From Mycobacterium sherrisii (GTDB taxonomy: Bacteria; Actinomycetota; Actinomycetes; Mycobacteriales; Mycobacteriaceae), in NCBI RefSeq assembly GCF_002102355.1, contig NZ_LQPT01000107.1:1-52035 (forward strand): 52,035 nt of DNA. Reading direction: 5' to 3'. Positions 1 to 52,035 of this stretch are shown in pieces (position 1 is the first letter of the stretch; each line of letters opens with the position of its first letter). The notes beneath the pieces are model-generated. The model ran no database searches and had not been told where the DNA came from. It saw only the letters and a list, made by a program, of their open reading frames with translations. Made by a program: the position numbers and the translations under genes.

Positions 1-59
1 ATCGATTACGGTCAAGAACCGCACGAAAACGGCGTGTCGCAGTTGATCCAATATCACTA

Positions 60-719
60 TTAGCCGGTTAAGAGGGGATCGGCTCCGTGGCAGAAGTCGG
101 GGCTAAATCCATAGTGGGAGGCGAATCGCACGTAATCCGGAGTGGGGACAACGACATTGGCGACGATACCGCCTTTGAGGCAGCCCATCCGGTCAGCCAG
201 GATCTTGGCCGGAACCCCGCCGATCACCTCGAGCGCTTCGGCGATCATCGCTAGCGTGGTGGAGGCCTTCTCGTCGCGAGCGAAGCGCACGAACCGCCAC
301 CGCGAATACGCCAGCACTGCGCAGAACACCATCACCCCCGGTGCGGCTTGGGCCCAGTCCATCACCAGATACTCACCCGGTGACCACACCGCAGGACGGC
401 GTTGATGCCGGTTAGCGTTGCGCCACAACACTTTCTGCTCGGCCACAAGCCGGCGGAAGTTGCGTGCCGAGCCCTGATAGCCGGCAGCGCGGGCGATCGG
501 CAACATCCGTTTCGCCGACATCTTGCCGTTGGAGTTCTTCACTCGGGTGGCGACCAGCTCGGTGAACGCGTCAACATTGCGTGGTCGTGGTTCCCGCGCC
601 GGCGGCCCACCGGCCTCGGCTCGCTCGATAACCCGCTTGACCGTTTTGTGGGTGGTGCCGCACAGTTCGGCCGCGCCGCGATAGGACCCGACCTGGTGAT
701 ACGCAGAAATGATGTTCAT
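60..719 (-). pseudogene. IS21-family transposase (IstA-like), 3' truncated
   Basis: About 219 residues remain of an IstA-type transposase that is normally over 400 residues long. The N-terminus carries a helix-turn-helix region (SYRGAAELCGTTHKTVKRVI), followed by the start of the DDE integrase core with VMDWAQAAPGVMVFCAVLAYSR. The reading frame leaves the family consensus after HYGFSPDFCHGADP and stops a few codons later, so the rest of the catalytic core and the C-terminus are lost. No IstB helper ATPase is present next to it. The start is the ATG at 719, where family similarity begins; the frame upstream to 818 has none. Not expected to be active. Confidence 0.85.
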
Positions 720-910
720 ACGCTCCCTTGCAGACTTCAATAGAGCTCCCTGGGCGGTGCAGTGACAGTTGGCGCTATCACCGTCACCGCCCAGGCCCTC
801 AGCTCCCGGAAATGACACGACGAGCCCGCAAAGGAGTGGGGACTTCTACTTGGCCACCAGTGGGGACTTCCTACTGGCCACAGATGGGGACTTTCTCATG
901 GCCATGGACA
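76..910 (-). mobile_element. Truncated IS21-family insertion sequence
   Basis: The element consists of the broken istA-like gene plus one intact end. The end, read on the minus strand, begins TGTCCATGGCC near 910, and IS21 elements typically start with TG. It is followed by three tandem repeats that are probably transposase binding sites. The other end is missing: the gene is cut near position 76 and the bases 1-75 do not continue the IS. Bases 1-59 hold nothing I recognise. Confidence 0.7.
836..907. repeat. Three 24-bp terminal repeats of the IS21-like element
   Basis: GTGGGGACTT begins at 836 and 860, and ATGGGGACTT at 884, giving an exact 24-bp period. Each unit ends in a TGGCCA-like block. 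IS21-family ends are known to carry several such internal repeats that bind the transposase. Confidence 0.8.
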
Positions 911-1140
911 CGTGGTCTGCGTGCTTCCGTGGTGCATCAGAACAAACGGCATCACCGTCCAAATGCCTTTCATCCACGGGTATTTCGGCTCCGCATACCG
1001 AATGCATCAGAACGCGCCATTGAGGTTCGTGTCGATCGCGTCGACCGACGCACCGTATCCGCAAGCTCATCGGTCGAGAGCCACCTCGTCAGCTGCGTTC
1101 AGTCCGCGGGCGGGCAAGTTTAGACAGCGTTCCTGACCGC

Positions 1141-1500
1141 CTACGAGGATGGTTGGTAGCCCGCCGCCGAGTTGCGTAATTGCCAGATCCGCGCCGGACA
1201 GAGAATCCCCACCGCGTTCGACACCACGTAATTGGCAGACTGTTCGTCGTTCGGGAAGACGTCACGCTTGGTATCCGCCATCACGTCGGCGTACGCGACG
1301 CCCCGAGTCACCTTGTCGCAGATACCCCAGCCGTATCCCAGGCCGTCGTTGTTCGGAAAATCGAAATGCCGCCGTACCGCGATGTTGTAGGTGTACTCGA
1401 CCTCCGGAGCCGGAACCGCCTGAGCCACGGGCACAACGACTAAGCTTGTCGACACCGAGATGGCTGCCACGACGAGGGTGCGAAAACCGGATTTGGTCAA
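1141..1500 (-). CDS. Secreted DUF732 protein
   Basis: 119 residues. A signal peptide runs from MTKSGFRTLVVAAISVSTSL to an AQA cleavage site near residue 28. The mature part has the DUF732 pattern: YGWGICDKVTRGVAYADV, then YVVSNAVGILCP, with one cysteine in each half that probably form a disulfide. DUF732 proteins are small exported proteins of mycobacteria without a defined function. The start is a TTG at 1500 preceded by GAGAGG. It lies 112 bp after the last Mce-associated gene on the same strand and may be the tail of the mce operon. Confidence 0.8.
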   Translation of the reverse strand: MTKSGFRTLVVAAISVSTSLVVVPVAQAVPAPEVEYTYNIAVRRHFDFPNNDGLGYGWGICDKVTRGVAYADVMADTKRDVFPNDEQSANYVVSNAVGILCPARIWQLRNSAAGYQPSS

Positions 1501-1612
1501 AGTTCAAGCCTCTCATGGCTGTCTTGCGCGAAGCCCTTCAACACCGATTTGGAAGCACGGAGGCGCGGAGCCTTCGCCGAAGTGGACCTCATGGCATCCT
1601 CTTTCGCGAATT

Positions 1613-2329
1613 TCAGACCGGCTCGAAATTCGCTATCAGCCAACGGTTATCGACCTTTTCCATCGTGAGACGGACGCTGGACGCGGTATCGGTGGGCGAC
1701 GTGTTGCCGATGGTCGTCGTCTGATTGACGTAGGCGAGCACGATGACGTGCCGCGCGTCCGCTGAGACGGGAGCCGCAACGGGAACCGTGGCGACCGCGG
1801 CGATGCGCTTCTGCTGGGCCCCGGGAATGACCACCTCGTTGATGAGCTTCGTGTATTCGTCGCGAAAGCTGCCGGTGAGACGATTGCTGGCCGCCTTCAG
1901 GTCCTTGCCCACGGAGTTGGGTTGATACGACAGCATGGCGATGGTCGATTCCATTGCCGCAGAGGTGGCTTGCACCGCAGCGGTTTGTGAGTAGTTGTAC
2001 GACTGAATCTGCCATTTCATGTAACCGGCGACCAGTGTGAGAACGAGCGCCGCGGCGGGAAGGACTCCGTATACCAGGATACTAGACCTCGAAACGCGCC
2101 CTCGCCGGCCGGCTTTCGGTGACCCGTCCTCCTTGTCGTTCAATCCGCCATCCGCAGGGTCTGCGGGTACCGCGGGGTCCGGTTCCCCGTCCCCGGACGG
2201 TGGCGTGTCTGCCACCGCGGTGGAATCCGGATCCATTGCTTCGATCGGCCGGACTTCATTGTCGTTGTCATTGTCGTGCATCGCATACTCCAAATCACCT
2301 CGGCGTGCAGCGAATAGCCGCCGGATCAT
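1613..2329 (-). CDS. Mce-associated membrane protein (second copy)
   Basis: 238 residues. An acidic, low-complexity N-terminal part of about 75 residues (MHDNDNDNEV, EPDPAVPADP) is followed by one transmembrane helix (ILVYGVLPAAALVLTLVAGY) and an extracytoplasmic domain ending in RLTMEKVDNRWLIANFEPV. This is the layout of the Mce-associated (Mas) proteins encoded after mceF in mycobacteria, thought to stabilise the Mce complex at the envelope. The ATG at 2329 overlaps the previous stop by ATGA, so translation is probably coupled. An alternative start is the ATG at 2281. Confidence 0.8.
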   Translation of the reverse strand: MIRRLFAARRGDLEYAMHDNDNDNEVRPIEAMDPDSTAVADTPPSGDGEPDPAVPADPADGGLNDKEDGSPKAGRRGRVSRSSILVYGVLPAAALVLTLVAGYMKWQIQSYNYSQTAAVQATSAAMESTIAMLSYQPNSVGKDLKAASNRLTGSFRDEYTKLINEVVIPGAQQKRIAAVATVPVAAPVSADARHVIVLAYVNQTTTIGNTSPTDTASSVRLTMEKVDNRWLIANFEPV

Positions 2330-2979
2330 GGTACGAACCGGACGTCGGATACCTTGGTCGAATCCCCCTGCTGCTCAACACCGATTTGCATGCGCCACCC
2401 CCGCGGCGTCGTATCGTTCGTGTTCGTACTCGTCATGGTCATCGACACGTTCACCAGTACTTTCGCCTTGTCGCCGTCCTCGGAAAGCAGCGCTGCCTCC
2501 GTCACCTTGCCAACCGACTTCGACTTCACCTTCTTGACGACCTCGGCGAACGACGCAGACCTCCGCTGGAAGTCGTCGTGGAAGACGCCCGTCGACGAAT
2601 CGAGAACCCGTTGGATGTCGCTGTCGACGGTGGCGAAGTCGATCGTCGTCAGGTTTATCGCCCCCTGGCGCGCCGCCTCGACGAACTGACTCCTCTTCGC
2701 AGCAGCGTGGCGGTCCTCATAGGTCTGATAGCCCAACCACGCGACGAGGGATCCGATTGCCCCCACGATCCCCATGCCCGCCAGTGCAGCGATACGCAGG
2801 CGGGAGGGGCGAACGCTGCCATTTTCTCGTTCGGACCCGTCCTTTTCACCCCCAGCTGAGGTGAACTCGTCGAAATCCGCGGCCGACGACTGGGCGTCAG
2901 CACCGGTCAGGGCGACCCCGCCCTCCGGCAGCGCGCCTTCGACGCCTACTTCCCCGCAGGGACTAACATACTTTCCCAC
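2326..2979 (-). CDS. Mce-associated membrane protein (first copy)
   Basis: 217 residues with the Mas layout: about 75 polar N-terminal residues, one membrane helix (LRIAALAGMGIVGAIGSLVA) and an outer domain with FHDDFQRRSASFAEVVKK and the closing GWRMQIGVEQQGDSTKVSDV. The GTG start at 2979 lies inside the end of mceF (34-bp overlap) and has AAGG six bases upstream; no later in-frame start precedes the membrane helix without losing the acidic region. It shares little sequence with the neighbouring Mas protein, as is usual for these pairs. Confidence 0.8.
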   Translation of the reverse strand: MGKYVSPCGEVGVEGALPEGGVALTGADAQSSAADFDEFTSAGGEKDGSERENGSVRPSRLRIAALAGMGIVGAIGSLVAWLGYQTYEDRHAAAKRSQFVEAARQGAINLTTIDFATVDSDIQRVLDSSTGVFHDDFQRRSASFAEVVKKVKSKSVGKVTEAALLSEDGDKAKVLVNVSMTMTSTNTNDTTPRGWRMQIGVEQQGDSTKVSDVRFVP

Positions 2980-4379
2980 GTCTTACCTTCCGTGTGCTGT
3001 GCGAGATCGGCCTGTGTATAGACGTTTCCGTCGGGTCCGACGTAATTGCCGGTTGCCGGGTCGTATTGCGCGACGGCGAGCGGCGGCGGCGGTGCTTGAG
3101 GCGCCGGGGCGCCGGGTGGCATCTGCGGGATGCTCTGGCCCGTCGTAGTCGCGTTGGGATCTCCCTTCCAGTAATTGCCCTCGTTGAGCGGAACGTACTG
3201 CTCGTCGCTCTCGCACATGGTCACGGTCGGGGCGCGTTTACCCGGCCTGGTGATGCACGGGTAGTTCCGCGCGCCGCGGACGACGTTCGGAGCGTCCTGC
3301 GGTATCCGGCAATAGAGATCACCGTCGGGTCGGTCCGGGATGTTAACCGCGTCGGGGCTGAACTGCTGCTGCGCGGGCAGGAATCCTGTGGTGCAGCCCG
3401 GGGGGAGGTTGAGGTTCAGATTGAACGACACGTAGACGCCGGGCCGCGGGTTCTTGGAATCCTTATTGGCCACCTCGGCGCCCTGCACCTCGGAGATCAA
3501 CTGAGGTTCCAGCACGAGCATTTGTTCGATCGCAGGTTGATACACCACCGCAACCTTTCCGACGCTCACCAGATTGGCCAGCAACACGGGCAGAGTGGGT
3601 TTAAGGCGCTCGACCAACTGGCGGGCCTGTTCGGCCCCGTTGCTGCCCTGCTGGATGAGGCCGGCCAGATCGCCGTCCTGCGTCTTGACCTGTTGCGAGA
3701 GGTCAGCCAAGTGCGACGCCCACCGTTGGATGGAATCAGCCGAATCGGCCTGAGAATCGAGAATTGGCCCGCTCTTGTCGATGAAATTCAACAAAGGGTC
3801 GAGGTTCTTCCTGGCATCGGTCGCGAGGGCGGTGGAGCCTTGCACGATGCGTGAGATCTCCGGTCCCAGACCACCGATGGCAGCGTAGCTCTCGTCGACA
3901 ACGGTCTTGACGTTGTCTCGCGGAATGGCCTGTATGCCGCGGTTCGCGGCGTCGAGAAGCGAGTTGATCTGCGGCGGTTCGGTCGTACGGTCTTCCGGAA
4001 TCACGTCGCCGTTCTTTAGCGGCGGACCGTCACCGCTGCGTGGCAGCAGGGCGACGTACTGCTCACCGATGGCGGACGTGCTGTGCACCTCGGCGACGAG
4101 GTTCGCGGGGATTTTTATACCCGATTTCAACGACAGCACGGCGTCGACGCCGTCGCGTGTCAGGCGCACGTCGGTGACCCGGCCGACTTCGGTGCCCCGG
4201 TAGGTCACGTTGCCTGATTTGTAGAGGCCACCGGCGCTCGGCAGCTTCACCGTTACCGTGTAGTACCCGATCCCGAACATCGCCGGCACGCGGATGTATC
4301 CGAACGCCATGATGGCGCCCGCAGTGATCGCGACGGCGGCGAATGCGGCGAGTTGCAATTTGATTCGTTTCGACAACAT
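2946..4379 (-). CDS. mceF: MceF, Mce lipid-transporter subunit
   Basis: 477 residues. An N-terminal membrane anchor (LQLAAFAAVAITAGAIMAFGYI) is followed by the MlaD/MCE domain at about residues 40-115 (YYTVTVKLPSAGGLYKSGNVTYRG, TSAIGEQYVALLP). A long helical region follows, rich in SADSIQ- and QQGSNGAEQ-like heptads that would form the tube-like barrel of Mce hexamers. The C-terminus is Pro/Ala-rich (PPGAPAPQAPPPPLAVAQYD). It is the last of the six Mce subunits and starts one base after the mceE stop. Six different Mce proteins with YrbE permeases and an MceG ATPase form an ABC-type lipid importer. Confidence 0.92.
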   Translation of the reverse strand: MLSKRIKLQLAAFAAVAITAGAIMAFGYIRVPAMFGIGYYTVTVKLPSAGGLYKSGNVTYRGTEVGRVTDVRLTRDGVDAVLSLKSGIKIPANLVAEVHSTSAIGEQYVALLPRSGDGPPLKNGDVIPEDRTTEPPQINSLLDAANRGIQAIPRDNVKTVVDESYAAIGGLGPEISRIVQGSTALATDARKNLDPLLNFIDKSGPILDSQADSADSIQRWASHLADLSQQVKTQDGDLAGLIQQGSNGAEQARQLVERLKPTLPVLLANLVSVGKVAVVYQPAIEQMLVLEPQLISEVQGAEVANKDSKNPRPGVYVSFNLNLNLPPGCTTGFLPAQQQFSPDAVNIPDRPDGDLYCRIPQDAPNVVRGARNYPCITRPGKRAPTVTMCESDEQYVPLNEGNYWKGDPNATTTGQSIPQMPPGAPAPQAPPPPLAVAQYDPATGNYVGPDGNVYTQADLAQHTEGKTWESMLVPAGK

Positions 4380-4380
4380 G

Positions 4381-5520
4381 TCAGTGCCCCTCCTGGTGGT
4401 AGGGAGCCACCAGGGGGTTCCCGGCCGTGTACGGACTCGGGAGCTGGCCGATCGTTCGTCCCCACTGCATCTCGAGTTCGGTGAGATTTCCCTCCCATCG
4501 GGTCCCGACGAGAAGGCCGTCGAGGCGGCTGAGTGTGAGATCGATGATGAAATCCGCGTTCACCGCGTTACCGCGGACGATCTTGTCGATGTTCTCCAGC
4601 GGGAAGGGCAGCGTGAGAAGGATGCTCAGCGCGCGAGTCAGGTCGGGCCCCGCGTCGGCGAGTGACTTGAACACCGGGCCGAGTTCCTTGATCTCGGCGA
4701 CCAGGTTTTGCTTGGTCTTATTCACCGAGTCAGCGGTGATGGCGCTGAGCTTTCCGAATGCGTTTACCGCTTCGACGAGGTTCGCGCGCTGGTCGGACAG
4801 TACCTTCAGCGCATCCGGCAACGTGTGTAATGCCTTGTCCAGCACGGGTTTCTGATCGGCGAACTGCCCGACTAGATTGTTGAAACTCTGATTCGCCGCG
4901 ATGATGTCGTTCGTCTGCTCGTTGAGTCGGCTCACGAACAGGTTGATCTGCTCAGTCAGACTGCGCAGCTCCTGCACCCGACCACCGAGGGCTTTCGCGA
5001 AAGCCACGTTGATGTCCTGAAGCTGCCCGATCCCCCCACCGTTGAGCAGTAGAGACACCGCGGCCAGCGTCTGGTCGGTGGTCGGGTAAGTCGCGCCGTT
5101 CGACAGTTTGATGAGCGATCCCTCGTGCAGTCGACCCTCTGGTGGTATGCCCGGCGTCGGCCCCAATTCGACGTGCAGGGAGCCGAGCAGACTCGTCTGC
5201 CCGATCTTCGCGGTGGCGTTGGCGGGGAGGTCGACGTTCCCGTTGAGCGTCATCGTGACCAGAGCGTGCCAGCCCTGCCTCTCGATCTTGGTGACCGTGC
5301 CGACATTGGCGTCGCCGACACGTACCCGGGAGTTGCGCTCGATCGTGCCGACATCGGGGAGTTGGGCCTGAATGGTGAAGGACCCGTCTCCACGCCCCTC
5401 CGTACCGGGCATCGGCAAGGAGTTCGGACCCTGCCACTGGCAACCGGTCACGGTGAAGCCGACCACCAGCAGTGACGCGGACACCCTGCGATGCAGACGC
5501 GTTCGATGACTGCGCATCAC
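4381..5520 (-). CDS. mceE: MceE, Mce-family lipoprotein
   Basis: 379 residues. The signal sequence ends in a lipobox, VTGC at about residues 24-27, so the protein is probably lipid-anchored like the MceE (LprK/LprN) subunits of mycobacteria. The MCE domain follows (FTIQAQLPDVGTIERNSRVRVG, TSLLGSLHVELGP), then the helical tube region (SRLNEQTNDIIAANQSFNNL). The C-terminus is short and not proline-rich. The GTG start overlaps the mceD stop by four bases (GTGA), and the stop is followed after one base by mceF. Confidence 0.92.
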   Translation of the reverse strand: MMRSHRTRLHRRVSASLLVVGFTVTGCQWQGPNSLPMPGTEGRGDGSFTIQAQLPDVGTIERNSRVRVGDANVGTVTKIERQGWHALVTMTLNGNVDLPANATAKIGQTSLLGSLHVELGPTPGIPPEGRLHEGSLIKLSNGATYPTTDQTLAAVSLLLNGGGIGQLQDINVAFAKALGGRVQELRSLTEQINLFVSRLNEQTNDIIAANQSFNNLVGQFADQKPVLDKALHTLPDALKVLSDQRANLVEAVNAFGKLSAITADSVNKTKQNLVAEIKELGPVFKSLADAGPDLTRALSILLTLPFPLENIDKIVRGNAVNADFIIDLTLSRLDGLLVGTRWEGNLTELEMQWGRTIGQLPSPYTAGNPLVAPYHQEGH

Positions 5521-6845
5521 GATCCCCCGTCGGGGGGTAGCAGCATTCCGGGCAGTCCCGCGGCGGGGTTCGTCGTGGTCGTCTTAGATTGGTCGGCCGC
5601 GGGTGTCGCCGACGCGGGGTCCTGGGGTTTCGGCGCCGCGACCGAATCGCCCGGTGCTACAGGTGCGGCCGGAGGAACGAAGTCGGGGCGAAGCCACTGC
5701 TCGCTCCAGTCCATCTCGTTCGGGCGTGCCGAGGCTCCGACGAACAGGTTCTCTCCTAGGGGCGGGAAGTTGTACTGCCGGTTCTTGAAGATCGGCGTCA
5801 AGTACTGCACGCACAACTTCGCCGATCGCGAGGCACCCACGCGCGACGCTGCGGCGACCGAACCGCACAACAGCGACACCGGATCGGCAAAGTTGTTGAC
5901 GGCGAGCGCTCCAGTGAGGGCACCCTGCGCGGGCTGGTACACGTTGGCGAAGTTCGCCGCCGCGTTCGGGAACACGTGCAGCGCCTGTTTGATGCCGGGC
6001 AGGCTGTCGTTCACCGACGTCGAAATAGACGCCAGCTCGTCCGTGGCAGTACCCAGCGCCTCGCGGTTCTCGCTGATGAACCGGGTGGCGTCGCCGACGA
6101 CCGAGTTCAGATCGCGGATGGCGTTGCCGACCGCGTTGGGGTCGTCAGCCAGTAGTCCGGTGACCGCCGCCAGATTCCGATTCAGTTGGCTCAGCAGGGT
6201 GGAGCTGTTTTGCAACGCGGACACCACGAGCGAAAGGTTCTTGACCGTCAAGAACAGGTCGTCGCTGTGATCTCCGAGTGCGGACAGCGCCTTCGACAAC
6301 TGGATGACCGTTTCCCTGATGTTGGCGCCTTGCCCTCGGAGATTGTCCGCGGCGGTATTGACGAACGCTCCGAGCGTGCTGACGCCGCCGGGCTGGGTCG
6401 GCTGCAGCGCTTCGGTCAACTTCTCGAGTTGCGCCCGTAGGTCGTCGTATTCGACCGGGACGGCGGTACGGTCCTCCGGAATCGTGGCGCCATCGGTCAT
6501 CACCGGTCCGGAGGTGTAGGCGGGCGTGAGCTGAATGGTGCGCGCAGTGACGAGCTGCGGCGACACGATGGCGGCCTTCGCGGCGGCGGGGATCTTGTAC
6601 CTGTCCTTCACCCAGAAGGTGACTTTGGCTCGAGTGGCCTGAGGCTCGATCGCGTCGATTCTCCCCACCGGGACTCCGAGGATCCGAACCTCGTCACCCG
6701 TGAACAGACCGTTGCTGTTGTCGAAGTAGGCGACGATGTGGGTGCGGTTGAGCTTGTCCATCGCGCCGAGCGCCACGGCTCCGCCGCAGACGAGCAGCAG
6801 CACCAAAGCGAGGGCCAAGCCGGCCTTTGCTCTTGTCGACTTCAC
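5517..6845 (-). CDS. mceD: MceD, Mce lipid-transporter subunit
   Basis: 442 residues. N-terminal anchor (AGLALALVLLLVCGGAVALGAM), MCE domain (HIVAYFDNSNGLFTGDEVRI, VSPQLVTARTIQLTPAYT), a helical region with repeated polar heptads, and a Pro/Ala tail of about 60 residues (PAAPVAPGDSVAAPKPQDPA). The GTG start overlaps the mceC stop by four bases. Order and overlap place it as the fourth Mce subunit. Confidence 0.92.
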   Translation of the reverse strand: MKSTRAKAGLALALVLLLVCGGAVALGAMDKLNRTHIVAYFDNSNGLFTGDEVRILGVPVGRIDAIEPQATRAKVTFWVKDRYKIPAAAKAAIVSPQLVTARTIQLTPAYTSGPVMTDGATIPEDRTAVPVEYDDLRAQLEKLTEALQPTQPGGVSTLGAFVNTAADNLRGQGANIRETVIQLSKALSALGDHSDDLFLTVKNLSLVVSALQNSSTLLSQLNRNLAAVTGLLADDPNAVGNAIRDLNSVVGDATRFISENREALGTATDELASISTSVNDSLPGIKQALHVFPNAAANFANVYQPAQGALTGALAVNNFADPVSLLCGSVAAASRVGASRSAKLCVQYLTPIFKNRQYNFPPLGENLFVGASARPNEMDWSEQWLRPDFVPPAAPVAPGDSVAAPKPQDPASATPAADQSKTTTTNPAAGLPGMLLPPDGGS

Positions 6846-8203
6846 GATCCGCCACTTCCGTTCTGCGCGTGGGGCTCATGGGCCGGTTCACCCGGAACGG
6901 GAACAAATACCGGCGTTGGGGTGGGTTCGGTCCTGGGCGCGCCCGCGGCGCCCGCCGCCGGTGGGCCAGGAGGGGGGCCGCCGGGGGCTGGTGCGGGCCC
7001 CGGGTCGCGATAGGGATAGCAGCCGGTGGGACCCGGAAGGGGTATTCCCGGCGGGCCGCATCCCTGGTCGCCCGGATTGCCGGTGATCGCGTCGGGGATG
7101 TTCAACCGGGGCTCGCCACCCTGACCCGTGCGCGGCATCGGCATCGGCAGCGGAGGTGTTCCCGGCTGACCCGTTTGCGGATCCGTCCGATCCGCCGGTG
7201 CAAGGACGTTCGGGTCGAGCCCGAGGTCGGAGAACGCGGCGTCGATGAAGGGCTGCACCAACTGGCCGGGGAGGTTGTCGAGGTAGGCCTTGAAGAACGG
7301 GCCCGATCCGACTGCTTCGCCGAGTGACATCGCGTACTGGTTCAGGTACTTGATCGCCAGCGTCAACCTGTCCTTGCGGTTGTCGACCAGGGTGAGAACA
7401 CCGTTGAGCTTGTCGAGCGCGGGGCGCAACTGCTGTTCGTTCTCGCCGATGAAACTTTTAAGCTGTTGCGCGAACGCCGACAGATTGGACGAAATCTGTT
7501 GCAACGCGGAGCTTTGCGTTCGCAGCTTGGGCAACAGGGAGTTGGTGTCCGACACCAGCTTCGCGATCTCGTCGGCGCGCTCGGACAGCACGGCGGTGGA
7601 CTTGCTGGCGTTGGCCAGCAGTTTACGCAGCTGTGCGTCGCGGTCACCGAGTGTCTGCGAGAACCGCGCGACACCCTGGACCGCATCGCGCAGCGCGGGC
7701 GGCGTGTCCCGGAAGGTGTTCGCCAGGGTCGACAGCGCGTCGGAGACCGAGTTGGTATTGAGCCCGTTGATCGTCTTGGATAAGTCGCCGAGCGCGTCAG
7801 GTAGCTGGTACGGGCTTCTGGTCCGCTCGAGCGGAATGGCGGACTTTAGTTCGCCGTCACCGCGTGGCGTCACCTCGAGCACTTTCGCTCCAAGCAGACT
7901 TTTGGTGCGCACGTTTGCTTCGGTCAGGTCGCCGAGGTGTACGTAATCGTCTACCTTGAAGGTGACTAGCACGCGGTCGCCGTCGAGATCGACCGAGTTC
8001 ACCTTCCCGACACGGTATCCCGCCACCTGCACGGGCGCGCCGGCGCGTAACCCGCCGGCTTCGGCGAAGTAGGCGGAGTAATCGTTCTCCGAGTCGAAGC
8101 CGGGGAGACGGTCGTAGTTGAGTGCGACGGCCACTACCACGAGGGTGACCGAGATTCCGGCGAGACCTATGAGGAACCGGTTGCGTTCGGTGAAGGATTT
8201 CAT
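6842..8203 (-). CDS. mceC: MceC, Mce lipid-transporter subunit
   Basis: 453 residues from the ATG at 8203, chosen because it overlaps the mceB stop as ATGA; a GTG at 8215 would add four residues. Membrane anchor (RFLIGLAGISVTLVVVAVAL), MCE domain (DYSAYFAEAGGLRAGAPVQV, TKSLLGAKVLEVTPRGDG), helical region (SSALQQISSNLSAFAQQLKS), then about 120 residues rich in proline and glycine (PPGIPLPGPTGCYPYRDPGP). The proline-rich tail is typical of MceC and MceD and may cross or touch the cell-wall layer. Confidence 0.92.
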   Translation of the reverse strand: MKSFTERNRFLIGLAGISVTLVVVAVALNYDRLPGFDSENDYSAYFAEAGGLRAGAPVQVAGYRVGKVNSVDLDGDRVLVTFKVDDYVHLGDLTEANVRTKSLLGAKVLEVTPRGDGELKSAIPLERTRSPYQLPDALGDLSKTINGLNTNSVSDALSTLANTFRDTPPALRDAVQGVARFSQTLGDRDAQLRKLLANASKSTAVLSERADEIAKLVSDTNSLLPKLRTQSSALQQISSNLSAFAQQLKSFIGENEQQLRPALDKLNGVLTLVDNRKDRLTLAIKYLNQYAMSLGEAVGSGPFFKAYLDNLPGQLVQPFIDAAFSDLGLDPNVLAPADRTDPQTGQPGTPPLPMPMPRTGQGGEPRLNIPDAITGNPGDQGCGPPGIPLPGPTGCYPYRDPGPAPAPGGPPPGPPAAGAAGAPRTEPTPTPVFVPVPGEPAHEPHAQNGSGGS

Positions 8204-9228
8204 TTCGGTGTGCACCGCCCCGTGTCCTGATTCACCAGTCTCACGTAGACCGGTTGGCCGCCCTTTCCGTTCAACTTCACCGAGAGCGAGCAGAGGTACT
8301 CCGGGATGAAGTCCCCGCGAGTGCCCAGTTTGGCGAGTGACCGGTAGGCGTCAGGCAGGGTGTTGAGCACACCGTCGATGTACTCGTGATCCGCGACGAC
8401 GATCGACGACACCCGATCCGACTGCGCCACAACGCTTTTGAACGGTTCACGCGTCTGAGCGAGGAGATCGGCTATCGTCGCCGTGGCCGCGTTAGTATAG
8501 GCGACCGCGTTGGTGACGTCGGTCTTGCGTTCGGCGAGACTGCGAACGAGCGACGACAGCGAATCGACCGTCTTCGCTAGCTGACCGCTCTGGCCCCCGA
8601 ACGACGCCAGCACCGTCTTGAGGTTTGTGATCACCTGCCCGAACAGATTGTCGCGATCCGCGAGTGTGTTGGTCGCGATCGCCGCTTGGCTCAAAAACGA
8701 TCCGATCGTGGCGCCCTCACCCTGAAACGCCTCAATCAGTGCGGATGACAGTGTGTTGACCTGCTGCGGGTCGAGTGCCCGGAACAGCGGACGGAATCCG
8801 CCGAGCAGCGTGTCGAGATCGAGGGCCGGCTCGGTGTGGGACGCCGGAATGGTGCCGCCAGCGCGGAGTTTCGCGGTGTCGCCGGGTCCGTCGAGGAGTG
8901 CCATGTAGCGATCGCCAATTGGGTTCGCCCAGCGGATTGCGGCCTTGGATCCGCCGGTGAGGACGACCGAGGGATCCGTCGAGAACTCCACGACGGCTTT
9001 GGCGTGCTCGTCGATGGTGATGCGCTTGACCTGCCCCACCTCGACGCCGGCGATGCGAACGAAGTCGTCCACCTTCAAACCGCTGACGTCCGTGAACTCG
9101 GCCTTGTACAGGGTCTGGTCGCCGAATCTGTAGTTGGCGAAGATCGCCAGTAGGGCAAGGATCCCTACGACGCAGACCAGGACGAACGCCGTCAAGTTGA
9201 CGACGACGCGTCGCAAGTTGTCGTGCAC
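8200..9228 (-). CDS. mceB: MceB, Mce lipid-transporter subunit
   Basis: 342 residues, the shortest Mce protein here and, as in other mce operons, without a proline-rich tail. Membrane anchor (LTAFVLVCVVGILALLAIFA), MCE domain (FTDVSGLKVDDFVRIAGVEV, NPIGDRYMALLDGPGDTAKL), a conserved helix segment (ALIEAFQGEGATIGSFLSQA) and a C-terminal CSLSVKLNGKGGQ with a lone cysteine. The GTG start at 9228 has GAGG about ten bases upstream and lies 23 bp after mceA. Confidence 0.92.
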   Translation of the reverse strand: MHDNLRRVVVNLTAFVLVCVVGILALLAIFANYRFGDQTLYKAEFTDVSGLKVDDFVRIAGVEVGQVKRITIDEHAKAVVEFSTDPSVVLTGGSKAAIRWANPIGDRYMALLDGPGDTAKLRAGGTIPASHTEPALDLDTLLGGFRPLFRALDPQQVNTLSSALIEAFQGEGATIGSFLSQAAIATNTLADRDNLFGQVITNLKTVLASFGGQSGQLAKTVDSLSSLVRSLAERKTDVTNAVAYTNAATATIADLLAQTREPFKSVVAQSDRVSSIVVADHEYIDGVLNTLPDAYRSLAKLGTRGDFIPEYLCSLSVKLNGKGGQPVYVRLVNQDTGRCTPK

Positions 9229-9251
9229 GATGTCTCAGCCTCTGTCGATGG

Positions 9252-10706
9252 TCAAGGAGCGGACAAAACGTCGGGCGGTGCGACCGGGCCGGGGACGGGC
9301 GCGGGTGCGGCTTGATCCGGGAGCGGCCCCGTCGGCGACGCCGGGTCCGGCGCTGCGGGGGCCGGCCCCGGTAGCGGACCGGGGGCTGGCGGCACGCCCG
9401 GCCAGAGCGGAACACCGCCCGGTCCGTAGAGCGGTGCGCCGTAGGGGGCGCCTCCGGGGTACGCGGGCGCGGGCCCGGGAGCGGGTCCACCCTCGTACCG
9501 GATCTTCGGCGGCTCCGGGATCGCCTTCGTCACGGGGAAGTAATTCGCCCAGCCGGGGAAACCGATGCCCGGGTTGGGCCTGACATCCAGGCCGGTACCG
9601 AAGCCCGTGTTGGTGACGAGGTAGGGCACGGGGAATTTTTTACTGGCGTCCGGAAGCGAGCCACAACCCGGCTGACCGCCCGGCCCGCCCTTCGCCGCGA
9701 CGATCGGCAGATTGTCAGGATTGCGGTAGGGGTCGTCGCCCAACAGGACGGCGACGTCCTGGATAGCACCACGTCCGTTCCCGCCGAAATTCTGATACAA
9801 CCCGTGGTCCAAAGCCCATTTCGCACCCGTGAAGAGGCACGTGAAGGAGGGGCTGTACTTGAGCAGCAGGTTGGTCGTGGGCTCGAGCGAGTTGATGCCT
9901 TCGATGAAGTTGGCTTGATTCGGTGCGAGCAGATCGGTGCCGGCGTTGGCGAAGCCGGTCGTGCTCAGTAGGAGCGCGTCGAGCGTTTTCGCGTTGTCGG
10001 TGATGGTCTTGCCGGTGGTGCTCGACGCGTCGAGGGTCTTGAGAATGTCTTGGGCCGCGGCGCTGTAAGCGTCGCTGAAACCTTTGAAGGACCGCCAGTC
10101 TCGATCCACGGTATCCATACGCGGGTTGATCTGCGCCAGAACTTGATTGGCGTCCGTGATGGCTTCACCCATGCGGTCGCCCTGTCCGCGAACACCGTCG
10201 GCCAAGGCGGTCAGCACCGAACTCAGCTTCCTCACATCGATCTGGTTGAGGAGACGCACCAGATTGTCGAAGACGGTGTTCACCTCGGTGGCGACGTTCT
10301 GCGAGTGCAGCACGGCGCCGGCCGACAACGGCTTGGGGCTCGGATGCGCGGGATAGATGAGGTCGACGTACTTGGCGCCGAAGGCGGTCGTCGCCAGGAT
10401 CTGAGCGCCGACGTTTGCCGGGATGTAATTGATCTGGTCGGGGTAGATCTCGAGATTGAGGCGCACCGAACGCCCTCCGCCGGAGAAGCCGGCGACGCGG
10501 CCCACCTCGACGCCGCGAAGCATCACTCGCGAGCCCGATTCCATCACCAGACCGGCGCGATCCGAGGTCAACGTCACCGGGATGTAGTTGTGGAAGAACC
10601 CGGCGAATATCGCCACACACAGCAGCATCAGCGCGACGATCGTCGCGAACAGCGTGACTGTCCACCACAGGGGATGAATGCGCCCAACGCGCCTTACGTG
10701 TTCCAT
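9252..10706 (-). CDS. mceA: MceA, Mce lipid-transporter subunit
   Basis: 484 residues. Anchor helix (LWWTVTLFATIVALMLLCVA), MCE domain (TLTSDRAGLVMESGSRVMLR, ATTAFGAKYVDLIYP), a helical region and a CLFTGAKWALDHGLYQNFGG segment typical of MceA near residue 275, then a Pro/Gly/Ala tail of about 90 residues. It starts three bases after the yrbEB stop. MceA is the first substrate-binding subunit encoded in all mce operons. The substrate is unknown here; the catabolic neighbours suggest a lipid carbon source. Confidence 0.93.
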   Translation of the reverse strand: MEHVRRVGRIHPLWWTVTLFATIVALMLLCVAIFAGFFHNYIPVTLTSDRAGLVMESGSRVMLRGVEVGRVAGFSGGGRSVRLNLEIYPDQINYIPANVGAQILATTAFGAKYVDLIYPAHPSPKPLSAGAVLHSQNVATEVNTVFDNLVRLLNQIDVRKLSSVLTALADGVRGQGDRMGEAITDANQVLAQINPRMDTVDRDWRSFKGFSDAYSAAAQDILKTLDASSTTGKTITDNAKTLDALLLSTTGFANAGTDLLAPNQANFIEGINSLEPTTNLLLKYSPSFTCLFTGAKWALDHGLYQNFGGNGRGAIQDVAVLLGDDPYRNPDNLPIVAAKGGPGGQPGCGSLPDASKKFPVPYLVTNTGFGTGLDVRPNPGIGFPGWANYFPVTKAIPEPPKIRYEGGPAPGPAPAYPGGAPYGAPLYGPGGVPLWPGVPPAPGPLPGPAPAAPDPASPTGPLPDQAAPAPVPGPVAPPDVLSAP

Positions 10707-10709
10707 GCG

Positions 10710-11564
10710 TCACCCAGCGAGTCGGAAGTTGCCGGACTGGCCGTAGATGGCCAGCGAGAGGAAGAGCACGACGAATACGGCTGCGATCAGCGAGGTGCGG
10801 ACCGCGCGGCCGACCGCCTCGCCGACGCCGGCCGGACCGCCGGTCGCGGTGAAGCCGTAGAAGGTGTGCACGATCATGATGACGACCGCCATCATGATCG
10901 CCTGGAAGAACGACCAGATGATGTCGGTGGGATTGAGGAACGTGTTGAAGTAGTGGTCGTAGACGCCGGACGACTGTCCGTAGATCGCGATGGTGCCGAA
11001 TCGGGCGGCCCAAAAGGCGGACAGGATTGCGACGCAGTAGAGCGGGATGACCACGATCACCCCCGCGACCACGCGCGTCGATGCGAGGTAGGCGATCGAG
11101 CGAATACCCATAACCTCCAGGGCGTCGATCTCCTCGTTGATACGCATCGCGCCCAGCTGGGCTGTGGCGCCGGCTCCGATGGTCGCGGCCAGCGCGATTC
11201 CTGAGATCACGGGGGCGATGAGACGGACGTTGAAGTACGCCGATGCGAAGCCTGTGAGGGCTTCCACGCCGACGTCCGCGAACTGGTTGTACCCCTGCAC
11301 CGCCACCAGTGCACCGGTCGACAGAGTCAGGAACCCGACGATGACCACGGTGCCCCCGATGACCGCCAATGCGCCGACACCGAGGCTCATCTGGGCGATC
11401 AGACGCACCAGCTCCACCTTGTAGTGGATGAATACGTCTTTAGTCGCCGCGAGCGTCCGGAAGTAGAACTGCGCTTGTGCGCCGATCCGCGTCATGCCGC
11501 CAAGCCAGTTCTGCATGAGGCGGTTTACGCGGGAATAGAGCTTACTGGGCGCGCTGGCCGTCAT
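10710..11564 (-). CDS. yrbEB: YrbEB, MlaE-type permease of the Mce transporter
   Basis: 284 residues from the ATG at 11564, which overlaps the yrbEA stop by ATGA. It is a MlaE-family permease: an N-terminal amphipathic part, about five membrane helices (SLGVGALAVIGGTVVIVGFL, YCVAILSAFWAARFGTIAIY) and the family loop LGAMRINEEIDALEVMGI, which contacts the ATPase. The glycine-rich FTATGGPAGVGEAVGRAV lies near the C-terminus. It forms a permease pair with YrbEA in the inner membrane. Confidence 0.93.
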   Translation of the reverse strand: MTASAPSKLYSRVNRLMQNWLGGMTRIGAQAQFYFRTLAATKDVFIHYKVELVRLIAQMSLGVGALAVIGGTVVIVGFLTLSTGALVAVQGYNQFADVGVEALTGFASAYFNVRLIAPVISGIALAATIGAGATAQLGAMRINEEIDALEVMGIRSIAYLASTRVVAGVIVVIPLYCVAILSAFWAARFGTIAIYGQSSGVYDHYFNTFLNPTDIIWSFFQAIMMAVVIMIVHTFYGFTATGGPAGVGEAVGRAVRTSLIAAVFVVLFLSLAIYGQSGNFRLAG

Positions 11565-12397
11565 AGCGTGGCCTTGATGCCGACGGCGGACGCGATGATG
11601 TTGATGGCGAACAGCGCGACGAAGGTGAAGACGACGGTCTCGTTCACGGCGTTGCCGACGCCGGCCGGTCCACCGGCAACAGAGATGCCCTTGTAGCAGG
11701 CGATCAGCCCTGCGGCCAAGCCGAACAGCGCGGCTTTGATGAGAGAAATGATCACATCCGGCGCGCGCGTGATCGTCGTGAGACCACTGACGAAGGAACC
11801 GGGTGTCACGTGCTGGACGAATACTGAGAACACGAATCCTCCGACGAGACCGACGAGGATCACGACCGAGGACAGGAGCGTCGCGACGACGGTGGCCGCC
11901 AACACTCGCGGGACCACGAGTGACTGAATCGGGTTGACGCCCATCACCCGGAGTGCGTCCAGTTCCTCCCTGATGGTGCGCGCCCCGAGATCGGCGCACA
12001 TCGCGGTGGCGCCGGCTCCAGCCACGACGAGCACGGTGACGACCGGGCCGATCTGCGTGACCGTGCCGTACGCGGCGCCGGTGCCGGAGAAGTCGGCCGC
12101 GCCGAACTCGAGCAGGAGGATGTTGAAGGTGAAGATGAGGAGCACGGTGAATGGGATGGCGAGCAGCAAGGTCGGCACGAGTGACACTCGCGCCACAAAC
12201 CACGTCTGCAAAAGGCACTCACGCCACGCGAACGGGCGGCGAGGGATCAGCACCAGCGTGTCCCATGCCATGGCGAAGAATCCGCCGACCGCGCTGATGG
12301 GCTTGGCCGCCTTCGACGATGACGCCCACAGCAGGCCGCCATTGATTCTGCTGCCGAGTGACCGTTGGGCCAGCGGCGGAGCGTCGGCTTGAGTCAT
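11561..12397 (-). CDS. yrbEA: YrbEA, MlaE-type permease of the Mce transporter
   Basis: 278 residues from the ATG at 12397 with GAGG seven bases upstream. MlaE-family signature: ADLGARTIREELDALRVMGV, then ISVAGGPAGVGNAVNETVVF near the end, with about five hydrophobic segments. The start codon overlaps the stop of a small upstream ORF by ATGA, so its translation may depend on ribosomes from that ORF. It is the first gene of the 10-gene mce operon. No intact mceG ATPase is encoded in the window, so the ATPase must come from elsewhere, as in mycobacteria. Confidence 0.93.
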   Translation of the reverse strand: MTQADAPPLAQRSLGSRINGGLLWASSSKAAKPISAVGGFFAMAWDTLVLIPRRPFAWRECLLQTWFVARVSLVPTLLLAIPFTVLLIFTFNILLLEFGAADFSGTGAAYGTVTQIGPVVTVLVVAGAGATAMCADLGARTIREELDALRVMGVNPIQSLVVPRVLAATVVATLLSSVVILVGLVGGFVFSVFVQHVTPGSFVSGLTTITRAPDVIISLIKAALFGLAAGLIACYKGISVAGGPAGVGNAVNETVVFTFVALFAINIIASAVGIKATL

Positions 12398-12525
12398 CGG
12401 GCACCTCGGCCGATCACTCGCCCGGGCCGATCGGACCCGAGGGAAGCGGCACACAGCGCTCGCGACGACTCTTGCCCCGACCCCCCACGCATCACTCTGG
12501 CAATGATGTTGCCTCTTGCAATCAT
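12394..12525 (-). CDS. Small leader ORF upstream of yrbEA, 43 residues
   Basis: Inside the roughly 250-nt leader of the mce transcript an ATG at 12525 (or GTG at 12528) follows a perfect GGAGGA six bases away, the best ribosome site in the operon. The ORF starts MIARGNIIARVMRGG, is basic (9 Arg) and stops in an ATGA overlap with yrbEA. I recognise no domain. It may be a real small peptide, or a translated leader that delivers ribosomes to yrbEA or senses something. Confidence 0.5.
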   Translation of the reverse strand: MIARGNIIARVMRGGSGQESSRALCAASLGSDRPGRVIGRGAR

Positions 12526-12870
12526 CACGAATCCTCCGTCGTGTATGTGCCGTCAGGGGGCGTTGACTTGTTGAGCCGCTTGGCGTGGTGGGGCAGCCTG
12601 GGTCCCGCGTCATCCGTCTTATTAATACATGCCGTCTCAATATCCGAACGTAGACTAGAGGCGTCGGTCACACATTGTCAATGAATGCGGCTCCGACCAC
12701 AGCCGGTCGCCAGCGACTTCCAATGACGGTGCAATGTCGACCCCCGAACGGCCGAACGTCTGCCGTCGCGTATCGGCGGAAAGAAGCCCGAAATCGGAGT
12801 CCGCGGAACGGTTCTCAGCGGGACAACCGCGCCGCGGACCGCTCACGACCGGACGATCACCGGGGTACCA
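12526..12870. other. Intergenic region before the mce operon
   Basis: It contains the mce promoter (12633-12681) and the first part of the long untranslated leader. Between 12690 and 12870 I see no gene, RNA or clear repeat; CAP gene transcription from the right ends here. Confidence 0.5.
12633..12681 (-). promoter_or_regulatory. Promoter and half-operator of the mce operon
   Basis: On the minus strand TTGACA (12676-12681), an 18-bp spacer and TAGTCT (12652-12657) form a housekeeping-type promoter. TTGAGACGG lies at 12632-12640, about 11 bases past the -10, so over or just after the start site. The left arm of the operator is poor here; CCGTCTTA at 12615-12622 repeats part of it. The same cassette stands before at least five other transcription units in this window. 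Confidence 0.65.
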
Positions 12871-13461
12871 TCAGACACATTGTGCTCGTTGATTTCCGCG
12901 ATCGCGTTCAGGACGCACAACGGAAACGTCCGAAAGGACAACACTGGTCGACGACGGCCGGGCCGGTGCACCGTATACGGCGACGACGACCGAACGATCG
13001 AGACTGTTCACCGACCACACCCCCATCTGCGTGTAGCAGCAGTCCCGTATGATCGAGATGGCGACCGGGTCGTAATACCACTGGTTCATGATCTCGATGC
13101 CGTTGATCGCCAGAGCGGGGTTGATGGCCACCGTTTGAGCGACTTCGCCTCGGTAGCCGGCCGCCTGAGCGCGCGATACTACGGTGGACCCGTCCGAGCC
13201 GAGATCGCCGCCGAGATCGCGGTTGTTCAGCACGTCGGTCGCGTGCCACTCCGCAGCGAGTTGCAACTGAGCGTTCTTTACGACGTTGTTCGTGCATCCG
13301 GCCTGGTGTTGAATCGTGTAGACATTGGCGACCACGCTGTTGTTCAACCGGGTGTTGTCGGCATGAGCGAATCCAGCTGTGGCTACGGCGATTGCAGCTG
13401 CAACCAAGACCGCTGTCGCATGGCCGGCGAAACTTCGCAGCTGACTTGCAGCCCTTCTCAC
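12871..13461 (-). CDS. Secreted CAP-domain (SCP-like) protein
   Basis: 196 residues. A signal peptide (VLVAAAIAVATAGFAHA, cleavage near residue 34) precedes a CAP/YkwD-like domain: NTRLNNSVVANVYTIQHQAG, then LAAEWHATDVLNNRDLGGDL and MGVWSVNSLDRSVVVAVYG. Three or four cysteines may pair. CAP proteins are exported and in several cases bind sterols or lipids, which would suit an mce neighbourhood, but the function here is unknown. The last about 30 residues (APARPSSTSVVLSDVSVVRP) run past the usual end of the domain and may reflect loss of the native stop. It has its own copy of the shared operator at 13526-13542. Confidence 0.75.
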   Translation of the reverse strand: MRRAASQLRSFAGHATAVLVAAAIAVATAGFAHADNTRLNNSVVANVYTIQHQAGCTNNVVKNAQLQLAAEWHATDVLNNRDLGGDLGSDGSTVVSRAQAAGYRGEVAQTVAINPALAINGIEIMNQWYYDPVAISIIRDCCYTQMGVWSVNSLDRSVVVAVYGAPARPSSTSVVLSDVSVVRPERDRGNQRAQCV

Positions 13462-13525
13462 GAGCGCGATCCCCTCCTTCGACGAACGGCGCCGCGACTG
13501 ACGTTCGTGGAATCGGCCAACATTG

Positions 13526-13576
13526 TTGGCCTGATCGTCTCAAAATAATTTAGTGGCCGGCGTCGCATCTTGTCAA
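13526..13576 (-). promoter_or_regulatory. Promoter and operator of the CAP-protein gene
   Basis: Minus strand: TTGACA (13571-13576), 18 bp, TAAATT (13547-13552), then TTTGAGACGATCAGGCC ending at 13528. The operator begins directly after the -10 and so would cover the transcription start, a usual place for a repressor. Confidence 0.7.
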
Positions 13577-13659
13577 CGGCGAACCTGCCGGCTCGAGTGC
13601 CCGTCACGGCCCGTCCCCCGAACCGACCGCGGTGACCGGCGTCCGTCGTGATCTGATGT

Positions 13660-13746
13660 CGTCGAGGATCAGCGTCAGCTCGTCCTCCAGATCTGCTGCA
13701 TTCCAAACGATTTTGCCAAGGCCTCGACCTGAGTACCGGTGCCCAT
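13660..13746 (-). pseudogene. N-terminal relic of an mceG-like ATPase
   Basis: From the ATG at 13746 the frame gives MGTGTQVEALAKSFGMQQIW, and after a one-base slip it continues EDELTLILDD. This matches the first 30 residues of MceG/Mkl-type ABC ATPases (a V-L-KSFG-IW-D-LTL pattern). The Walker motifs are absent and the gene breaks off near 13660. I take it as the remains of an Mce transporter ATPase once encoded next to the operon. The match is short and was made by eye. Confidence 0.45.
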
Positions 13747-13772
13747 GCGAGGTCCACTCTGCTAGTCGTCGA

Positions 13773-14651
13773 TCATCTCAGGGTCGCGGCGAGGTCACCG
13801 GCCATCGCCGCCAGCTGCGGTCCCCAGCTGGACCAGTCGTGCTGGCCCCCCGTTGGGAAGTCGAAGTGCGCGTTAGCTCCACCGACGTTTCGGTAGTGGA
13901 CATAGAACGACTTATTACTCCCCTGTGCCTGGTCGCAGTAGCCGATCATCGCCGCGGGATCGCTGCATGTGAGCGTCGATGGACTGAAGATCCAGAGCCG
14001 AGTGTTGTTCTCCACCAGTAGTTGGGCGTGGACATCGGGGTCGTGCCACTTCCAGCGGCCGAGCTGCGCGGCACCCCACATCGCCTGCGTATTGACGCGC
14101 CCGAACTGCGCCATCCCCGCGGTGATCGCGCCGTTCATCCACGTCGCCGACGGGGTCATGAAACCCGACAGCGAGCCTGCGTAGCGGTAGCGGTCGGGGT
14201 GGAACGCCGCCAGCGTCACGGCCGCGGTGCCACCCTGCGAGGCGCCGACCACGCCGTGCCCGCCCGGCGCCAGGCCCTTGTTCGCCACCAGCCAGTTCGG
14301 CAGCTCGTCGGTGAGGAACGTCTCCCACTGCTTGCTGCCGTCGGCTTCCCAGTTGGTGTAGAGGCTAAACGCGCCGCCTGCCGGAGCCGCCACCGAGATG
14401 CCTTTGCCCGCCAGGGTATTGAGCGCACCCGCCCCGACCCAGTTACTGATACCGTCGCCGCCGTTGAACGCGTCGAGCAGCACGACCGCGTGCAGGCCGC
14501 CGCCCTGGAACGCCACGGGAATGTCGCGGCCCATCGCCGCAGACGGCACCCTCAGCATCTCGACGCCGTCCGCCCGTGCAGTGGGCGCTGACCAAAGACT
14601 CGCCGCGATGATCATTGCGAAGAGGACCCGCAGACCACATATCGCCCTCAC
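13773..14651 (-). CDS. Mycolyltransferase / antigen 85-like esterase
   Basis: 292 residues from the GTG at 14651, chosen because AAGGA lies upstream and a clean signal peptide follows (RVLFAMIIAASLWSAPTARA). The alpha/beta-hydrolase fold shows the nucleophile in VVGASQGGTAA and the C-terminal histidine in GGQHDWSSWG, with GDGISNWV and CSDPAAMIGYCDQ as further family blocks. Antigen 85 enzymes move mycolic acids onto trehalose or arabinogalactan in the cell wall. A broken paralogue lies at 47606-48000. Exact acyl acceptor unknown. Confidence 0.85.
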   Translation of the reverse strand: MRAICGLRVLFAMIIAASLWSAPTARADGVEMLRVPSAAMGRDIPVAFQGGGLHAVVLLDAFNGGDGISNWVGAGALNTLAGKGISVAAPAGGAFSLYTNWEADGSKQWETFLTDELPNWLVANKGLAPGGHGVVGASQGGTAAVTLAAFHPDRYRYAGSLSGFMTPSATWMNGAITAGMAQFGRVNTQAMWGAAQLGRWKWHDPDVHAQLLVENNTRLWIFSPSTLTCSDPAAMIGYCDQAQGSNKSFYVHYRNVGGANAHFDFPTGGQHDWSSWGPQLAAMAGDLAATLR

Positions 14652-14693
14652 GCGGACGTCCTTACGACGGGGTGTTTCGGCATCATGCACCTC

Positions 14694-14825
14694 TCAGTCG
14701 GGAGGGTAGGCGGGAGGCGGGTACACGCCGCGCAGGGCCCACGGCAGGAAAGAGAAGAAGTGTTCGATTTCGTCGCTGGCGTCGTAGTCGGGATTCGGAT
14801 CCACGGCCGCACCTTCCCCTCGCAT
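14694..14825 (-). CDS. Small ORF before the mycolyltransferase, 43 residues
   Basis: ATG at 14825 gives MRGEGAAVDPNPDYDASDEI, then EHFFSFLPWALRGVYPPPAY and a stop 43 bp before the mycolyltransferase start. The ordered mix of acidic, aromatic and proline residues looks coding, unlike nearby shadow frames. No good ribosome site is visible, and no family is recognised. It could be a small cell-envelope peptide or the C-terminal stub of a lost protein. Confidence 0.4.
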   Translation of the reverse strand: MRGEGAAVDPNPDYDASDEIEHFFSFLPWALRGVYPPPAYPPD

Positions 14826-15221
14826 GAAATGGATCCCGCTGCAACGGCGAGCGCCGCACCGGCGCCGGGTCGTTCATTTGAGATTACGCGTGTCAAAACT
14901 AACACTTCGGACAGAGTCTACGCAACGGAATCATGATCACGGGCGCGGACGGGCAGGCATCACGTCAGGGCACTTTCGCATCGATCCGAAAGTCGCTCTA
15001 GCGGCTTTTATTTGACCGGCGCAGAATTACGAGATGCCTCGTCTCGAGAGGCTGCACCAGCCACGCCCTGACACTTACGGCGGGCGAGTACCGCTACGCC
15101 ATCGAACGCCTGGTCGCGCTGCCGATCGAGTGTAAGCGTCTGCCCGACAATGTCGTAGCCGAACTCGCTCGTTCGGTGACCCAATCCGCGCGGTCGAGTT
15201 GACCCCGACCGAACACCCACG
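14826..15221. other. Intergenic region, possible gene relic and hairpin
   Basis: No intact gene. On the plus strand 15065-15202 reads LTAGEYRYAIERLVALPIEC, then KRLPDNVVAELARSV and a stop, which looks like a protein C-terminus without a start; a shifted frame just upstream (LTGAELRDASSREAAPATP) may belong to it. At 14989-15008 AAAGTCGC and GCGGCTTT flank a TCTA loop, followed by TTTTATTT, which could be a terminator on the plus strand. Confidence 0.35.
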
Positions 15222-16217
15222 TTAGGTCGCGTCGCCGCGTCGGACGGCACGGGGCGTCGCCGTGGGCGAGCCGATGCGGCTCCGCTGCAGCCCCTGCAAG
15301 GCGGTGCGAGCCGGGCCGTGGCCCGCTGCAGCGGCCACGGCGAGCCACCGCTTTCCCTCGTGGACGTCGTTCTCGCCGCGGTTCAAGATGGCTACAGCCA
15401 GATGGAACGCCGCGCTCACCTGTCCGAGCTGTGCGGCGGTGCGCCAACAACGCTCGGCCTGCTCGAGGTCGTCTCGGTAGTAGTGCAACGCGCCGAGGTC
15501 GTGAAGTGCGTCGGCGTGACCGGTGCGGCCCGCGCGCACCCACCAATAGCGCGCGATTTCTACGGAGTCGGGCGAATCTTGCTGATAGGCGAGCGATCCC
15601 AGCAAGTGTTGCGCATCGGCGTGCCCTTGTTCGGCCGCTGCGAGCAACCAGTGCTTCACCGCCGCTGCCGATCCGCCCGTGCGGTCCTCCTGTCTCAGGA
15701 CGTTCGCGTGATTGAATTGGGCGTCCGGATCCCCCGCCTCGGCGGCTTCGGCAAATAGCCTGCGTGCCTCGGTCCTGCTCTGTTCGTCGCCCCGGCCGTA
15801 GAGGAGGGCTCCAAGGCTTACGCGAGCACCCGGATGTCCGGCTTCCGAGGCGACGCGCCACCAGTATTCGGCCTCAGGATCTGCGCGCCGATCGAGGTTC
15901 GTGGCGAGATTGTGGGCGGCACCGCCGTGTCCCCTCTCAGCAGCCCGCCGCCACCACTGCTCGGCCTCGACCCGTGACGCGTCGTCGCCGGTCTCGTCGA
16001 GGAGGACGCCCAAATTGCACTGGGCTCCGACATGCCCGGAGACGGCGGCGGTGTGAAACCAGTGCTTTGCCGTTTCGCGGTCCTCGCAACAACCTCGTTC
16101 GGTGAGAAGGATCGCCAAATTGAACTGAGCGTCGACATCGCCGGAGATCGCTTCATCCCGCAACGCCTTGATCTCCCCCGGGCCGAGGGTTGGCAACGAC
16201 TCGGGCTGTTCTAGCAC
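15222..16217 (-). CDS. Sel1-like repeat protein
   Basis: 331 residues made almost wholly of about eight Sel1/TPR-like repeats of 34-37 residues, for example AAERGHGGAAHNLATNLD, AAEAGDPDAQFNHANVL, AAEQGHADAQHLLGSLAY and AAQLGQVSAAFHLAVAIL. No signal peptide or membrane helix is seen. Such solenoids hold other proteins together; the partner is unknown. The GTG start overlaps the end of the acyl-CoA ligase gene by seven bases, making it the last gene of the SDR-P450-SCP2-ligase operon. Unusual company for a lipid-degradation operon. Confidence 0.85.
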   Translation of the reverse strand: MLEQPESLPTLGPGEIKALRDEAISGDVDAQFNLAILLTERGCCEDRETAKHWFHTAAVSGHVGAQCNLGVLLDETGDDASRVEAEQWWRRAAERGHGGAAHNLATNLDRRADPEAEYWWRVASEAGHPGARVSLGALLYGRGDEQSRTEARRLFAEAAEAGDPDAQFNHANVLRQEDRTGGSAAAVKHWLLAAAEQGHADAQHLLGSLAYQQDSPDSVEIARYWWVRAGRTGHADALHDLGALHYYRDDLEQAERCWRTAAQLGQVSAAFHLAVAILNRGENDVHEGKRWLAVAAAAGHGPARTALQGLQRSRIGSPTATPRAVRRGDAT

Positions 16218-17752
16218 GGTGTTGCCGTCTCCTCTTCGGCGTGCGAGAAACTCGACATCGCGGCGCGCAGCAGATCCTTCTGCACCTTGCCGGTGGAATT
16301 CCTTGGCACGTCACCGAATACGACGGTGCGGGGAACCTTGAAGTCGGCGATCCACTCCCGGCAGTGGTCGCGCAGTCGCTCCGCATCCACGTCGGAATCC
16401 GGCACCGTGGTCACCATGGCGACCACGGTGGCGCCCCACTCGGGGTGCGGCCGACCGATGACGGCGACGTCGGTGACATCAGGGTGTGAGGCGATGGCCT
16501 GCTCCACTTCGGCCGAGTAGACGTTACGTCCGCCGGTGATGATCACGTCCTTCAGACGGTCGACCAGCCGCAGCGAGCCGTCGGCACCGACCTCCATGAG
16601 GTCACCGGTGTGCAGCCACCCGTCTCGTACGGTGTCCGCCGTGGCCGAGGGCTGCCCCCAGTACCCCTTCATGACCGCCTCGCCCCGGAATACCAGCTCC
16701 CCCACTCCTCCCGGTTCGGTGTCCGTTCCGGCGGCGTCGATCACCCGCGCTTCCATGAAGGGCTGCGCCGTGTGCCCCGATGAGTCCGGCCGGGCCAGGA
16801 TCTGGTCCATCGTGGAGTAGACGCCGGTGGGCCCGGCTTCGGTCTGACCGCACTGTTGGAACATCTGGACGTCCGGAAACGCGCCGAGCAGCTCCTCCGC
16901 CACGGCGGGCGGCATCGCAGCGGCACCAAATACGCCCACGCGCCATGACGACAGATCGCGCTGCCGATTCGAGCGATGGCGCAGCAACTGCTGGTACATG
17001 GTCGGAACACCGAACAGCCAGGTGACGCGATTCGCCTCGACGAGGTCCAGTGTGGTGGTTGGATCGAATCTTCCTGCGATGACGTGCGTTCCGCCGAGAA
17101 GGGTCGTCGCGTTGAGAAACGTGGTCCCGCCCGAGTGGTACATCGGCGTCAGGTGCAGGTACCGGTCACCGTCTCGCAGGCCGAGTGAGACGATCTGCGC
17201 CATGGCCGCCCACACGGCGCGATGGTGATCCAGCAGCACGCCTTTCGGCCGCCCGGTGGTGCCGGAGGTGTACAGGATGAACGCATCGTCGAATTCGTCG
17301 GCGAGATCGACCGTAAGCGTTTCGCCGCTGCCGTCGTCGAGGAGATCACCGGTGCCGTCGTCCCATCCGACGGCGCTTGGTCGTACCGACTCAATTGTGC
17401 TGCAGGCCGTTCGGGCCATGTCCGCGTGCGCTTCGTCGTGGGCGAGGACCGCCGCCCCGCTGTTCTCGAGGATGAAGCGGATCTCGGGAGGTGCCAGCCG
17501 GGTGTTCACCGGCACCATGATGAGGCCCAGCCGAGACCCGGCGTGGCACATGATGATGTACTCGGCGGAGTTGGAGCACAGCACCGCCAGGCGGTCGCCC
17601 TTGCGGAGCCCGTATCGGGACATCGAGCCCGCCGCAACCGCGATCGCGTGATCGAGCTCCGCCCAGGACCAGTGTCGGCAACCATCGAGCACGGCGTCGC
17701 GAGTGGGTACGCGCCGTCCGTTGCTCAGGGCGATGCCGCCGATCGTGGGCAC
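16211..17752 (-). CDS. Acyl-CoA synthetase (FadD/AMP-binding family)
   Basis: 513 residues. The ATP-binding loop LYTSGTTGRPKGV, the FGAAAMPP and QCGQTEAG blocks, the GWLHTGD hinge region and the C-terminal lysine motif NSTGKVQKDLLR are all present, so the enzyme should be active. It converts a carboxylic acid, ATP and CoA to the acyl-CoA. The size matches FadD-type ligases that act on medium-chain or ring-bearing acids. GTG start at 17752. It lies between the SCP2 gene and the Sel1 gene in one operon, which fits activation of an acid made by the P450 and dehydrogenase. Confidence 0.9.
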   Translation of the reverse strand: MPTIGGIALSNGRRVPTRDAVLDGCRHWSWAELDHAIAVAAGSMSRYGLRKGDRLAVLCSNSAEYIIMCHAGSRLGLIMVPVNTRLAPPEIRFILENSGAAVLAHDEAHADMARTACSTIESVRPSAVGWDDGTGDLLDDGSGETLTVDLADEFDDAFILYTSGTTGRPKGVLLDHHRAVWAAMAQIVSLGLRDGDRYLHLTPMYHSGGTTFLNATTLLGGTHVIAGRFDPTTTLDLVEANRVTWLFGVPTMYQQLLRHRSNRQRDLSSWRVGVFGAAAMPPAVAEELLGAFPDVQMFQQCGQTEAGPTGVYSTMDQILARPDSSGHTAQPFMEARVIDAAGTDTEPGGVGELVFRGEAVMKGYWGQPSATADTVRDGWLHTGDLMEVGADGSLRLVDRLKDVIITGGRNVYSAEVEQAIASHPDVTDVAVIGRPHPEWGATVVAMVTTVPDSDVDAERLRDHCREWIADFKVPRTVVFGDVPRNSTGKVQKDLLRAAMSSFSHAEEETATPC

Positions 17753-17796
17753 TCGTCATCCCCTTCCAACAGCCAGCTGGACCGTCGCCCCGCGAA

Positions 17797-18201
17797 TTAG
17801 ACCAATCCGCTCTTGGCCGCGTGGCCGCGGTAGATCGGGTACGCCTTCTGGAGCGTGGGAAGTAGTCCCACCAGCTTGGTGACCTCGCCCTTCGGCTTCA
17901 CTTTGCGACGAGCCAGGGCGCCCATCAGGTTGAGGTCGCCGAGCCAGAACTTGTGTCCGTCGTCCGCCGACATCGTCAACTCCACGGCGGCCTCCCCGTT
18001 CAGCGCCGTGTCACCGCTGACCACGGTCACAGGGTCGGACGTGCAGTCGACGAGGTAAGCGGCGGCGGGATCGGCGAACACGATCTTGAAACTCGTGTTC
18101 GCCGCGATGAACTTGTCCTTGAGTTTTGGATCCGAGGTGATCTCGGTGAGGAACGGGACGAAGATCCCGTCGGCTGCGGCGGCGTCGGCGAAGACTGGCA
18201 T
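17797..18201 (-). CDS. SCP2-domain sterol/lipid-carrier protein
   Basis: 134 residues from the ATG at 18201. The fold shows the sterol carrier pattern: FKIVFADPAAAYLVDCTSDP, then AVELTMSADDGHKFWLGDLN followed by LMGALARRKVKPKGEVTKL. SCP2 domains bind hydrophobic ligands such as sterols or fatty acyl-CoA and often stand next to lipid-degrading enzymes. It probably presents the substrate or acyl intermediate to the P450 or ligase encoded beside it. Confidence 0.85.
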   Translation of the reverse strand: MPVFADAAAADGIFVPFLTEITSDPKLKDKFIAANTSFKIVFADPAAAYLVDCTSDPVTVVSGDTALNGEAAVELTMSADDGHKFWLGDLNLMGALARRKVKPKGEVTKLVGLLPTLQKAYPIYRGHAAKSGLV

Positions 18202-18253
18202 GGTTCGTCTTTCTGGTCGAATGGGGAGCACGGTCGTGCGTTCCGTGCCCGGG

Positions 18254-18290
18254 GGCCGGTGTGTGGGTTTGTCGTGGCCACACACCGGCC
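18254..18290. repeat. Strong inverted repeat between P450 and SCP2 genes
   Basis: A perfect 13-bp stem, GGCCGGTGTGTGG (18254-18266) and its complement (18278-18290), with an 11-base loop. There is no T-run, so it is not a classical terminator. It sits between the P450 stop and the SCP2 start and may protect or process the mRNA, or lower downstream expression. Confidence 0.6.
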
Positions 18291-18300
18291 GGTCCGTGGG

Positions 18301-19542
18301 TCAGGCCGGCGTGACCGTGACGGGCAGCCGGTACACGCCGCGTGAGTAGGCGTCCCGGACGTATTCGATGTCGCCGTCGGGCTGGATGTCCTTCGTGCGT
18401 TGCAGAAGCTCCTCCATGAGGATTTTCATCTCCAGTGAAGCCACGTGCTTGCCCAGGCACTGGTGAGCCCCCTTGCCGAAACTCAGGTGGGGGTTCGGGT
18501 CGCGATCCAGTCGGAACGTGTTGGGATCGCCAAAGGCCTCTGGGTCGAAGTTGCCGGATGCGAACAGCATGCAGACGATCTCACCCTTGGGGATCGTCGT
18601 GCCGTGGAACTCGACGTCAGTCGTCGTGGTGCGAACGAGATGGGTGAAAGGCGATGCGATGCGCACCATTTCGGATATCGTCGTGCCGGGGATGTCGCTG
18701 CTGCGTTCGCGCAACCACGCCATCTGATCGCCGTCGCGCATCAGTTGGTGCATCCCGTGGCTCAGGGCTGTCCGAGTGCTCTCCGCGGCGCCCGAGGCGA
18801 GTACGGCGACGTTGCCCATCATTTCGTCCTCGGAAAGGGTCCTCTCTGAGATTGCCTGCACGATCTGGGTCATGACGTCGTCTGCCGGGCACTTGCCCTT
18901 GAATTCGGTCAACTCAATCGAGTACGCCATGAGATTGCCGATGGCCTCGATGACGTGGTCGAAGGACGGGGTGATGCGCGTATCGAAGGGAGCGGCGAAC
19001 GTGTCGACCCATGAGAAGAACTTCTCGCGGTCCTCTCCGGGTACCCCCAGCACGTCTCCCAGTGCCTCCATGGGCATCGCGTGGGCGATGTCGGTGACGA
19101 AGTTGAAACTCCGCTTGTCCAGCGCCTTGTCGACGATCTCGCGTGCGTAGACGCGGAATTTTTCTTCGAGCTTGCGGACCACCTTCGGGGTGAAACCCTT
19201 ACTGACGACCCCGCGCTGCCGTCGATGCTCATCGCCGGCGGCGCACAACATCGACGGCATGCCGCCGTTCTTCGGGTCGACGGGTGTGACCCGCCAGATG
19301 TTCACGAATCCCTCATCGGTAGCGAACGTCTCGGCGTCCTTGTCGACCCGGACAATGTCAGCGTGACGGCTCAGAACCCAGGCGCGCTCAACCAACAGCG
19401 GATCCGAGAACTCCTGGAGATAGACCGGCGCCTCGTTCCGCAGGTACTCGAACTGATCCAACGGCATTCCGAACGTCGTTGGATCACCGTTGGCGTAGGT
19501 CTCGGGGTCGAGCACCTTGACCTCGGGTCGCACACTTGTCAC
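18301..19542 (-). CDS. Cytochrome P450 monooxygenase
   Basis: 413 residues from the GTG at 19542, which has AAGGAGA seven bases upstream. The heme loop is FGKGAHQCLG with Cys362 as the iron ligand; EMVR is the ExxR motif; the I-helix reads ASGAAESTRTAL, with Ala-Ala-Glu-Ser where AGxxT is common. Soluble class I type, which needs ferredoxin and a reductase; both are encoded at 43431-44975. The sequence (GDEHRRQRGVVSKGFTP) resembles bacterial P450s that hydroxylate lipid side chains, but I cannot assign a CYP family. It lies between the SDR and SCP2 genes. Confidence 0.92.
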   Translation of the reverse strand: MTSVRPEVKVLDPETYANGDPTTFGMPLDQFEYLRNEAPVYLQEFSDPLLVERAWVLSRHADIVRVDKDAETFATDEGFVNIWRVTPVDPKNGGMPSMLCAAGDEHRRQRGVVSKGFTPKVVRKLEEKFRVYAREIVDKALDKRSFNFVTDIAHAMPMEALGDVLGVPGEDREKFFSWVDTFAAPFDTRITPSFDHVIEAIGNLMAYSIELTEFKGKCPADDVMTQIVQAISERTLSEDEMMGNVAVLASGAAESTRTALSHGMHQLMRDGDQMAWLRERSSDIPGTTISEMVRIASPFTHLVRTTTTDVEFHGTTIPKGEIVCMLFASGNFDPEAFGDPNTFRLDRDPNPHLSFGKGAHQCLGKHVASLEMKILMEELLQRTKDIQPDGDIEYVRDAYSRGVYRLPVTVTPA

Positions 19543-19582
19543 TTGTCTATCTCCTTGGCGGACAGAGGGATTGGTTGGTGGT

Positions 19583-20413
19583 CTACCGCTTGTTGGTGAA
19601 GCCGGCGTCGACGACGGTGGTTGTTCCCGTGACGTAGCGCGCGGCGTCGGACACCAAGTGCAGGATCGTGTTGGTGACGTCGATCGGATCAATCAGACCG
19701 TTCTCGACGGGCAGCGGATTCTGCAGGTTGCCGGCGATCTCCGGGAACTCCTGCACGAAGCGACCGAAGGCCTCGTTGGCGATCATCGGTGAGTTGACTC
19801 CGGTGGGGTGCACGGTGTTCACGCGGATGTTCTCGGGGGCCAGCGCGTTGGCCCAAGCCCGCATCAGACCCACGACGCCGTGCTTGGCCGCGATGTAACC
19901 CATAACGCCCGGGTTGCCGTCGGCCAGTCCGCCAACCAGTCCGGCCGTGGAGCTGGTGATGACGATCGATCCACCGCGCCCGCCCGCCCGGATGTGCGGG
20001 ATGGCGTAGTTCACGGTGTCGAACACGCCGTTGAGCATGATGTCGATACCGGCGATGTAGGCACTGCGACGAAGTCGCTGCTCGCCGGTGATGGCCATGA
20101 TCCCGGCGTTCGCGAGCACGATGTCGAGCCGACCAAAGAAGTCGACACCCTCCTGGATGAAGGCCTTCACCTCTTCGTGGTCGCGGACGTCGAGGGCCTT
20201 GGTGACGACCTTGCCTCCGGCCGCCTCGACCAGGCGGACCGTCTCGTTCAGATCGGCCTCCGACGCGAGCGGGTATTCGACATCGGGGTCGTCGTGGCAG
20301 ATGTCGAAGCCGATGATGTTGGCGCCCTCGCGTGCCAGCGCCTCGGCGTGCGAACGGCCCTGTCCGCGGGCGACCCCCGAGATCAGCGCGACCTTACCTT
20401 CAACCCGTCCCAT
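19583..20413 (-). CDS. Mycofactocin-type short-chain dehydrogenase
   Basis: 276 residues. The nucleotide-binding start ISGVARGQGRSHAEALA and the insert near residues 40-50 (FDICHDDPDVEYPLAS) are marks of the mycofactocin-dependent SDR group, which keeps NAD bound and passes electrons to mycofactocin. The catalytic YIAAK motif (Tyr-x-x-x-Lys) is present with Ser in ITSSTAG. Likely role: oxidation of an alcohol made by the adjacent P450. First gene of its operon, directly behind the shared promoter-operator. Confidence 0.88.
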   Translation of the reverse strand: MGRVEGKVALISGVARGQGRSHAEALAREGANIIGFDICHDDPDVEYPLASEADLNETVRLVEAAGGKVVTKALDVRDHEEVKAFIQEGVDFFGRLDIVLANAGIMAITGEQRLRRSAYIAGIDIMLNGVFDTVNYAIPHIRAGGRGGSIVITSSTAGLVGGLADGNPGVMGYIAAKHGVVGLMRAWANALAPENIRVNTVHPTGVNSPMIANEAFGRFVQEFPEIAGNLQNPLPVENGLIDPIDVTNTILHLVSDAARYVTGTTTVVDAGFTNKR

Positions 20414-20500
20414 CTCAATTCCTTTCAGCCTTAAGGTCGCACCCGAAAACGTGGCGCGGTGAGAGAAAGCGCCATCGATTGGGTCGGGAGGCCATATTTA

Positions 20501-20549
20501 AAAGCCTTACCGTCTCAAAATAGTAGTGTCGTGCCTCACACGTTGTCAA
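20501..20549 (-). promoter_or_regulatory. Promoter and operator of the SDR-P450 operon
   Basis: Minus strand: TTGACA (20544-20549), 18 bp, TACTAT (20520-20525), then TTTGAGACGGTAAGGCTT ending at 20502. The -35 box is formed by the last codons of the upstream acyl-CoA dehydrogenase gene (ATT GAC AAC), so the two operons abut. Confidence 0.75.
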
Positions 20550-21552
20550 TCTCGACGGGGCCGGCTACCGCGGTCATCTCGTCCCACCACGTGCCCTCGT
20601 CGTTGGTCCGCGCCAGAGCGCCCAGCCGCTCGCTGACGACGTCTTCGTGCTCGTCGGCATCCCTCCAGGACCACAGGGCCTCGCTGTACCGGTGCAGGTT
20701 GTACTCCAGCGTGACCCCCACCGCGCCGTGCAGTTGGTGGGCAGTGCGGGCCACCCGGGTCGCCACGCCGGCCGCCGTGATGCGCGCTGAGGCGGCCGCG
20801 GTGGTCTGCAGCAGCGGACTGGTCGGGGCGCGGACGATTGCCTGCGCTCTTCTCAGGGCGGATTCACCGAACCGCGTCTGGATCGCCATGTCGGCGAGCG
20901 CAGCGGCTACTGCGGGGATCTTGATGAGCGGAGCACCGAATTGTTCGCGTTGCGCGACGTACCGCTTCGTCAGGTCGTACGCACCGCGGGCGCTACCGAG
21001 CAGGGCTGCGGCCCGAGCCAGACGCAGTCGCGTGCGAAGCGCGGCACCGCTCGTCTCGAGTCGGGTGGCGGCCGCGCCGTCGACGGACACGTCGTGCAGA
21101 CTCTGTCCCGCCGGATTGGCCTCGTCGCCCTCGCGGATCGTGAGCAGGCTCGCGTCGAGCGACGCACTGGCGACGTCGTCACCGACGACGAGCAGTGCAG
21201 CCTCCTCCGCGTACGGGACCGCGCTCGCGGTGATCCGCGACGACGGCTCGGTGAGAACGTCACCGTCGACGACGGCGACGGTGCCGAACTCGTCGTCGAC
21301 GAGGCGCCCCGTCGCCAGCACAGCGGTCGAGCCCTCGACGATCGGCGTGACGACGCCGTGGCGGGACAGCTCGGCGATCACGTGAAGCAGGTCCGCGAGT
21401 TCGCCGCCCGACCCTCCGTCCGCCTCGGCCAAAGCGATTCCGGTGAGGCCGAAGGCGGACAGTCGAGCCCACTGGTCACGTGGCGCCCGACCGTGTAGCT
21501 CGGGGGCGAGTCCGCCGATGAGGTCCGTCAGTTCCCGGTGCATTTCGCTCAC
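20536..21552 (-). CDS. Acyl-CoA dehydrogenase, short partner subunit
   Basis: 338 residues, shorter than the usual 380-400. C-terminal ACAD helices are clear (RRAQAIVRAPTSPLLQTTAA, TAHQLHGAVGVTLEYNLHRY), while the N-terminal lid and middle domains are degenerate. The gene overlaps the preceding dehydrogenase gene by GTGA. In steroid-degrading actinobacteria such pairs form alpha2beta2 dehydrogenases acting on CoA esters with bulky ring systems, and I infer the same here. It is the last gene of its operon. Confidence 0.82.
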   Translation of the reverse strand: MSEMHRELTDLIGGLAPELHGRAPRDQWARLSAFGLTGIALAEADGGSGGELADLLHVIAELSRHGVVTPIVEGSTAVLATGRLVDDEFGTVAVVDGDVLTEPSSRITASAVPYAEEAALLVVGDDVASASLDASLLTIREGDEANPAGQSLHDVSVDGAAATRLETSGAALRTRLRLARAAALLGSARGAYDLTKRYVAQREQFGAPLIKIPAVAAALADMAIQTRFGESALRRAQAIVRAPTSPLLQTTAAASARITAAGVATRVARTAHQLHGAVGVTLEYNLHRYSEALWSWRDADEHEDVVSERLGALARTNDEGTWWDEMTAVAGPVEIDNV

Positions 21553-22682
21553 GCGCGTGCCCCGCTCTTCGCGACGATCGACAGCAGGACATCGGACGCT
21601 CCGCCGCGGATGCTAAAGCCCGGCGACGCCATCAGCGCCGTCGAAAGCGGTCCCCGTCGTTGCACACCGAGGCCGACACGCCGACCGAACTCGATGACGT
21701 CGACCTCGAAGCGGGTCCCGAGGTACTTGAGACTGGCGGCCTCGGTCACCGGCGCCCGGCCTTCGTCGAGTGCCGCCGCGATCTCCCAGCACTGCTGGCG
21801 GAGTCCGCCGAGGCGGGCGATCAGTTCACCGAGTTCCCGATCGTGGCGGTCGTCACCAGCCTCACGCAGTTTGTCGACTGCGGCGATCAGCAGCGGATAC
21901 GTAGTGAGAACCCGCTCGGGCCCGCCCCTTTCGAAGGACAACTGCTCGACCACTTGACGCCAGCCGTTCCCCTCCGTGCCGATCAGGCAGTGTTCGGGAA
22001 CGAAGACATCGGTCAGGGTCACCTCGTTGAAGTGGTGTTCCCCCGACATGTCGACGATCGGTGAGATCTCCACGCCCGGCGAGTCCATCGCGAAGGCGAA
22101 CTCGGACAACCCCTCGTGTTTACGTCCATCCGAGTTCGTTCTCGCCAGCAGATAACCGTGTGTCGCGCGGTGCGCGTTACTGGTCCACGTTTTGCGTCCG
22201 CTGACCGACCAGCCGCCGTTGACCCGCTTGGCGACCGTCCGCACGGCCGCCAGATCCGAGCCGGCTTCCGGCTCGCTCATTCCCAGACAGAAGACGTACG
22301 ACGCGCTGGTGATCCCGGGCAGCAGTTCCTGCTGTAATTCCGGCGTCCCGTGACGCAGGACCGTCGGCCCGATCTGACGGTCGCCGATCCAGTGAGCCGC
22401 CACCGGCGCGCCCGCTCGTAACAGCTCCTCGGTGACCACCAGACGCGCTCGCGCGTCGCGGCTGGCGCCGCCGAAGCGCGTGGGCCAGGTGATCCCGATG
22501 AGTCCGATGTCGGCGAGTTCCTTCGAAAACTCGAGATCGAAAGATCGCAGCCAGCAATCACTTTGGGGCGTGTAGCGGCCCGCGTCACGCCAGCGGGAAG
22601 TCAGGTTGCGCACCTGATCGCGCAGAGACCTCAGGTCGGAGTCGGTGGAGACGACGCGCGCCGCGGCAACCGTGCTGCTCAT
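21549..22682 (-). CDS. Acyl-CoA dehydrogenase, partner of the adjacent short subunit
   Basis: 377 residues. FAD-binding part with FCLGMSEPEAGSDLAAVRTV and WTSNAHRATHGYLLART; the C-terminal FAD/base region reads GGASDVLLSIVAK, with Asp where active homotetrameric enzymes have Glu (TxEI). The ATG overlaps the enoyl-CoA hydratase stop by four bases. Together with the 338-residue protein it probably forms a heteromeric dehydrogenase that desaturates an acyl-CoA with a bulky group. Confidence 0.85.
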   Translation of the reverse strand: MSSTVAAARVVSTDSDLRSLRDQVRNLTSRWRDAGRYTPQSDCWLRSFDLEFSKELADIGLIGITWPTRFGGASRDARARLVVTEELLRAGAPVAAHWIGDRQIGPTVLRHGTPELQQELLPGITSASYVFCLGMSEPEAGSDLAAVRTVAKRVNGGWSVSGRKTWTSNAHRATHGYLLARTNSDGRKHEGLSEFAFAMDSPGVEISPIVDMSGEHHFNEVTLTDVFVPEHCLIGTEGNGWRQVVEQLSFERGGPERVLTTYPLLIAAVDKLREAGDDRHDRELGELIARLGGLRQQCWEIAAALDEGRAPVTEAASLKYLGTRFEVDVIEFGRRVGLGVQRRGPLSTALMASPGFSIRGGASDVLLSIVAKSGARA

Positions 22683-23494
22683 CGTGCCGTGAACTTCGGT
22701 TGGCGACGCTCCGCGGCGGCGCGGATTCCCTCGGCGAAGTCGTCAGTGGCTCGCAACCGAGCCTGTTCGGCCCGTTCGTGCGCCGTGGCGCGCCGGACCG
22801 CCTCCGCGAGTCCGGCCCGCATTGTCGCGCGGATGCTGCGCACCGCGAGTGGGGCCGCCGAGCCGATCTCGGTCGCCAGACCGACCGCTGCGGAGCGGAT
22901 CTGGTCGTCGTCGACGAATCTGTCGACGAGCCCGATGGCGTGGGCCTCTTCACCTTTCACCCTGCGGCCGGTCGTCAGCAGCTCCAGAGCGCGCTGTTGC
23001 CCGATGACGCGGGTCAGGGTCTCGGTGAGTCCGAATCCGTGATGCAGACCCAATCGGGAGAAGTTGGCGCTGAACCTCGACGACGGACCCGCCACCCGGA
23101 AGTCGGCGGCCAGAGCCAGACCGAGCCCTCCCCCGACCGCCGCACCCTGCACTGCCGCGACGATCGGCAGTTCAGACTCGAAGATACGGGCCCCCGCCTC
23201 GTACAGAGCCTTGGCGCCCTGGTCCGGGTCGATCTCGGCGGCTTCGGTGGTGCCAGCGAAGTCCGCTCCCGCGCAGAAGTGCTTTCCATGTGAAGCCAGT
23301 ACGACCGTGCGCGCCTCGGTTTGAGTGATCAGGGTGTCGAGCGCGGCTGCGATTGCCTCGATCAACGAGACGTCGAAGAAGTTGTTCGGTGGTCGGCGGA
23401 TCTCGACGACGGCGATCCCGTTGGTGAGCAGTTCGACGGCCAGGTCGTCAGCGCCGACCGACGGTGATTGTTGAAGTGGTGCTTCCGGAGACAT
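22679..23494 (-). CDS. Enoyl-CoA hydratase/isomerase (crotonase family)
   Basis: 271 residues. Crotonase fold with the oxyanion-hole blocks SHGKHFCAGADFAG and QGAAVGGGLGLALAADFRVA. Of the two catalytic glutamates of classical hydratases, the second block reads SRLGLHHGFGLTETLTRVIG, so the catalytic details may differ. It should add water to, or isomerise, an enoyl-CoA made by the flanking dehydrogenases. It begins 2 bp after the FadE stop with GAGG as ribosome site. Confidence 0.88.
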   Translation of the reverse strand: MSPEAPLQQSPSVGADDLAVELLTNGIAVVEIRRPPNNFFDVSLIEAIAAALDTLITQTEARTVVLASHGKHFCAGADFAGTTEAAEIDPDQGAKALYEAGARIFESELPIVAAVQGAAVGGGLGLALAADFRVAGPSSRFSANFSRLGLHHGFGLTETLTRVIGQQRALELLTTGRRVKGEEAHAIGLVDRFVDDDQIRSAAVGLATEIGSAAPLAVRSIRATMRAGLAEAVRRATAHERAEQARLRATDDFAEGIRAAAERRQPKFTAR

Positions 23495-23496
23495 CG

Positions 23497-24660
23497 TTAC
23501 CTCAGACCGATTGTGCTGGAGATGATTTCACGCTGGATCTCGTTGGTGCCCGCGTAGATGGTGGGAGCGATGCTGTGACGGAGGTGCCGCTCCATGCCGA
23601 ACTCGCTTGCGTAGCCGTACCCGCCCATCATCTGGACGCCCTCGATGGCGATCTTCTTGGCCACCTCGGTCATCTTCACCTTCGCCATGGACGTGCGACG
23701 GACGAACTCCGGTTCGACTGCCGACCCCGCCTCGGCCATCAGCACGGTGTCGTAGACCAGAGCCCGACCCGCTTCCAGGTCGATGGCGAGGTCGGCGATG
23801 CGGTGTCGCAGCGCTTGGAAGCTGCCGATCGTCTGGCCGAACTGCTTGCGTTGCTTGACGTAAGCCAGCAGGTCGTCGAACGTGCGTTGTGCCGATCCGA
23901 GCGCCTGAGCGGCGCACACCAACCGTTCTCCGTTGAGACCGGACCTCACCTGCTTCCAGGCCTGGCCCTCCTCACCGATTACCGACTCCGCGGGCACGAC
24001 CACGTCGGTGAAGTAGAGGTCGTTGACCTCGCGTCCGCCCATGGTGTCGATGGGTTTGATGGTCAAGCCCGGAGCATCCGCGGGCACTTGCAGCATCGTC
24101 AGGCCGCTGTGGCGGGTTTCGCCGCGCCTAGTTCGCGTCACCACCAGGATCGACGCTGCGAACTGCGCGTCCGAACACCACGTCTTCTGTCCATTGATGA
24201 CGTACTCGTCGCCGCGGCGCTCGGCGCGACACGAGATGTTCGCAGCGTCGGACCCCGCCTCGGGTTCGGAGATGCTGATCGACATCACCGATCCGGTGGA
24301 GATGGCCGCGAGCGTCTCCTTCTTCTGCTCCTCAGTGGCGAACTTCTTGAAGATGCCTGCGACGGTGTGCGAGGTTCCGGCTCCGTGAAGCGGCGCGAGA
24401 CCGTAGAAGATCTCCTCGAACATGAGGCACTGTTCCACCAGGCCGCCACCGCTTCCTCCGTACTCCTCGGGAATGGAGACCGCCAGCAGGCCGGCATCGG
24501 CGAACCGTTGGTGTAGTTCAGGGTTGTGCAGTTCGCGGCCGTCGTCGGTGAGGGCGAGAAGCTTACTGTGCGAACCGACTTCGTGCTCGCAGAAAGCCCT
24601 CACCGCTTTCGCGTACTCGATCTGTTCGTCGCTGAAGCGCGACCACTGCCGACCTGCCAT
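23497..24660 (-). CDS. Acyl-CoA dehydrogenase (FadE), classical
   Basis: 387 residues from the ATG at 24660, preceded by AGAGGACGGAG; an in-frame ATG at 24726 would add 22 residues. All family parts are present: SISISEPEAGSDAANISCRA, YVINGQKTWCSDAQFAASIL, and the C-terminal base region MMGGYGYASEFGMERHLRHS with YAGTNEIQREII, in which Glu is the likely base. It makes the 2,3-double bond of an acyl-CoA. First gene of an operon with a hydratase and a two-gene dehydrogenase, controlled by the best copy of the shared operator. Confidence 0.92.
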   Translation of the reverse strand: MAGRQWSRFSDEQIEYAKAVRAFCEHEVGSHSKLLALTDDGRELHNPELHQRFADAGLLAVSIPEEYGGSGGGLVEQCLMFEEIFYGLAPLHGAGTSHTVAGIFKKFATEEQKKETLAAISTGSVMSISISEPEAGSDAANISCRAERRGDEYVINGQKTWCSDAQFAASILVVTRTRRGETRHSGLTMLQVPADAPGLTIKPIDTMGGREVNDLYFTDVVVPAESVIGEEGQAWKQVRSGLNGERLVCAAQALGSAQRTFDDLLAYVKQRKQFGQTIGSFQALRHRIADLAIDLEAGRALVYDTVLMAEAGSAVEPEFVRRTSMAKVKMTEVAKKIAIEGVQMMGGYGYASEFGMERHLRHSIAPTIYAGTNEIQREIISSTIGLR

Positions 24661-24730
24661 GGTCTCCGTCCTCTGGACCGTCCGCTGGGACGGTCGTTGG
24701 GCGCGGGTCGCATCGGACGCCCGCATAATT

Positions 24731-24778
24731 TGAGCCAAATCGTCTCAAATTGTAGACGTGACGCAGACGCCGGGTCAA
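24731..24778 (-). promoter_or_regulatory. Promoter and palindromic operator of the FadE operon
   Basis: Minus strand: TTGACC (24773-24778), 18 bp, TACAAT (24749-24754), then TTTGAGACGATTTGGCTCAA. The operator TGAGCCAAATCGTCTCA (24731-24747) is a 17-bp imperfect palindrome with outer TTTGAG/CTCAAA arms, the most symmetric copy in the window. Confidence 0.8.
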
Positions 24779-24785
24779 CGAGGCA

Positions 24786-24799
24786 CGTGAACGGCGGTT
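24786..24799. promoter_or_regulatory. Second copy of the CGTGAACGGCGGTT sequence
   Basis: These 14 bases repeat the left part of the palindrome at 25597-25614. It overlaps the stop codon of the TetR gene, 8 bp upstream of the FadE -35 box, so the regulator might also act on the FadE promoter. The right arm is incomplete. Confidence 0.4.
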
Positions 24800-25496
24800 A
24801 AGCGCGTTTGGCGCGTCGGCGGGTGGCCTTAGCCGGTTCTGCGTGCAGGACCAGATTGATCGCCGCCTCGGCGATGTCCGCGGTCGCTATTCCCTCGTTC
24901 GGCCTGTACCACCGTGACACCCAGATGCACTGGCCCAGGATGAGTCGAGTCGCAGCCACGGGATGCGAGTGGGCGAGCACGCCCTCGTCCATCGCCTCCT
25001 GCACGCAGGTAGTCCACATGGCCTCGTACTTGCGGCTCCATGAGTGCCACCGCTTGAACACGTCCGACGGGAGACCGATGCCGCCGAAGAAGACGGGCAG
25101 GTATCTGCGCATGCGGACCGCCGCGTCCACCTGCAGTTCGATGAGTTGCGCCAGCTTGGCGCGGATCGGCTGATCGGAGTCGACCACCGCCGTGGCCATC
25201 TCGGTGAGTTCTTTCGTGCTGCGCTCGAACAGCACGCCGAGAAGGTGCTCCTTGGTGGGCACGGTGCGATAGAGGGTGGCTCGCGACACGTCGAGCTTCT
25301 TGGCGGCGCCGACGATCGAAACGGCGTCCATTCCCCCCTCGACGAACAACCCGGCGACCGCGTCGGCGACGAGGTCGAGGTCGATCTCGGTCTTGGGTCG
25401 ACCCCGCGGCCGACGGTGTTCGTCGGCGGCCTCGATCAGATCCTTCTGCGAGGTCTTCGGTACCGACTTGGCCCGGCGATTGCCCCGAGGCGCCAT
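24798..25496 (-). CDS. TetR-family transcriptional regulator
   Basis: 232 residues from the ATG at 25496. After a basic, lysine/arginine-rich tail (GNRRAKSVPK, RRPRGRPKTE) comes the TetR helix-turn-helix at about residues 40-85: GGMDAVSIVGAAKKLDVSRA followed by TLYRTVPTKEHLLGVLF. The C-terminal part is a ligand-binding domain (MRRYLPVFFGGIGLPSDVFK). It stands between the FadE operon and a divergent hydrolase gene. A perfect palindrome in the divergent promoter (25597-25614) is its likely own operator. Whether it also binds the TTGAGACG cassette is not shown by the sequence: its own promoter lacks that motif. Confidence 0.88.
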   Translation of the reverse strand: MAPRGNRRAKSVPKTSQKDLIEAADEHRRPRGRPKTEIDLDLVADAVAGLFVEGGMDAVSIVGAAKKLDVSRATLYRTVPTKEHLLGVLFERSTKELTEMATAVVDSDQPIRAKLAQLIELQVDAAVRMRRYLPVFFGGIGLPSDVFKRWHSWSRKYEAMWTTCVQEAMDEGVLAHSHPVAATRLILGQCIWVSRWYRPNEGIATADIAEAAINLVLHAEPAKATRRRAKRA

Positions 25497-25596
25497 GAGT
25501 GCACTCCATCTGCCGACCGTGTTATGTGCGACGCGGCATCCCGAATATACGGGTCGGCACCACCCGGCGCCGACATAATGGACGTGTCCGCGACCG

Positions 25597-25625
25597 CGTG
25601 AACGGCGGTTCACGTCCGTTACAAT
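25597..25625 (+). promoter_or_regulatory. Operator and leaderless promoter of the hydrolase gene
   Basis: CGTGAAC-GGCG-GTTCACG (25597-25614) is a perfect palindrome with 7-bp arms. It is followed by TACAAT (25620-25625), and the hydrolase ATG stands at 25632, where transcription should start, so the mRNA is probably leaderless. The palindrome covers the -35/spacer and lies 100 bp before the TetR start, as expected for an autoregulated divergent pair. Confidence 0.6.
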
Positions 25626-25631
25626 GCCCGC

Positions 25632-26441
25632 ATGCCGTACGTCACCGCACAGGATGGGGTTCGACTTTTCGTCCAGGATGTCGGCGAGGGGGTGCCGGTG
25701 GTTCTCGTCGCCGGTTTCGGACTCAGTCACCAGGTTTGGGATCGACAGGTGCGCGTTCTGGGCGGACGTCATCGCGTCATCTGCGTCGACCAGCGCGGGC
25801 ACGGCTCGTCCGATAAGCCGTGGAACGGGTACACGATCGAACAGCTCGCCGACGACCTGCTGCTGGCGTGTGATCAACTGGACGTGCAGTCCGCGGCACT
25901 GGTCGGCTGGTCTCTCGGCGGGCAGGTCGCCTTCCGCGCGGCCGCGGGGGACGACCGCAATCGCTTCTCACGCCTGGTATTGGTCGGCTCCAACGCCGTC
26001 CGCGCTTCCCGCAGTGAGGATTTCCCGTTCGGCGCCCCCCCTGAGTCGGTTGAACCGGTACTGCTGCGCGATGAATACGCCGATCGGATCAGCGCACGCC
26101 GGCAGACGATTCTGTCCGGGTTTCACAGGGAACCTACAACGGAACTCCTGAACTGGTTGTGCTCGCTGTCGATGGTCATGCCCTCGTGGGCGGCGGCACC
26201 GCTCTACGGCTCGATGTTGAACACCGACCTGATGGAGAAGATCACGGACGTGAATCTGCCTGTGCTGCAGGTGATCGGCGCTAACGATCCGGTGCATTCG
26301 GTTCGGGGTGCGCGCTGGTTAAACGCTGCGCTCCGCGATTCGACTCTGATCGAACTGCCCGATTGCGGTCATTACCCGATGTTCGAGGCTCCCGACGCGT
26401 TCGACACGGCGCTGCTCGACTTCGTTCTCGCAACCGCGTGA
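25632..26441 (+). CDS. Alpha/beta hydrolase
   Basis: 269 residues. Nucleophile Ser in LVGWSLGGQVAF, oxyanion-hole HGSSDKP region, Asp in VIGANDPVHS and His in LPDCGHYPMFEAP form the usual triad. No signal peptide. The family covers esterases, C-C hydrolases and haloalkane dehalogenases; in this context hydrolysis of an ester or lactone made by the Baeyer-Villiger-type enzyme is a reasonable guess but unproven. Expressed divergently from the TetR gene. Confidence 0.85.
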   Translation: MPYVTAQDGVRLFVQDVGEGVPVVLVAGFGLSHQVWDRQVRVLGGRHRVICVDQRGHGSSDKPWNGYTIEQLADDLLLACDQLDVQSAALVGWSLGGQVAFRAAAGDDRNRFSRLVLVGSNAVRASRSEDFPFGAPPESVEPVLLRDEYADRISARRQTILSGFHREPTTELLNWLCSLSMVMPSWAAAPLYGSMLNTDLMEKITDVNLPVLQVIGANDPVHSVRGARWLNAALRDSTLIELPDCGHYPMFEAPDAFDTALLDFVLATA

Positions 26442-26457
26442 TCCGCGGTGGAGGCGA

Positions 26458-27576
26458 TCACAGATCCATCGACTGCGCCACGAGGACTCTCATGATCTCG
26501 CTGGAACCGCCGAAGATGCGGGTGACTCGGCCGTCGAGCAGACTTTGACCGACGAAGGAATCCGTTCGGAGGGCGTCCGTTCCGAGGACGTCGACGCAGC
26601 GCTGCGTGACGCGCCCCTGTAACTCCGTGCAGAAGAGCTTGGCGACGGCAGCGTCGGCCGGCGTCAGTTCGTCGGCTTCGTGGGCCGCGATCGATTCGTC
26701 GATGAGTGCCTGGCCCGCCGCGACCTCGGCGTGCGAACTGGCCATAGCGAATTTCACTCGCTGCCCAGGCTTGTGCGCGATCTGAGCGGTGGCGCGGTCG
26801 AGCACAGCCACAGCAGCGGCCTGGGCGCTTACTGCGATCGATAACCGCTCCTGTGCGAGATTCGACGTCAGATAACCGAATCCGGCGTCCTGCTCGCCGA
26901 GCAGGTTGTCCCTGGGAACCCGCATCTGTGAGAACAACAATTCGGCGAGGTCCTGGCTGTGCAATCCGAGTTTGTCCAGTTTGCGACCGCGAGTGAAGCC
27001 GGGGGTGTCCGCCTCGACGACCAGGAGGCTGATTCCGTTGCGGCCGGCGTCGGGTGTGGTCTTGACCGCCAGCACGATGAGGTCGGCCGCTGCGCCGTTC
27101 GAGATGAACGTCTTCGCGCCGTCGACGACGTAGTGGTCGCCGTCCAACTGCGCTCGCGTGGTCATCGACTTGAGGTCCGAACCGGCGCCGGGCTCGGACA
27201 GGGCGAGTGCGACGACGGCCTCCCCCGCGGTGAGTCGCGGTACCCAACGGGCGATCTGCTCCGCGCTGCCGAATCTCAGGAAGTAGGGCATGCAGATGTC
27301 GGTGTGCACCCGGACCCCGCCGAGGGCGAGCCCGGCGCGTTGAGCCTCCTCCGAGACGACGGCGCTGTGCCGGAAGGTCGAGTGCGCGAGCCCTCCCCAC
27401 TCCTTGGGTACTCCGATGCCGAGGATGCCGGCTCGCGCAGCGCCCCTCCAGAATTCACGCGGTGGACGGCCGTCCATCGCCCAGTCCGCGTACTGCGGTA
27501 CGACCTCCTCGTCGAAGAATCGACGGACGACGGCCCGGAACCTTTCGTGTTCGGCGCCGAAAAGCGTGCGCCGCAT
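26458..27576 (-). CDS. Acyl-CoA dehydrogenase (FadE)
   Basis: 372 residues from the ATG at 27576, which overlaps the upstream stop as TGATG; an upstream GTG at 27612 would add 12 residues. Family blocks LALSEPGAGSDLKSMTTRAQ, DGAKTFISNGAAADLIVLAV and the C-terminal IFGGSSEIMRVLVAQSMDL, with Glu in the usual catalytic position. Resembles mycobacterial FadE proteins of full chemical competence. Co-transcribed with the carotenoid-oxygenase-like enzyme, suggesting that the cleavage product enters beta-oxidation. Confidence 0.9.
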   Translation of the reverse strand: MRRTLFGAEHERFRAVVRRFFDEEVVPQYADWAMDGRPPREFWRGAARAGILGIGVPKEWGGLAHSTFRHSAVVSEEAQRAGLALGGVRVHTDICMPYFLRFGSAEQIARWVPRLTAGEAVVALALSEPGAGSDLKSMTTRAQLDGDHYVVDGAKTFISNGAAADLIVLAVKTTPDAGRNGISLLVVEADTPGFTRGRKLDKLGLHSQDLAELLFSQMRVPRDNLLGEQDAGFGYLTSNLAQERLSIAVSAQAAAVAVLDRATAQIAHKPGQRVKFAMASSHAEVAAGQALIDESIAAHEADELTPADAAVAKLFCTELQGRVTQRCVDVLGTDALRTDSFVGQSLLDGRVTRIFGGSSEIMRVLVAQSMDL

Positions 27577-29069
27577 CAGCGGAAGTCTTTCCAGTGACCG
27601 TGCGGTGTCCACCCGAGCGCGAATGGGAGATCGATTCGGCAGACTGGGCCCTGGGTGATGTCGTGGGTGTCGAAGATCTGGAATTGGCCACGCTTTTCAG
27701 CCCACCATGACACGGGGACGATGAGGTACCCGTCCCCCTCGGGAGCGTCCGGTGTGCGCGGCGCGAAGGTTGCCTCGAGGACTGCGGCGGGTTGATCCGT
27801 CCTGATGACGTATTCCGCATCGGACAGGGTCTTCATGTCGGTCGCCACCAGACTGTTCATCGACATGCCCGATCGCTTGTTGACGCCGCCGATTTGGTAG
27901 CCCCATCGGTAACCCTTGCCGTAGAAGCGCTCGTCCACCTTCGGAAGTTCGCAGGGCCGGTCTGACAGCTGCTCGGATTTCGCGGCCCCGGTCCGGAGGT
28001 CGATCGTCCAGCGACCGAGGCTGCTTTTGGCGATGCTGAAGAAGAGCTTGACGTCGTCGCCCTCGGCGAAATCTTGCTCGAACGGGAACGGGGGTCGATT
28101 GAAGATCGGCGCATCCAGCGTCAACCGGTCTCCATCCACGTTCGCGGACATGGTGTGCATTACGTACTGCGGCTCGAGGTCGGTTTCGATCCACCGGACC
28201 GGAGCGTGCGGGTCGTGTCGCGGAATGAGTCCGATGACCACCGGGAGCTCGGGATTCCACCCGAAGATACTCAGGTTGTTGGCGATCCGCTGACGATCGA
28301 CGACGAACGGCTGGAACGGCATCACCATGTACTCGGGTGTGAGCCAGATGTCGTGCGCCACCGAGTTGTAAGGCGCGTCGTGCAGTTCGCGCGTGTGGAC
28401 CGTGCCGTCGGGATCGACGATGTGGACGGTGACGTACGGTTTGATGTCCCGGTAGACCCAGCCGTAGAGGGTGCCGGTGTCGTGATCCCACTTCGGGTGC
28501 GCGCTGAACGTCGCGTCACCGTACGCCGCCGGATCGTGTATCCCCGGTGAAAGCGCGGGCGACCAGGGCACGATGCCCTTGGTGTCCAACGTGATTGGGT
28601 CGATTTCGATCGGCGGGCCACCGACCTCGCCGGAGGCCACCAGGCCGCCGGCGAACGGGAAGATGTTGATGTTGTTGGTGCCCTGCGGCACGCCCGCGTT
28701 ATAGCAGTCGCGCTTCACCTCGCCGTAGCCGAGATTGCGCCAATCGCTCCAGACCCCGTCCGTCCATTCGAACATGCCCTGCTGATGACGTTCCTCGAGC
28801 AGGTACTTGGGAGTTCGGATCCAGCGGTTGCGGAAGTCGGCCCGCCCATTCTCGAAAACCAGGCCCTGCACCATTCCGTCCATCGACAGCAGGGCGTTGG
28901 TGCCCTGCTTCGTCGGGCGCTTCCAGGTGGGTCCCGTGCGGTACGCTCCACCGCACAGATCGCGGGGGATTTCACCTTCGCTGACGATGCACTCCTCGAC
29001 GGTCGCCTCGAAGCGCATTGGCGCGAATGGGCCTTTGAAGGCGGTCTCGTTCGGCAACGGATAACCCAT
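27576..29069 (-). CDS. Carotenoid cleavage oxygenase family protein (RPE65-like)
   Basis: 497 residues from the ATG at 29069 behind a strong GAGGAGGA. The four iron-binding histidines of the beta-propeller are visible: His191 (FSAHPKWD), His239 (SVAHDIWLT), His305 (YVMHTMSAN) and His490 (TPHGHW). These enzymes split a C=C bond with oxygen in carotenoids, apocarotenoids, stilbenes or phenylpropenes. N-terminal LLSMDGMVQGLVFENGRADF and the DPHAPVRWIETD block also fit. The substrate cannot be read from the sequence. It is coupled to a FadE gene and faces an acyl-CoA ligase gene. Confidence 0.88.
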   Translation of the reverse strand: MGYPLPNETAFKGPFAPMRFEATVEECIVSEGEIPRDLCGGAYRTGPTWKRPTKQGTNALLSMDGMVQGLVFENGRADFRNRWIRTPKYLLEERHQQGMFEWTDGVWSDWRNLGYGEVKRDCYNAGVPQGTNNINIFPFAGGLVASGEVGGPPIEIDPITLDTKGIVPWSPALSPGIHDPAAYGDATFSAHPKWDHDTGTLYGWVYRDIKPYVTVHIVDPDGTVHTRELHDAPYNSVAHDIWLTPEYMVMPFQPFVVDRQRIANNLSIFGWNPELPVVIGLIPRHDPHAPVRWIETDLEPQYVMHTMSANVDGDRLTLDAPIFNRPPFPFEQDFAEGDDVKLFFSIAKSSLGRWTIDLRTGAAKSEQLSDRPCELPKVDERFYGKGYRWGYQIGGVNKRSGMSMNSLVATDMKTLSDAEYVIRTDQPAAVLEATFAPRTPDAPEGDGYLIVPVSWWAEKRGQFQIFDTHDITQGPVCRIDLPFALGWTPHGHWKDFR

Positions 29070-29120
29070 GCCACTCCTCCTCGTTCTGGATGCGGCGGTG
29101 CCGCAGAACACCTGGTACGA

Positions 29121-29147
29121 ACTTTAGCAACTGACCGGCTCTAAAGT
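29121..29147 (-). promoter_or_regulatory. Inverted repeat before the RPE65-like gene
   Basis: ACTTTAG (29121-29127) and CTAAAGT (29141-29147) form perfect arms 13 bp apart. The right part, CCGGCTCTAAAG, looks like the GGCTCATAA half of the shared operator. Probably a control site of the minus-strand gene starting at 29069. Confidence 0.4.
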
Positions 29148-29161
29148 AAACCAACGATAAT
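29146..29161. promoter_or_regulatory. GTAAACC motif, copy 1
   Basis: GTAAACCAACGATAAT, one of three similar sequences (also 29269-29285 and 42773-42788). The third copy lies just before a TetR gene, which makes this a candidate binding site for that regulator. Confidence 0.45.
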
Positions 29162-29268
29162 TTATTCAACGGCGGCACAACGTGCGGCGCATCGACAAGA
29201 TAGCGAAATCCCATGTCATTTGCGGTTATTTCCTGAGGTGGCGAGCGCGCACAACGCTCGAAACAGAG

Positions 29269-29285
29269 GTAAACCGACGTTAATC
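29269..29285. promoter_or_regulatory. GTAAACC motif, copy 2 (palindromic)
   Basis: GTAAACCGACGTTTAAT contains perfect TAAAC/GTTTA arms around CGAC. It sits in the 380-bp divergent region between the RPE65-like and ligase genes, about 35 bp upstream of the ligase -35 box. The rest of this region has no gene. Confidence 0.5.
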
Positions 29286-29318
29286 CACGGAGGAGTCCGC
29301 GGGTGCGAGGTGCGGCGT

Positions 29319-29366
29319 TGACACCGATTGTCTGGCCGGACGATACTATTGAGACGGCTCGGCTCG
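29319..29366 (+). promoter_or_regulatory. Promoter and operator of the acyl-CoA ligase gene
   Basis: TTGACA (29319-29324), a 19-bp spacer and TACTAT (29344-29349) are followed at once by TGAGACGGCTCGGCTCG (29350-29366), a near-palindromic copy of the shared operator placed over the transcription start. The ATG follows 83 bases later. Confidence 0.75.
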
Positions 29367-29449
29367 TAAAGCGGGACTGCAAGCCGTTTCGAGCGGAAGG
29401 CCACGCGTCCGTCGGGCATCCGTGTGCCGCAGTGCAGGAGAGGTGACAG

Positions 29450-31276
29450 ATGGCAGAACTGGTCGGCGTCTCAACCGCAACGAGTTCAGCCCCACCGGTG
29501 CAGGCGCCGACGGTGGTCGAGGCGTTCCAGCGCGTCGTGGCGCAGCGGCCCGACGCCGTCGCGCTCCGCACGATCAGCGACGGTGTCGTTCTGACCTGGC
29601 GTCAGCTCGGCGACCAGGTGGAGCGAATCGCTCGCGGGCTGGCCGCCAACGGCATCGGCCGGAGTGACACCGTTGCACTGCTGTTACCGAACACGATCGA
29701 GTGTCACGCCATCGACTATGCGGCGATGCACCTCGGCGCGATCCCGTTCGCGATATTCAACAGCTCGTCACCGGAGCAGATCGCGGCGCAGCTCGAGAAA
29801 TCCGATGCCAAACTGATCGTGACGGACACGAGTTCCCTCGGTCGGGTGCGCGCAGCGGTGCAGGCCGCCCCCGCTGTTCGGGTGGTGACAGTCGATCCGT
29901 GCGACGACCCGGACGTACTTACCCTTTCAGCCGTCATCCGGAGCGGCGACGCCGTCGACTTCGACTTCGACGCGGTCTGGCGCGCTGTGCGACCCGACGA
30001 TCTGGTGACCATCATCTTCACCTCCGGCACCACCGGGTCGCCGAAGGCCGCCCAGTGGTCGCACCGGACCGTGATGGATGCCCAGCGCGCCATGGACGCT
30101 GGAATCCCCGTGACCAGAACGGCGGTGGTGTCCTTCCTTCCGCTCGCCCACGCGGGCGGCCGATTGACATCCCATTACATGGCGCTGTCGTACGGCTCAG
30201 CGATCACGGCGTGCCCGAGCATGGCGGACGCGGGAGCGCACATCGCCGATGCCAGACCCGACGCCCTGCTCTCGGTGCCGCGGGTCTTCGAAAAGCTGCA
30301 GGTGGCCATCGAGGGTGCGATCGAAACCTTGGACGACCCAGCTAGGGCGACGGCGCGCCGCGTACTGGACATCGGTCGGCGGCTCGCCCGTGAGACCGAC
30401 GAGGCCATCGCGGACCACTTGCACGCCGCGGAACGCGAACGCCTCGAGCACGAACATCGTGCGGCGCTACCGGTCATGGCTCCCGTGCTCGCGCGGTTCG
30501 GACTCGACAGACTGCGGTCGGCCATCGTCGGTGGCGCACCGGCTGCCGCGGAACTGATCTACTTCTTCCGCGCCATCGGTGTCCCGCTCATGGAGGCGTA
30601 CGGCTCGAGCGAAGCCGCGCTAGCCATCTTCAACCGCGTCGACCAGTACAAGAGCGGCACCGCGGGAATACCGCTGCCCGGCGTCGAAGTCCGCACCGCA
30701 GCCGACGGTGAACTCCTCATCAGGTCGAGTTTCAACTTCGTCGACTACCGAGGACAACCCGAGGAAACCGCGGCCGCGCTGGACGCCGATGGCTGGCTGC
30801 ACACCGGTGACCTCGCCGAGATCGACGACGAAGGCTTCGTTAAGATCGTCGATCGCAAGAAGGAGCTGATCATCAGCTCGTCGGGGAAGAACATGTCGGC
30901 GGCCAACATCGAGTCGGCAATCCGGGGCGAGGACTCCCTCATCGGTCAGGTCGTAGCGATCGGCGACGGTCGGAAGTTCGTGTCCGCGCTTATCACCCTG
31001 GATCCGGAAGCGGCAGCCCGCGCCGCCCGGGCCCACCAGATTGCGAGCGACGATCTCGACGCGCTCGCCGCCCACAGCGAAATCCGACGCGCCATCGACG
31101 ACGCGGTGTGGCGCGGGAACGCCCGCCTGTCGGGACCCGAACAGGTCAAGAAGTACGTCCTGCTGCCAATGTCATGGTCGTTCGACGGTGACGAACTGAC
31201 CCCCACCGGCAAATTGAAGCGTCGCGCGATCGCCACGAAGTACGCCGCACACATCGAAAAGCTCTACGAGGACTAG
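29450..31276 (+). CDS. Long-chain acyl-CoA synthetase (FadD)
   Basis: 608 residues behind GGAGAGG. ATP-binding loop IIFTSGTTGSPKAAQWSH, the YGSSEAA block, the hinge GWLHTGDLAEIDDEGFVKIV, a DRKKELIISSSGKNMSAANI segment and the final LTPTGKLKRRAIATKY. The length and the GKNMSAANIE block place it with long-chain (ACSL-like, FadD15 type) ligases, not with the shorter ligase at 16211. It activates a long or bulky acid to its CoA ester. It forms a single-gene unit or the head of a plus-strand run that continues after 31276 with a separate promoter. Confidence 0.92.
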   Translation: MAELVGVSTATSSAPPVQAPTVVEAFQRVVAQRPDAVALRTISDGVVLTWRQLGDQVERIARGLAANGIGRSDTVALLLPNTIECHAIDYAAMHLGAIPFAIFNSSSPEQIAAQLEKSDAKLIVTDTSSLGRVRAAVQAAPAVRVVTVDPCDDPDVLTLSAVIRSGDAVDFDFDAVWRAVRPDDLVTIIFTSGTTGSPKAAQWSHRTVMDAQRAMDAGIPVTRTAVVSFLPLAHAGGRLTSHYMALSYGSAITACPSMADAGAHIADARPDALLSVPRVFEKLQVAIEGAIETLDDPARATARRVLDIGRRLARETDEAIADHLHAAERERLEHEHRAALPVMAPVLARFGLDRLRSAIVGGAPAAAELIYFFRAIGVPLMEAYGSSEAALAIFNRVDQYKSGTAGIPLPGVEVRTAADGELLIRSSFNFVDYRGQPEETAAALDADGWLHTGDLAEIDDEGFVKIVDRKKELIISSSGKNMSAANIESAIRGEDSLIGQVVAIGDGRKFVSALITLDPEAAARAARAHQIASDDLDALAAHSEIRRAIDDAVWRGNARLSGPEQVKKYVLLPMSWSFDGDELTPTGKLKRRAIATKYAAHIEKLYED

Positions 31277-31313
31277 ACGTTGACGCAAAGTCCAATTCCG
31301 CGCTCTCGTACGC

Positions 31314-31338
31314 TTTACTATTGAGACGGATCGGCTCA
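31314..31338 (+). promoter_or_regulatory. -10 box and palindromic operator of the monooxygenase operon
   Basis: TACTAT (31316-31321) is followed directly by TGAGACGGATCGGCTCA (31322-31338), which has TGAG/CTCA and CG/CG arms. No good -35 box is found at the expected distance; TTGACG lies about 30 bp upstream, too far, so an activator or weak promoter is possible. Confidence 0.7.
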
Positions 31339-31426
31339 TAATTAGATCTTGCAAGGGTGGCGTCGCACCCGTTGCAGGAGTCGCTGAGCGAGTACTCCGC
31401 CGTTGAACTTCGAGAGGATCCGAACA

Positions 31427-33406
31427 GTGTCCAATGAGACATCGAGCGACGCCATCGTCGAATCGACCGCGTCGGCGGAAGTCGAACGCTTGAGGGAAGC
31501 GCTCGCATCGGCCAACATCCCCACACTGCTCATGGTATTGGTCCAACTCACCGGTGAAAAATGTTGGCTGGCAGCGCCGTTCGCACCGTCGCACGCTCAG
31601 GGGCTCGACGACAACGACGACGGTGGACTCGCGCTGGAAGTGCAGCAGCAGATCCGCGAGGCGACGCTGAAGGCAGTGCTGGCGTACCGCGCGGGCGAGT
31701 TGGAGCCGATCGAACCTGAACCCGCTGAAGTCGCTCGAATGCTGTCGGTCGCCCTGGCCGAGGAGGTTCCGCTCGAGTACGGCCCGCTCCTCGCCGAGGA
31801 GCTCGGCACGAAGAGCCGAGACGTCGAACTGACTGCTCCGGTTCCCGATGGCTTCGAAGTGGTCATCATCGGGGCCGGCCTGTCCGGCATCTGCGCGGCG
31901 ATCAACCTCCGTCGAGCCGGCGTGCCGTTCACCATCCTCGAGAAGAACGCAGGCGTCGGCGGCACGTGGCTAGAGAACCGGTATCCCGGGGTCGGTGTGG
32001 ACACGCCCAGTCATCTGTACTCGTTCTCCTTCGCCAAGAACACCAAGTGGTCGCGCTACTTTGCGAAGGGAAACGAGGTCTTCGACTACCTCGAATCGCT
32101 CGTCGACCAGCATGACATCCGGCGCGACATCCGCTTCGAGACGGAAGTCGAACGGGCAGAGTTCGACGAGGACGAGGCGCAGTGGCTCATTCGGACGACA
32201 CACGCCGGAGACCGCGACACGGTGCGCGCGACCGTGTTGATCTCCGCCGTCGGCATGGTCAACAGGCCGTCGATTCCCGACATCCCCGGCATCGACGACT
32301 TCGCCGGACCGGTCATGCACACCGCGGCGTGGGACACGCGTACCTCGGTCAACGGCCGACGCGTCGCGGTCATCGGCACCGGTGCGAGCGCGATGCAACT
32401 CGTCCCGTCCATCGTCGACGACGCCGAGCACGTGACAATCTTTCAGCGGTCCAAGCAGTGGGCACTGCCCCACCCGAACTACCACCGGGACGTCAGTCCC
32501 GAGGTTCGGCTTCTCATGGACGAAATCCCCTTCTACATCGGGTGGTACAGACTCCGTTCCTTCTGGAACTTCAGCGACCGCCTCCACGCGACGATTCAAG
32601 TGGACCCCGCGTGGCCGCATTCCGATCGCTCGGTCAACGCGAGCAACGAGCGACACCGAAAATTCCTGACGCGCTACATCACCGAACAACTTGAAGGGCG
32701 AGACGATCTCATTGAGGCGTGCGTTCCCGACTACCCGCCGTACGGCAAGCGCCCGCTGATCGACAACGGATGGTTCAAGATGCTCCTGCGCGATGATGTC
32801 GAACTCGTCGACGACGGCGTCGCCTCCATCGGCACAAACGACATCACCTCAACTGCGGGCCGACGCTATCCGGCAGACGTCCTGGTGATGGCGACCGGTT
32901 TCAAGACGCTCCAAATGCTGTACCCGATGGACATCCGCGGTCGAGGCGGCAAAGCGCTCCGCGGGCAGATGTGGGACGCCGACGACGCGCGCGCCTATCT
33001 CGGCATCACCGTGCCCGACTATCCCAACTTCTTCATCCTAAATGGGCCGAACACCAATGCCGGCCACGGCGGCAGCGCCATCCACAGCACCGAATTCCAG
33101 GTCCGGTACCTGCTCCAGGCGCTCAACTATATGTTCACGCAGCGGGTGAGAACCCTCGAGCCGGCACGCTCATCCTATGACGAATACAACCGCGAGCTCG
33201 ATGCCGCGCTCGCGCTAACGGTGTGGGCGCACCCGGGTATGACGACCTACTACCGGAACGCCGCAGGCCGCATCGTCATCACCAGCCCGTGGAAGTATCT
33301 CGAATACTGGTCCAGGACACTGGAATTCGACCCCACGAAGTTCAAGGTCGAATTCGACGCCGAGGGCGAAGTCGCTTCCAGCGGATCGTCCCGGTCTGTC
33401 CGATGA
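31427..33406 (+). CDS. FAD-dependent Baeyer-Villiger-type monooxygenase
   Basis: 659 residues from the GTG at 31427 with GAGAGG nine bases upstream (a TTG at 31403 has no ribosome site). About 140 extra N-terminal residues precede the first Rossmann motif VVIIGAGLSGICAA, as in 4-hydroxyacetophenone monooxygenases. The family fingerprint is FAGPVMHTAAWDT; the NADPH site is VAVIGTGASAMQL; ATGF precedes the C-terminal part. The enzyme inserts oxygen next to a ketone to give an ester or lactone; the substrate is unknown. First gene of a unit with two crotonase-family genes. Confidence 0.9.
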   Translation: MSNETSSDAIVESTASAEVERLREALASANIPTLLMVLVQLTGEKCWLAAPFAPSHAQGLDDNDDGGLALEVQQQIREATLKAVLAYRAGELEPIEPEPAEVARMLSVALAEEVPLEYGPLLAEELGTKSRDVELTAPVPDGFEVVIIGAGLSGICAAINLRRAGVPFTILEKNAGVGGTWLENRYPGVGVDTPSHLYSFSFAKNTKWSRYFAKGNEVFDYLESLVDQHDIRRDIRFETEVERAEFDEDEAQWLIRTTHAGDRDTVRATVLISAVGMVNRPSIPDIPGIDDFAGPVMHTAAWDTRTSVNGRRVAVIGTGASAMQLVPSIVDDAEHVTIFQRSKQWALPHPNYHRDVSPEVRLLMDEIPFYIGWYRLRSFWNFSDRLHATIQVDPAWPHSDRSVNASNERHRKFLTRYITEQLEGRDDLIEACVPDYPPYGKRPLIDNGWFKMLLRDDVELVDDGVASIGTNDITSTAGRRYPADVLVMATGFKTLQMLYPMDIRGRGGKALRGQMWDADDARAYLGITVPDYPNFFILNGPNTNAGHGGSAIHSTEFQVRYLLQALNYMFTQRVRTLEPARSSYDEYNRELDAALALTVWAHPGMTTYYRNAAGRIVITSPWKYLEYWSRTLEFDPTKFKVEFDAEGEVASSGSSRSVR

Positions 33407-34143
33407 CCTCCCAACCACCCGCCGTCGACCTCGAACGCGCCGATCTTGTCCTCTGGGAGCTAGCGCGGACGGGGGTCGCGATGGTACAGCTCAACAGGCC
33501 CGATTCCCTGAACGCGCTGTCCCCCGACATGATGGCGGCGTTGTGGGCCACTCTGGAGCGTCTGAATGACGACCCGGCCGTCCGGGTCGTCGTCATCGCC
33601 GGGCACGACCGGGCCTTCCTCGCCAGCGCCGACATCCGTTCGATGCAGCACCGTCCGCTGCACGACGTACTCACCTCGCACACGGCGAGATTCTGGTTCC
33701 AGCTGGCCACACTCGAGGTGGTATTGGTGGCGGCCGTGTCGGGAGCAGCGTTCGGCGGCGGCTGCGAACTCGCGCTGGCCTGCGACCTCGTCGTCGCGTC
33801 CGAGACCGCGCGGTTCGCCCAAGCGGAGATCAAGGTCGGAATCATGCCGGGCGGCGGCGGAACGCAGCGCCTGGCGAGGGTCATCGGCAAGCATCGAGCC
33901 ATGGAGATGGTGTTGACGGGAGAACCCGTCGACGCCGACGAGGCGCACCGGCTCGGACTCGTCAACCGCGTTGCTCCCACCGACCGCTGGCGAGAGGAAG
34001 CGCTGAATCTGGCCGCGAAGGTCCCCGACGGGCCGCCGGTGGCCATACGCAACGCGAAACGCGCTGTGCAGCAGGCCGAGGAGACGACCATGAGCGCCGG
34101 GATGGCTGCCGAGCCTGTTCGAAGTGACGTTCGGAACGAGTGA
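33403..34143 (+). CDS. Enoyl-CoA hydratase/isomerase, frameshifted C-terminus
   Basis: 246 residues as read. Core blocks: GHDRAFLASADIRSM, SGAAFGGGCELALACDLVVA, AEIKVGIMPGGGGTQRLARV. The ATG overlaps the monooxygenase stop (ATGA). After AAE near 34113 the frame leaves the family consensus and stops at 34143. In another frame the next bases read LFEVTFGTSDRAEGMTSFVE and then RRAPRWRGQ to a stop at 34204, exactly the expected crotonase C-terminus. So a 1-base gain or 2-base loss at 34114-34116 has removed about 30 residues that normally help bind CoA and form trimers. It could be a mutation or a sequencing error. Confidence 0.85.
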   Translation: MTSQPPAVDLERADLVLWELARTGVAMVQLNRPDSLNALSPDMMAALWATLERLNDDPAVRVVVIAGHDRAFLASADIRSMQHRPLHDVLTSHTARFWFQLATLEVVLVAAVSGAAFGGGCELALACDLVVASETARFAQAEIKVGIMPGGGGTQRLARVIGKHRAMEMVLTGEPVDADEAHRLGLVNRVAPTDRWREEALNLAAKVPDGPPVAIRNAKRAVQQAEETTMSAGMAAEPVRSDVRNE

Positions 34144-34235
34144 TCGCGCTGAGGGGATGACCAGCTTCGTCGAGCGCCGAGCACCACGATGGCGCGGACA
34201 GTGATCCCTTCGACTACCACTACCGAGGATTCGGC

Positions 34236-35033
34236 ATGACGAAAACACCACGTCCCGTACTGACGACGACCCGTCACGGTGCGGTCTGCGAGATCAACCT
34301 CGCGCGCCCCGAATTGCACAATCGAGTCGACGCCGAACTGCATGTCCAATTGACGGCGACTCTGCGGCGCATCGCCGACGACCGCTCCATCGGGTCGGTC
34401 ATTCTCACATCGCAAGGCACGACGTTCTCCGCGGGCGGCGACTTCGAGTTGATGCGCGTGGCCCACGACGACCCCGGCGAGCGGCGCACCATCATCGAAG
34501 ACGGCGTGCGGCTACTCCAAGCCCTGCACGGCATCGCACAGCCCGTGGTGGCCGCGGTGCAGGGACCGGCGATCGGCTTGGGTGCCACAATCGCGCTCTC
34601 TTGCGACGCGGTGGTGGCGGGGCCTTCGGCGTCGTTCGCCGATTCCCACGTGGCCGTCGGATTGGCCGCCGGCGACGGCGGCTGCCTGGTCTGGCCGGCC
34701 ACCGCTGGCATGATCCGCGCCCGCCGCCATCTGCTCACCGGCGATCCGATCGACCGCGATACCGCGTACGCGCTAGGAATGGTCACAGACCTGGTGGACA
34801 CCACCGAGGGCGTCGGACCCGCGGCGCTCGCGCTGGCTACTCGCATCGCCGCGTTACCGCCTCTCGCGGTACAGAACACCAAGCGTGCGCTCAATGTCGT
34901 CACACGACTCCGAGCGTCGGAGATCGTCGATATCGCCTTCGCTCTCGAATCGGAGACACTCGCCAGCGATGACCTCCTGGAGGGCATCGCCGCTTTACGA
35001 GAGAGCCGCACGGGGCGCTTCATCGGCCGCTAA
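34236..35033 (+). CDS. Enoyl-CoA hydratase/isomerase (crotonase family)
   Basis: 265 residues behind AGGA. Oxyanion-hole blocks SQGTTFSAGGDFELM and QGPAIGLGATIALSCDAVVA; a family C-terminus (LLEGIAALRESRTGRFIGR) is intact. The second block reads VAVGLAAGDGGCLVWPAT, with Asp near the position of the classical second glutamate, so it may be an isomerase or retro-aldolase type and not a standard hydratase. It follows the frameshifted paralogue and could cover its function. Confidence 0.85.
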   Translation: MTKTPRPVLTTTRHGAVCEINLARPELHNRVDAELHVQLTATLRRIADDRSIGSVILTSQGTTFSAGGDFELMRVAHDDPGERRTIIEDGVRLLQALHGIAQPVVAAVQGPAIGLGATIALSCDAVVAGPSASFADSHVAVGLAAGDGGCLVWPATAGMIRARRHLLTGDPIDRDTAYALGMVTDLVDTTEGVGPAALALATRIAALPPLAVQNTKRALNVVTRLRASEIVDIAFALESETLASDDLLEGIAALRESRTGRFIGR

Positions 35034-35060
35034 TCCGTTGCCGTTCCCGGCTTTCCGCGG

Positions 35061-36131
35061 CTACAGGCCCACGTGCTCGGTCAGCAGCTGTTCGATTCGA
35101 CCGCCAGACAACGACGTCGTCGTGAGTGCCGCAGCATCCGCATAGCACTGCGCAATCGGATACTCGCGCATGTATCCGTATCCACCGTGGATCTGAAGGC
35201 CGACATCGGTGTTGTGCCGGTGCGCCGCGGCAGCGACCAGACGCGCAGCGGCCGCGCGAGCGGGATCCCGCTCCCCGGCTGGGATCGCGGCTGCGTGCGC
35301 CAGATCGGAGACCGCGATCGTGTTGGCGACGGCGGCGCCGACGACGGAGCGGGTGTTCTCGAAACTCGCCAACGGACGACCGAAGACCTTCCGCGCCCCG
35401 GCGTACTGCACCGCGAGTTCGAGCGCATAACGACTGGCACCGGCGTGCACCACTGCCGCCCACGCGTCGACGGCTGAGACGAATTCCCGTACACCCGGCG
35501 TGTCGTCGCGCGGTCGGTCGTCCGTCACGGTCACTTCTACACCGGGCGCCTCGTCTACACCGAGGAAGTCCTTGACGTGCACGACGGTGCCGGCGATGCG
35601 CGTGTCGGTCAGCGCCACGTGGCCGGTCGGCGGTGCGGGGGTCATGAGCAGCGTGGCGACCTCCGTGCCGGGTCCGCCGCTCAGGGCCCGGCCCCCCGCA
35701 TCGACCGCATTGTCGGTGACGGCTGCGACCGCCCGTCCGGCGATCAGTTCGGGAAGCCAGAGAGCCTGCTGTTGCGGATCGCCGAACCGTCCGAGGTGCG
35801 GTATGCAGACTCCGACGTGCATCGCCAATATCGACGCCAAGCCGACGAAACCCTGGCGGTTGCACTCGTCGACCAGTACGGCGGTGAATCGAGGATCCTC
35901 GACGCCGGCCCCTCCGAACCGCTCGGACGCACCGAAACCAAGGAATCCGTATTCACCGGCGGCGATGAACAACTCGGCGGGCAAGTGACGAGCAGCGCGC
36001 CAGCCGCGGTAGTGGGGAGCCACCTCACGATCCAGGAAGTCGCGGACGCTCTCACGGAAGGCAGCGTGGTCATCGGCGAGTCGCACCGTGGCGGATTGGA
36101 ATACCCCGACCACCCCCATGACGGCGGTCAC
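35061..36131 (-). CDS. Degenerate acyl-CoA dehydrogenase family protein
   Basis: 356 residues from the GTG at 36131, which overlaps the hydratase stop as GTGA; the ATG at 36119 is the alternative. N-terminal ACAD helices are clear (HAAFRESVRDFLDREVAPHY, YGFLGFGASERFGGAGVEDP) and the LQIHGGYGYMREYPIAQCYA block is kept. The middle FAD-contact block (SEPxAGSD) is replaced by AVTDNAVDAGGRALSGG and the end lacks the GTxEI motif. It is probably a non-catalytic partner or acts on an unusual substrate. Last gene of the thiolase operon. Confidence 0.8.
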   Translation of the reverse strand: MTAVMGVVGVFQSATVRLADDHAAFRESVRDFLDREVAPHYRGWRAARHLPAELFIAAGEYGFLGFGASERFGGAGVEDPRFTAVLVDECNRQGFVGLASILAMHVGVCIPHLGRFGDPQQQALWLPELIAGRAVAAVTDNAVDAGGRALSGGPGTEVATLLMTPAPPTGHVALTDTRIAGTVVHVKDFLGVDEAPGVEVTVTDDRPRDDTPGVREFVSAVDAWAAVVHAGASRYALELAVQYAGARKVFGRPLASFENTRSVVGAAVANTIAVSDLAHAAAIPAGERDPARAAAARLVAAAAHRHNTDVGLQIHGGYGYMREYPIAQCYADAAALTTTSLSGGRIEQLLTEHVGL

Positions 36132-36910
36132 GCGTCGCGCCAAACCGGCGGTCGCTTCTCGACGAAGGCGAGAGCACCCTCGGCGGCGTCGGCCGACTCG
36201 CGCACCGGGTCGGTGTACTCGCGTTGACGCGTGAAGGCGACGTCGGGAGACCAGTGCGCGGACGCCATGGCCACCGCCTTGGCCGCCCGCACCGCCATCG
36301 GCGCGTTCGCAGCGATGATGCCGGCGAGCGACAGCGCGTGTTCGAGTGAACGGCCCGGCTCCACCACGTGATTGACCAGGCCCAGCCGCTGGGCGTGCTC
36401 GGCGGTGATCGGACTCCCGGTCATGATCATCTCCAACGCCGCCGAGTGGGGAACGCGTCGCGGCAGGCGCACCACTCCCCCGGCCGTGGCCACGAGCCCG
36501 CGACGGACCTCCGGCAGCCCTAACGTGGCGTCCGCAGCTGCGACGATGATGTCCGCCGCGAGTGCGATCTCCAGACCACCGCCGAGGGCGGGCCCCTCGA
36601 CCGCGGCGATGGTCGGCTTGAGGGGAGGGTTCTCCACGATGCCGAATGCGCCTCGCGACGCGGTGATCGGACGTTCATCGGTCGCGGTGAGTGCCTTCAA
36701 ATCCATTCCTGCCGAGAAGATCCCGTTGCGGCCGGTCAGTACTATGACACGAACCTCCGGATCTGCGTCCAATCGGTCCAGGTGCTCGGCGATGGCGTCC
36801 GCGGTGGGTTTGTCGATCGCGTTGCGGACGTGCGGGCGATTGATCGCCACCGTCCCTACATGGTCGTGCACCGAGAGTTCGACGGGCGGCGCGGTCTGCG
36901 AGGCGGTCAC
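36128..36910 (-). CDS. Enoyl-CoA hydratase (crotonase family)
   Basis: 260 residues. Blocks GRNGIFSAGMDLKALTA and EGPALGGGLEIALAADIIVA give the oxyanion hole; LPEVRRGLVATAGGVVRLPR has Glu at the position of a classical catalytic residue. The GTG start overlaps the dehydrogenase stop by four bases. With the thiolase, the type II dehydrogenase and the ACAD-like protein it forms a full beta-oxidation set in one operon. Confidence 0.9.
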   Translation of the reverse strand: MTASQTAPPVELSVHDHVGTVAINRPHVRNAIDKPTADAIAEHLDRLDADPEVRVIVLTGRNGIFSAGMDLKALTATDERPITASRGAFGIVENPPLKPTIAAVEGPALGGGLEIALAADIIVAAADATLGLPEVRRGLVATAGGVVRLPRRVPHSAALEMIMTGSPITAEHAQRLGLVNHVVEPGRSLEHALSLAGIIAANAPMAVRAAKAVAMASAHWSPDVAFTRQREYTDPVRESADAAEGALAFVEKRPPVWRDA

Positions 36911-37674
36911 CGCGGGGCCATCCGGATCGCTCCGTCGATCCTGATTGTCTCGCCGTTCAGCATGCCGTTGTCGATGATCGCGGCGGCGAGCTTGGCGTAC
37001 TCGGCGGGGTCCCCGAGCCGGCTCGGGTGGGGAACCGTCGCGGCCAACGACTCGCGCACCGGCTCGGACAGCCGGGCGAGCAGGGGGGTGTCGAACGTGC
37101 CCGGAGCGATTGTGTTGACGCGCAAGGCTTTACTGGCCAGATCGCGTGCCGCGACGATCGTCATGCCGACCACTCCCGCCTTGGACGACGCATAGGGGAT
37201 CTGGCCGATCTGCCCCTCGAATGCCGCGACGGAGGCCGTCAAAATCACCACCCCGCGGTCCCCGTCGAGGGGCTCGTTGCCCACCATGCGTGCCGCGGCC
37301 AGCCTGAGCACGTTGAACGACCCGATCAGGTTCGTGGTGACGATCTCGGAGTAGAGCTCCAGCGAGCCCGGCTCGCCGTCCTTGCCGACGACGCGCACCG
37401 GGCCGCCCCGGCCCGCGCAGTGGACTACCGCACGGAGTGGGCCTTGCGACTCTGCCTCGTCGAACACCTGGTTCAGGCCCTCGGTGTCGCGCACGTCCGC
37501 CGGCACGAATACGGCGCGGTCACCGAGCTCGGCGGCCACCTCCGTGCCCGCCGACGTGGGGAGGTCGGCGATCACGATGCGGGCGGCGCCGTCGTCGAGC
37601 AATCGCCGCGCCGTGGCGAGCCCGAGTCCCGAGGCGGCACCGGTGACGACAGCGCAGATGCCGTCGATTCTCAT
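36907..37674 (-). CDS. 3-Hydroxyacyl-CoA dehydrogenase, SDR (type II) family
   Basis: 255 residues. NAD-binding VVTGAASGLGLATARRLL, NAG-like VHCAGRGGPV, catalytic Ser in ILTASVAAFEG and the YASSKAG motif, closing with NGETIRIDGAIRMAPR. The insert EPGSLELYSEIVTTNLIGSF is typical of HSD17B10-like type II hydroxyacyl-CoA dehydrogenases. It should oxidise the 3-hydroxyacyl-CoA produced by the hydratase downstream and feed the thiolase upstream. Confidence 0.88.
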   Translation of the reverse strand: MRIDGICAVVTGAASGLGLATARRLLDDGAARIVIADLPTSAGTEVAAELGDRAVFVPADVRDTEGLNQVFDEAESQGPLRAVVHCAGRGGPVRVVGKDGEPGSLELYSEIVTTNLIGSFNVLRLAAARMVGNEPLDGDRGVVILTASVAAFEGQIGQIPYASSKAGVVGMTIVAARDLASKALRVNTIAPGTFDTPLLARLSEPVRESLAATVPHPSRLGDPAEYAKLAAAIIDNGMLNGETIRIDGAIRMAPR

Positions 37675-37708
37675 GGAACGTCCCTTCGGTAGATGGTCTG
37701 GCGTTCGG

Positions 37709-38905
37709 CTAGAGGCGTTCGATAACGGTGGCGTTGGCCATTCCGCCGGCCTCGCACATCGTTTGGAGCCCGTACCTGCCGCCGGTCTGCTCGAGCCCGT
37801 ACAGCATCGTCGTCAGAAGTCGCGCGCCCGAGGCCCCCAGCGGGTGCCCGAGCGCGATGGCACCGCCGCGCGGATTCAGCCGGGCCTCGTCTGCGTCGAA
37901 ATGGTGGCGCCAGGCCATCGGAACGGGCGCGAACGCCTCGTTGACCTCGTAGTGATCGATGTCGCCGATGGCGAGACCAGCGCGCGACAGCACCTTCTCA
38001 GTCGCGGGGATCGGTCCCGTGAGCATGGTGATGGGATCGTCGCCGGCGACGGCGAAAGCATGGAACCGCGCTCGTGGGGTCAAGCCGAGTTCGGCGGCTT
38101 TGGCTTCGCTCATGATGAGCACCGCGGCGGCGCCGTCGGTGAGCTGGGATGAATTGCCTGCGGTGATCTTCCAGCGGATCTCGGGGAACCGCTCGCTCAT
38201 TTCTGCCGTCTCGAAGGACGGGCGCAGCGACTCAAGCGAATCAGCGCTGGTTTGCGGCCTGATCGTCTCGTCGGAGTCGACGTGCCGCCGCTCCTCGCCG
38301 TCCTCGACATGCACGCCGACAATCTCGGACTTGAAGTCCGACGCCGCGGCTCGGGCGTGCGATCGGGCCGAGTACTCGTCGAGATCGCGGCGCGTGAAAC
38401 CCCAACGCGCAGCGATGAGCTCGGCGGAGACACCCTGCGGTACCAGCCCGGGCGCATAGCGGGTGGCGACGGTGGGCCCGAAGGGATCCTGTCCGATGCG
38501 AGCGCTTCCCATCGGGATCCGGCTCATCGACTCCACGCCGCTGGCTATCACGATGTCGTAGGCACCGGCGATGACGCCCTGTGCGGCGAAGTCGGCGGCC
38601 TGCTGAGACGATCCGCACGCACGGTGCACAGTCGTGCTGGGCACGTGCTCGGGGAGTCCGGCCGCCAGCCAGGCCCACCGCCCGACCGGGCCGGACTGCT
38701 CCCCGACCTGGCTGACACAGCCGGTGATGACGTCGTCGACGAGACCCGGGTCGAAGTCGTTGCGCGCCAGCAGCTGAGTGAAGACCTGGCCCAGCAACTC
38801 CACCGGGTGCAGAGTCGACAAGGCCCCGCCGGGCTTGTCTCCCTTGGCGGCCTTCCCCTTGGCCATGGGCGAGCGGACCGCGTCCACGATCACCGCGGTA
38901 TTCAT
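37709..38905 (-). CDS. Acetyl-CoA acyltransferase (thiolase)
   Basis: 398 residues. Nucleophile Cys97 in HRACGSSQQA, His354 in GGAIALGHPLGASGA and Cys384 in TMCEAGGMANA; the last motif has Glu-Ala where CxGxGxG is usual. NEAFA and the substrate loop are present. The enzyme splits 3-oxoacyl-CoA with CoA. First gene of a four-gene beta-oxidation operon behind the shared promoter-operator; 34 bp separate it from the dehydrogenase gene. Confidence 0.92.
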   Translation of the reverse strand: MNTAVIVDAVRSPMAKGKAAKGDKPGGALSTLHPVELLGQVFTQLLARNDFDPGLVDDVITGCVSQVGEQSGPVGRWAWLAAGLPEHVPSTTVHRACGSSQQAADFAAQGVIAGAYDIVIASGVESMSRIPMGSARIGQDPFGPTVATRYAPGLVPQGVSAELIAARWGFTRRDLDEYSARSHARAAASDFKSEIVGVHVEDGEERRHVDSDETIRPQTSADSLESLRPSFETAEMSERFPEIRWKITAGNSSQLTDGAAAVLIMSEAKAAELGLTPRARFHAFAVAGDDPITMLTGPIPATEKVLSRAGLAIGDIDHYEVNEAFAPVPMAWRHHFDADEARLNPRGGAIALGHPLGASGARLLTTMLYGLEQTGGRYGLQTMCEAGGMANATVIERL

Positions 38906-38947
38906 GACTGTCTCCGTTCATCTTTCGCGGAACGCCCAAGTAGTTTT

Positions 38948-38993
38948 TGAGCCTTTGTATCTCAGAATAGGTTTTCAGCAGGAGTCGTGTCAA
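38948..38993 (-). promoter_or_regulatory. Promoter and operator of the thiolase operon
   Basis: Minus strand: TTGACA (38988-38993), 18 bp, TATTCT (38964-38969). The operator TGAGCCTTTGTATCTCA (38948-38964) directly follows and shares TGAGCC and CTCA with the best copy; it is more divergent in the CGT part. Confidence 0.7.
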
Positions 38994-39001
38994 CGAGCCG
39001 G

Positions 39002-39474
39002 TCACGTGAAGCGCCGCGGCGACATCGTGCCCTGGCCCTGTGCGCAGACGGTGGCGCCGAGTTCGGCGTACACGTCGACGTCGACGGATATGATGCTCGT
39101 TCCCGAACGCAGTACCCGGCCCTCCAGTCTGAGCGGCGGGACCGCCGGCGACAGGAACTGCACGTGCAGAGCCGCGGTCACCGGTACGTGTCCGGGGGTC
39201 AGGACCGTCATCGCGGTGACGCCCATCATCTGGTCGATCGCGGCGGCGACCAGGCCTCCATGGCAGGCGCCGTTAGGGTTCACTTCGATCGTCGAGTGCT
39301 CGAGCGTCGCCACAACGCCATCGGATGTGATGCGGGTGAAGGCCAGACCGTACGCACGGGAACCGGTCAGCTGCCGAGCCCACGAGATCCAGGCGTCGGA
39401 GTCCGCCGCTCCGTAGGGGCTCGCTCCTCGAGGATCTCGGACGAGGCGACCGGCCGACTGAACGCGTCCGTCAC
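39002..39474 (-). pseudogene. Hotdog-fold (PaaI-type) acyl-CoA thioesterase, frameshifted
   Basis: The open part from the GTG at 39313 covers the C-terminal two thirds: STIEVNPNGACHGGLVAAAI (with the catalytic-site Asn-Gly-His-Gly region), then HVQFLSPAVPPLRLEGRVLR. Upstream in the same frame the protein clearly goes on (DAWISWARQLTGSRAYGLAF) but without a start. A GTG at 39474, overlapping the racemase stop as GTGA, starts MTDAFSRPVASSEILEERAP; one extra base in the run of four G at 39416-39419 would join the two. Either a recent mutation or a sequencing error. Function: release of CoA from a shortened acyl-CoA. Confidence 0.75.
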
Positions 39475-40586
39475 GTCCGGGCGCGCGCCGGCCGGCTCAG
39501 CCGCTGATCCACCTGCTCCGGCGTGAGCCCGAAGGCCGACAGCGCCTCCTCCGGGGACGGCGTCCGGGCGGAGTCGGCGCGATCGAAGCGCGGGGCGGGG
39601 GTCGGCATCATGCCGAAGTCGGTCGGCACGAAGCTCTTCCGCGCCAAGTTGTGCGGGTGGTGCGCGGCTTCGGTCAGGTCGAGCACGGGCGTCGTGCAGG
39701 CGTCGGCGTGCTCGAGCAGCGCCGTCCACTCGTCACGGGATCTGGTGCGGAAGCGCTCGGCGAAGGCGCGCCTATAGTCCGGCCAGCGGTCGCGTTCCCA
39801 TTGCGGGAAGTCGTCGGGATGCAGCGCCAGGCCGTCGAGCAGTGCCGCGTAGAACTGGGGTTCTATCGCTCCGACCGCGACATACCGGCCGTCCGCGGTC
39901 TCGTAGACGTCGTAGAACGGCGCACCGCTGTCGAGGATGTTGGTGCCGCGCGGACCCCATGACCCCGCGTTCGCGAAACCAAAGATGACACTGGCCAATT
40001 GAGCCACGCCGTCGACCATCGCCGCGTCCACCACTTGGCCGACGCCAGTGCGCTGAGCCTGCAGCAGCGCCGCCAACATCCCGGTGACGAGCAGCATTCC
40101 CCCGCCGCCGTAGTCACCGAGCAGGTTGATCGGCGCCAAGGGCGGTTCACCACGACGGCCGATTGCGCTCAGCACCCCTGAGATCGCCGCGTAGTTGATG
40201 TCGTGCCCCGGCACGCGGGCCAGGGGTCCCGACTGGCCGTATCCGGTCATCCGCCCGTAGACGAGCTTCGCATTGCGCGCGTGGACGGCGGCCGGCCCGA
40301 TCCCCAGCCTCTCCATCACACCCGGCCGAAACCCCTCGATGAGCCCGTCGGCGCCGTCGAAGAGGCACAGGGCGAAGTCGAGGTCCGCCGGATCCTTGAG
40401 ATCGATCGGCAGGCCCGGCCGGCCACGATGGTCGGAACCCGAACCCGCGATGTCGACCGGCGATCGCTGGCCGGCGCGATGCAGGCGCACGATGGTCGCG
40501 CCGAGATCGGCCAGCATAGTGCCCGCGAACGGGCCGGGGCCGATGCTGCCGAATTCTACAATTTTAATGCCCGAAAGGGGTGCCAC
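39471..40586 (-). CDS. Alpha-methylacyl-CoA racemase (CaiB/BaiF family)
   Basis: 371 residues. N-terminal LSGIKIVEFGSIGPGPFAGT, the catalytic pair His128/Asp158 (PGHDINYAAISG and NLLGDYGGGGM), which match His126/Asp156 of the M. tuberculosis racemase, and GVGQVVDAAMVDG. The enzyme turns 2R- into 2S-methylacyl-CoA so that methyl-branched chains, as in sterol side chains or isoprenoids, can enter beta-oxidation. GTG start with GAGGA upstream. It is the clearest hint that the substrate carries alpha-methyl branches. Confidence 0.9.
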   Translation of the reverse strand: MAPLSGIKIVEFGSIGPGPFAGTMLADLGATIVRLHRAGQRSPVDIAGSGSDHRGRPGLPIDLKDPADLDFALCLFDGADGLIEGFRPGVMERLGIGPAAVHARNAKLVYGRMTGYGQSGPLARVPGHDINYAAISGVLSAIGRRGEPPLAPINLLGDYGGGGMLLVTGMLAALLQAQRTGVGQVVDAAMVDGVAQLASVIFGFANAGSWGPRGTNILDSGAPFYDVYETADGRYVAVGAIEPQFYAALLDGLALHPDDFPQWERDRWPDYRRAFAERFRTRSRDEWTALLEHADACTTPVLDLTEAAHHPHNLARKSFVPTDFGMMPTPAPRFDRADSARTPSPEEALSAFGLTPEQVDQRLSRPARART

Positions 40587-40617
40587 GGTGTCCTCGAGTC
40601 GAAGGTCGGCGGTGATG

Positions 40618-41007
40618 TCAGCGGCCCATCAGAGCGGAAGTGTCCCAGTAGTAGGCGGTGACCGACCTCGCCCCTCCGGAATCGAACACCCACCACTCGA
40701 TCGCGGATGTCGTTGCACCCAAGGACAATTCGAGAACTGCGAACACGTGCACGGTCCCGTCGCCGGGCGCCACGTGTGTTTCCCGCAGCTGCAGGCCCCG
40801 CACCTGCGATGCCGCCGCCCGCATGAATCTGGCGATTCCCGCCGCGCCTTCGATGACGCCGCCCCCCGGTAACGACTCCGGCCGGCTCAGAGTGGCGTCG
40901 TCGTTGAAGTGCTCGACCACGAGCTCGGCAGCCGCGTCCGCCTCACCTCGGCTCAGTGCGGCGTAGAAGTCCGTTACCACTGCGGCAGGATCTCGCGTGG
41001 TGCTCAC
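40618..41007 (-). CDS. SnoaL-like / NTF2-fold protein
   Basis: 129 residues from the GTG at 41007, which has GAAGGGA nine bases upstream; a TTG six bases earlier is less likely. The pattern VVTDFYAALSRGEADAAAEL, then FNDDATLSRP, HVFAVLELSLGATTSAIEWW and a final VTAYYWDTSALMG fits the NTF2-like cone fold. Such proteins are isomerases, hydratases or have no catalytic role; some steroid and polyketide pathways use them. It lies between the aldehyde dehydrogenase and racemase genes in one operon. Confidence 0.75.
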   Translation of the reverse strand: MSTTRDPAAVVTDFYAALSRGEADAAAELVVEHFNDDATLSRPESLPGGGVIEGAAGIARFMRAAASQVRGLQLRETHVAPGDGTVHVFAVLELSLGATTSAIEWWVFDSGGARSVTAYYWDTSALMGR

Positions 41008-41044
41008 TGTCAAGTTCCCTTCGTTAGGCGATGTGTCGGGTCAA

Positions 41045-42589
41045 TCAGCGTTTCGGGCCACGTAGGCGGCGGCGCATGTCGCGGGCGCCCAGTAGCGATA
41101 CCGCGCGTTCCTGAAGAGCGCCGAGACGGCTGGTATGCGGATACCAGAAGATTTCACTCTTCATCTCCACCAGATCGGAGACGATCGCCTGTGGCCTCGT
41201 GTATTTGACGACCCCGTTTGCACCTGCGCGCGCGCCCACGCCCGAGGTGATCCATCCCGCCTGGGGAATCGGGAACTGGAAGACGTTCATCATCACGCTG
41301 TTGATGTTGACCGCGCCGACATTCAAACGTCGGGCCACCGCACGCGCCTTCGCCTGGTCCTTCGACCACACGCTGGCCGATAGGCCGTATGTCGAGTCGT
41401 TCGCCAGCCGTACCGCTTCGTCGCTGTCGGCCACACGCATCACCGGCAGAGTGGGACCGAACGTCTCCTCGCGCATGCATGCCATGTCGTTGCCCACGTC
41501 GACGAGCACGGTGGCCTCGTAGACGTTCCCGTCCCCCGTTCGTTTGCCTCCGGTGAGCGTCCGCGCGCCGGCGGCCCTAGCTTCCTCGACGTGACGTTCG
41601 ACGATGCGGATTTGCTCCTCGGTGGCCAGCGCGCCGAAGTCCGTGGCGTATCTGCCCGGTCGGTCCATTCCGGCCCTCAGGTTGAGGGTCTTCGCGACGA
41701 GGCGGTCGAGGAACTGGTCGTAGACGACGGACTCCACGTACACCCGTTCCACGGCGGTGCAGGACTGCCCGGCGTTGAAGAACGCCCCCCAGACCGCGCC
41801 GTTGGTCGCTCGTTCGATGTCGGCGTCGGCCAGCACGATCATCGCGTCCTTACCTCCCAACTCGAGGCTGGCCGGGATGAGTCGCTCACCGGCGCGGGCA
41901 CCGACCTTGCGCCCCGTCGCCGTCGACCCGGTGAACTGCACCATGTCGACCGCGTCAACCACTGCTGCGCCGGCCGCACCTGCCCCAGTGACGGCTTCGA
42001 GTACGTCAGGCGCGCCGATCTGATTCCAACCCTCGACCGCCGCGATCCACGACAAGGGCGTGAGCTCCGAGGGCTTGGACAGCACGGCACACCCCGCCAT
42101 CAACGCCGCGGGACAGTCCAGCATGGGCATGGCCAGCGGGTAGTTCCACGGAGTGATCAGACCGACCAGCGGGTACGCGCGATGGCTGACGGTGAGACGT
42201 TTGAGCCGGTTGGCGATGCCCGCCGGACTCGGATGATCATCCCGTAGCTGTCTGGCGGCCACCTTCACGTTGTAGTTGATCGCCTCGACCGCGGCGAGGG
42301 CCTCTATGGTCGCGTCCCCCCAGGACTTCCCGCCCTCGGCCTGAACCGTCTCGAGGAGTTCGAGACGGTTGTCCAGGATCCAATCGCGCCACCGCCCGAG
42401 CCACTTCCCGCGACCCTGGGAGCCGAGCGCCTCCCACTCGGGTTGCGCTGCGCGCAGTCGCTCGGCCACCGCCGCCACGTCGTCGGCTGTCTGGACGGGG
42501 ATGCTGCCAACCACGCGGCCATCAGCCGGGCAGGTGACCGGGATGACGTTCGCCGGTGCCGACTGGGTGACCTGGTTCGAAATTGCCAT
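41045..42589 (-). CDS. Aldehyde dehydrogenase (succinate-semialdehyde dehydrogenase-like)
   Basis: 514 residues from the ATG at 42589. Substrate and cofactor motifs ITPWNYPLAMP, VQFTGSTATGRKV, the Glu motif SLELGGKDAM and the catalytic Cys in FNAGQSCTAVERVYV, then ETFGPTLPVMRV. NAD(P)-dependent oxidation of an aldehyde to an acid. In this context it may finish the oxidation begun by the P450 and the SDR. First gene of a four-gene operon (dehydrogenase, SnoaL, racemase, thioesterase), divergent from a TetR gene. Confidence 0.9.
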   Translation of the reverse strand: MAISNQVTQSAPANVIPVTCPADGRVVGSIPVQTADDVAAVAERLRAAQPEWEALGSQGRGKWLGRWRDWILDNRLELLETVQAEGGKSWGDATIEALAAVEAINYNVKVAARQLRDDHPSPAGIANRLKRLTVSHRAYPLVGLITPWNYPLAMPMLDCPAALMAGCAVLSKPSELTPLSWIAAVEGWNQIGAPDVLEAVTGAGAAGAAVVDAVDMVQFTGSTATGRKVGARAGERLIPASLELGGKDAMIVLADADIERATNGAVWGAFFNAGQSCTAVERVYVESVVYDQFLDRLVAKTLNLRAGMDRPGRYATDFGALATEEQIRIVERHVEEARAAGARTLTGGKRTGDGNVYEATVLVDVGNDMACMREETFGPTLPVMRVADSDEAVRLANDSTYGLSASVWSKDQAKARAVARRLNVGAVNINSVMMNVFQFPIPQAGWITSGVGARAGANGVVKYTRPQAIVSDLVEMKSEIFWYPHTSRLGALQERAVSLLGARDMRRRLRGPKR

Positions 42590-42772
42590 CGCACTATGCC
42601 TTTTCGTCGGTGTCATGATGTGAACTCGCAACCTCGTCGGCGAGCGGCTCCCAGGCGCGAATCTACCGCTGAGCGATCACTTTCGCAAACAGCGGTTCAC
42701 CTACACGTGGACGCGGCAGGAGATGCAATGTCCCCACTGCTAGGGCATTCCAGCGCTCGATGGTGAATCGGA

Positions 42773-42788
42773 GTAAACCGACGTTAAT
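42773..42788. promoter_or_regulatory. GTAAACC motif, copy 3, before the TetR gene
   Basis: GTAAACCGACGTTAAT, identical over its first 13 bases to copy 2 at 29269. It lies in the 269-bp divergent region between the aldehyde dehydrogenase and TetR genes, 70 bp before the TetR start. A place for autoregulation and for control of the divergent operon. I see no other structure in this gap. Confidence 0.5.
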
Positions 42789-42858
42789 CTCTGCCCGCTG
42801 GCACAGGCGCGCGCCGGCGTGGCGCCTGCTCAAGGTCCCTGGCAGGTAAGCTCGCAGA

Positions 42859-43434
42859 GTGTCAAGAGACATTGAGATCCTCCACGCCGCTGCGGAGTTG
42901 TTCTTCGACAGGGGATACGCCAGCGTCGGAGTGGACGACATCGGAGGGCAGATCGGGACGACGGGCCCCTCTATCTACCGCTACTTTCGCGGAAAGGCGG
43001 AGATCTTGGCCGCACTGTTCGATCAGGCCATTGACGGCGTGCTCTCGGCGACGGGATCCCGCGGCCTCGCCCCCGCCGACGAACTCGAGCACCGGGTGCG
43101 TGCGCACGCGGGATTCGTGGTGGATCACCACAAGCTCGCGTCGGTGTGGATAAGGGAGGGCCGCCACCTGTCCGACGCCGACCGCCGTCGGCTCCGCCGT
43201 CGAGAGAACGCTTACATCGCCCAGTGGGTCGCGTGCATCGGCGCGGCGATTCCCGGCCTCGACGAGCCCATCGCCGAAACCGCAGCTCTCACTGCGATAG
43301 GCACCTTGAACTGCGTGTCCAACTGGCCGGCGGTTGCTACCGAACGGGCGGGAGTGGCCGACTACCTCGCCGATTTCGTCCTGCGGGGCCTGACCCTTCA
43401 CTGCGGTACGACGCACGGGGATCGGTCCCACTAG
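42859..43434 (+). CDS. TetR-family transcriptional regulator
   Basis: 191 residues from a GTG. Helix-turn-helix at about residues 8-55: ILHAAAELFFDRGYASVGVD, then TTGPSIYRYFRGKAEILAAL. The rest is an all-helical ligand-binding domain (HHKLASVWIREGRHLSDADR). It resembles the KstR/AcrR group that controls lipid catabolism, with a CoA ester or lipid as possible ligand. Its stop overlaps by four bases with the convergent reductase gene. The GTAAACC motif in its promoter is a candidate operator. Confidence 0.9.
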   Translation: MSRDIEILHAAAELFFDRGYASVGVDDIGGQIGTTGPSIYRYFRGKAEILAALFDQAIDGVLSATGSRGLAPADELEHRVRAHAGFVVDHHKLASVWIREGRHLSDADRRRLRRRENAYIAQWVACIGAAIPGLDEPIAETAALTAIGTLNCVSNWPAVATERAGVADYLADFVLRGLTLHCGTTHGDRSH

Positions 43435-44603
43435 ACCGCAGCCGCAGACAGCCTGCGGGTGTAGTCGATGAATCGCCGGTTCCTGTTCACCGTGACGGCT
43501 GCCACCACCTCGCCGCCGCGCCGCCCCTCGACCACCATCGCCGGCCGCTCAGCGTCGCCGGACTCCTCCACGACCTCGAACGCGTCCGCTCGTCCGAGGT
43601 ATCCCGCCGCCTTGATCTTGAGGTCGTACTGATCCGACCAGAACGTCGGTGTGGCGTGCGGGGTCCGGCGGTCCGCGGGGTCCTCGGCGAGCAGGTTGTG
43701 CGCGGCGATTTCGGCCGTTTCCCGCGCATTGGTCCAGTGCTCGACGCACGCGAGTGCACCATCGACGAAGCGCGGGAACGCCGCGACGTCACCGACGGCG
43801 AGGATGTCGTCGCGTCCAACGGCGTAAAGGTGCGCATCGCACACCACGGCGCCGCCAGCGAGCCTCAGTCCCGACTCGGTCAGCCACCCGGTATTCGGTA
43901 CGGAGCCCAGTCCGAGCAGGACGACGTCGGCCGGCAACAGCTCGCCGTCGTCGAGGACCACCGTGCTGATCCGTCCCGCGGTCTCGATCAACTGGGACAC
44001 TCCTCGCCCGAATCGCGTTCGCACACCTCGGCTTCGGTGATACTCCGCGGCGAATTCGCCGACTTGAGGTCCGAGAGCGGCCATGGGCAGCGGCGCGAGA
44101 TCCACCAGGGTGACGTTTCGGACCTCGAGTTGACGCAGGGTGGCCGCCACTTCACAGCCGACGAAGCCCGCCCCGATGACGACGAAGGTGGCCGCCGGGT
44201 CGATTTCGGCGCGGAACGCCGCGCTGTCTTCGAGCGTGCGGATCACGTGAACGCCACCCGGTACGGGTGCGGGCCGTCTGCGCGCGGCACGCCCCGTGGC
44301 GATGACCAGGCGGTCGAAGCCCACGCGTGACCCGCCGGCGAGCTCCACCTCGCGGGCCGCGAGATCCAGCGATCGCGCCGGAGCGCCGAGACGCCAGGAG
44401 ACGTCGAGGTCGTCGACGGGATAGAACAGTTCCTCAGGCGAGATGGCGCCACTGAGAAGCTGCTTGGACAGCGGCGGTCGGTCGTACGGGCCGATCGCCT
44501 CGTCCCCGATGACCGTCAGTGAACCGGCGTACCCCAGCTTGCGCAGGGCCGCCGCGACCCGGTGTCCGGCGAGACCTGCACCCACGACGACGACGTCTTC
44601 CAC
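43431..44603 (-). CDS. NADH:ferredoxin reductase (FAD/NAD-linked)
   Basis: 390 residues from a GTG behind GAGGGAA. FAD motif VVVVGAGLAGHRVAAALR, YDRPPLSK, NAD motif FVVIGAGFVGCEVAATL and the second FAD motif ILAVGDVAAF. The domain order and length match the putidaredoxin-reductase-like partners of P450 systems. It should pass electrons from NAD(P)H to the small ferredoxin encoded divergently at 44781, and so to the P450 at 18301. Confidence 0.92.
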   Translation of the reverse strand: MEDVVVVGAGLAGHRVAAALRKLGYAGSLTVIGDEAIGPYDRPPLSKQLLSGAISPEELFYPVDDLDVSWRLGAPARSLDLAAREVELAGGSRVGFDRLVIATGRAARRRPAPVPGGVHVIRTLEDSAAFRAEIDPAATFVVIGAGFVGCEVAATLRQLEVRNVTLVDLAPLPMAALGPQVGEFAAEYHRSRGVRTRFGRGVSQLIETAGRISTVVLDDGELLPADVVLLGLGSVPNTGWLTESGLRLAGGAVVCDAHLYAVGRDDILAVGDVAAFPRFVDGALACVEHWTNARETAEIAAHNLLAEDPADRRTPHATPTFWSDQYDLKIKAAGYLGRADAFEVVEESGDAERPAMVVEGRRGGEVVAAVTVNRNRRFIDYTRRLSAAAV

Positions 44604-44705
44604 GGCTTCCCTCGTTGATCGGCGGGCGTTCTGCCCGCGCTGTTACGCCATGCTGTCATACGATCCGATTTTTTGCGACGATCAGTTTCTAAATTATTGA
44701 TCATC

Positions 44706-44724
44706 GGGCCATGTCGTCTCTAAA
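44706..44724 (+). promoter_or_regulatory. Degenerate shared operator before the ferredoxin gene
   Basis: GGGCCATGTCGTCTCTAAA keeps the GGCC-N4-CGTCTC spacing of the shared operator with TAAA in place of AAAA. It lies in the divergent reductase/ferredoxin region. TAAATTATTGA just upstream could be a -10 for the plus strand. Weaker evidence than the other copies. Confidence 0.4.
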
Positions 44725-44780
44725 CTGGTGTTGCCGAGCGATGAACGCGTACGCCCACTGGTACAGCTGAGGAGATGGTG

Positions 44781-44975
44781 ATGAAGATCCGATTGGATGA
44801 GCGACTCTGCGCCGTGCATGGCGAATGCGTGATCGAAGCGCCGGAGATCTTCGATCTCGGAGACGACGACGACACGGCGATCATCCTGCAGGACAGTCCA
44901 TCCGAGAGTTACCGGGTTGCCGTCGAGCGCGCCGCCGCCGCGTGCCCGGTGGGCGCCATAACGATCATTGACTGA
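44781..44975 (+). CDS. [3Fe-4S] ferredoxin of P450 type
   Basis: 64 residues from the ATG at 44781, placed six bases after GAGGAG; the ATG at 44775 touches the ribosome site. Cluster ligands: the CAVHGEC block gives two cysteines, with His at the place of the cysteine found in 4Fe-4S proteins, and the third is in AAACPVGAI. This CxxHxxC...CP pattern marks the small ferredoxins that feed bacterial P450s. The divergent reductase gene and the P450 gene complete the chain. Confidence 0.9.
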   Translation: MKIRLDERLCAVHGECVIEAPEIFDLGDDDDTAIILQDSPSESYRVAVERAAAACPVGAITIID

Positions 44976-45163
44976 TGGGAAGTCCGGCGGAGGTTGCCGA
45001 TCAACTCCGCCCGTGGATCACCGGAGGAACGACCTACATCGCGCCGAGCGACCTCGCATCCGCGGTCTTCGACGTCGACGACCAGGAGGCCGTGCTCGCC
45101 CGGAACGTCGAACTCGCTCGGTGCGTCAGGAGCGCCGATGCCGGCGCCGACGGCGGTCGATGA
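44975..45163 (+). pseudogene. C-terminal fragment, possibly of a luciferase-like (LLM) oxidoreductase
   Basis: The ATG shares a base with the ferredoxin stop (TGATG). The 62-residue product (MGSPAEVADQLRPWITGGTT, then YIAPSDLASAVFDVDDQEAV) looks like the last part of an LLM-class flavin or F420 oxidoreductase, where GSPEEVAEQL marks the last barrel strands. The catalytic barrel is missing, so this is likely a deletion scar whose start is coupled by chance. The match is from memory of the family and weak. Confidence 0.35.
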
Positions 45164-45277
45164 CGGGATTCGCCGACTGCCTGCGCGGCTGACCGCGGAG
45201 CGGACGCCGCAGCGCACCGGCCGTAAGGATCGGATCCGTTGAGACCAAGCGCCGCGCGTTGTAGAACGCGTCAGCAT

Positions 45278-45640
45278 TCACAACCCGGACTCTCGGCGGG
45301 ACCGACGGCGATGCGGGGACGACGAGCGACCGGGCAGGGCTGCAGAACCGGTTGAGCGGGAGTGGTCAGGCAGCAGGTACATGCCCGTCAACAGGCCGAG
45401 CAGCAGCACGGTGTATCCCTCGAACCGCCCGCGCAGCGACCAGGGCGCGTCCTTCAGTTCCATGAAATATAGACCGACGACGCGGATCTTGAAGATCGCG
45501 ACCACGATGATGACGAGGCTCGCCGGAACATGGTTGTCGCCGCCGAAGCCGTGTTGAGTGCCAAGCGCCCACGAGATGACCGTCAGGACGACGAGGAGGG
45601 TCCAGCCGACTGGGGCCGGCGTCCGCACGAGTGATGACAT
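45278..45640 (-). CDS. Cytochrome c oxidase subunit IV-like membrane protein
   Basis: 120 residues from the ATG at 45640 behind AGGTGA. Three membrane segments: GWTLLVVLTVISWALGTQ, ASLVIIVVAIFKIRVVGLYF and GYTVLLLGLLTGMYLLP, with the family block VVGLYFMELKDAPWSLR. It is the usual neighbour of a NorE/CoxIII-type subunit III in alternative heme-copper oxidases. It starts one base after the end of the subunit III remnant, so it was its operon partner. The last 25 residues are Arg/Ser-rich and may be altered. Without a whole subunit III its function is doubtful. Confidence 0.75.
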   Translation of the reverse strand: MSSLVRTPAPVGWTLLVVLTVISWALGTQHGFGGDNHVPASLVIIVVAIFKIRVVGLYFMELKDAPWSLRGRFEGYTVLLLGLLTGMYLLPDHSRSTGSAALPGRSSSPHRRRSRRESGL

Positions 45641-45641
45641 G

Positions 45642-46243
45642 TCACCTAACCAAGAAGAGTAGGGGGAAGATCATGATCCACAGGAGATCGACGACGTGCC
45701 AGAAACATGCCGCCCTCGAAGAACGCGATCAGCGTACGGCTGGGGCGGGCTTACGCGCGAAGCGCGACAACACTGTCAACACGGTCAAACCGATGAGCAC
45801 GTGGACCAGGTGCGACCCCTTCAGCACGAAGTAGTACATGTAGAAATGGTTGGTGGTCGGGGTGATTCCCGCATGCACCTTCTGCGTGTACTCGACGAGC
45901 TTCACCACCACGAAGCACGTGCCGACGAGCACACCGGCGATCGTGAGCCTGGACGCGAGGTGCTGCCAACGCGGGTCCTTCAACGCGCGCGTCGCGAACA
46001 CCACGATGATCGAACTGGTGAGCAGTATGAGTGTGTTGATCGCACCGAACGAACGGTTCAAGTGATCCTGCGACGAGGCGAAGAGGTCGCGTTCTGGTCC
46101 GCGCGCGTGCAGGTACACCACGAACAGCACCGTGAACACCAACATGTCTCCGAAGAGGAGCACCCATACACCGGCTTCACCGGGAATGTGACGAGGGCGC
46201 CCAACAGAGCCTGGTCGGCCGCGCAGGCGTTCGTCGTCGAGAG
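45642..46243 (-). pseudogene. Cytochrome oxidase subunit III, broken by IS3 and a stop codon
   Basis: Frame from the IS border: ERLRGRPGSVGRPRHIPGEA, then GVWVLLFGDMLVFTVLFVVY and a long block with FYMYYFVLKGSHLVHVLIGL. A TGA at 45729-45731 stops it, but the same frame goes on with AACFWHVVDLLWIMIFPLLF and ends at 45642, exactly the conserved C-terminal helix of subunit III. The 5' end is cut at 46243 by the IS3 element. So the gene has lost its start and carries a nonsense codon. Confidence 0.75.
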
Positions 46244-46259
46244 TGAACCATCCCGAGTT

Positions 46260-47240
46260 TCATGCACCCTCGGGGTTCTGTGAGTCGGCCGGTTGGTCGG
46301 TCACGAGTTGAGAATAGTAGCGGGTCTCGGCTTCGGCGGGTGGGATGCGTCCGAGGCGGTGCATGAGGCGCTGCTGGTTGTACCAGGCGACGTAGTCGGC
46401 GGTGATGTACTCGACGTTGCCCACGATGTTGAGCTTGCCGCGGCGGAACGGGGAGTCGGCTCGGACGCACTCGTTTTTGTAGAGCCCGATCGTGGTCTCG
46501 GCCAACGCGTTATCGTAGGCGTCACCGACGCTACCGACCGACGGTCGGATCTCCGAAAGACTCAGTGTATCACCGAATCTCACGCTCGTATATTGCGTCC
46601 CAGCATCGCTGTGGTGGATCGCACCGTCGATCGGATGCCCCTGGCGGCGGCGTAGTGCGGCGGCCTGACGGATGGCCGATTCGACGAAGCGGGTGTGCTT
46701 GGAGGCCGACGCCTCCCACCCCAGGATGGCTCCCGCATAAGCGTCGATGACAAACGCGACATAGACGAAGATCCCGGTCACCAACTTCACGTAGGTGAAG
46801 TCAGCCACGAGCAGCAGGTTGGGAGCGGGCACGCCGAACTGGCGGTCCACCAGATCCGGTGGCCGCACCGCCTCCGGGTCCGGGATCGTGGTGCGCACCT
46901 TTTTGCAGCGTCGCACGCCCCGCCAGCCATTTTTACGCATCAGCCGTTCCACCGTGGACTTGGCCACCGGGATGCCCTCGCGCTGCAGATGGGCCCACAT
47001 CTTCAGCGACCCGTACAGCGACTCCGGTTTGCGGCGGCCCTGCTCGTCGGGCTCGTAGCAGCCGGCCAGGATCTGCGTGATCGTGGCATCCCACAGGGCC
47101 CGTTTCGAGGGCGCCCGCGTAGCCCAGGCATGAAACGTTCTCGGGGCGATCGGCATCCCGTGCTCGCAGAGCACGCGGCAGATCGGAGCGACCCCGAAAC
47201 GGTCCCTGTTCTTGGCGATGAACTCGCAGACCGTGGCTGT
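46260..47240 (-). CDS. IS3-family transposase OrfB (DDE integrase)
   Basis: From the first inner start (47174) 304 residues are read; homology extends back to about 47240 (TATVCEFIAKNRDRFGVAPI), so OrfB is normally made as an OrfAB fusion by -1 frameshifting. The catalytic triad is Asp in LLVADFTYVKL, Asp in IHHSDAGTQYTS and Glu in DNALAETTIGLYKNE. All parts are intact. Confidence 0.9.
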   Translation of the reverse strand, partial: TATVCEFIAKNRDRFGVAPICRVLCEHGMPIAPRTFHAWATRAPSKRALWDATITQILAGCYEPDEQGRRKPESLYGSLKMWAHLQREGIPVAKSTVERLMRKNGWRGVRRCKKVRTTIPDPEAVRPPDLVDRQFGVPAPNLLLVADFTYVKLVTGIFVYVAFVIDAYAGAILGWEASASKHTRFVESAIRQAAALRRRQGHPIDGAIHHSDAGTQYTSVRFGDTLSLSEIRPSVGSVGDAYDNALAETTIGLYKNECVRADSPFRRGKLNIVGNVEYITADYVAWYNQQRLMHRLGRIPPAEAETRYYSQLVTDQPADSQNPEGA

Positions 47241-47554
47241 CAGCGGCGGTTGCGCGGGTCGCTCTCCCGCACGAAGAAACTCGTTGCCGCCTTGAGGATT
47301 TCGATGGTCTGCTCCAGCTCGGCGTTACGGCGCTTGAGCGCGCGGATCTCCGCCGCAGCGTCACTGGACACACCGTCGCGCTCACCCTCGTCGACCTGAT
47401 GCCGACGGATCCAACTTCGCAGCGTCTCGGCGGTCATCCCCAGCCGCTGAGACACCGCAGTGATCGCCGCCCACTCGCTCGGATAGTCATCACGATGATC
47501 CAGCACCAGACGCACAGCCCTGGCCCGGGTCTCCGGGTCGTACTTGCTCGCCAC
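47240..47554 (-). CDS. IS3-family OrfA
   Basis: 104 residues from the GTG at 47554 behind GGAAGG. Helix-turn-helix (EWAAITAVSQRLGMTAETLR, SWIRRHQVD) and a leucine-zipper-like tail (AAEIRALKRRNAELEQTIEI LKAATSFF). It binds the inverted repeats and provides the first half of the OrfAB transposase. Confidence 0.88.
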   Translation of the reverse strand: MASKYDPETRARAVRLVLDHRDDYPSEWAAITAVSQRLGMTAETLRSWIRRHQVDEGERDGVSSDAAAEIRALKRRNAELEQTIEILKAATSFFVRESDPRNRR

Positions 47555-47605
47555 GACATGCACCTTCCCAAGAAGAGAGGTGCGCATCAAACGCGGGACG
47601 GTTCA

Positions 47606-48000
47606 GCCCGCCGACTTCCCAAATATTGAGCGTAGACCTGACGATTGCTTCCCTCTGCGATCTCCGGGCAGCCGATCATCGCGGCGGGTTCGCTGGCCGT
47701 AGTGCTGACTGGTCCGAAGACCCACAATCGCGTGTTGTTGTCCGCCAGCAGCCTGAGATGCATGTACGGCGAGTGCTATTTCCACCGGCCCAGTTGCGGC
47801 GCACCCCACATATTGTTGGTGTCGACACCGCCGAACTGTTGAAGGGTGGCGAGTATCGCGCCGTCCACGCCCGTGCGTTCTGGCGCAAGAAATCCTGACA
47901 TCGATCCGGCGTAACAAAATCGGTCGGGGTAGGACGCCGCCAAAGCCATTGCGGCATAACCTCCTTGCGAGGCGCCTACGACGGCGCGCCCGCCGGGGGC
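47606..48000 (-). pseudogene. Internal fragment of a mycolyltransferase gene
   Basis: Read on the minus strand the frame gives LAPGGRAVVGASQGGYAAMA, then LAASYPDRFCYAGSMSGF, NNMWGAPQLGRWK, a TAG stop at 47776-47778 and, after it, DNNTRLWVFGPVSTTASEPA with AAMIGCPEIAEGSN. This matches residues in the middle of the intact gene at 13773-14651 along its length. Both ends are missing: the IS3 element cuts one side and the membrane-protein gene the other. Confidence 0.8.
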
Positions 48001-48827
48001 TAGGGCGTGGAACCGTGGACTGCCGCTGGCATCTGTTCAGGGAACTGGGCCATTGCGGCGATTCGTGGCAGCAAGTTGCAGAGCAGATAACCGGCGACGA
48101 TGAGTTCGAGGGCGATCGTTCCGGCGCCAATGATGTGCGCAGCGACTGGACCCACGTCCGAGTTGATCGCAGCTATGGTAGGCCAGCTGACCGTGGCGTA
48201 GAGGCCGAACTGCGATCCCGGCACTATCACGGGGATCAGCCAGAGCATCGCTTTGTTGCCTGTCGCGCAAACCGAGAGCGCTGCCGCGGCGGCGGCCAAA
48301 GGCATTGCGCCGTTGACGAAAATCATCCAGGCAGGCAGCCGCCAGAAGTCGGAAAAGAACGGGTTATGGTCGCCGTGGTAGGCGTAGAGCGTCACGACGT
48401 GGCTGAGCGGGACCTCGATGAAAATGTCGATCGCGACGATCGCCCAGTAGATCTGCCACATCGCTCGCGCGCCACCGCCGGCTCGGAGCCGATCGATTGC
48501 GAATAGGGACGCGCCGCCGACGAACCAGGTGTACGTGCCCAGCTGCCACAGCGGTACGTGGATGCCGAAAATCGTTATGAGGCGCCATTGACCGCCTTCG
48601 CTGGCGTACCACAGCAATGAGAATCGATCGGCGGCGGGCTCGAAGCTCGCGGCGCATAGCATCCCACCGATGATCACCAGGATTCGAAAGCGCAACTCGA
48701 TGCCGCGACGTCCGCGCAACAGGTACCAGGTCGTTGCGGCGGCCACAGTGAACATGATGGCCGTCATGACCACCTGGGCAGGATAATCGACGACTTGGTC
48801 GACTGGCGCGTAACTAGGCGGCGCCAT
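48000..48827 (-). CDS. Polytopic membrane protein of unknown function
   Basis: 275 residues with about seven hydrophobic segments, for example AQVVMTAIMFTVAAATTWYL, FRILVIIGGMLCAASF, QIYWAIVAIDIFIEVPLSHV, LPAWMIFVNGAMPLAAAAAA and AAHIIGAGTIALELIVAGYL. Charged loops hold YHGDHNPFFSDFWR. I do not recognise the family. The ATG at 48827 has AGGAG ten bases upstream. The stop falls on the border with the mycolyltransferase fragment, so the last few residues may not be original. Its promoter carries the shared operator, which places it in the same regulon as mce and the catabolic operons; a transport or envelope role is possible. Confidence 0.7.
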   Translation of the reverse strand: MAPPSYAPVDQVVDYPAQVVMTAIMFTVAAATTWYLLRGRRGIELRFRILVIIGGMLCAASFEPAADRFSLLWYASEGGQWRLITIFGIHVPLWQLGTYTWFVGGASLFAIDRLRAGGGARAMWQIYWAIVAIDIFIEVPLSHVVTLYAYHGDHNPFFSDFWRLPAWMIFVNGAMPLAAAAAALSVCATGNKAMLWLIPVIVPGSQFGLYATVSWPTIAAINSDVGPVAAHIIGAGTIALELIVAGYLLCNLLPRIAAMAQFPEQMPAAVHGSTP

Positions 48828-48937
48828 GGGACCGTCGCTCCTGGACTGAGAGTCGGCAAGCGGCGCTTGTCATCACGCGGTCTGGGGGTAGCACTGCACT
48901 CTCCAAATTCCGAACAAGCGAAGCGGGTGCCCGATTT

Positions 48938-48983
48938 AGGGCTTCAGCGTCTCAAAATATCGTCTAGGAGCGGCCGATGTCAA
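48938..48983 (-). promoter_or_regulatory. Promoter and operator of the membrane-protein gene
   Basis: Minus strand: TTGACA (48978-48983), 18 bp, TATTTT (48954-48959), with TTTTGAGACGCTGAAGCCCT ending at 48938 over the start site. It is a full copy of the shared cassette far from the main cluster. Confidence 0.7.
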
Positions 48984-49137
48984 CTGCGTAGGACACGAGA
49001 TTCGAGGTTGTTTCTGACCGAGCCGTCCGCTTGCCCGGCCGCGACGTGGCCCGCGAGTTCCGCCTGGTACTCGGCGATAAGAGCGTCGAACCAGCTGGAA
49101 AAGTTCTGCAACGCGGCGGGAGTCTCGAAGGTGAGAA
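48980..49137 (-). pseudogene. C-terminal fragment of an unknown protein
   Basis: The minus-strand frame VLTFETPAALQNFSSWFDAL, then IAEYQAELAGHVAAGQADGS and a stop at 48980 looks coding and resembles the end of a TetR-like or other helical protein. It has no start; sequence beyond 49137 belongs to an IS5-like remnant. Its last codons supply the -35 box of the membrane-protein promoter. Confidence 0.35.
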
Positions 49138-49149
49138 CGATCGCGGTTC

Positions 49150-49482
49150 GGCGCGGACGCGTCCCGACCGGGTCCGTGCCGACAAGGCCTATTCGAGTCG
49201 AGCGACCCGCGCCCAGTTACGTCGGCGCCGCATCGTTGCGGTGATTCCTGAGCCCGCAGATCGATTCGCTCACCGCAAACGACGGGCTCGCGCGGCGGAC
49301 GGCCACCGGCCTTCGATGCGCAGGACTACAAGGGCCGCAATGTCATTGAGCGCAGCATCAATGTCGTCAAGCAATGGCGCGGCCTGGCCACCCGCTATGA
49401 CAAACTCGCCATCGTCTACCGCGCCGCCGCCGTGCTCAGGCCAATCGCCATCTGGCTAGCCCATTTATCGGACACACCCTAG
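49150..49482 (+). pseudogene. IS5-family transposase, C-terminal remnant
   Basis: The plus frame reads TRPDRVRADKAYSSRATRAQ, then a frameshift near 49285 and AFDAQDYKGRNVIERSINVV with KQWRGLATRYDKLAIVYRAA to a stop at 49482. ADKAYSS and YKGRNVIERxxN.xKqwRglAtRYDK are the DDE C-terminal blocks of IS5-family (ISL2/IS1421-like) transposases. The N-terminal half and both IS ends are missing. The next 225 bp to 49710 hold nothing I recognise. Confidence 0.8.
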
Positions 49483-49710
49483 GCCCTTGTTGGCTGTGAG
49501 CCAGTCGGGCACACCACGTCACCGTCCGCTGATCGGAAGGAAATGACCGCGGTGTTTAGATCGGCAGTAACGTCGGCAGACATGGCAGGCGGTTCTTACT
49601 AGCAGCGCAACAAGCTGCAATTGACGTACTGCCACGCCTGGGCCCTTAAGGGGCTCTTCGTGTCCGCGGCACGTGAATTCTGACCCCGGCGCGGCAGGGG
49701 TGGGTTCGAG

Positions 49711-50967
49711 TCAACGTCGCAACATCGGCGGATCTTCTGAGGCTAGTAGCGCGGCGAATAGATCGGCGGGACAACGGTCTTGCAGGACCATGCGGGGGCG
49801 GTTGTTGAGTTCGTCCTCGACTTCCATTGGGTGCCCCGGCGAATGGTTGGTCAGGGTGACGCCCTTGGGGAAGTAGTCGCGCAGCAGTCCGTTGGTGTTC
49901 TCGTTACTGCCGCGCTGCCACGGTGATCGGGAGTCACAGAAATAGACGGGCGCGCCGAGCTTGTCAGCGGTGGCAAGGTGACGTGCCATCTCGGTGCCCT
50001 GGTCCCAGGTGATCGACCGGAGCAGCGCCGGCGGTAGACCCTGCATGCGGAGCACTAAGGCGGCGTGCAACGAGTCGGAGTCAGCGCGCGGCAGATGTAC
50101 CAGTCGCAGCATCCGAGTCTGGCGCTCAACCAGCGTGCCGATCGCTGAAAGGTGGTTGTCGCCGATGATGAGATCGCCCTCCCAATGTCCTGCCTGCGAC
50201 CGGTCGATGGGGGGGAACGGTCGATCATGGATGGTCAGCATTGGCTGCTGAAACCGCGGTCTCCGGCGTTGCTGGCACTGGTGTGCCCGGCGATGGTCCC
50301 GGCCGGTACGCAACGGTGACCGACGGTGTGGCGCCAGCCGCGAGGGGCGCAAGAACCGCGAATTCGGCTGATAGACGGCCTGATAGATGCTCTCGTGGCA
50401 CAACCGCATCGATGGATCGTCAGGAAAACGCAAACGCAGATAGCGGCTAATCTGCTGTGGGCTCCATCGCCGGCCGAGCAACTCGGTGACCACGGCGCTG
50501 AGGAGGTCGTTGGTGTCGACGCGGCGTCGATGGTGACGAGCTCGACGCGCGGTGGCACGCCGATGGGCATCGAAGGGCTGATAGTCGCGGCCAGCCACGC
50601 CGTTGCGGCGCAACTCCCGCGGAATCGTCGACGGCGCTCGGCCGAGTCGATCGCCGATCACGCGCAAGCTCAACCCAGACCGGCGCAGGTCGGCGATCTC
50701 GATTCGCTCCTCCTGGGAGAGGTAGCGTGGGCTGATCTCGCGGACCGTTAGTCGATCCAGGGGCGGGACGGACCCGACCTCGATGCCGTTGCGGTAGGTC
50801 TTGTAACCACGTGTCCAGTTCGTCGCCGCTGACCGAGAGACACCGACTTCGCGGGCCGCGGCGCGCCCGCTCCACCCGCGAGCCCGCAACTCCATGAACC
50901 GCTGACGTTTGGCCGATTGCGGACGGCGCCCCGGCCCCTTCTTCACCCGACGAGACGATGTCAACAC
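49711..50967 (-). CDS. IS30-family transposase
   Basis: 418 residues. N-terminal helix-turn-helix (ARGWSGRAAAREVGVSRSAA), a second one (GLSLRVIGDRLGRAPSTIPR ELRRNG) and the DDE core: Asp in HWEGDLIIGDN, Asp in ITWDQGTEMARH and Glu in RGSNENTNGLLRDYFP. Full length, probably active. The N-terminus starts at the ATG or GTG near 50967. Confidence 0.9.
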   Translation of the reverse strand: MLTSSRRVKKGPGRRPQSAKRQRFMELRARGWSGRAAAREVGVSRSAATNWTRGYKTYRNGIEVGSVPPLDRLTVREISPRYLSQEERIEIADLRRSGLSLRVIGDRLGRAPSTIPRELRRNGVAGRDYQPFDAHRRATARRARHHRRRVDTNDLLSAVVTELLGRRWSPQQISRYLRLRFPDDPSMRLCHESIYQAVYQPNSRFLRPSRLAPHRRSPLRTGRDHRRAHQCQQRRRPRFQQPMLTIHDRPFPPIDRSQAGHWEGDLIIGDNHLSAIGTLVERQTRMLRLVHLPRADSDSLHAALVLRMQGLPPALLRSITWDQGTEMARHLATADKLGAPVYFCDSRSPWQRGSNENTNGLLRDYFPKGVTLTNHSPGHPMEVEDELNNRPRMVLQDRCPADLFAALLASEDPPMLRR

Positions 50968-51000
50968 AACCTCCAGAATTTAGAGAAGTGTTGCGACGAC
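49711..51000 (-). mobile_element. IS30-family insertion sequence
   Basis: The transposase gene is framed by related ends: ACGTCGCAACATC at 49714-49726 and, on the other strand, GTCGTCGCAACACTTC from 51000. The exact outer base pairs and any short target duplication cannot be fixed by eye. The 155 bp to the right (51001-51156) hold no gene. Confidence 0.7.
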
Positions 51001-51156
51001 GCCTCGAAACCACCCTGCCGCCAGGGGGTCAATTTTCAGCCGCCGCCGACACATGCCACCCCACTCGATGTGAATCCTCTCGACCTGGATTCTCACAGTA
51101 TCGGGGACAACGTAGGTGAGCGCCTCGAACAGCCCCCAACTCAACGAGAATAGCCG

Positions 51157-51447
51157 TCACGCTGCTCTGAGAGCGTTTGGCTCGTAGGTGGTTTGGCGCG
51201 CAGCGGTGCCCAGATGACGTTGATGCGGCGTCTGGCCAGGGCTAGGCCTGGATGGCGTTGGCCACCAGCTCGTTTCGCTCGTAGAACGCCCGGGATTCGG
51301 GTTTGTCCGCAGGCTGTTGTCGGCGGCCATGTAGCAAACGCGCAGGAGACGACGGTTGTATCTGCGTGGGCGTTTCACGTTGCCGGTGATGCGGCCGGTG
51401 TCGTGCGGAACCGGTGCGAGTCCGGCGACGCTGGCCAGTGTGGTATG
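51157..51447 (-). pseudogene. IS110-family transposase, C-terminal remnant
   Basis: Minus frame TTLASVAGLAPVPHDTGRIT, then GNVKRPRRYNRRLLRVCYMA and ADNSLRTNP, the IS116/IS110/IS902 C-terminal domain. After RTNP the right frame changes (ESRAFYERNELVANAIQA, then ALARRRINVIWAPLR and a final TYEPNALRAA), so at least two shifts are present. The N-terminal DEDD domain is absent. The remnant runs into the promoter of the aroG leader. Confidence 0.8.
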
Positions 51448-51456
51448 GTCAGCGCC

Positions 51457-51531
51457 GTGAACGTTGTCGTGCGCATGTATTGGCGCTTTACCTTGGCTCC
51501 GGGTGGGGCCGCGGCTGGAGCGTTTGGCTAA
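51457..51531 (+). CDS. aroG leader peptide
   Basis: 24 residues from the GTG at 51457 (or the ATG at 51475): MNVVVRMYWRFTLAPGGAAA and a short end. The codons TAT TGG CGC TTT code for Tyr, Trp, Arg and Phe, so all three aromatic amino acids lie within four codons. The GTG stands seven bases past the -10 box, so the transcript may be leaderless. Its job would be to sense charged aromatic tRNAs. Confidence 0.65.
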   Translation: MNVVVRMYWRFTLAPGGAAAGAFG

Positions 51532-51555
51532 GCGCACGACTAGCACCCGGAGCCC

Positions 51556-51591
51556 AAGCAGTGACCACAAGGTCGCTGCTTTTCGTTTTTT
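51556..51591 (+). terminator. Attenuator terminator before aroG
   Basis: An 11-bp stem (AAGCAGTGACC / GGTCGCTGCTT, one G-U pair), an ACAA loop and a T-rich run. It lies 59 bp before the aroG start and so would end transcription early. Confidence 0.8.
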
Positions 51592-51649
51592 CAGGGCATC
51601 CGGAACCAATGGGCGTGCCCTGAGACCATCACAGGAAGGCACACCCACG

Positions 51650-51960
51650 ATGTCGATCGCCAACCGTACGTCAGGCATTATCAACACCGCCGATCTTCGG
51701 ATCGTGGCATTCCGAGACATCCCGGCTCCCAACGTGATCCGTACTGAACTTCCGTTGACGCCGGCGCGCGCTGCGGCTGTCCAGCGGGATCGTGACCAGA
51801 TCGCTGCGATCCTGGCCGGTCGCGATGATCGACTGCTGGTAGTGGTGGGTCCGTGCTCGGTGCACGATCCGATCGCGGCGCTGGACTACGCTCGTCGACT
51901 CGTGGCATTGGTCGCCGAGCACGGTGATCAATTGAAAATCGTGATGCGGGTTTACTTCGA
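51650..51960 (+). pseudogene. aroG: DAHP synthase (class I, AroG/AroF), 3' part cut off by an IS end
   Basis: The ATG at 51650 follows AGGAAGG. 103 residues remain: ELPLTPARAAAVQRDRDQIA and then LLVVVGPCSVHDPIAALDYA lead to IVMRVYF, the well-conserved start of the barrel of class I 3-deoxy-7-phosphoheptulonate synthase (EKPRT should follow). At 51961 the sequence changes to an IS21-like end and the frame stops at 51991. More than two thirds of the enzyme are lost at this place; the rest may lie beyond the window. Confidence 0.88.
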
Positions 51961-52035
51961 TGTCAGCGGTCACGTAATTCCCCAGGTCTGAGGGGTTGTC
52001 CGTCACGTAATTCCCCACCCGCCGTCACGTAATTG
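51961..52035. mobile_element. End of a second IS21-like element, running off the window
   Basis: It begins TGTCAGCGGTCACG right after the interrupted aroG codon. GTCACGTAATTCCCCA occurs at 51969 and 52002, and GTCACGTAATTG at 52024, spaced 33 and 22 bp. A TG start with internal repeats is the IS21 pattern. The repeats differ from those of the element at 836-907, so it is another IS. Confidence 0.7.

Follow-up and report, generated by a model that had tools for sequence, protein, structure and literature searches.

Genes and operators of the locus

The window, which is the whole 52,035-nt stretch of Mycobacterium sherrisii DNA that was analysed, carries an mce operon, a carotenoid oxygenase gene, two TetR-family genes and genes for P450, monooxygenase and beta-oxidation enzymes, together with eleven copies of one operator. 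The parts are given below, and all operator scores come from a matrix trained on 80 sites of other genomes.

12619..12643 (-): operator before the mce operon, whose first gene, a YrbE/MlaE-type permease, has its probable start at ATG 12397; score 26.3
12652-12681: mce promoter, TTGACA-18-TAGTCT, whose -10 box ends 8 bp before the operator
13522..13546 (-): operator before the gene of a CAP protein (the earlier note's name), 12871-13461; score 23.2
13547-13576: promoter of the CAP protein gene, whose -10 box abuts the operator
14875..14899 (-): operator before an esterase, 13773-14690; score 25.5
20497..20521 (-): operator before SDR-P450-SCP2-like-CoA ligase genes; promoter 20520-20549; score 28.7
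24727..24751 (-): operator with the dyad AATTTGAG...CTCAAATT, before acyl-CoA dehydrogenase genes (probable start 24660) and directly downstream of TetR-A; promoter 24749-24778; score 30.5
24798..25496 (-): TetR-A, predicted cognate repressor, 232 aa, PF00440 and PF17932
27576..29069 (-): carotenoid oxygenase (RPE65 family), the anchor gene of the cluster
29122..29146 (-): weak operator before the carotenoid oxygenase; score 16.4
29346..29370 (+): operator before an acyl-CoA ligase, 29450-31276; score 22.2
31318..31342 (+): operator before FAD monooxygenase and enoyl-CoA hydratase genes, 31403-35033; score 31.5
38944..38968 (-): operator before thiolase-SDR-enoyl-CoA hydratase-acyl-CoA dehydrogenase genes; promoter 38964-38993; score 29.2
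42859..43434 (+): TetR-B, rival regulator, PF00440 and PF17932
44670..44694 (-): operator before a ferredoxin reductase-like gene, 43431-44603; score 29.6
48934..48958 (-): operator before a membrane protein, 48000-48827; promoter 48954-48983; score 23.3

A 25-bp operator beside the -10 box

The logo of the 80 outside sites is a 25-bp dyad, about ATTTTGAGAC-N5-GTCTCAAAAT, which is positioned beside the -10 box. With the matrix trained on these sites, the eleven operators of the window score 16.4-31.5 and the runner-up match scores 11.2, while in 40 simulated windows the maximum averages 9.5 and the top value is 15.3. The eleven comprise the eight sites listed in the earlier note, all of which were recovered by this matrix, the weak carotenoid-oxygenase site, a site near 44.7 kb whose position was corrected, and the pre-esterase site, which had been missed from a list that its author suspected to be incomplete. 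Seven of the listed TGAGACG positions were exact, and the TGAGATA variant lies at 38958-38964 (-), inside 38948-38964. As for the two sites described as degenerate, the one at 29137 is indeed the weakest of all (29122-29146), whereas the one placed at 44706 really lies at 44670-44694 and is the third best. The 17-bp palindrome proposed earlier holds as a dyad, with 11 matches at up to 3 mismatches in the window against 3.5 expected (at least 11 in 0 of 100 shuffles), although the element is about 25 bp long; these matches fall at 8 places, three of which match on both strands, namely 5 claimed sites and 3 others.

The composite promoter TTGACM-N18-TANNNT occurs 6 times in the window against 0.10 expected (at least 6 in 0 of 100 shuffles), and all six matches lie at claimed sites. 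The TGAGACG heptamer alone is not enriched in the window (16 against 11.4 expected, with 10 of 100 shuffles reaching 16) and was therefore dropped as evidence by itself. A chance origin of the sites is ruled out by the composite-promoter count, the simulated-window scores and a genome-wide search with R2, a model built from the same 80 outside sites. Searched over the 5.56-Mb genome at E<=5, R2 gave ten hits, which fall at nine places, nine of the eleven operators; every hit lies inside the window. The operator at 14875-14899, which is not among the ten genome-wide hits, was matched at E 0.029 over the window, and the carotenoid-oxygenase operator had no R2 match at E<=10. In addition, TTGAC-N20-38-TGAGAC occurs 19 times in the genome, with 8 of these in the window and 7 of the 8 at claimed sites, against 8 occurrences when the pattern is read backwards as a control. 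Since the operator stands at many promoters within a single cluster and was not detected by R2 at E<=5 elsewhere in the genome, the set has the form of a local single-repressor regulon.

Among the six exact promoters, the operator overlaps the -10 box by 2-5 bp at four, abuts it at one and lies 8 bp off at the last, which is the exception at 12633; compared with most sites, the TTGAC at 12633 and 31322 is shifted upstream by about 10 bp. At the 80 outside sites, TTGAC was found 32 times at 24-28 nt before the operator, against 15 times at all other distances up to 60 nt, with both directions counted. In the annotated stretch of a Rhodococcus plasmid, 10 of 10 sites are intergenic though 80% is listed as coding, in a gene table that may be incomplete.

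Distribution across genomes and the candidate regulator

Related loci were collected by carotenoid oxygenase alignment, with flanks of at most 10 kb around the named loci; a search of the genome contigs with TetR-A alone as the query found no relative. The oxygenase is 62-78% identical in 35 of the 41 related loci found. In the matrix scan of this and related genomes, which the earlier note had suggested, the window-trained matrix found 60 sites in 21 of the 41 loci (17 genomes), against 0.64 expected from permuted matrices, and zero sites in the remaining 20, the operator-bearing loci being nearly all the closest ones in sequence. The operator is present in these 17 genomes, on the Rhodococcus plasmid, and in two further genomes (G266, G583). 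The model R1, made from the window sites over 38 columns, found 4 places on the ZPP plasmid and, at E<=10, none in G266; the dyad matrix, which is shorter than R1, finds sites in both. In Streptomyces sp. GQFP, where the matrix does find sites, R2 has none at E<=1. Among the 13 operator-less genomes, 3 have one weak R2 place each (E 0.39-0.63), and one operator-less locus (L080) has a single site scoring 15.3 with the outside matrix. The cluster occurs on the Rhodococcus plasmid and is patchy in Mycobacterium, Nocardia, Amycolatopsis, Sciscionella, Aeromicrobium, Actinomycetospora, Streptomyces and Parafrankia. One operator common to mce and catabolic promoters, as claimed earlier, is supported by matrices and a model that were trained on some genomes and tested on others, and further by its presence in other genomes and, in its own, by the lack of R2 hits at E<=5 outside the window.

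The sites probably serve as operators for a TetR-family repressor specific to the cluster, with TetR-A the most likely candidate. All 17 operator-bearing genomes have TetR-A (E<=1e-50) and none of the 13 operator-less ones does (Fisher p 8e-9, kinship ignored); this co-occurrence narrows the prediction of one of two TetR proteins as the regulator to TetR-A. It belongs to the TetR family by its TetR_N domain, with PF00440 at 25.3 bits (Pfam cut-off 24) and PF17932 at 63.7 bits (cut-off 26.4). In the recognition-helix segment, SRATLYRT is identical across the nine proteins of alignment A6, 47-63% identical to the TetR-A of the window, and a relative outside A6, from Mycolicibacterium sp. CBMA 234, has SRATLYRA. 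Of the 12 loci holding TetR-A, 5 have an operator in the 500 bp before it; in the window, the region before the gene has a weak match only, its score of 11.2 falling inside the range of the simulated windows, and autoregulation is therefore not evident there.

It is unlikely that TetR-B (42859-43434) reads the operators instead, even though its correlation nearly matches that of TetR-A (16 of 17 operator-bearing against 1 of 13 operator-less genomes, E<=1e-60), its relatives lie near the carotenoid oxygenase in many operator-bearing loci, and in Mycolicibacterium hodleri two operators stand between an aldehyde dehydrogenase and a TetR-B relative. Parafrankia sp. EUN1f has TetR-A and operator sites before a CoA ligase homolog (score 30.6) and before the oxygenase (20.2), with one place found by R2 at E 0.77, yet TetR-B at background only (1e-33), while the MAG nzgw111, which at 3.5 Mb may be incomplete, has two TetR-B relatives (2e-71 and 6e-57) without an operator and without TetR-A above background (5e-16). 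Moreover, the recognition-helix segment of TetR-B is variable among eight aligned relatives, and the TetR-B relative of Rhodococcus sp. ZPP is encoded downstream of the oxygenase, in a seemingly operator-driven operon. The best operator score upstream of TetR-B in the window is -5.6. TetR-A is favoured over TetR-B as the candidate regulator, with just two genomes separating the pair.

Reading of the sites by some other, unrecognised regulator of the cluster is improbable; regulator genes are only partly listed per cluster, within those 10-kb flanks, but the correlation of TetR-A is complete over the 30 genomes compared. Slightly less probable still is that TGAGACG is a piece of a special promoter, such as a sigma-factor or discriminator element, and no operator. 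It is true that the heptamer lies at the -10/+1 region and that conservation is stronger in the promoter-side half, the TTGAC-side half-site being better in 27, tied in 5 and worse in 2 of 34 orientable outside sites; yet the second half-site is conserved as well (mean 4.3 of 6 letters, 34 sites), the whole element is a dyad, the -35 and -10 elements are of ordinary type, R2 finds no further copy in the genome (E<=5), and the distribution of the motif follows that of one TetR gene. Membership of the sites in the KstR, KstR2 or Mce3R steroid/lipid regulons is hardly credible, since the published operator motifs differ from that of the window, despite the mce and beta-oxidation genes and the profile relation of TetR-A to KstR2 and Mce3R.

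Predicted regulation and comparison with known systems

On the best reading of these sequences, TetR-A would be the local repressor of a mobile mce/carotenoid-oxygenase/beta-oxidation cluster. A dimer of TetR-A would occupy the dyad, and because the operator of these ordinary TTGAC/TANNNT promoters shares bases with the -10 box, adjoins it or (mce) follows just after it, binding would block RNA polymerase; from this placement we infer repression by occlusion, in which up to eleven promoters might be blocked simultaneously. The units under control would be mce uptake, P450, FMO-type monooxygenase, carotenoid oxygenase, CoA ligases and beta-oxidation, and the repressor might be released by a pathway product, probably a CoA thioester. 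The gene block would serve the catabolism of a fatty or terpene-like compound, and the related genomes suggest that a single repressor encoded there switches the set as a whole. There is perhaps an even chance that the cluster is a mobile island of actinobacteria, perhaps 50-80 kb long, which carries an Mce importer, a TetR repressor and operators of its own and encodes an undescribed route for an isoprenoid/terpenoid-like compound by carotenoid-oxygenase cleavage, Baeyer-Villiger-like oxidation and beta-oxidation. Abscisic acid was considered as the substrate because of work on Rhodococcus sp. P1Y and found no support, the consulted passages of PMC7996341 and PMC9599779 naming no ABA gene cluster. 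If the island reading is true, the inducer of the repressor would identify the substrate, and its ligand would be a direct route to the substrate of the Mce importer, a common open question. The scattered transcription units would be united into one regulon with a nameable candidate repressor, and the operator could serve as a search motif marking the extent of this uncharacterised catabolic island across actinobacteria.

No description of the operator, regulator or pathway was recognised among the literature matches listed, the comparison being made apart from the motifs of PMC4482099, in which 11 new motifs were reported for mycobacterial TetR proteins. The Rhodococcus sp. ZPP plasmid pRZP2 (NZ_CP058639.1) has homologous enzymes, the same operator and a TetR-A relative that is 56-62% identical, depending on the method, but differs in gene order, and its mce proteins are just 22-39% identical where matching at all. 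Against solved structures, the best match of the TetR-A profile is an uncharacterised TetR, 3dcf (E 4e-19); KstR2 (PDB 4w97) is matched at E 8e-12 over profile positions 29-200 of 219 and Mce3R (9b7y) at E 4e-10. Mce3R is likewise a TetR-type repressor tied to an mce operon, but it is described as a double TetR protein with a non-palindromic operator (PMC11667970), whereas the 232-aa TetR-A is a single TetR protein and the sites have dyad symmetry, which places them outside its regulon. KstR2, besides the profile match, resembles the present system in having a catabolic regulon; its operator is given as AAGCAAGNNCTTGCTT (PMC8228715) and that of KstR as TnnAACnnGTTnnA (PMC1995591), and the site logo differs from both motifs as given there, which places the sites outside these two regulons and agrees with the earlier judgement that the motif is unlike either. 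The KstR regulon of M. smegmatis (MSMEG_6042, the Rv3574 orthologue) has 31 motif instances over the genome (PMC1995591), whereas here the R2 hits are confined to one sporadic cluster. The regulatory mechanism proposed is nevertheless an ordinary, KstR-like one, in which a TetR repressor acts through a palindromic operator partly over the -10 region on a large lipid-degradation regulon (PMC1995591).

Operators in the window and in its own genome

The window is one entire contig (C107) of the 5.56-Mb genome, and its G+C content is 65%. An earlier note had read the TGAGACG sites at -10 boxes as one regulon under one repressor, and seven sites with TGAGACG and one with the variant TGAGATA lie where it had placed them. 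The heptamer by itself occurs 16 times in the window against 11.4 expected, which is no enrichment, and the regulon claim therefore depends on the composite motif. The promoter pattern TTGACM-N18-TANNNT has six matches in the window against 0.10 expected, a count reached in 0 of 100 shuffles, and all six fall at sites claimed in the note. In the own genome, TTGAC-N20-38-TGAGAC has 19 matches, eight of them in the window (0.9% of the genome) and seven of these eight at claimed sites, against eight for the reversed pattern. One match outside the window (L018, C81:275674-275708) has the inverted repeat ACGAC-TAGT-GTCGT in the spacer that separates its TTGAC from its TGAGAC, and is probably unrelated.

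Nine window sites supplied a symmetrised 25-bp matrix for scanning other genomes, and 80 distinct outside sites scoring at least 16 by it yielded a second matrix (the outside matrix) and the sequence model R2; window sites were excluded from this training, and the training and test sets are not mutually blind, the 80 having been picked with the window matrix. The outside matrix gives eleven window operators (16.4-31.5) standing above the runner-up (11.2) and the top of 40 simulated windows (15.3). Across the own genome at E<=5, R2 has ten matches, every one inside the window; they represent nine places, one being matched on both strands, and thus nine of the eleven operators. As far as R2 can detect, the regulon is restricted to the cluster. 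The earlier sites were recovered, with one addition, one shift and one weak site:

14875-14899, operator at the esterase, missed earlier
44670-44694, operator formerly placed at 44706
29122-29146, carotenoid-oxygenase operator, weak (16.4, outside matrix) and not found by R2

Related clusters and integrase/transposase-type genes

Homologues on plasmid pRZP2 of Rhodococcus sp. ZPP include a carotenoid oxygenase (75%), a thiolase (77%), two SDRs (78% and 73%), a P450 (68%) and an FMO (62%), together with a relative of the TetR protein TetR-A that is 59% identical; the gene order differs from that of the window, and the mce proteins, where matching, are just 22-39% identical. In a 40-kb stretch of pRZP2, all ten operator sites are intergenic, though 80% is listed as coding. 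Genome G266, of the same family, has the oxygenase (71%), the FMO (52%), two TetR-A relatives and the operator.

An oxygenase search of genome contigs gave 41 loci. With the window-trained matrix, 21 of them (L047-L067) together yield 60 sites, where permuted matrices give 0.64, and the other 20 yield no site. This split, noticed post hoc, tracks oxygenase identity, which is 66-78% in L047-L067, 62-66% in L068-L081 (L077 overlaps, at 66%) and 25-31% in L082-L087; the nearest named relative of the window oxygenase is that of Mycolicibacterium hodleri (78%). L068-L081 form a second carotenoid oxygenase branch, 62-66% identical, with these operators absent nearby, and their top scores with the outside matrix are 1.5-15.3, the maximum being in L080. 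The same matrix called 88 sites in 26 loci, mostly its own training sites, with one place counted twice in overlapping loci and no null. Among them, 54 lie within 500 bp upstream of, and correctly directed towards, homologs of window genes, of which some are only 25-32% identical. The remaining 34 lack a neighbour of this kind, and one of those is inside a distant homolog. By these calls, the operator stands at FMO promoters in ten loci and at oxygenase promoters in ten loci. Counting against the regulon reading, most sites in L054 and in L061-L067 are weaker or of lower symmetry.

Integrase/transposase-type genes occur at both window ends and within the cluster:

60-818
46260-47590
49711-50967
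51157-51732

One such gene separates an operator-driven membrane protein (48000-48827) from a cytochrome oxidase III-like gene (45729-46163), which matches only positions 84-214 of the 258 in the Pfam model.

Candidate regulators

24798-25496 (-), TetR-A, a TetR protein with domains PF00440 and PF17932
42859-43434 (+), TetR-B, a second TetR protein

At E<=1e-30, and with the own genome counted, TetR-A occurs in 2 of 301 genomes of the family and in 2 of 397 of the order, counts that may be low with only 7-9 candidates scored per genome. It lies within the fetched stretch in nine of the 21 operator loci and in the genomes of the remaining twelve (L064 and L053 are from the same genome). Among thirty genomes compared for both regulators, TetR-A (E<=1e-50) is present in 17/17 with operators and 0/13 without, where the best match is 3e-18. 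TetR-B follows closely in co-occurrence (E<=1e-60; 16/17 and 1/13), a point against TetR-A; Fisher p is 8e-9 for TetR-A and 2e-6 for TetR-B, relatedness ignored. The two exceptions separating the regulators, Parafrankia sp. EUN1f and MAG nzgw111, both favour TetR-A. The 17 operator-bearing genomes of this comparison differ from the 17 of L047-L067 in that G000, G266 and G583 are in and M. hodleri, Sciscionella marina and M. triplex are out; the fetched stretches of these three each hold relatives of both regulators. Nocardia terrae, with one oxygenase locus bearing operators (L050) and one bearing none (L071), was counted once, as operator-bearing.

On the basis of sequence comparison, TetR-A is a good candidate for the repressor of the operator set. 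In alignment A6, each of the nine TetR-A proteins carries SRATLYRT in the segment that we take, from the TetR-family layout, to be the recognition helix, and the CBMA 234 relative has SRATLYRA. Counting against this reading, the promoter of TetR-A itself has a weak operator match (11.2, outside matrix), R2 finds one weak place each in 3/13 operator-less genomes (G642, G644, G649; E 0.39-0.63) and single matches in three operator-bearing genomes, and Streptomyces sp. GQFP has no R2 match at E<=1. In G636, two R2 matches (E 0.12 and 0.47) lie 13 kb apart on contig C1 (865723-879114), off the main-cluster contig, and are perhaps a second regulated locus. The window holds one TetR-A, whereas nine other genomes (G266, G631, G634, G636, G638, G639, G640, G641, G645) hold two relatives, 12-25 kb apart on one contig.

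Putatively regulated functions and promoter position

The operator set is real, local and conserved; no description of its sequence was found in the literature searched. Operator-bearing units encode Mce/YrbE importer proteins, a P450, an SDR, CoA ligases, acyl-CoA dehydrogenases, enoyl-CoA hydratases, a thiolase, an FMO-type monooxygenase, the carotenoid oxygenase, a ferredoxin-reductase-like protein and an SCP2-like protein under the Pfam cut-off. These products are a catabolic set, and its substrate, judged solely by kind, would be a hydrophobic, perhaps isoprenoid-like compound. The CAP protein at 12871-13461, predicted to be operator-controlled, is weakly like the divisome-associated lipoprotein DalA (42.8 bits, cut-off 200).

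The 80 outside sites give a logo of about (A/T)TTTTGAGAC-N5-GTCTCAAAA(T/A). Counting both directions, TTGAC falls 24-28 nt ahead of them in 32 instances and elsewhere within 60 nt in 15. Of the six exact TTGACM-18-TANNNT promoters in the window, four have a -10 box that shares 2-5 bp with the 25-bp operator; the box directly adjoins the operator at 13.5 kb and stops 8 bp short of it at the mce promoter. For 34 of the 80 outside sites, a TTGAC present on just one flank sets the orientation, and the half-site nearer to it is the better of the two in 27, the poorer in two and equal in five. Operator position and half-site asymmetry fit a repressor occluding the promoter. The operator set is of a KstR-like kind, and the KstR repressor is described in PMC1995591 as occluding its promoter.
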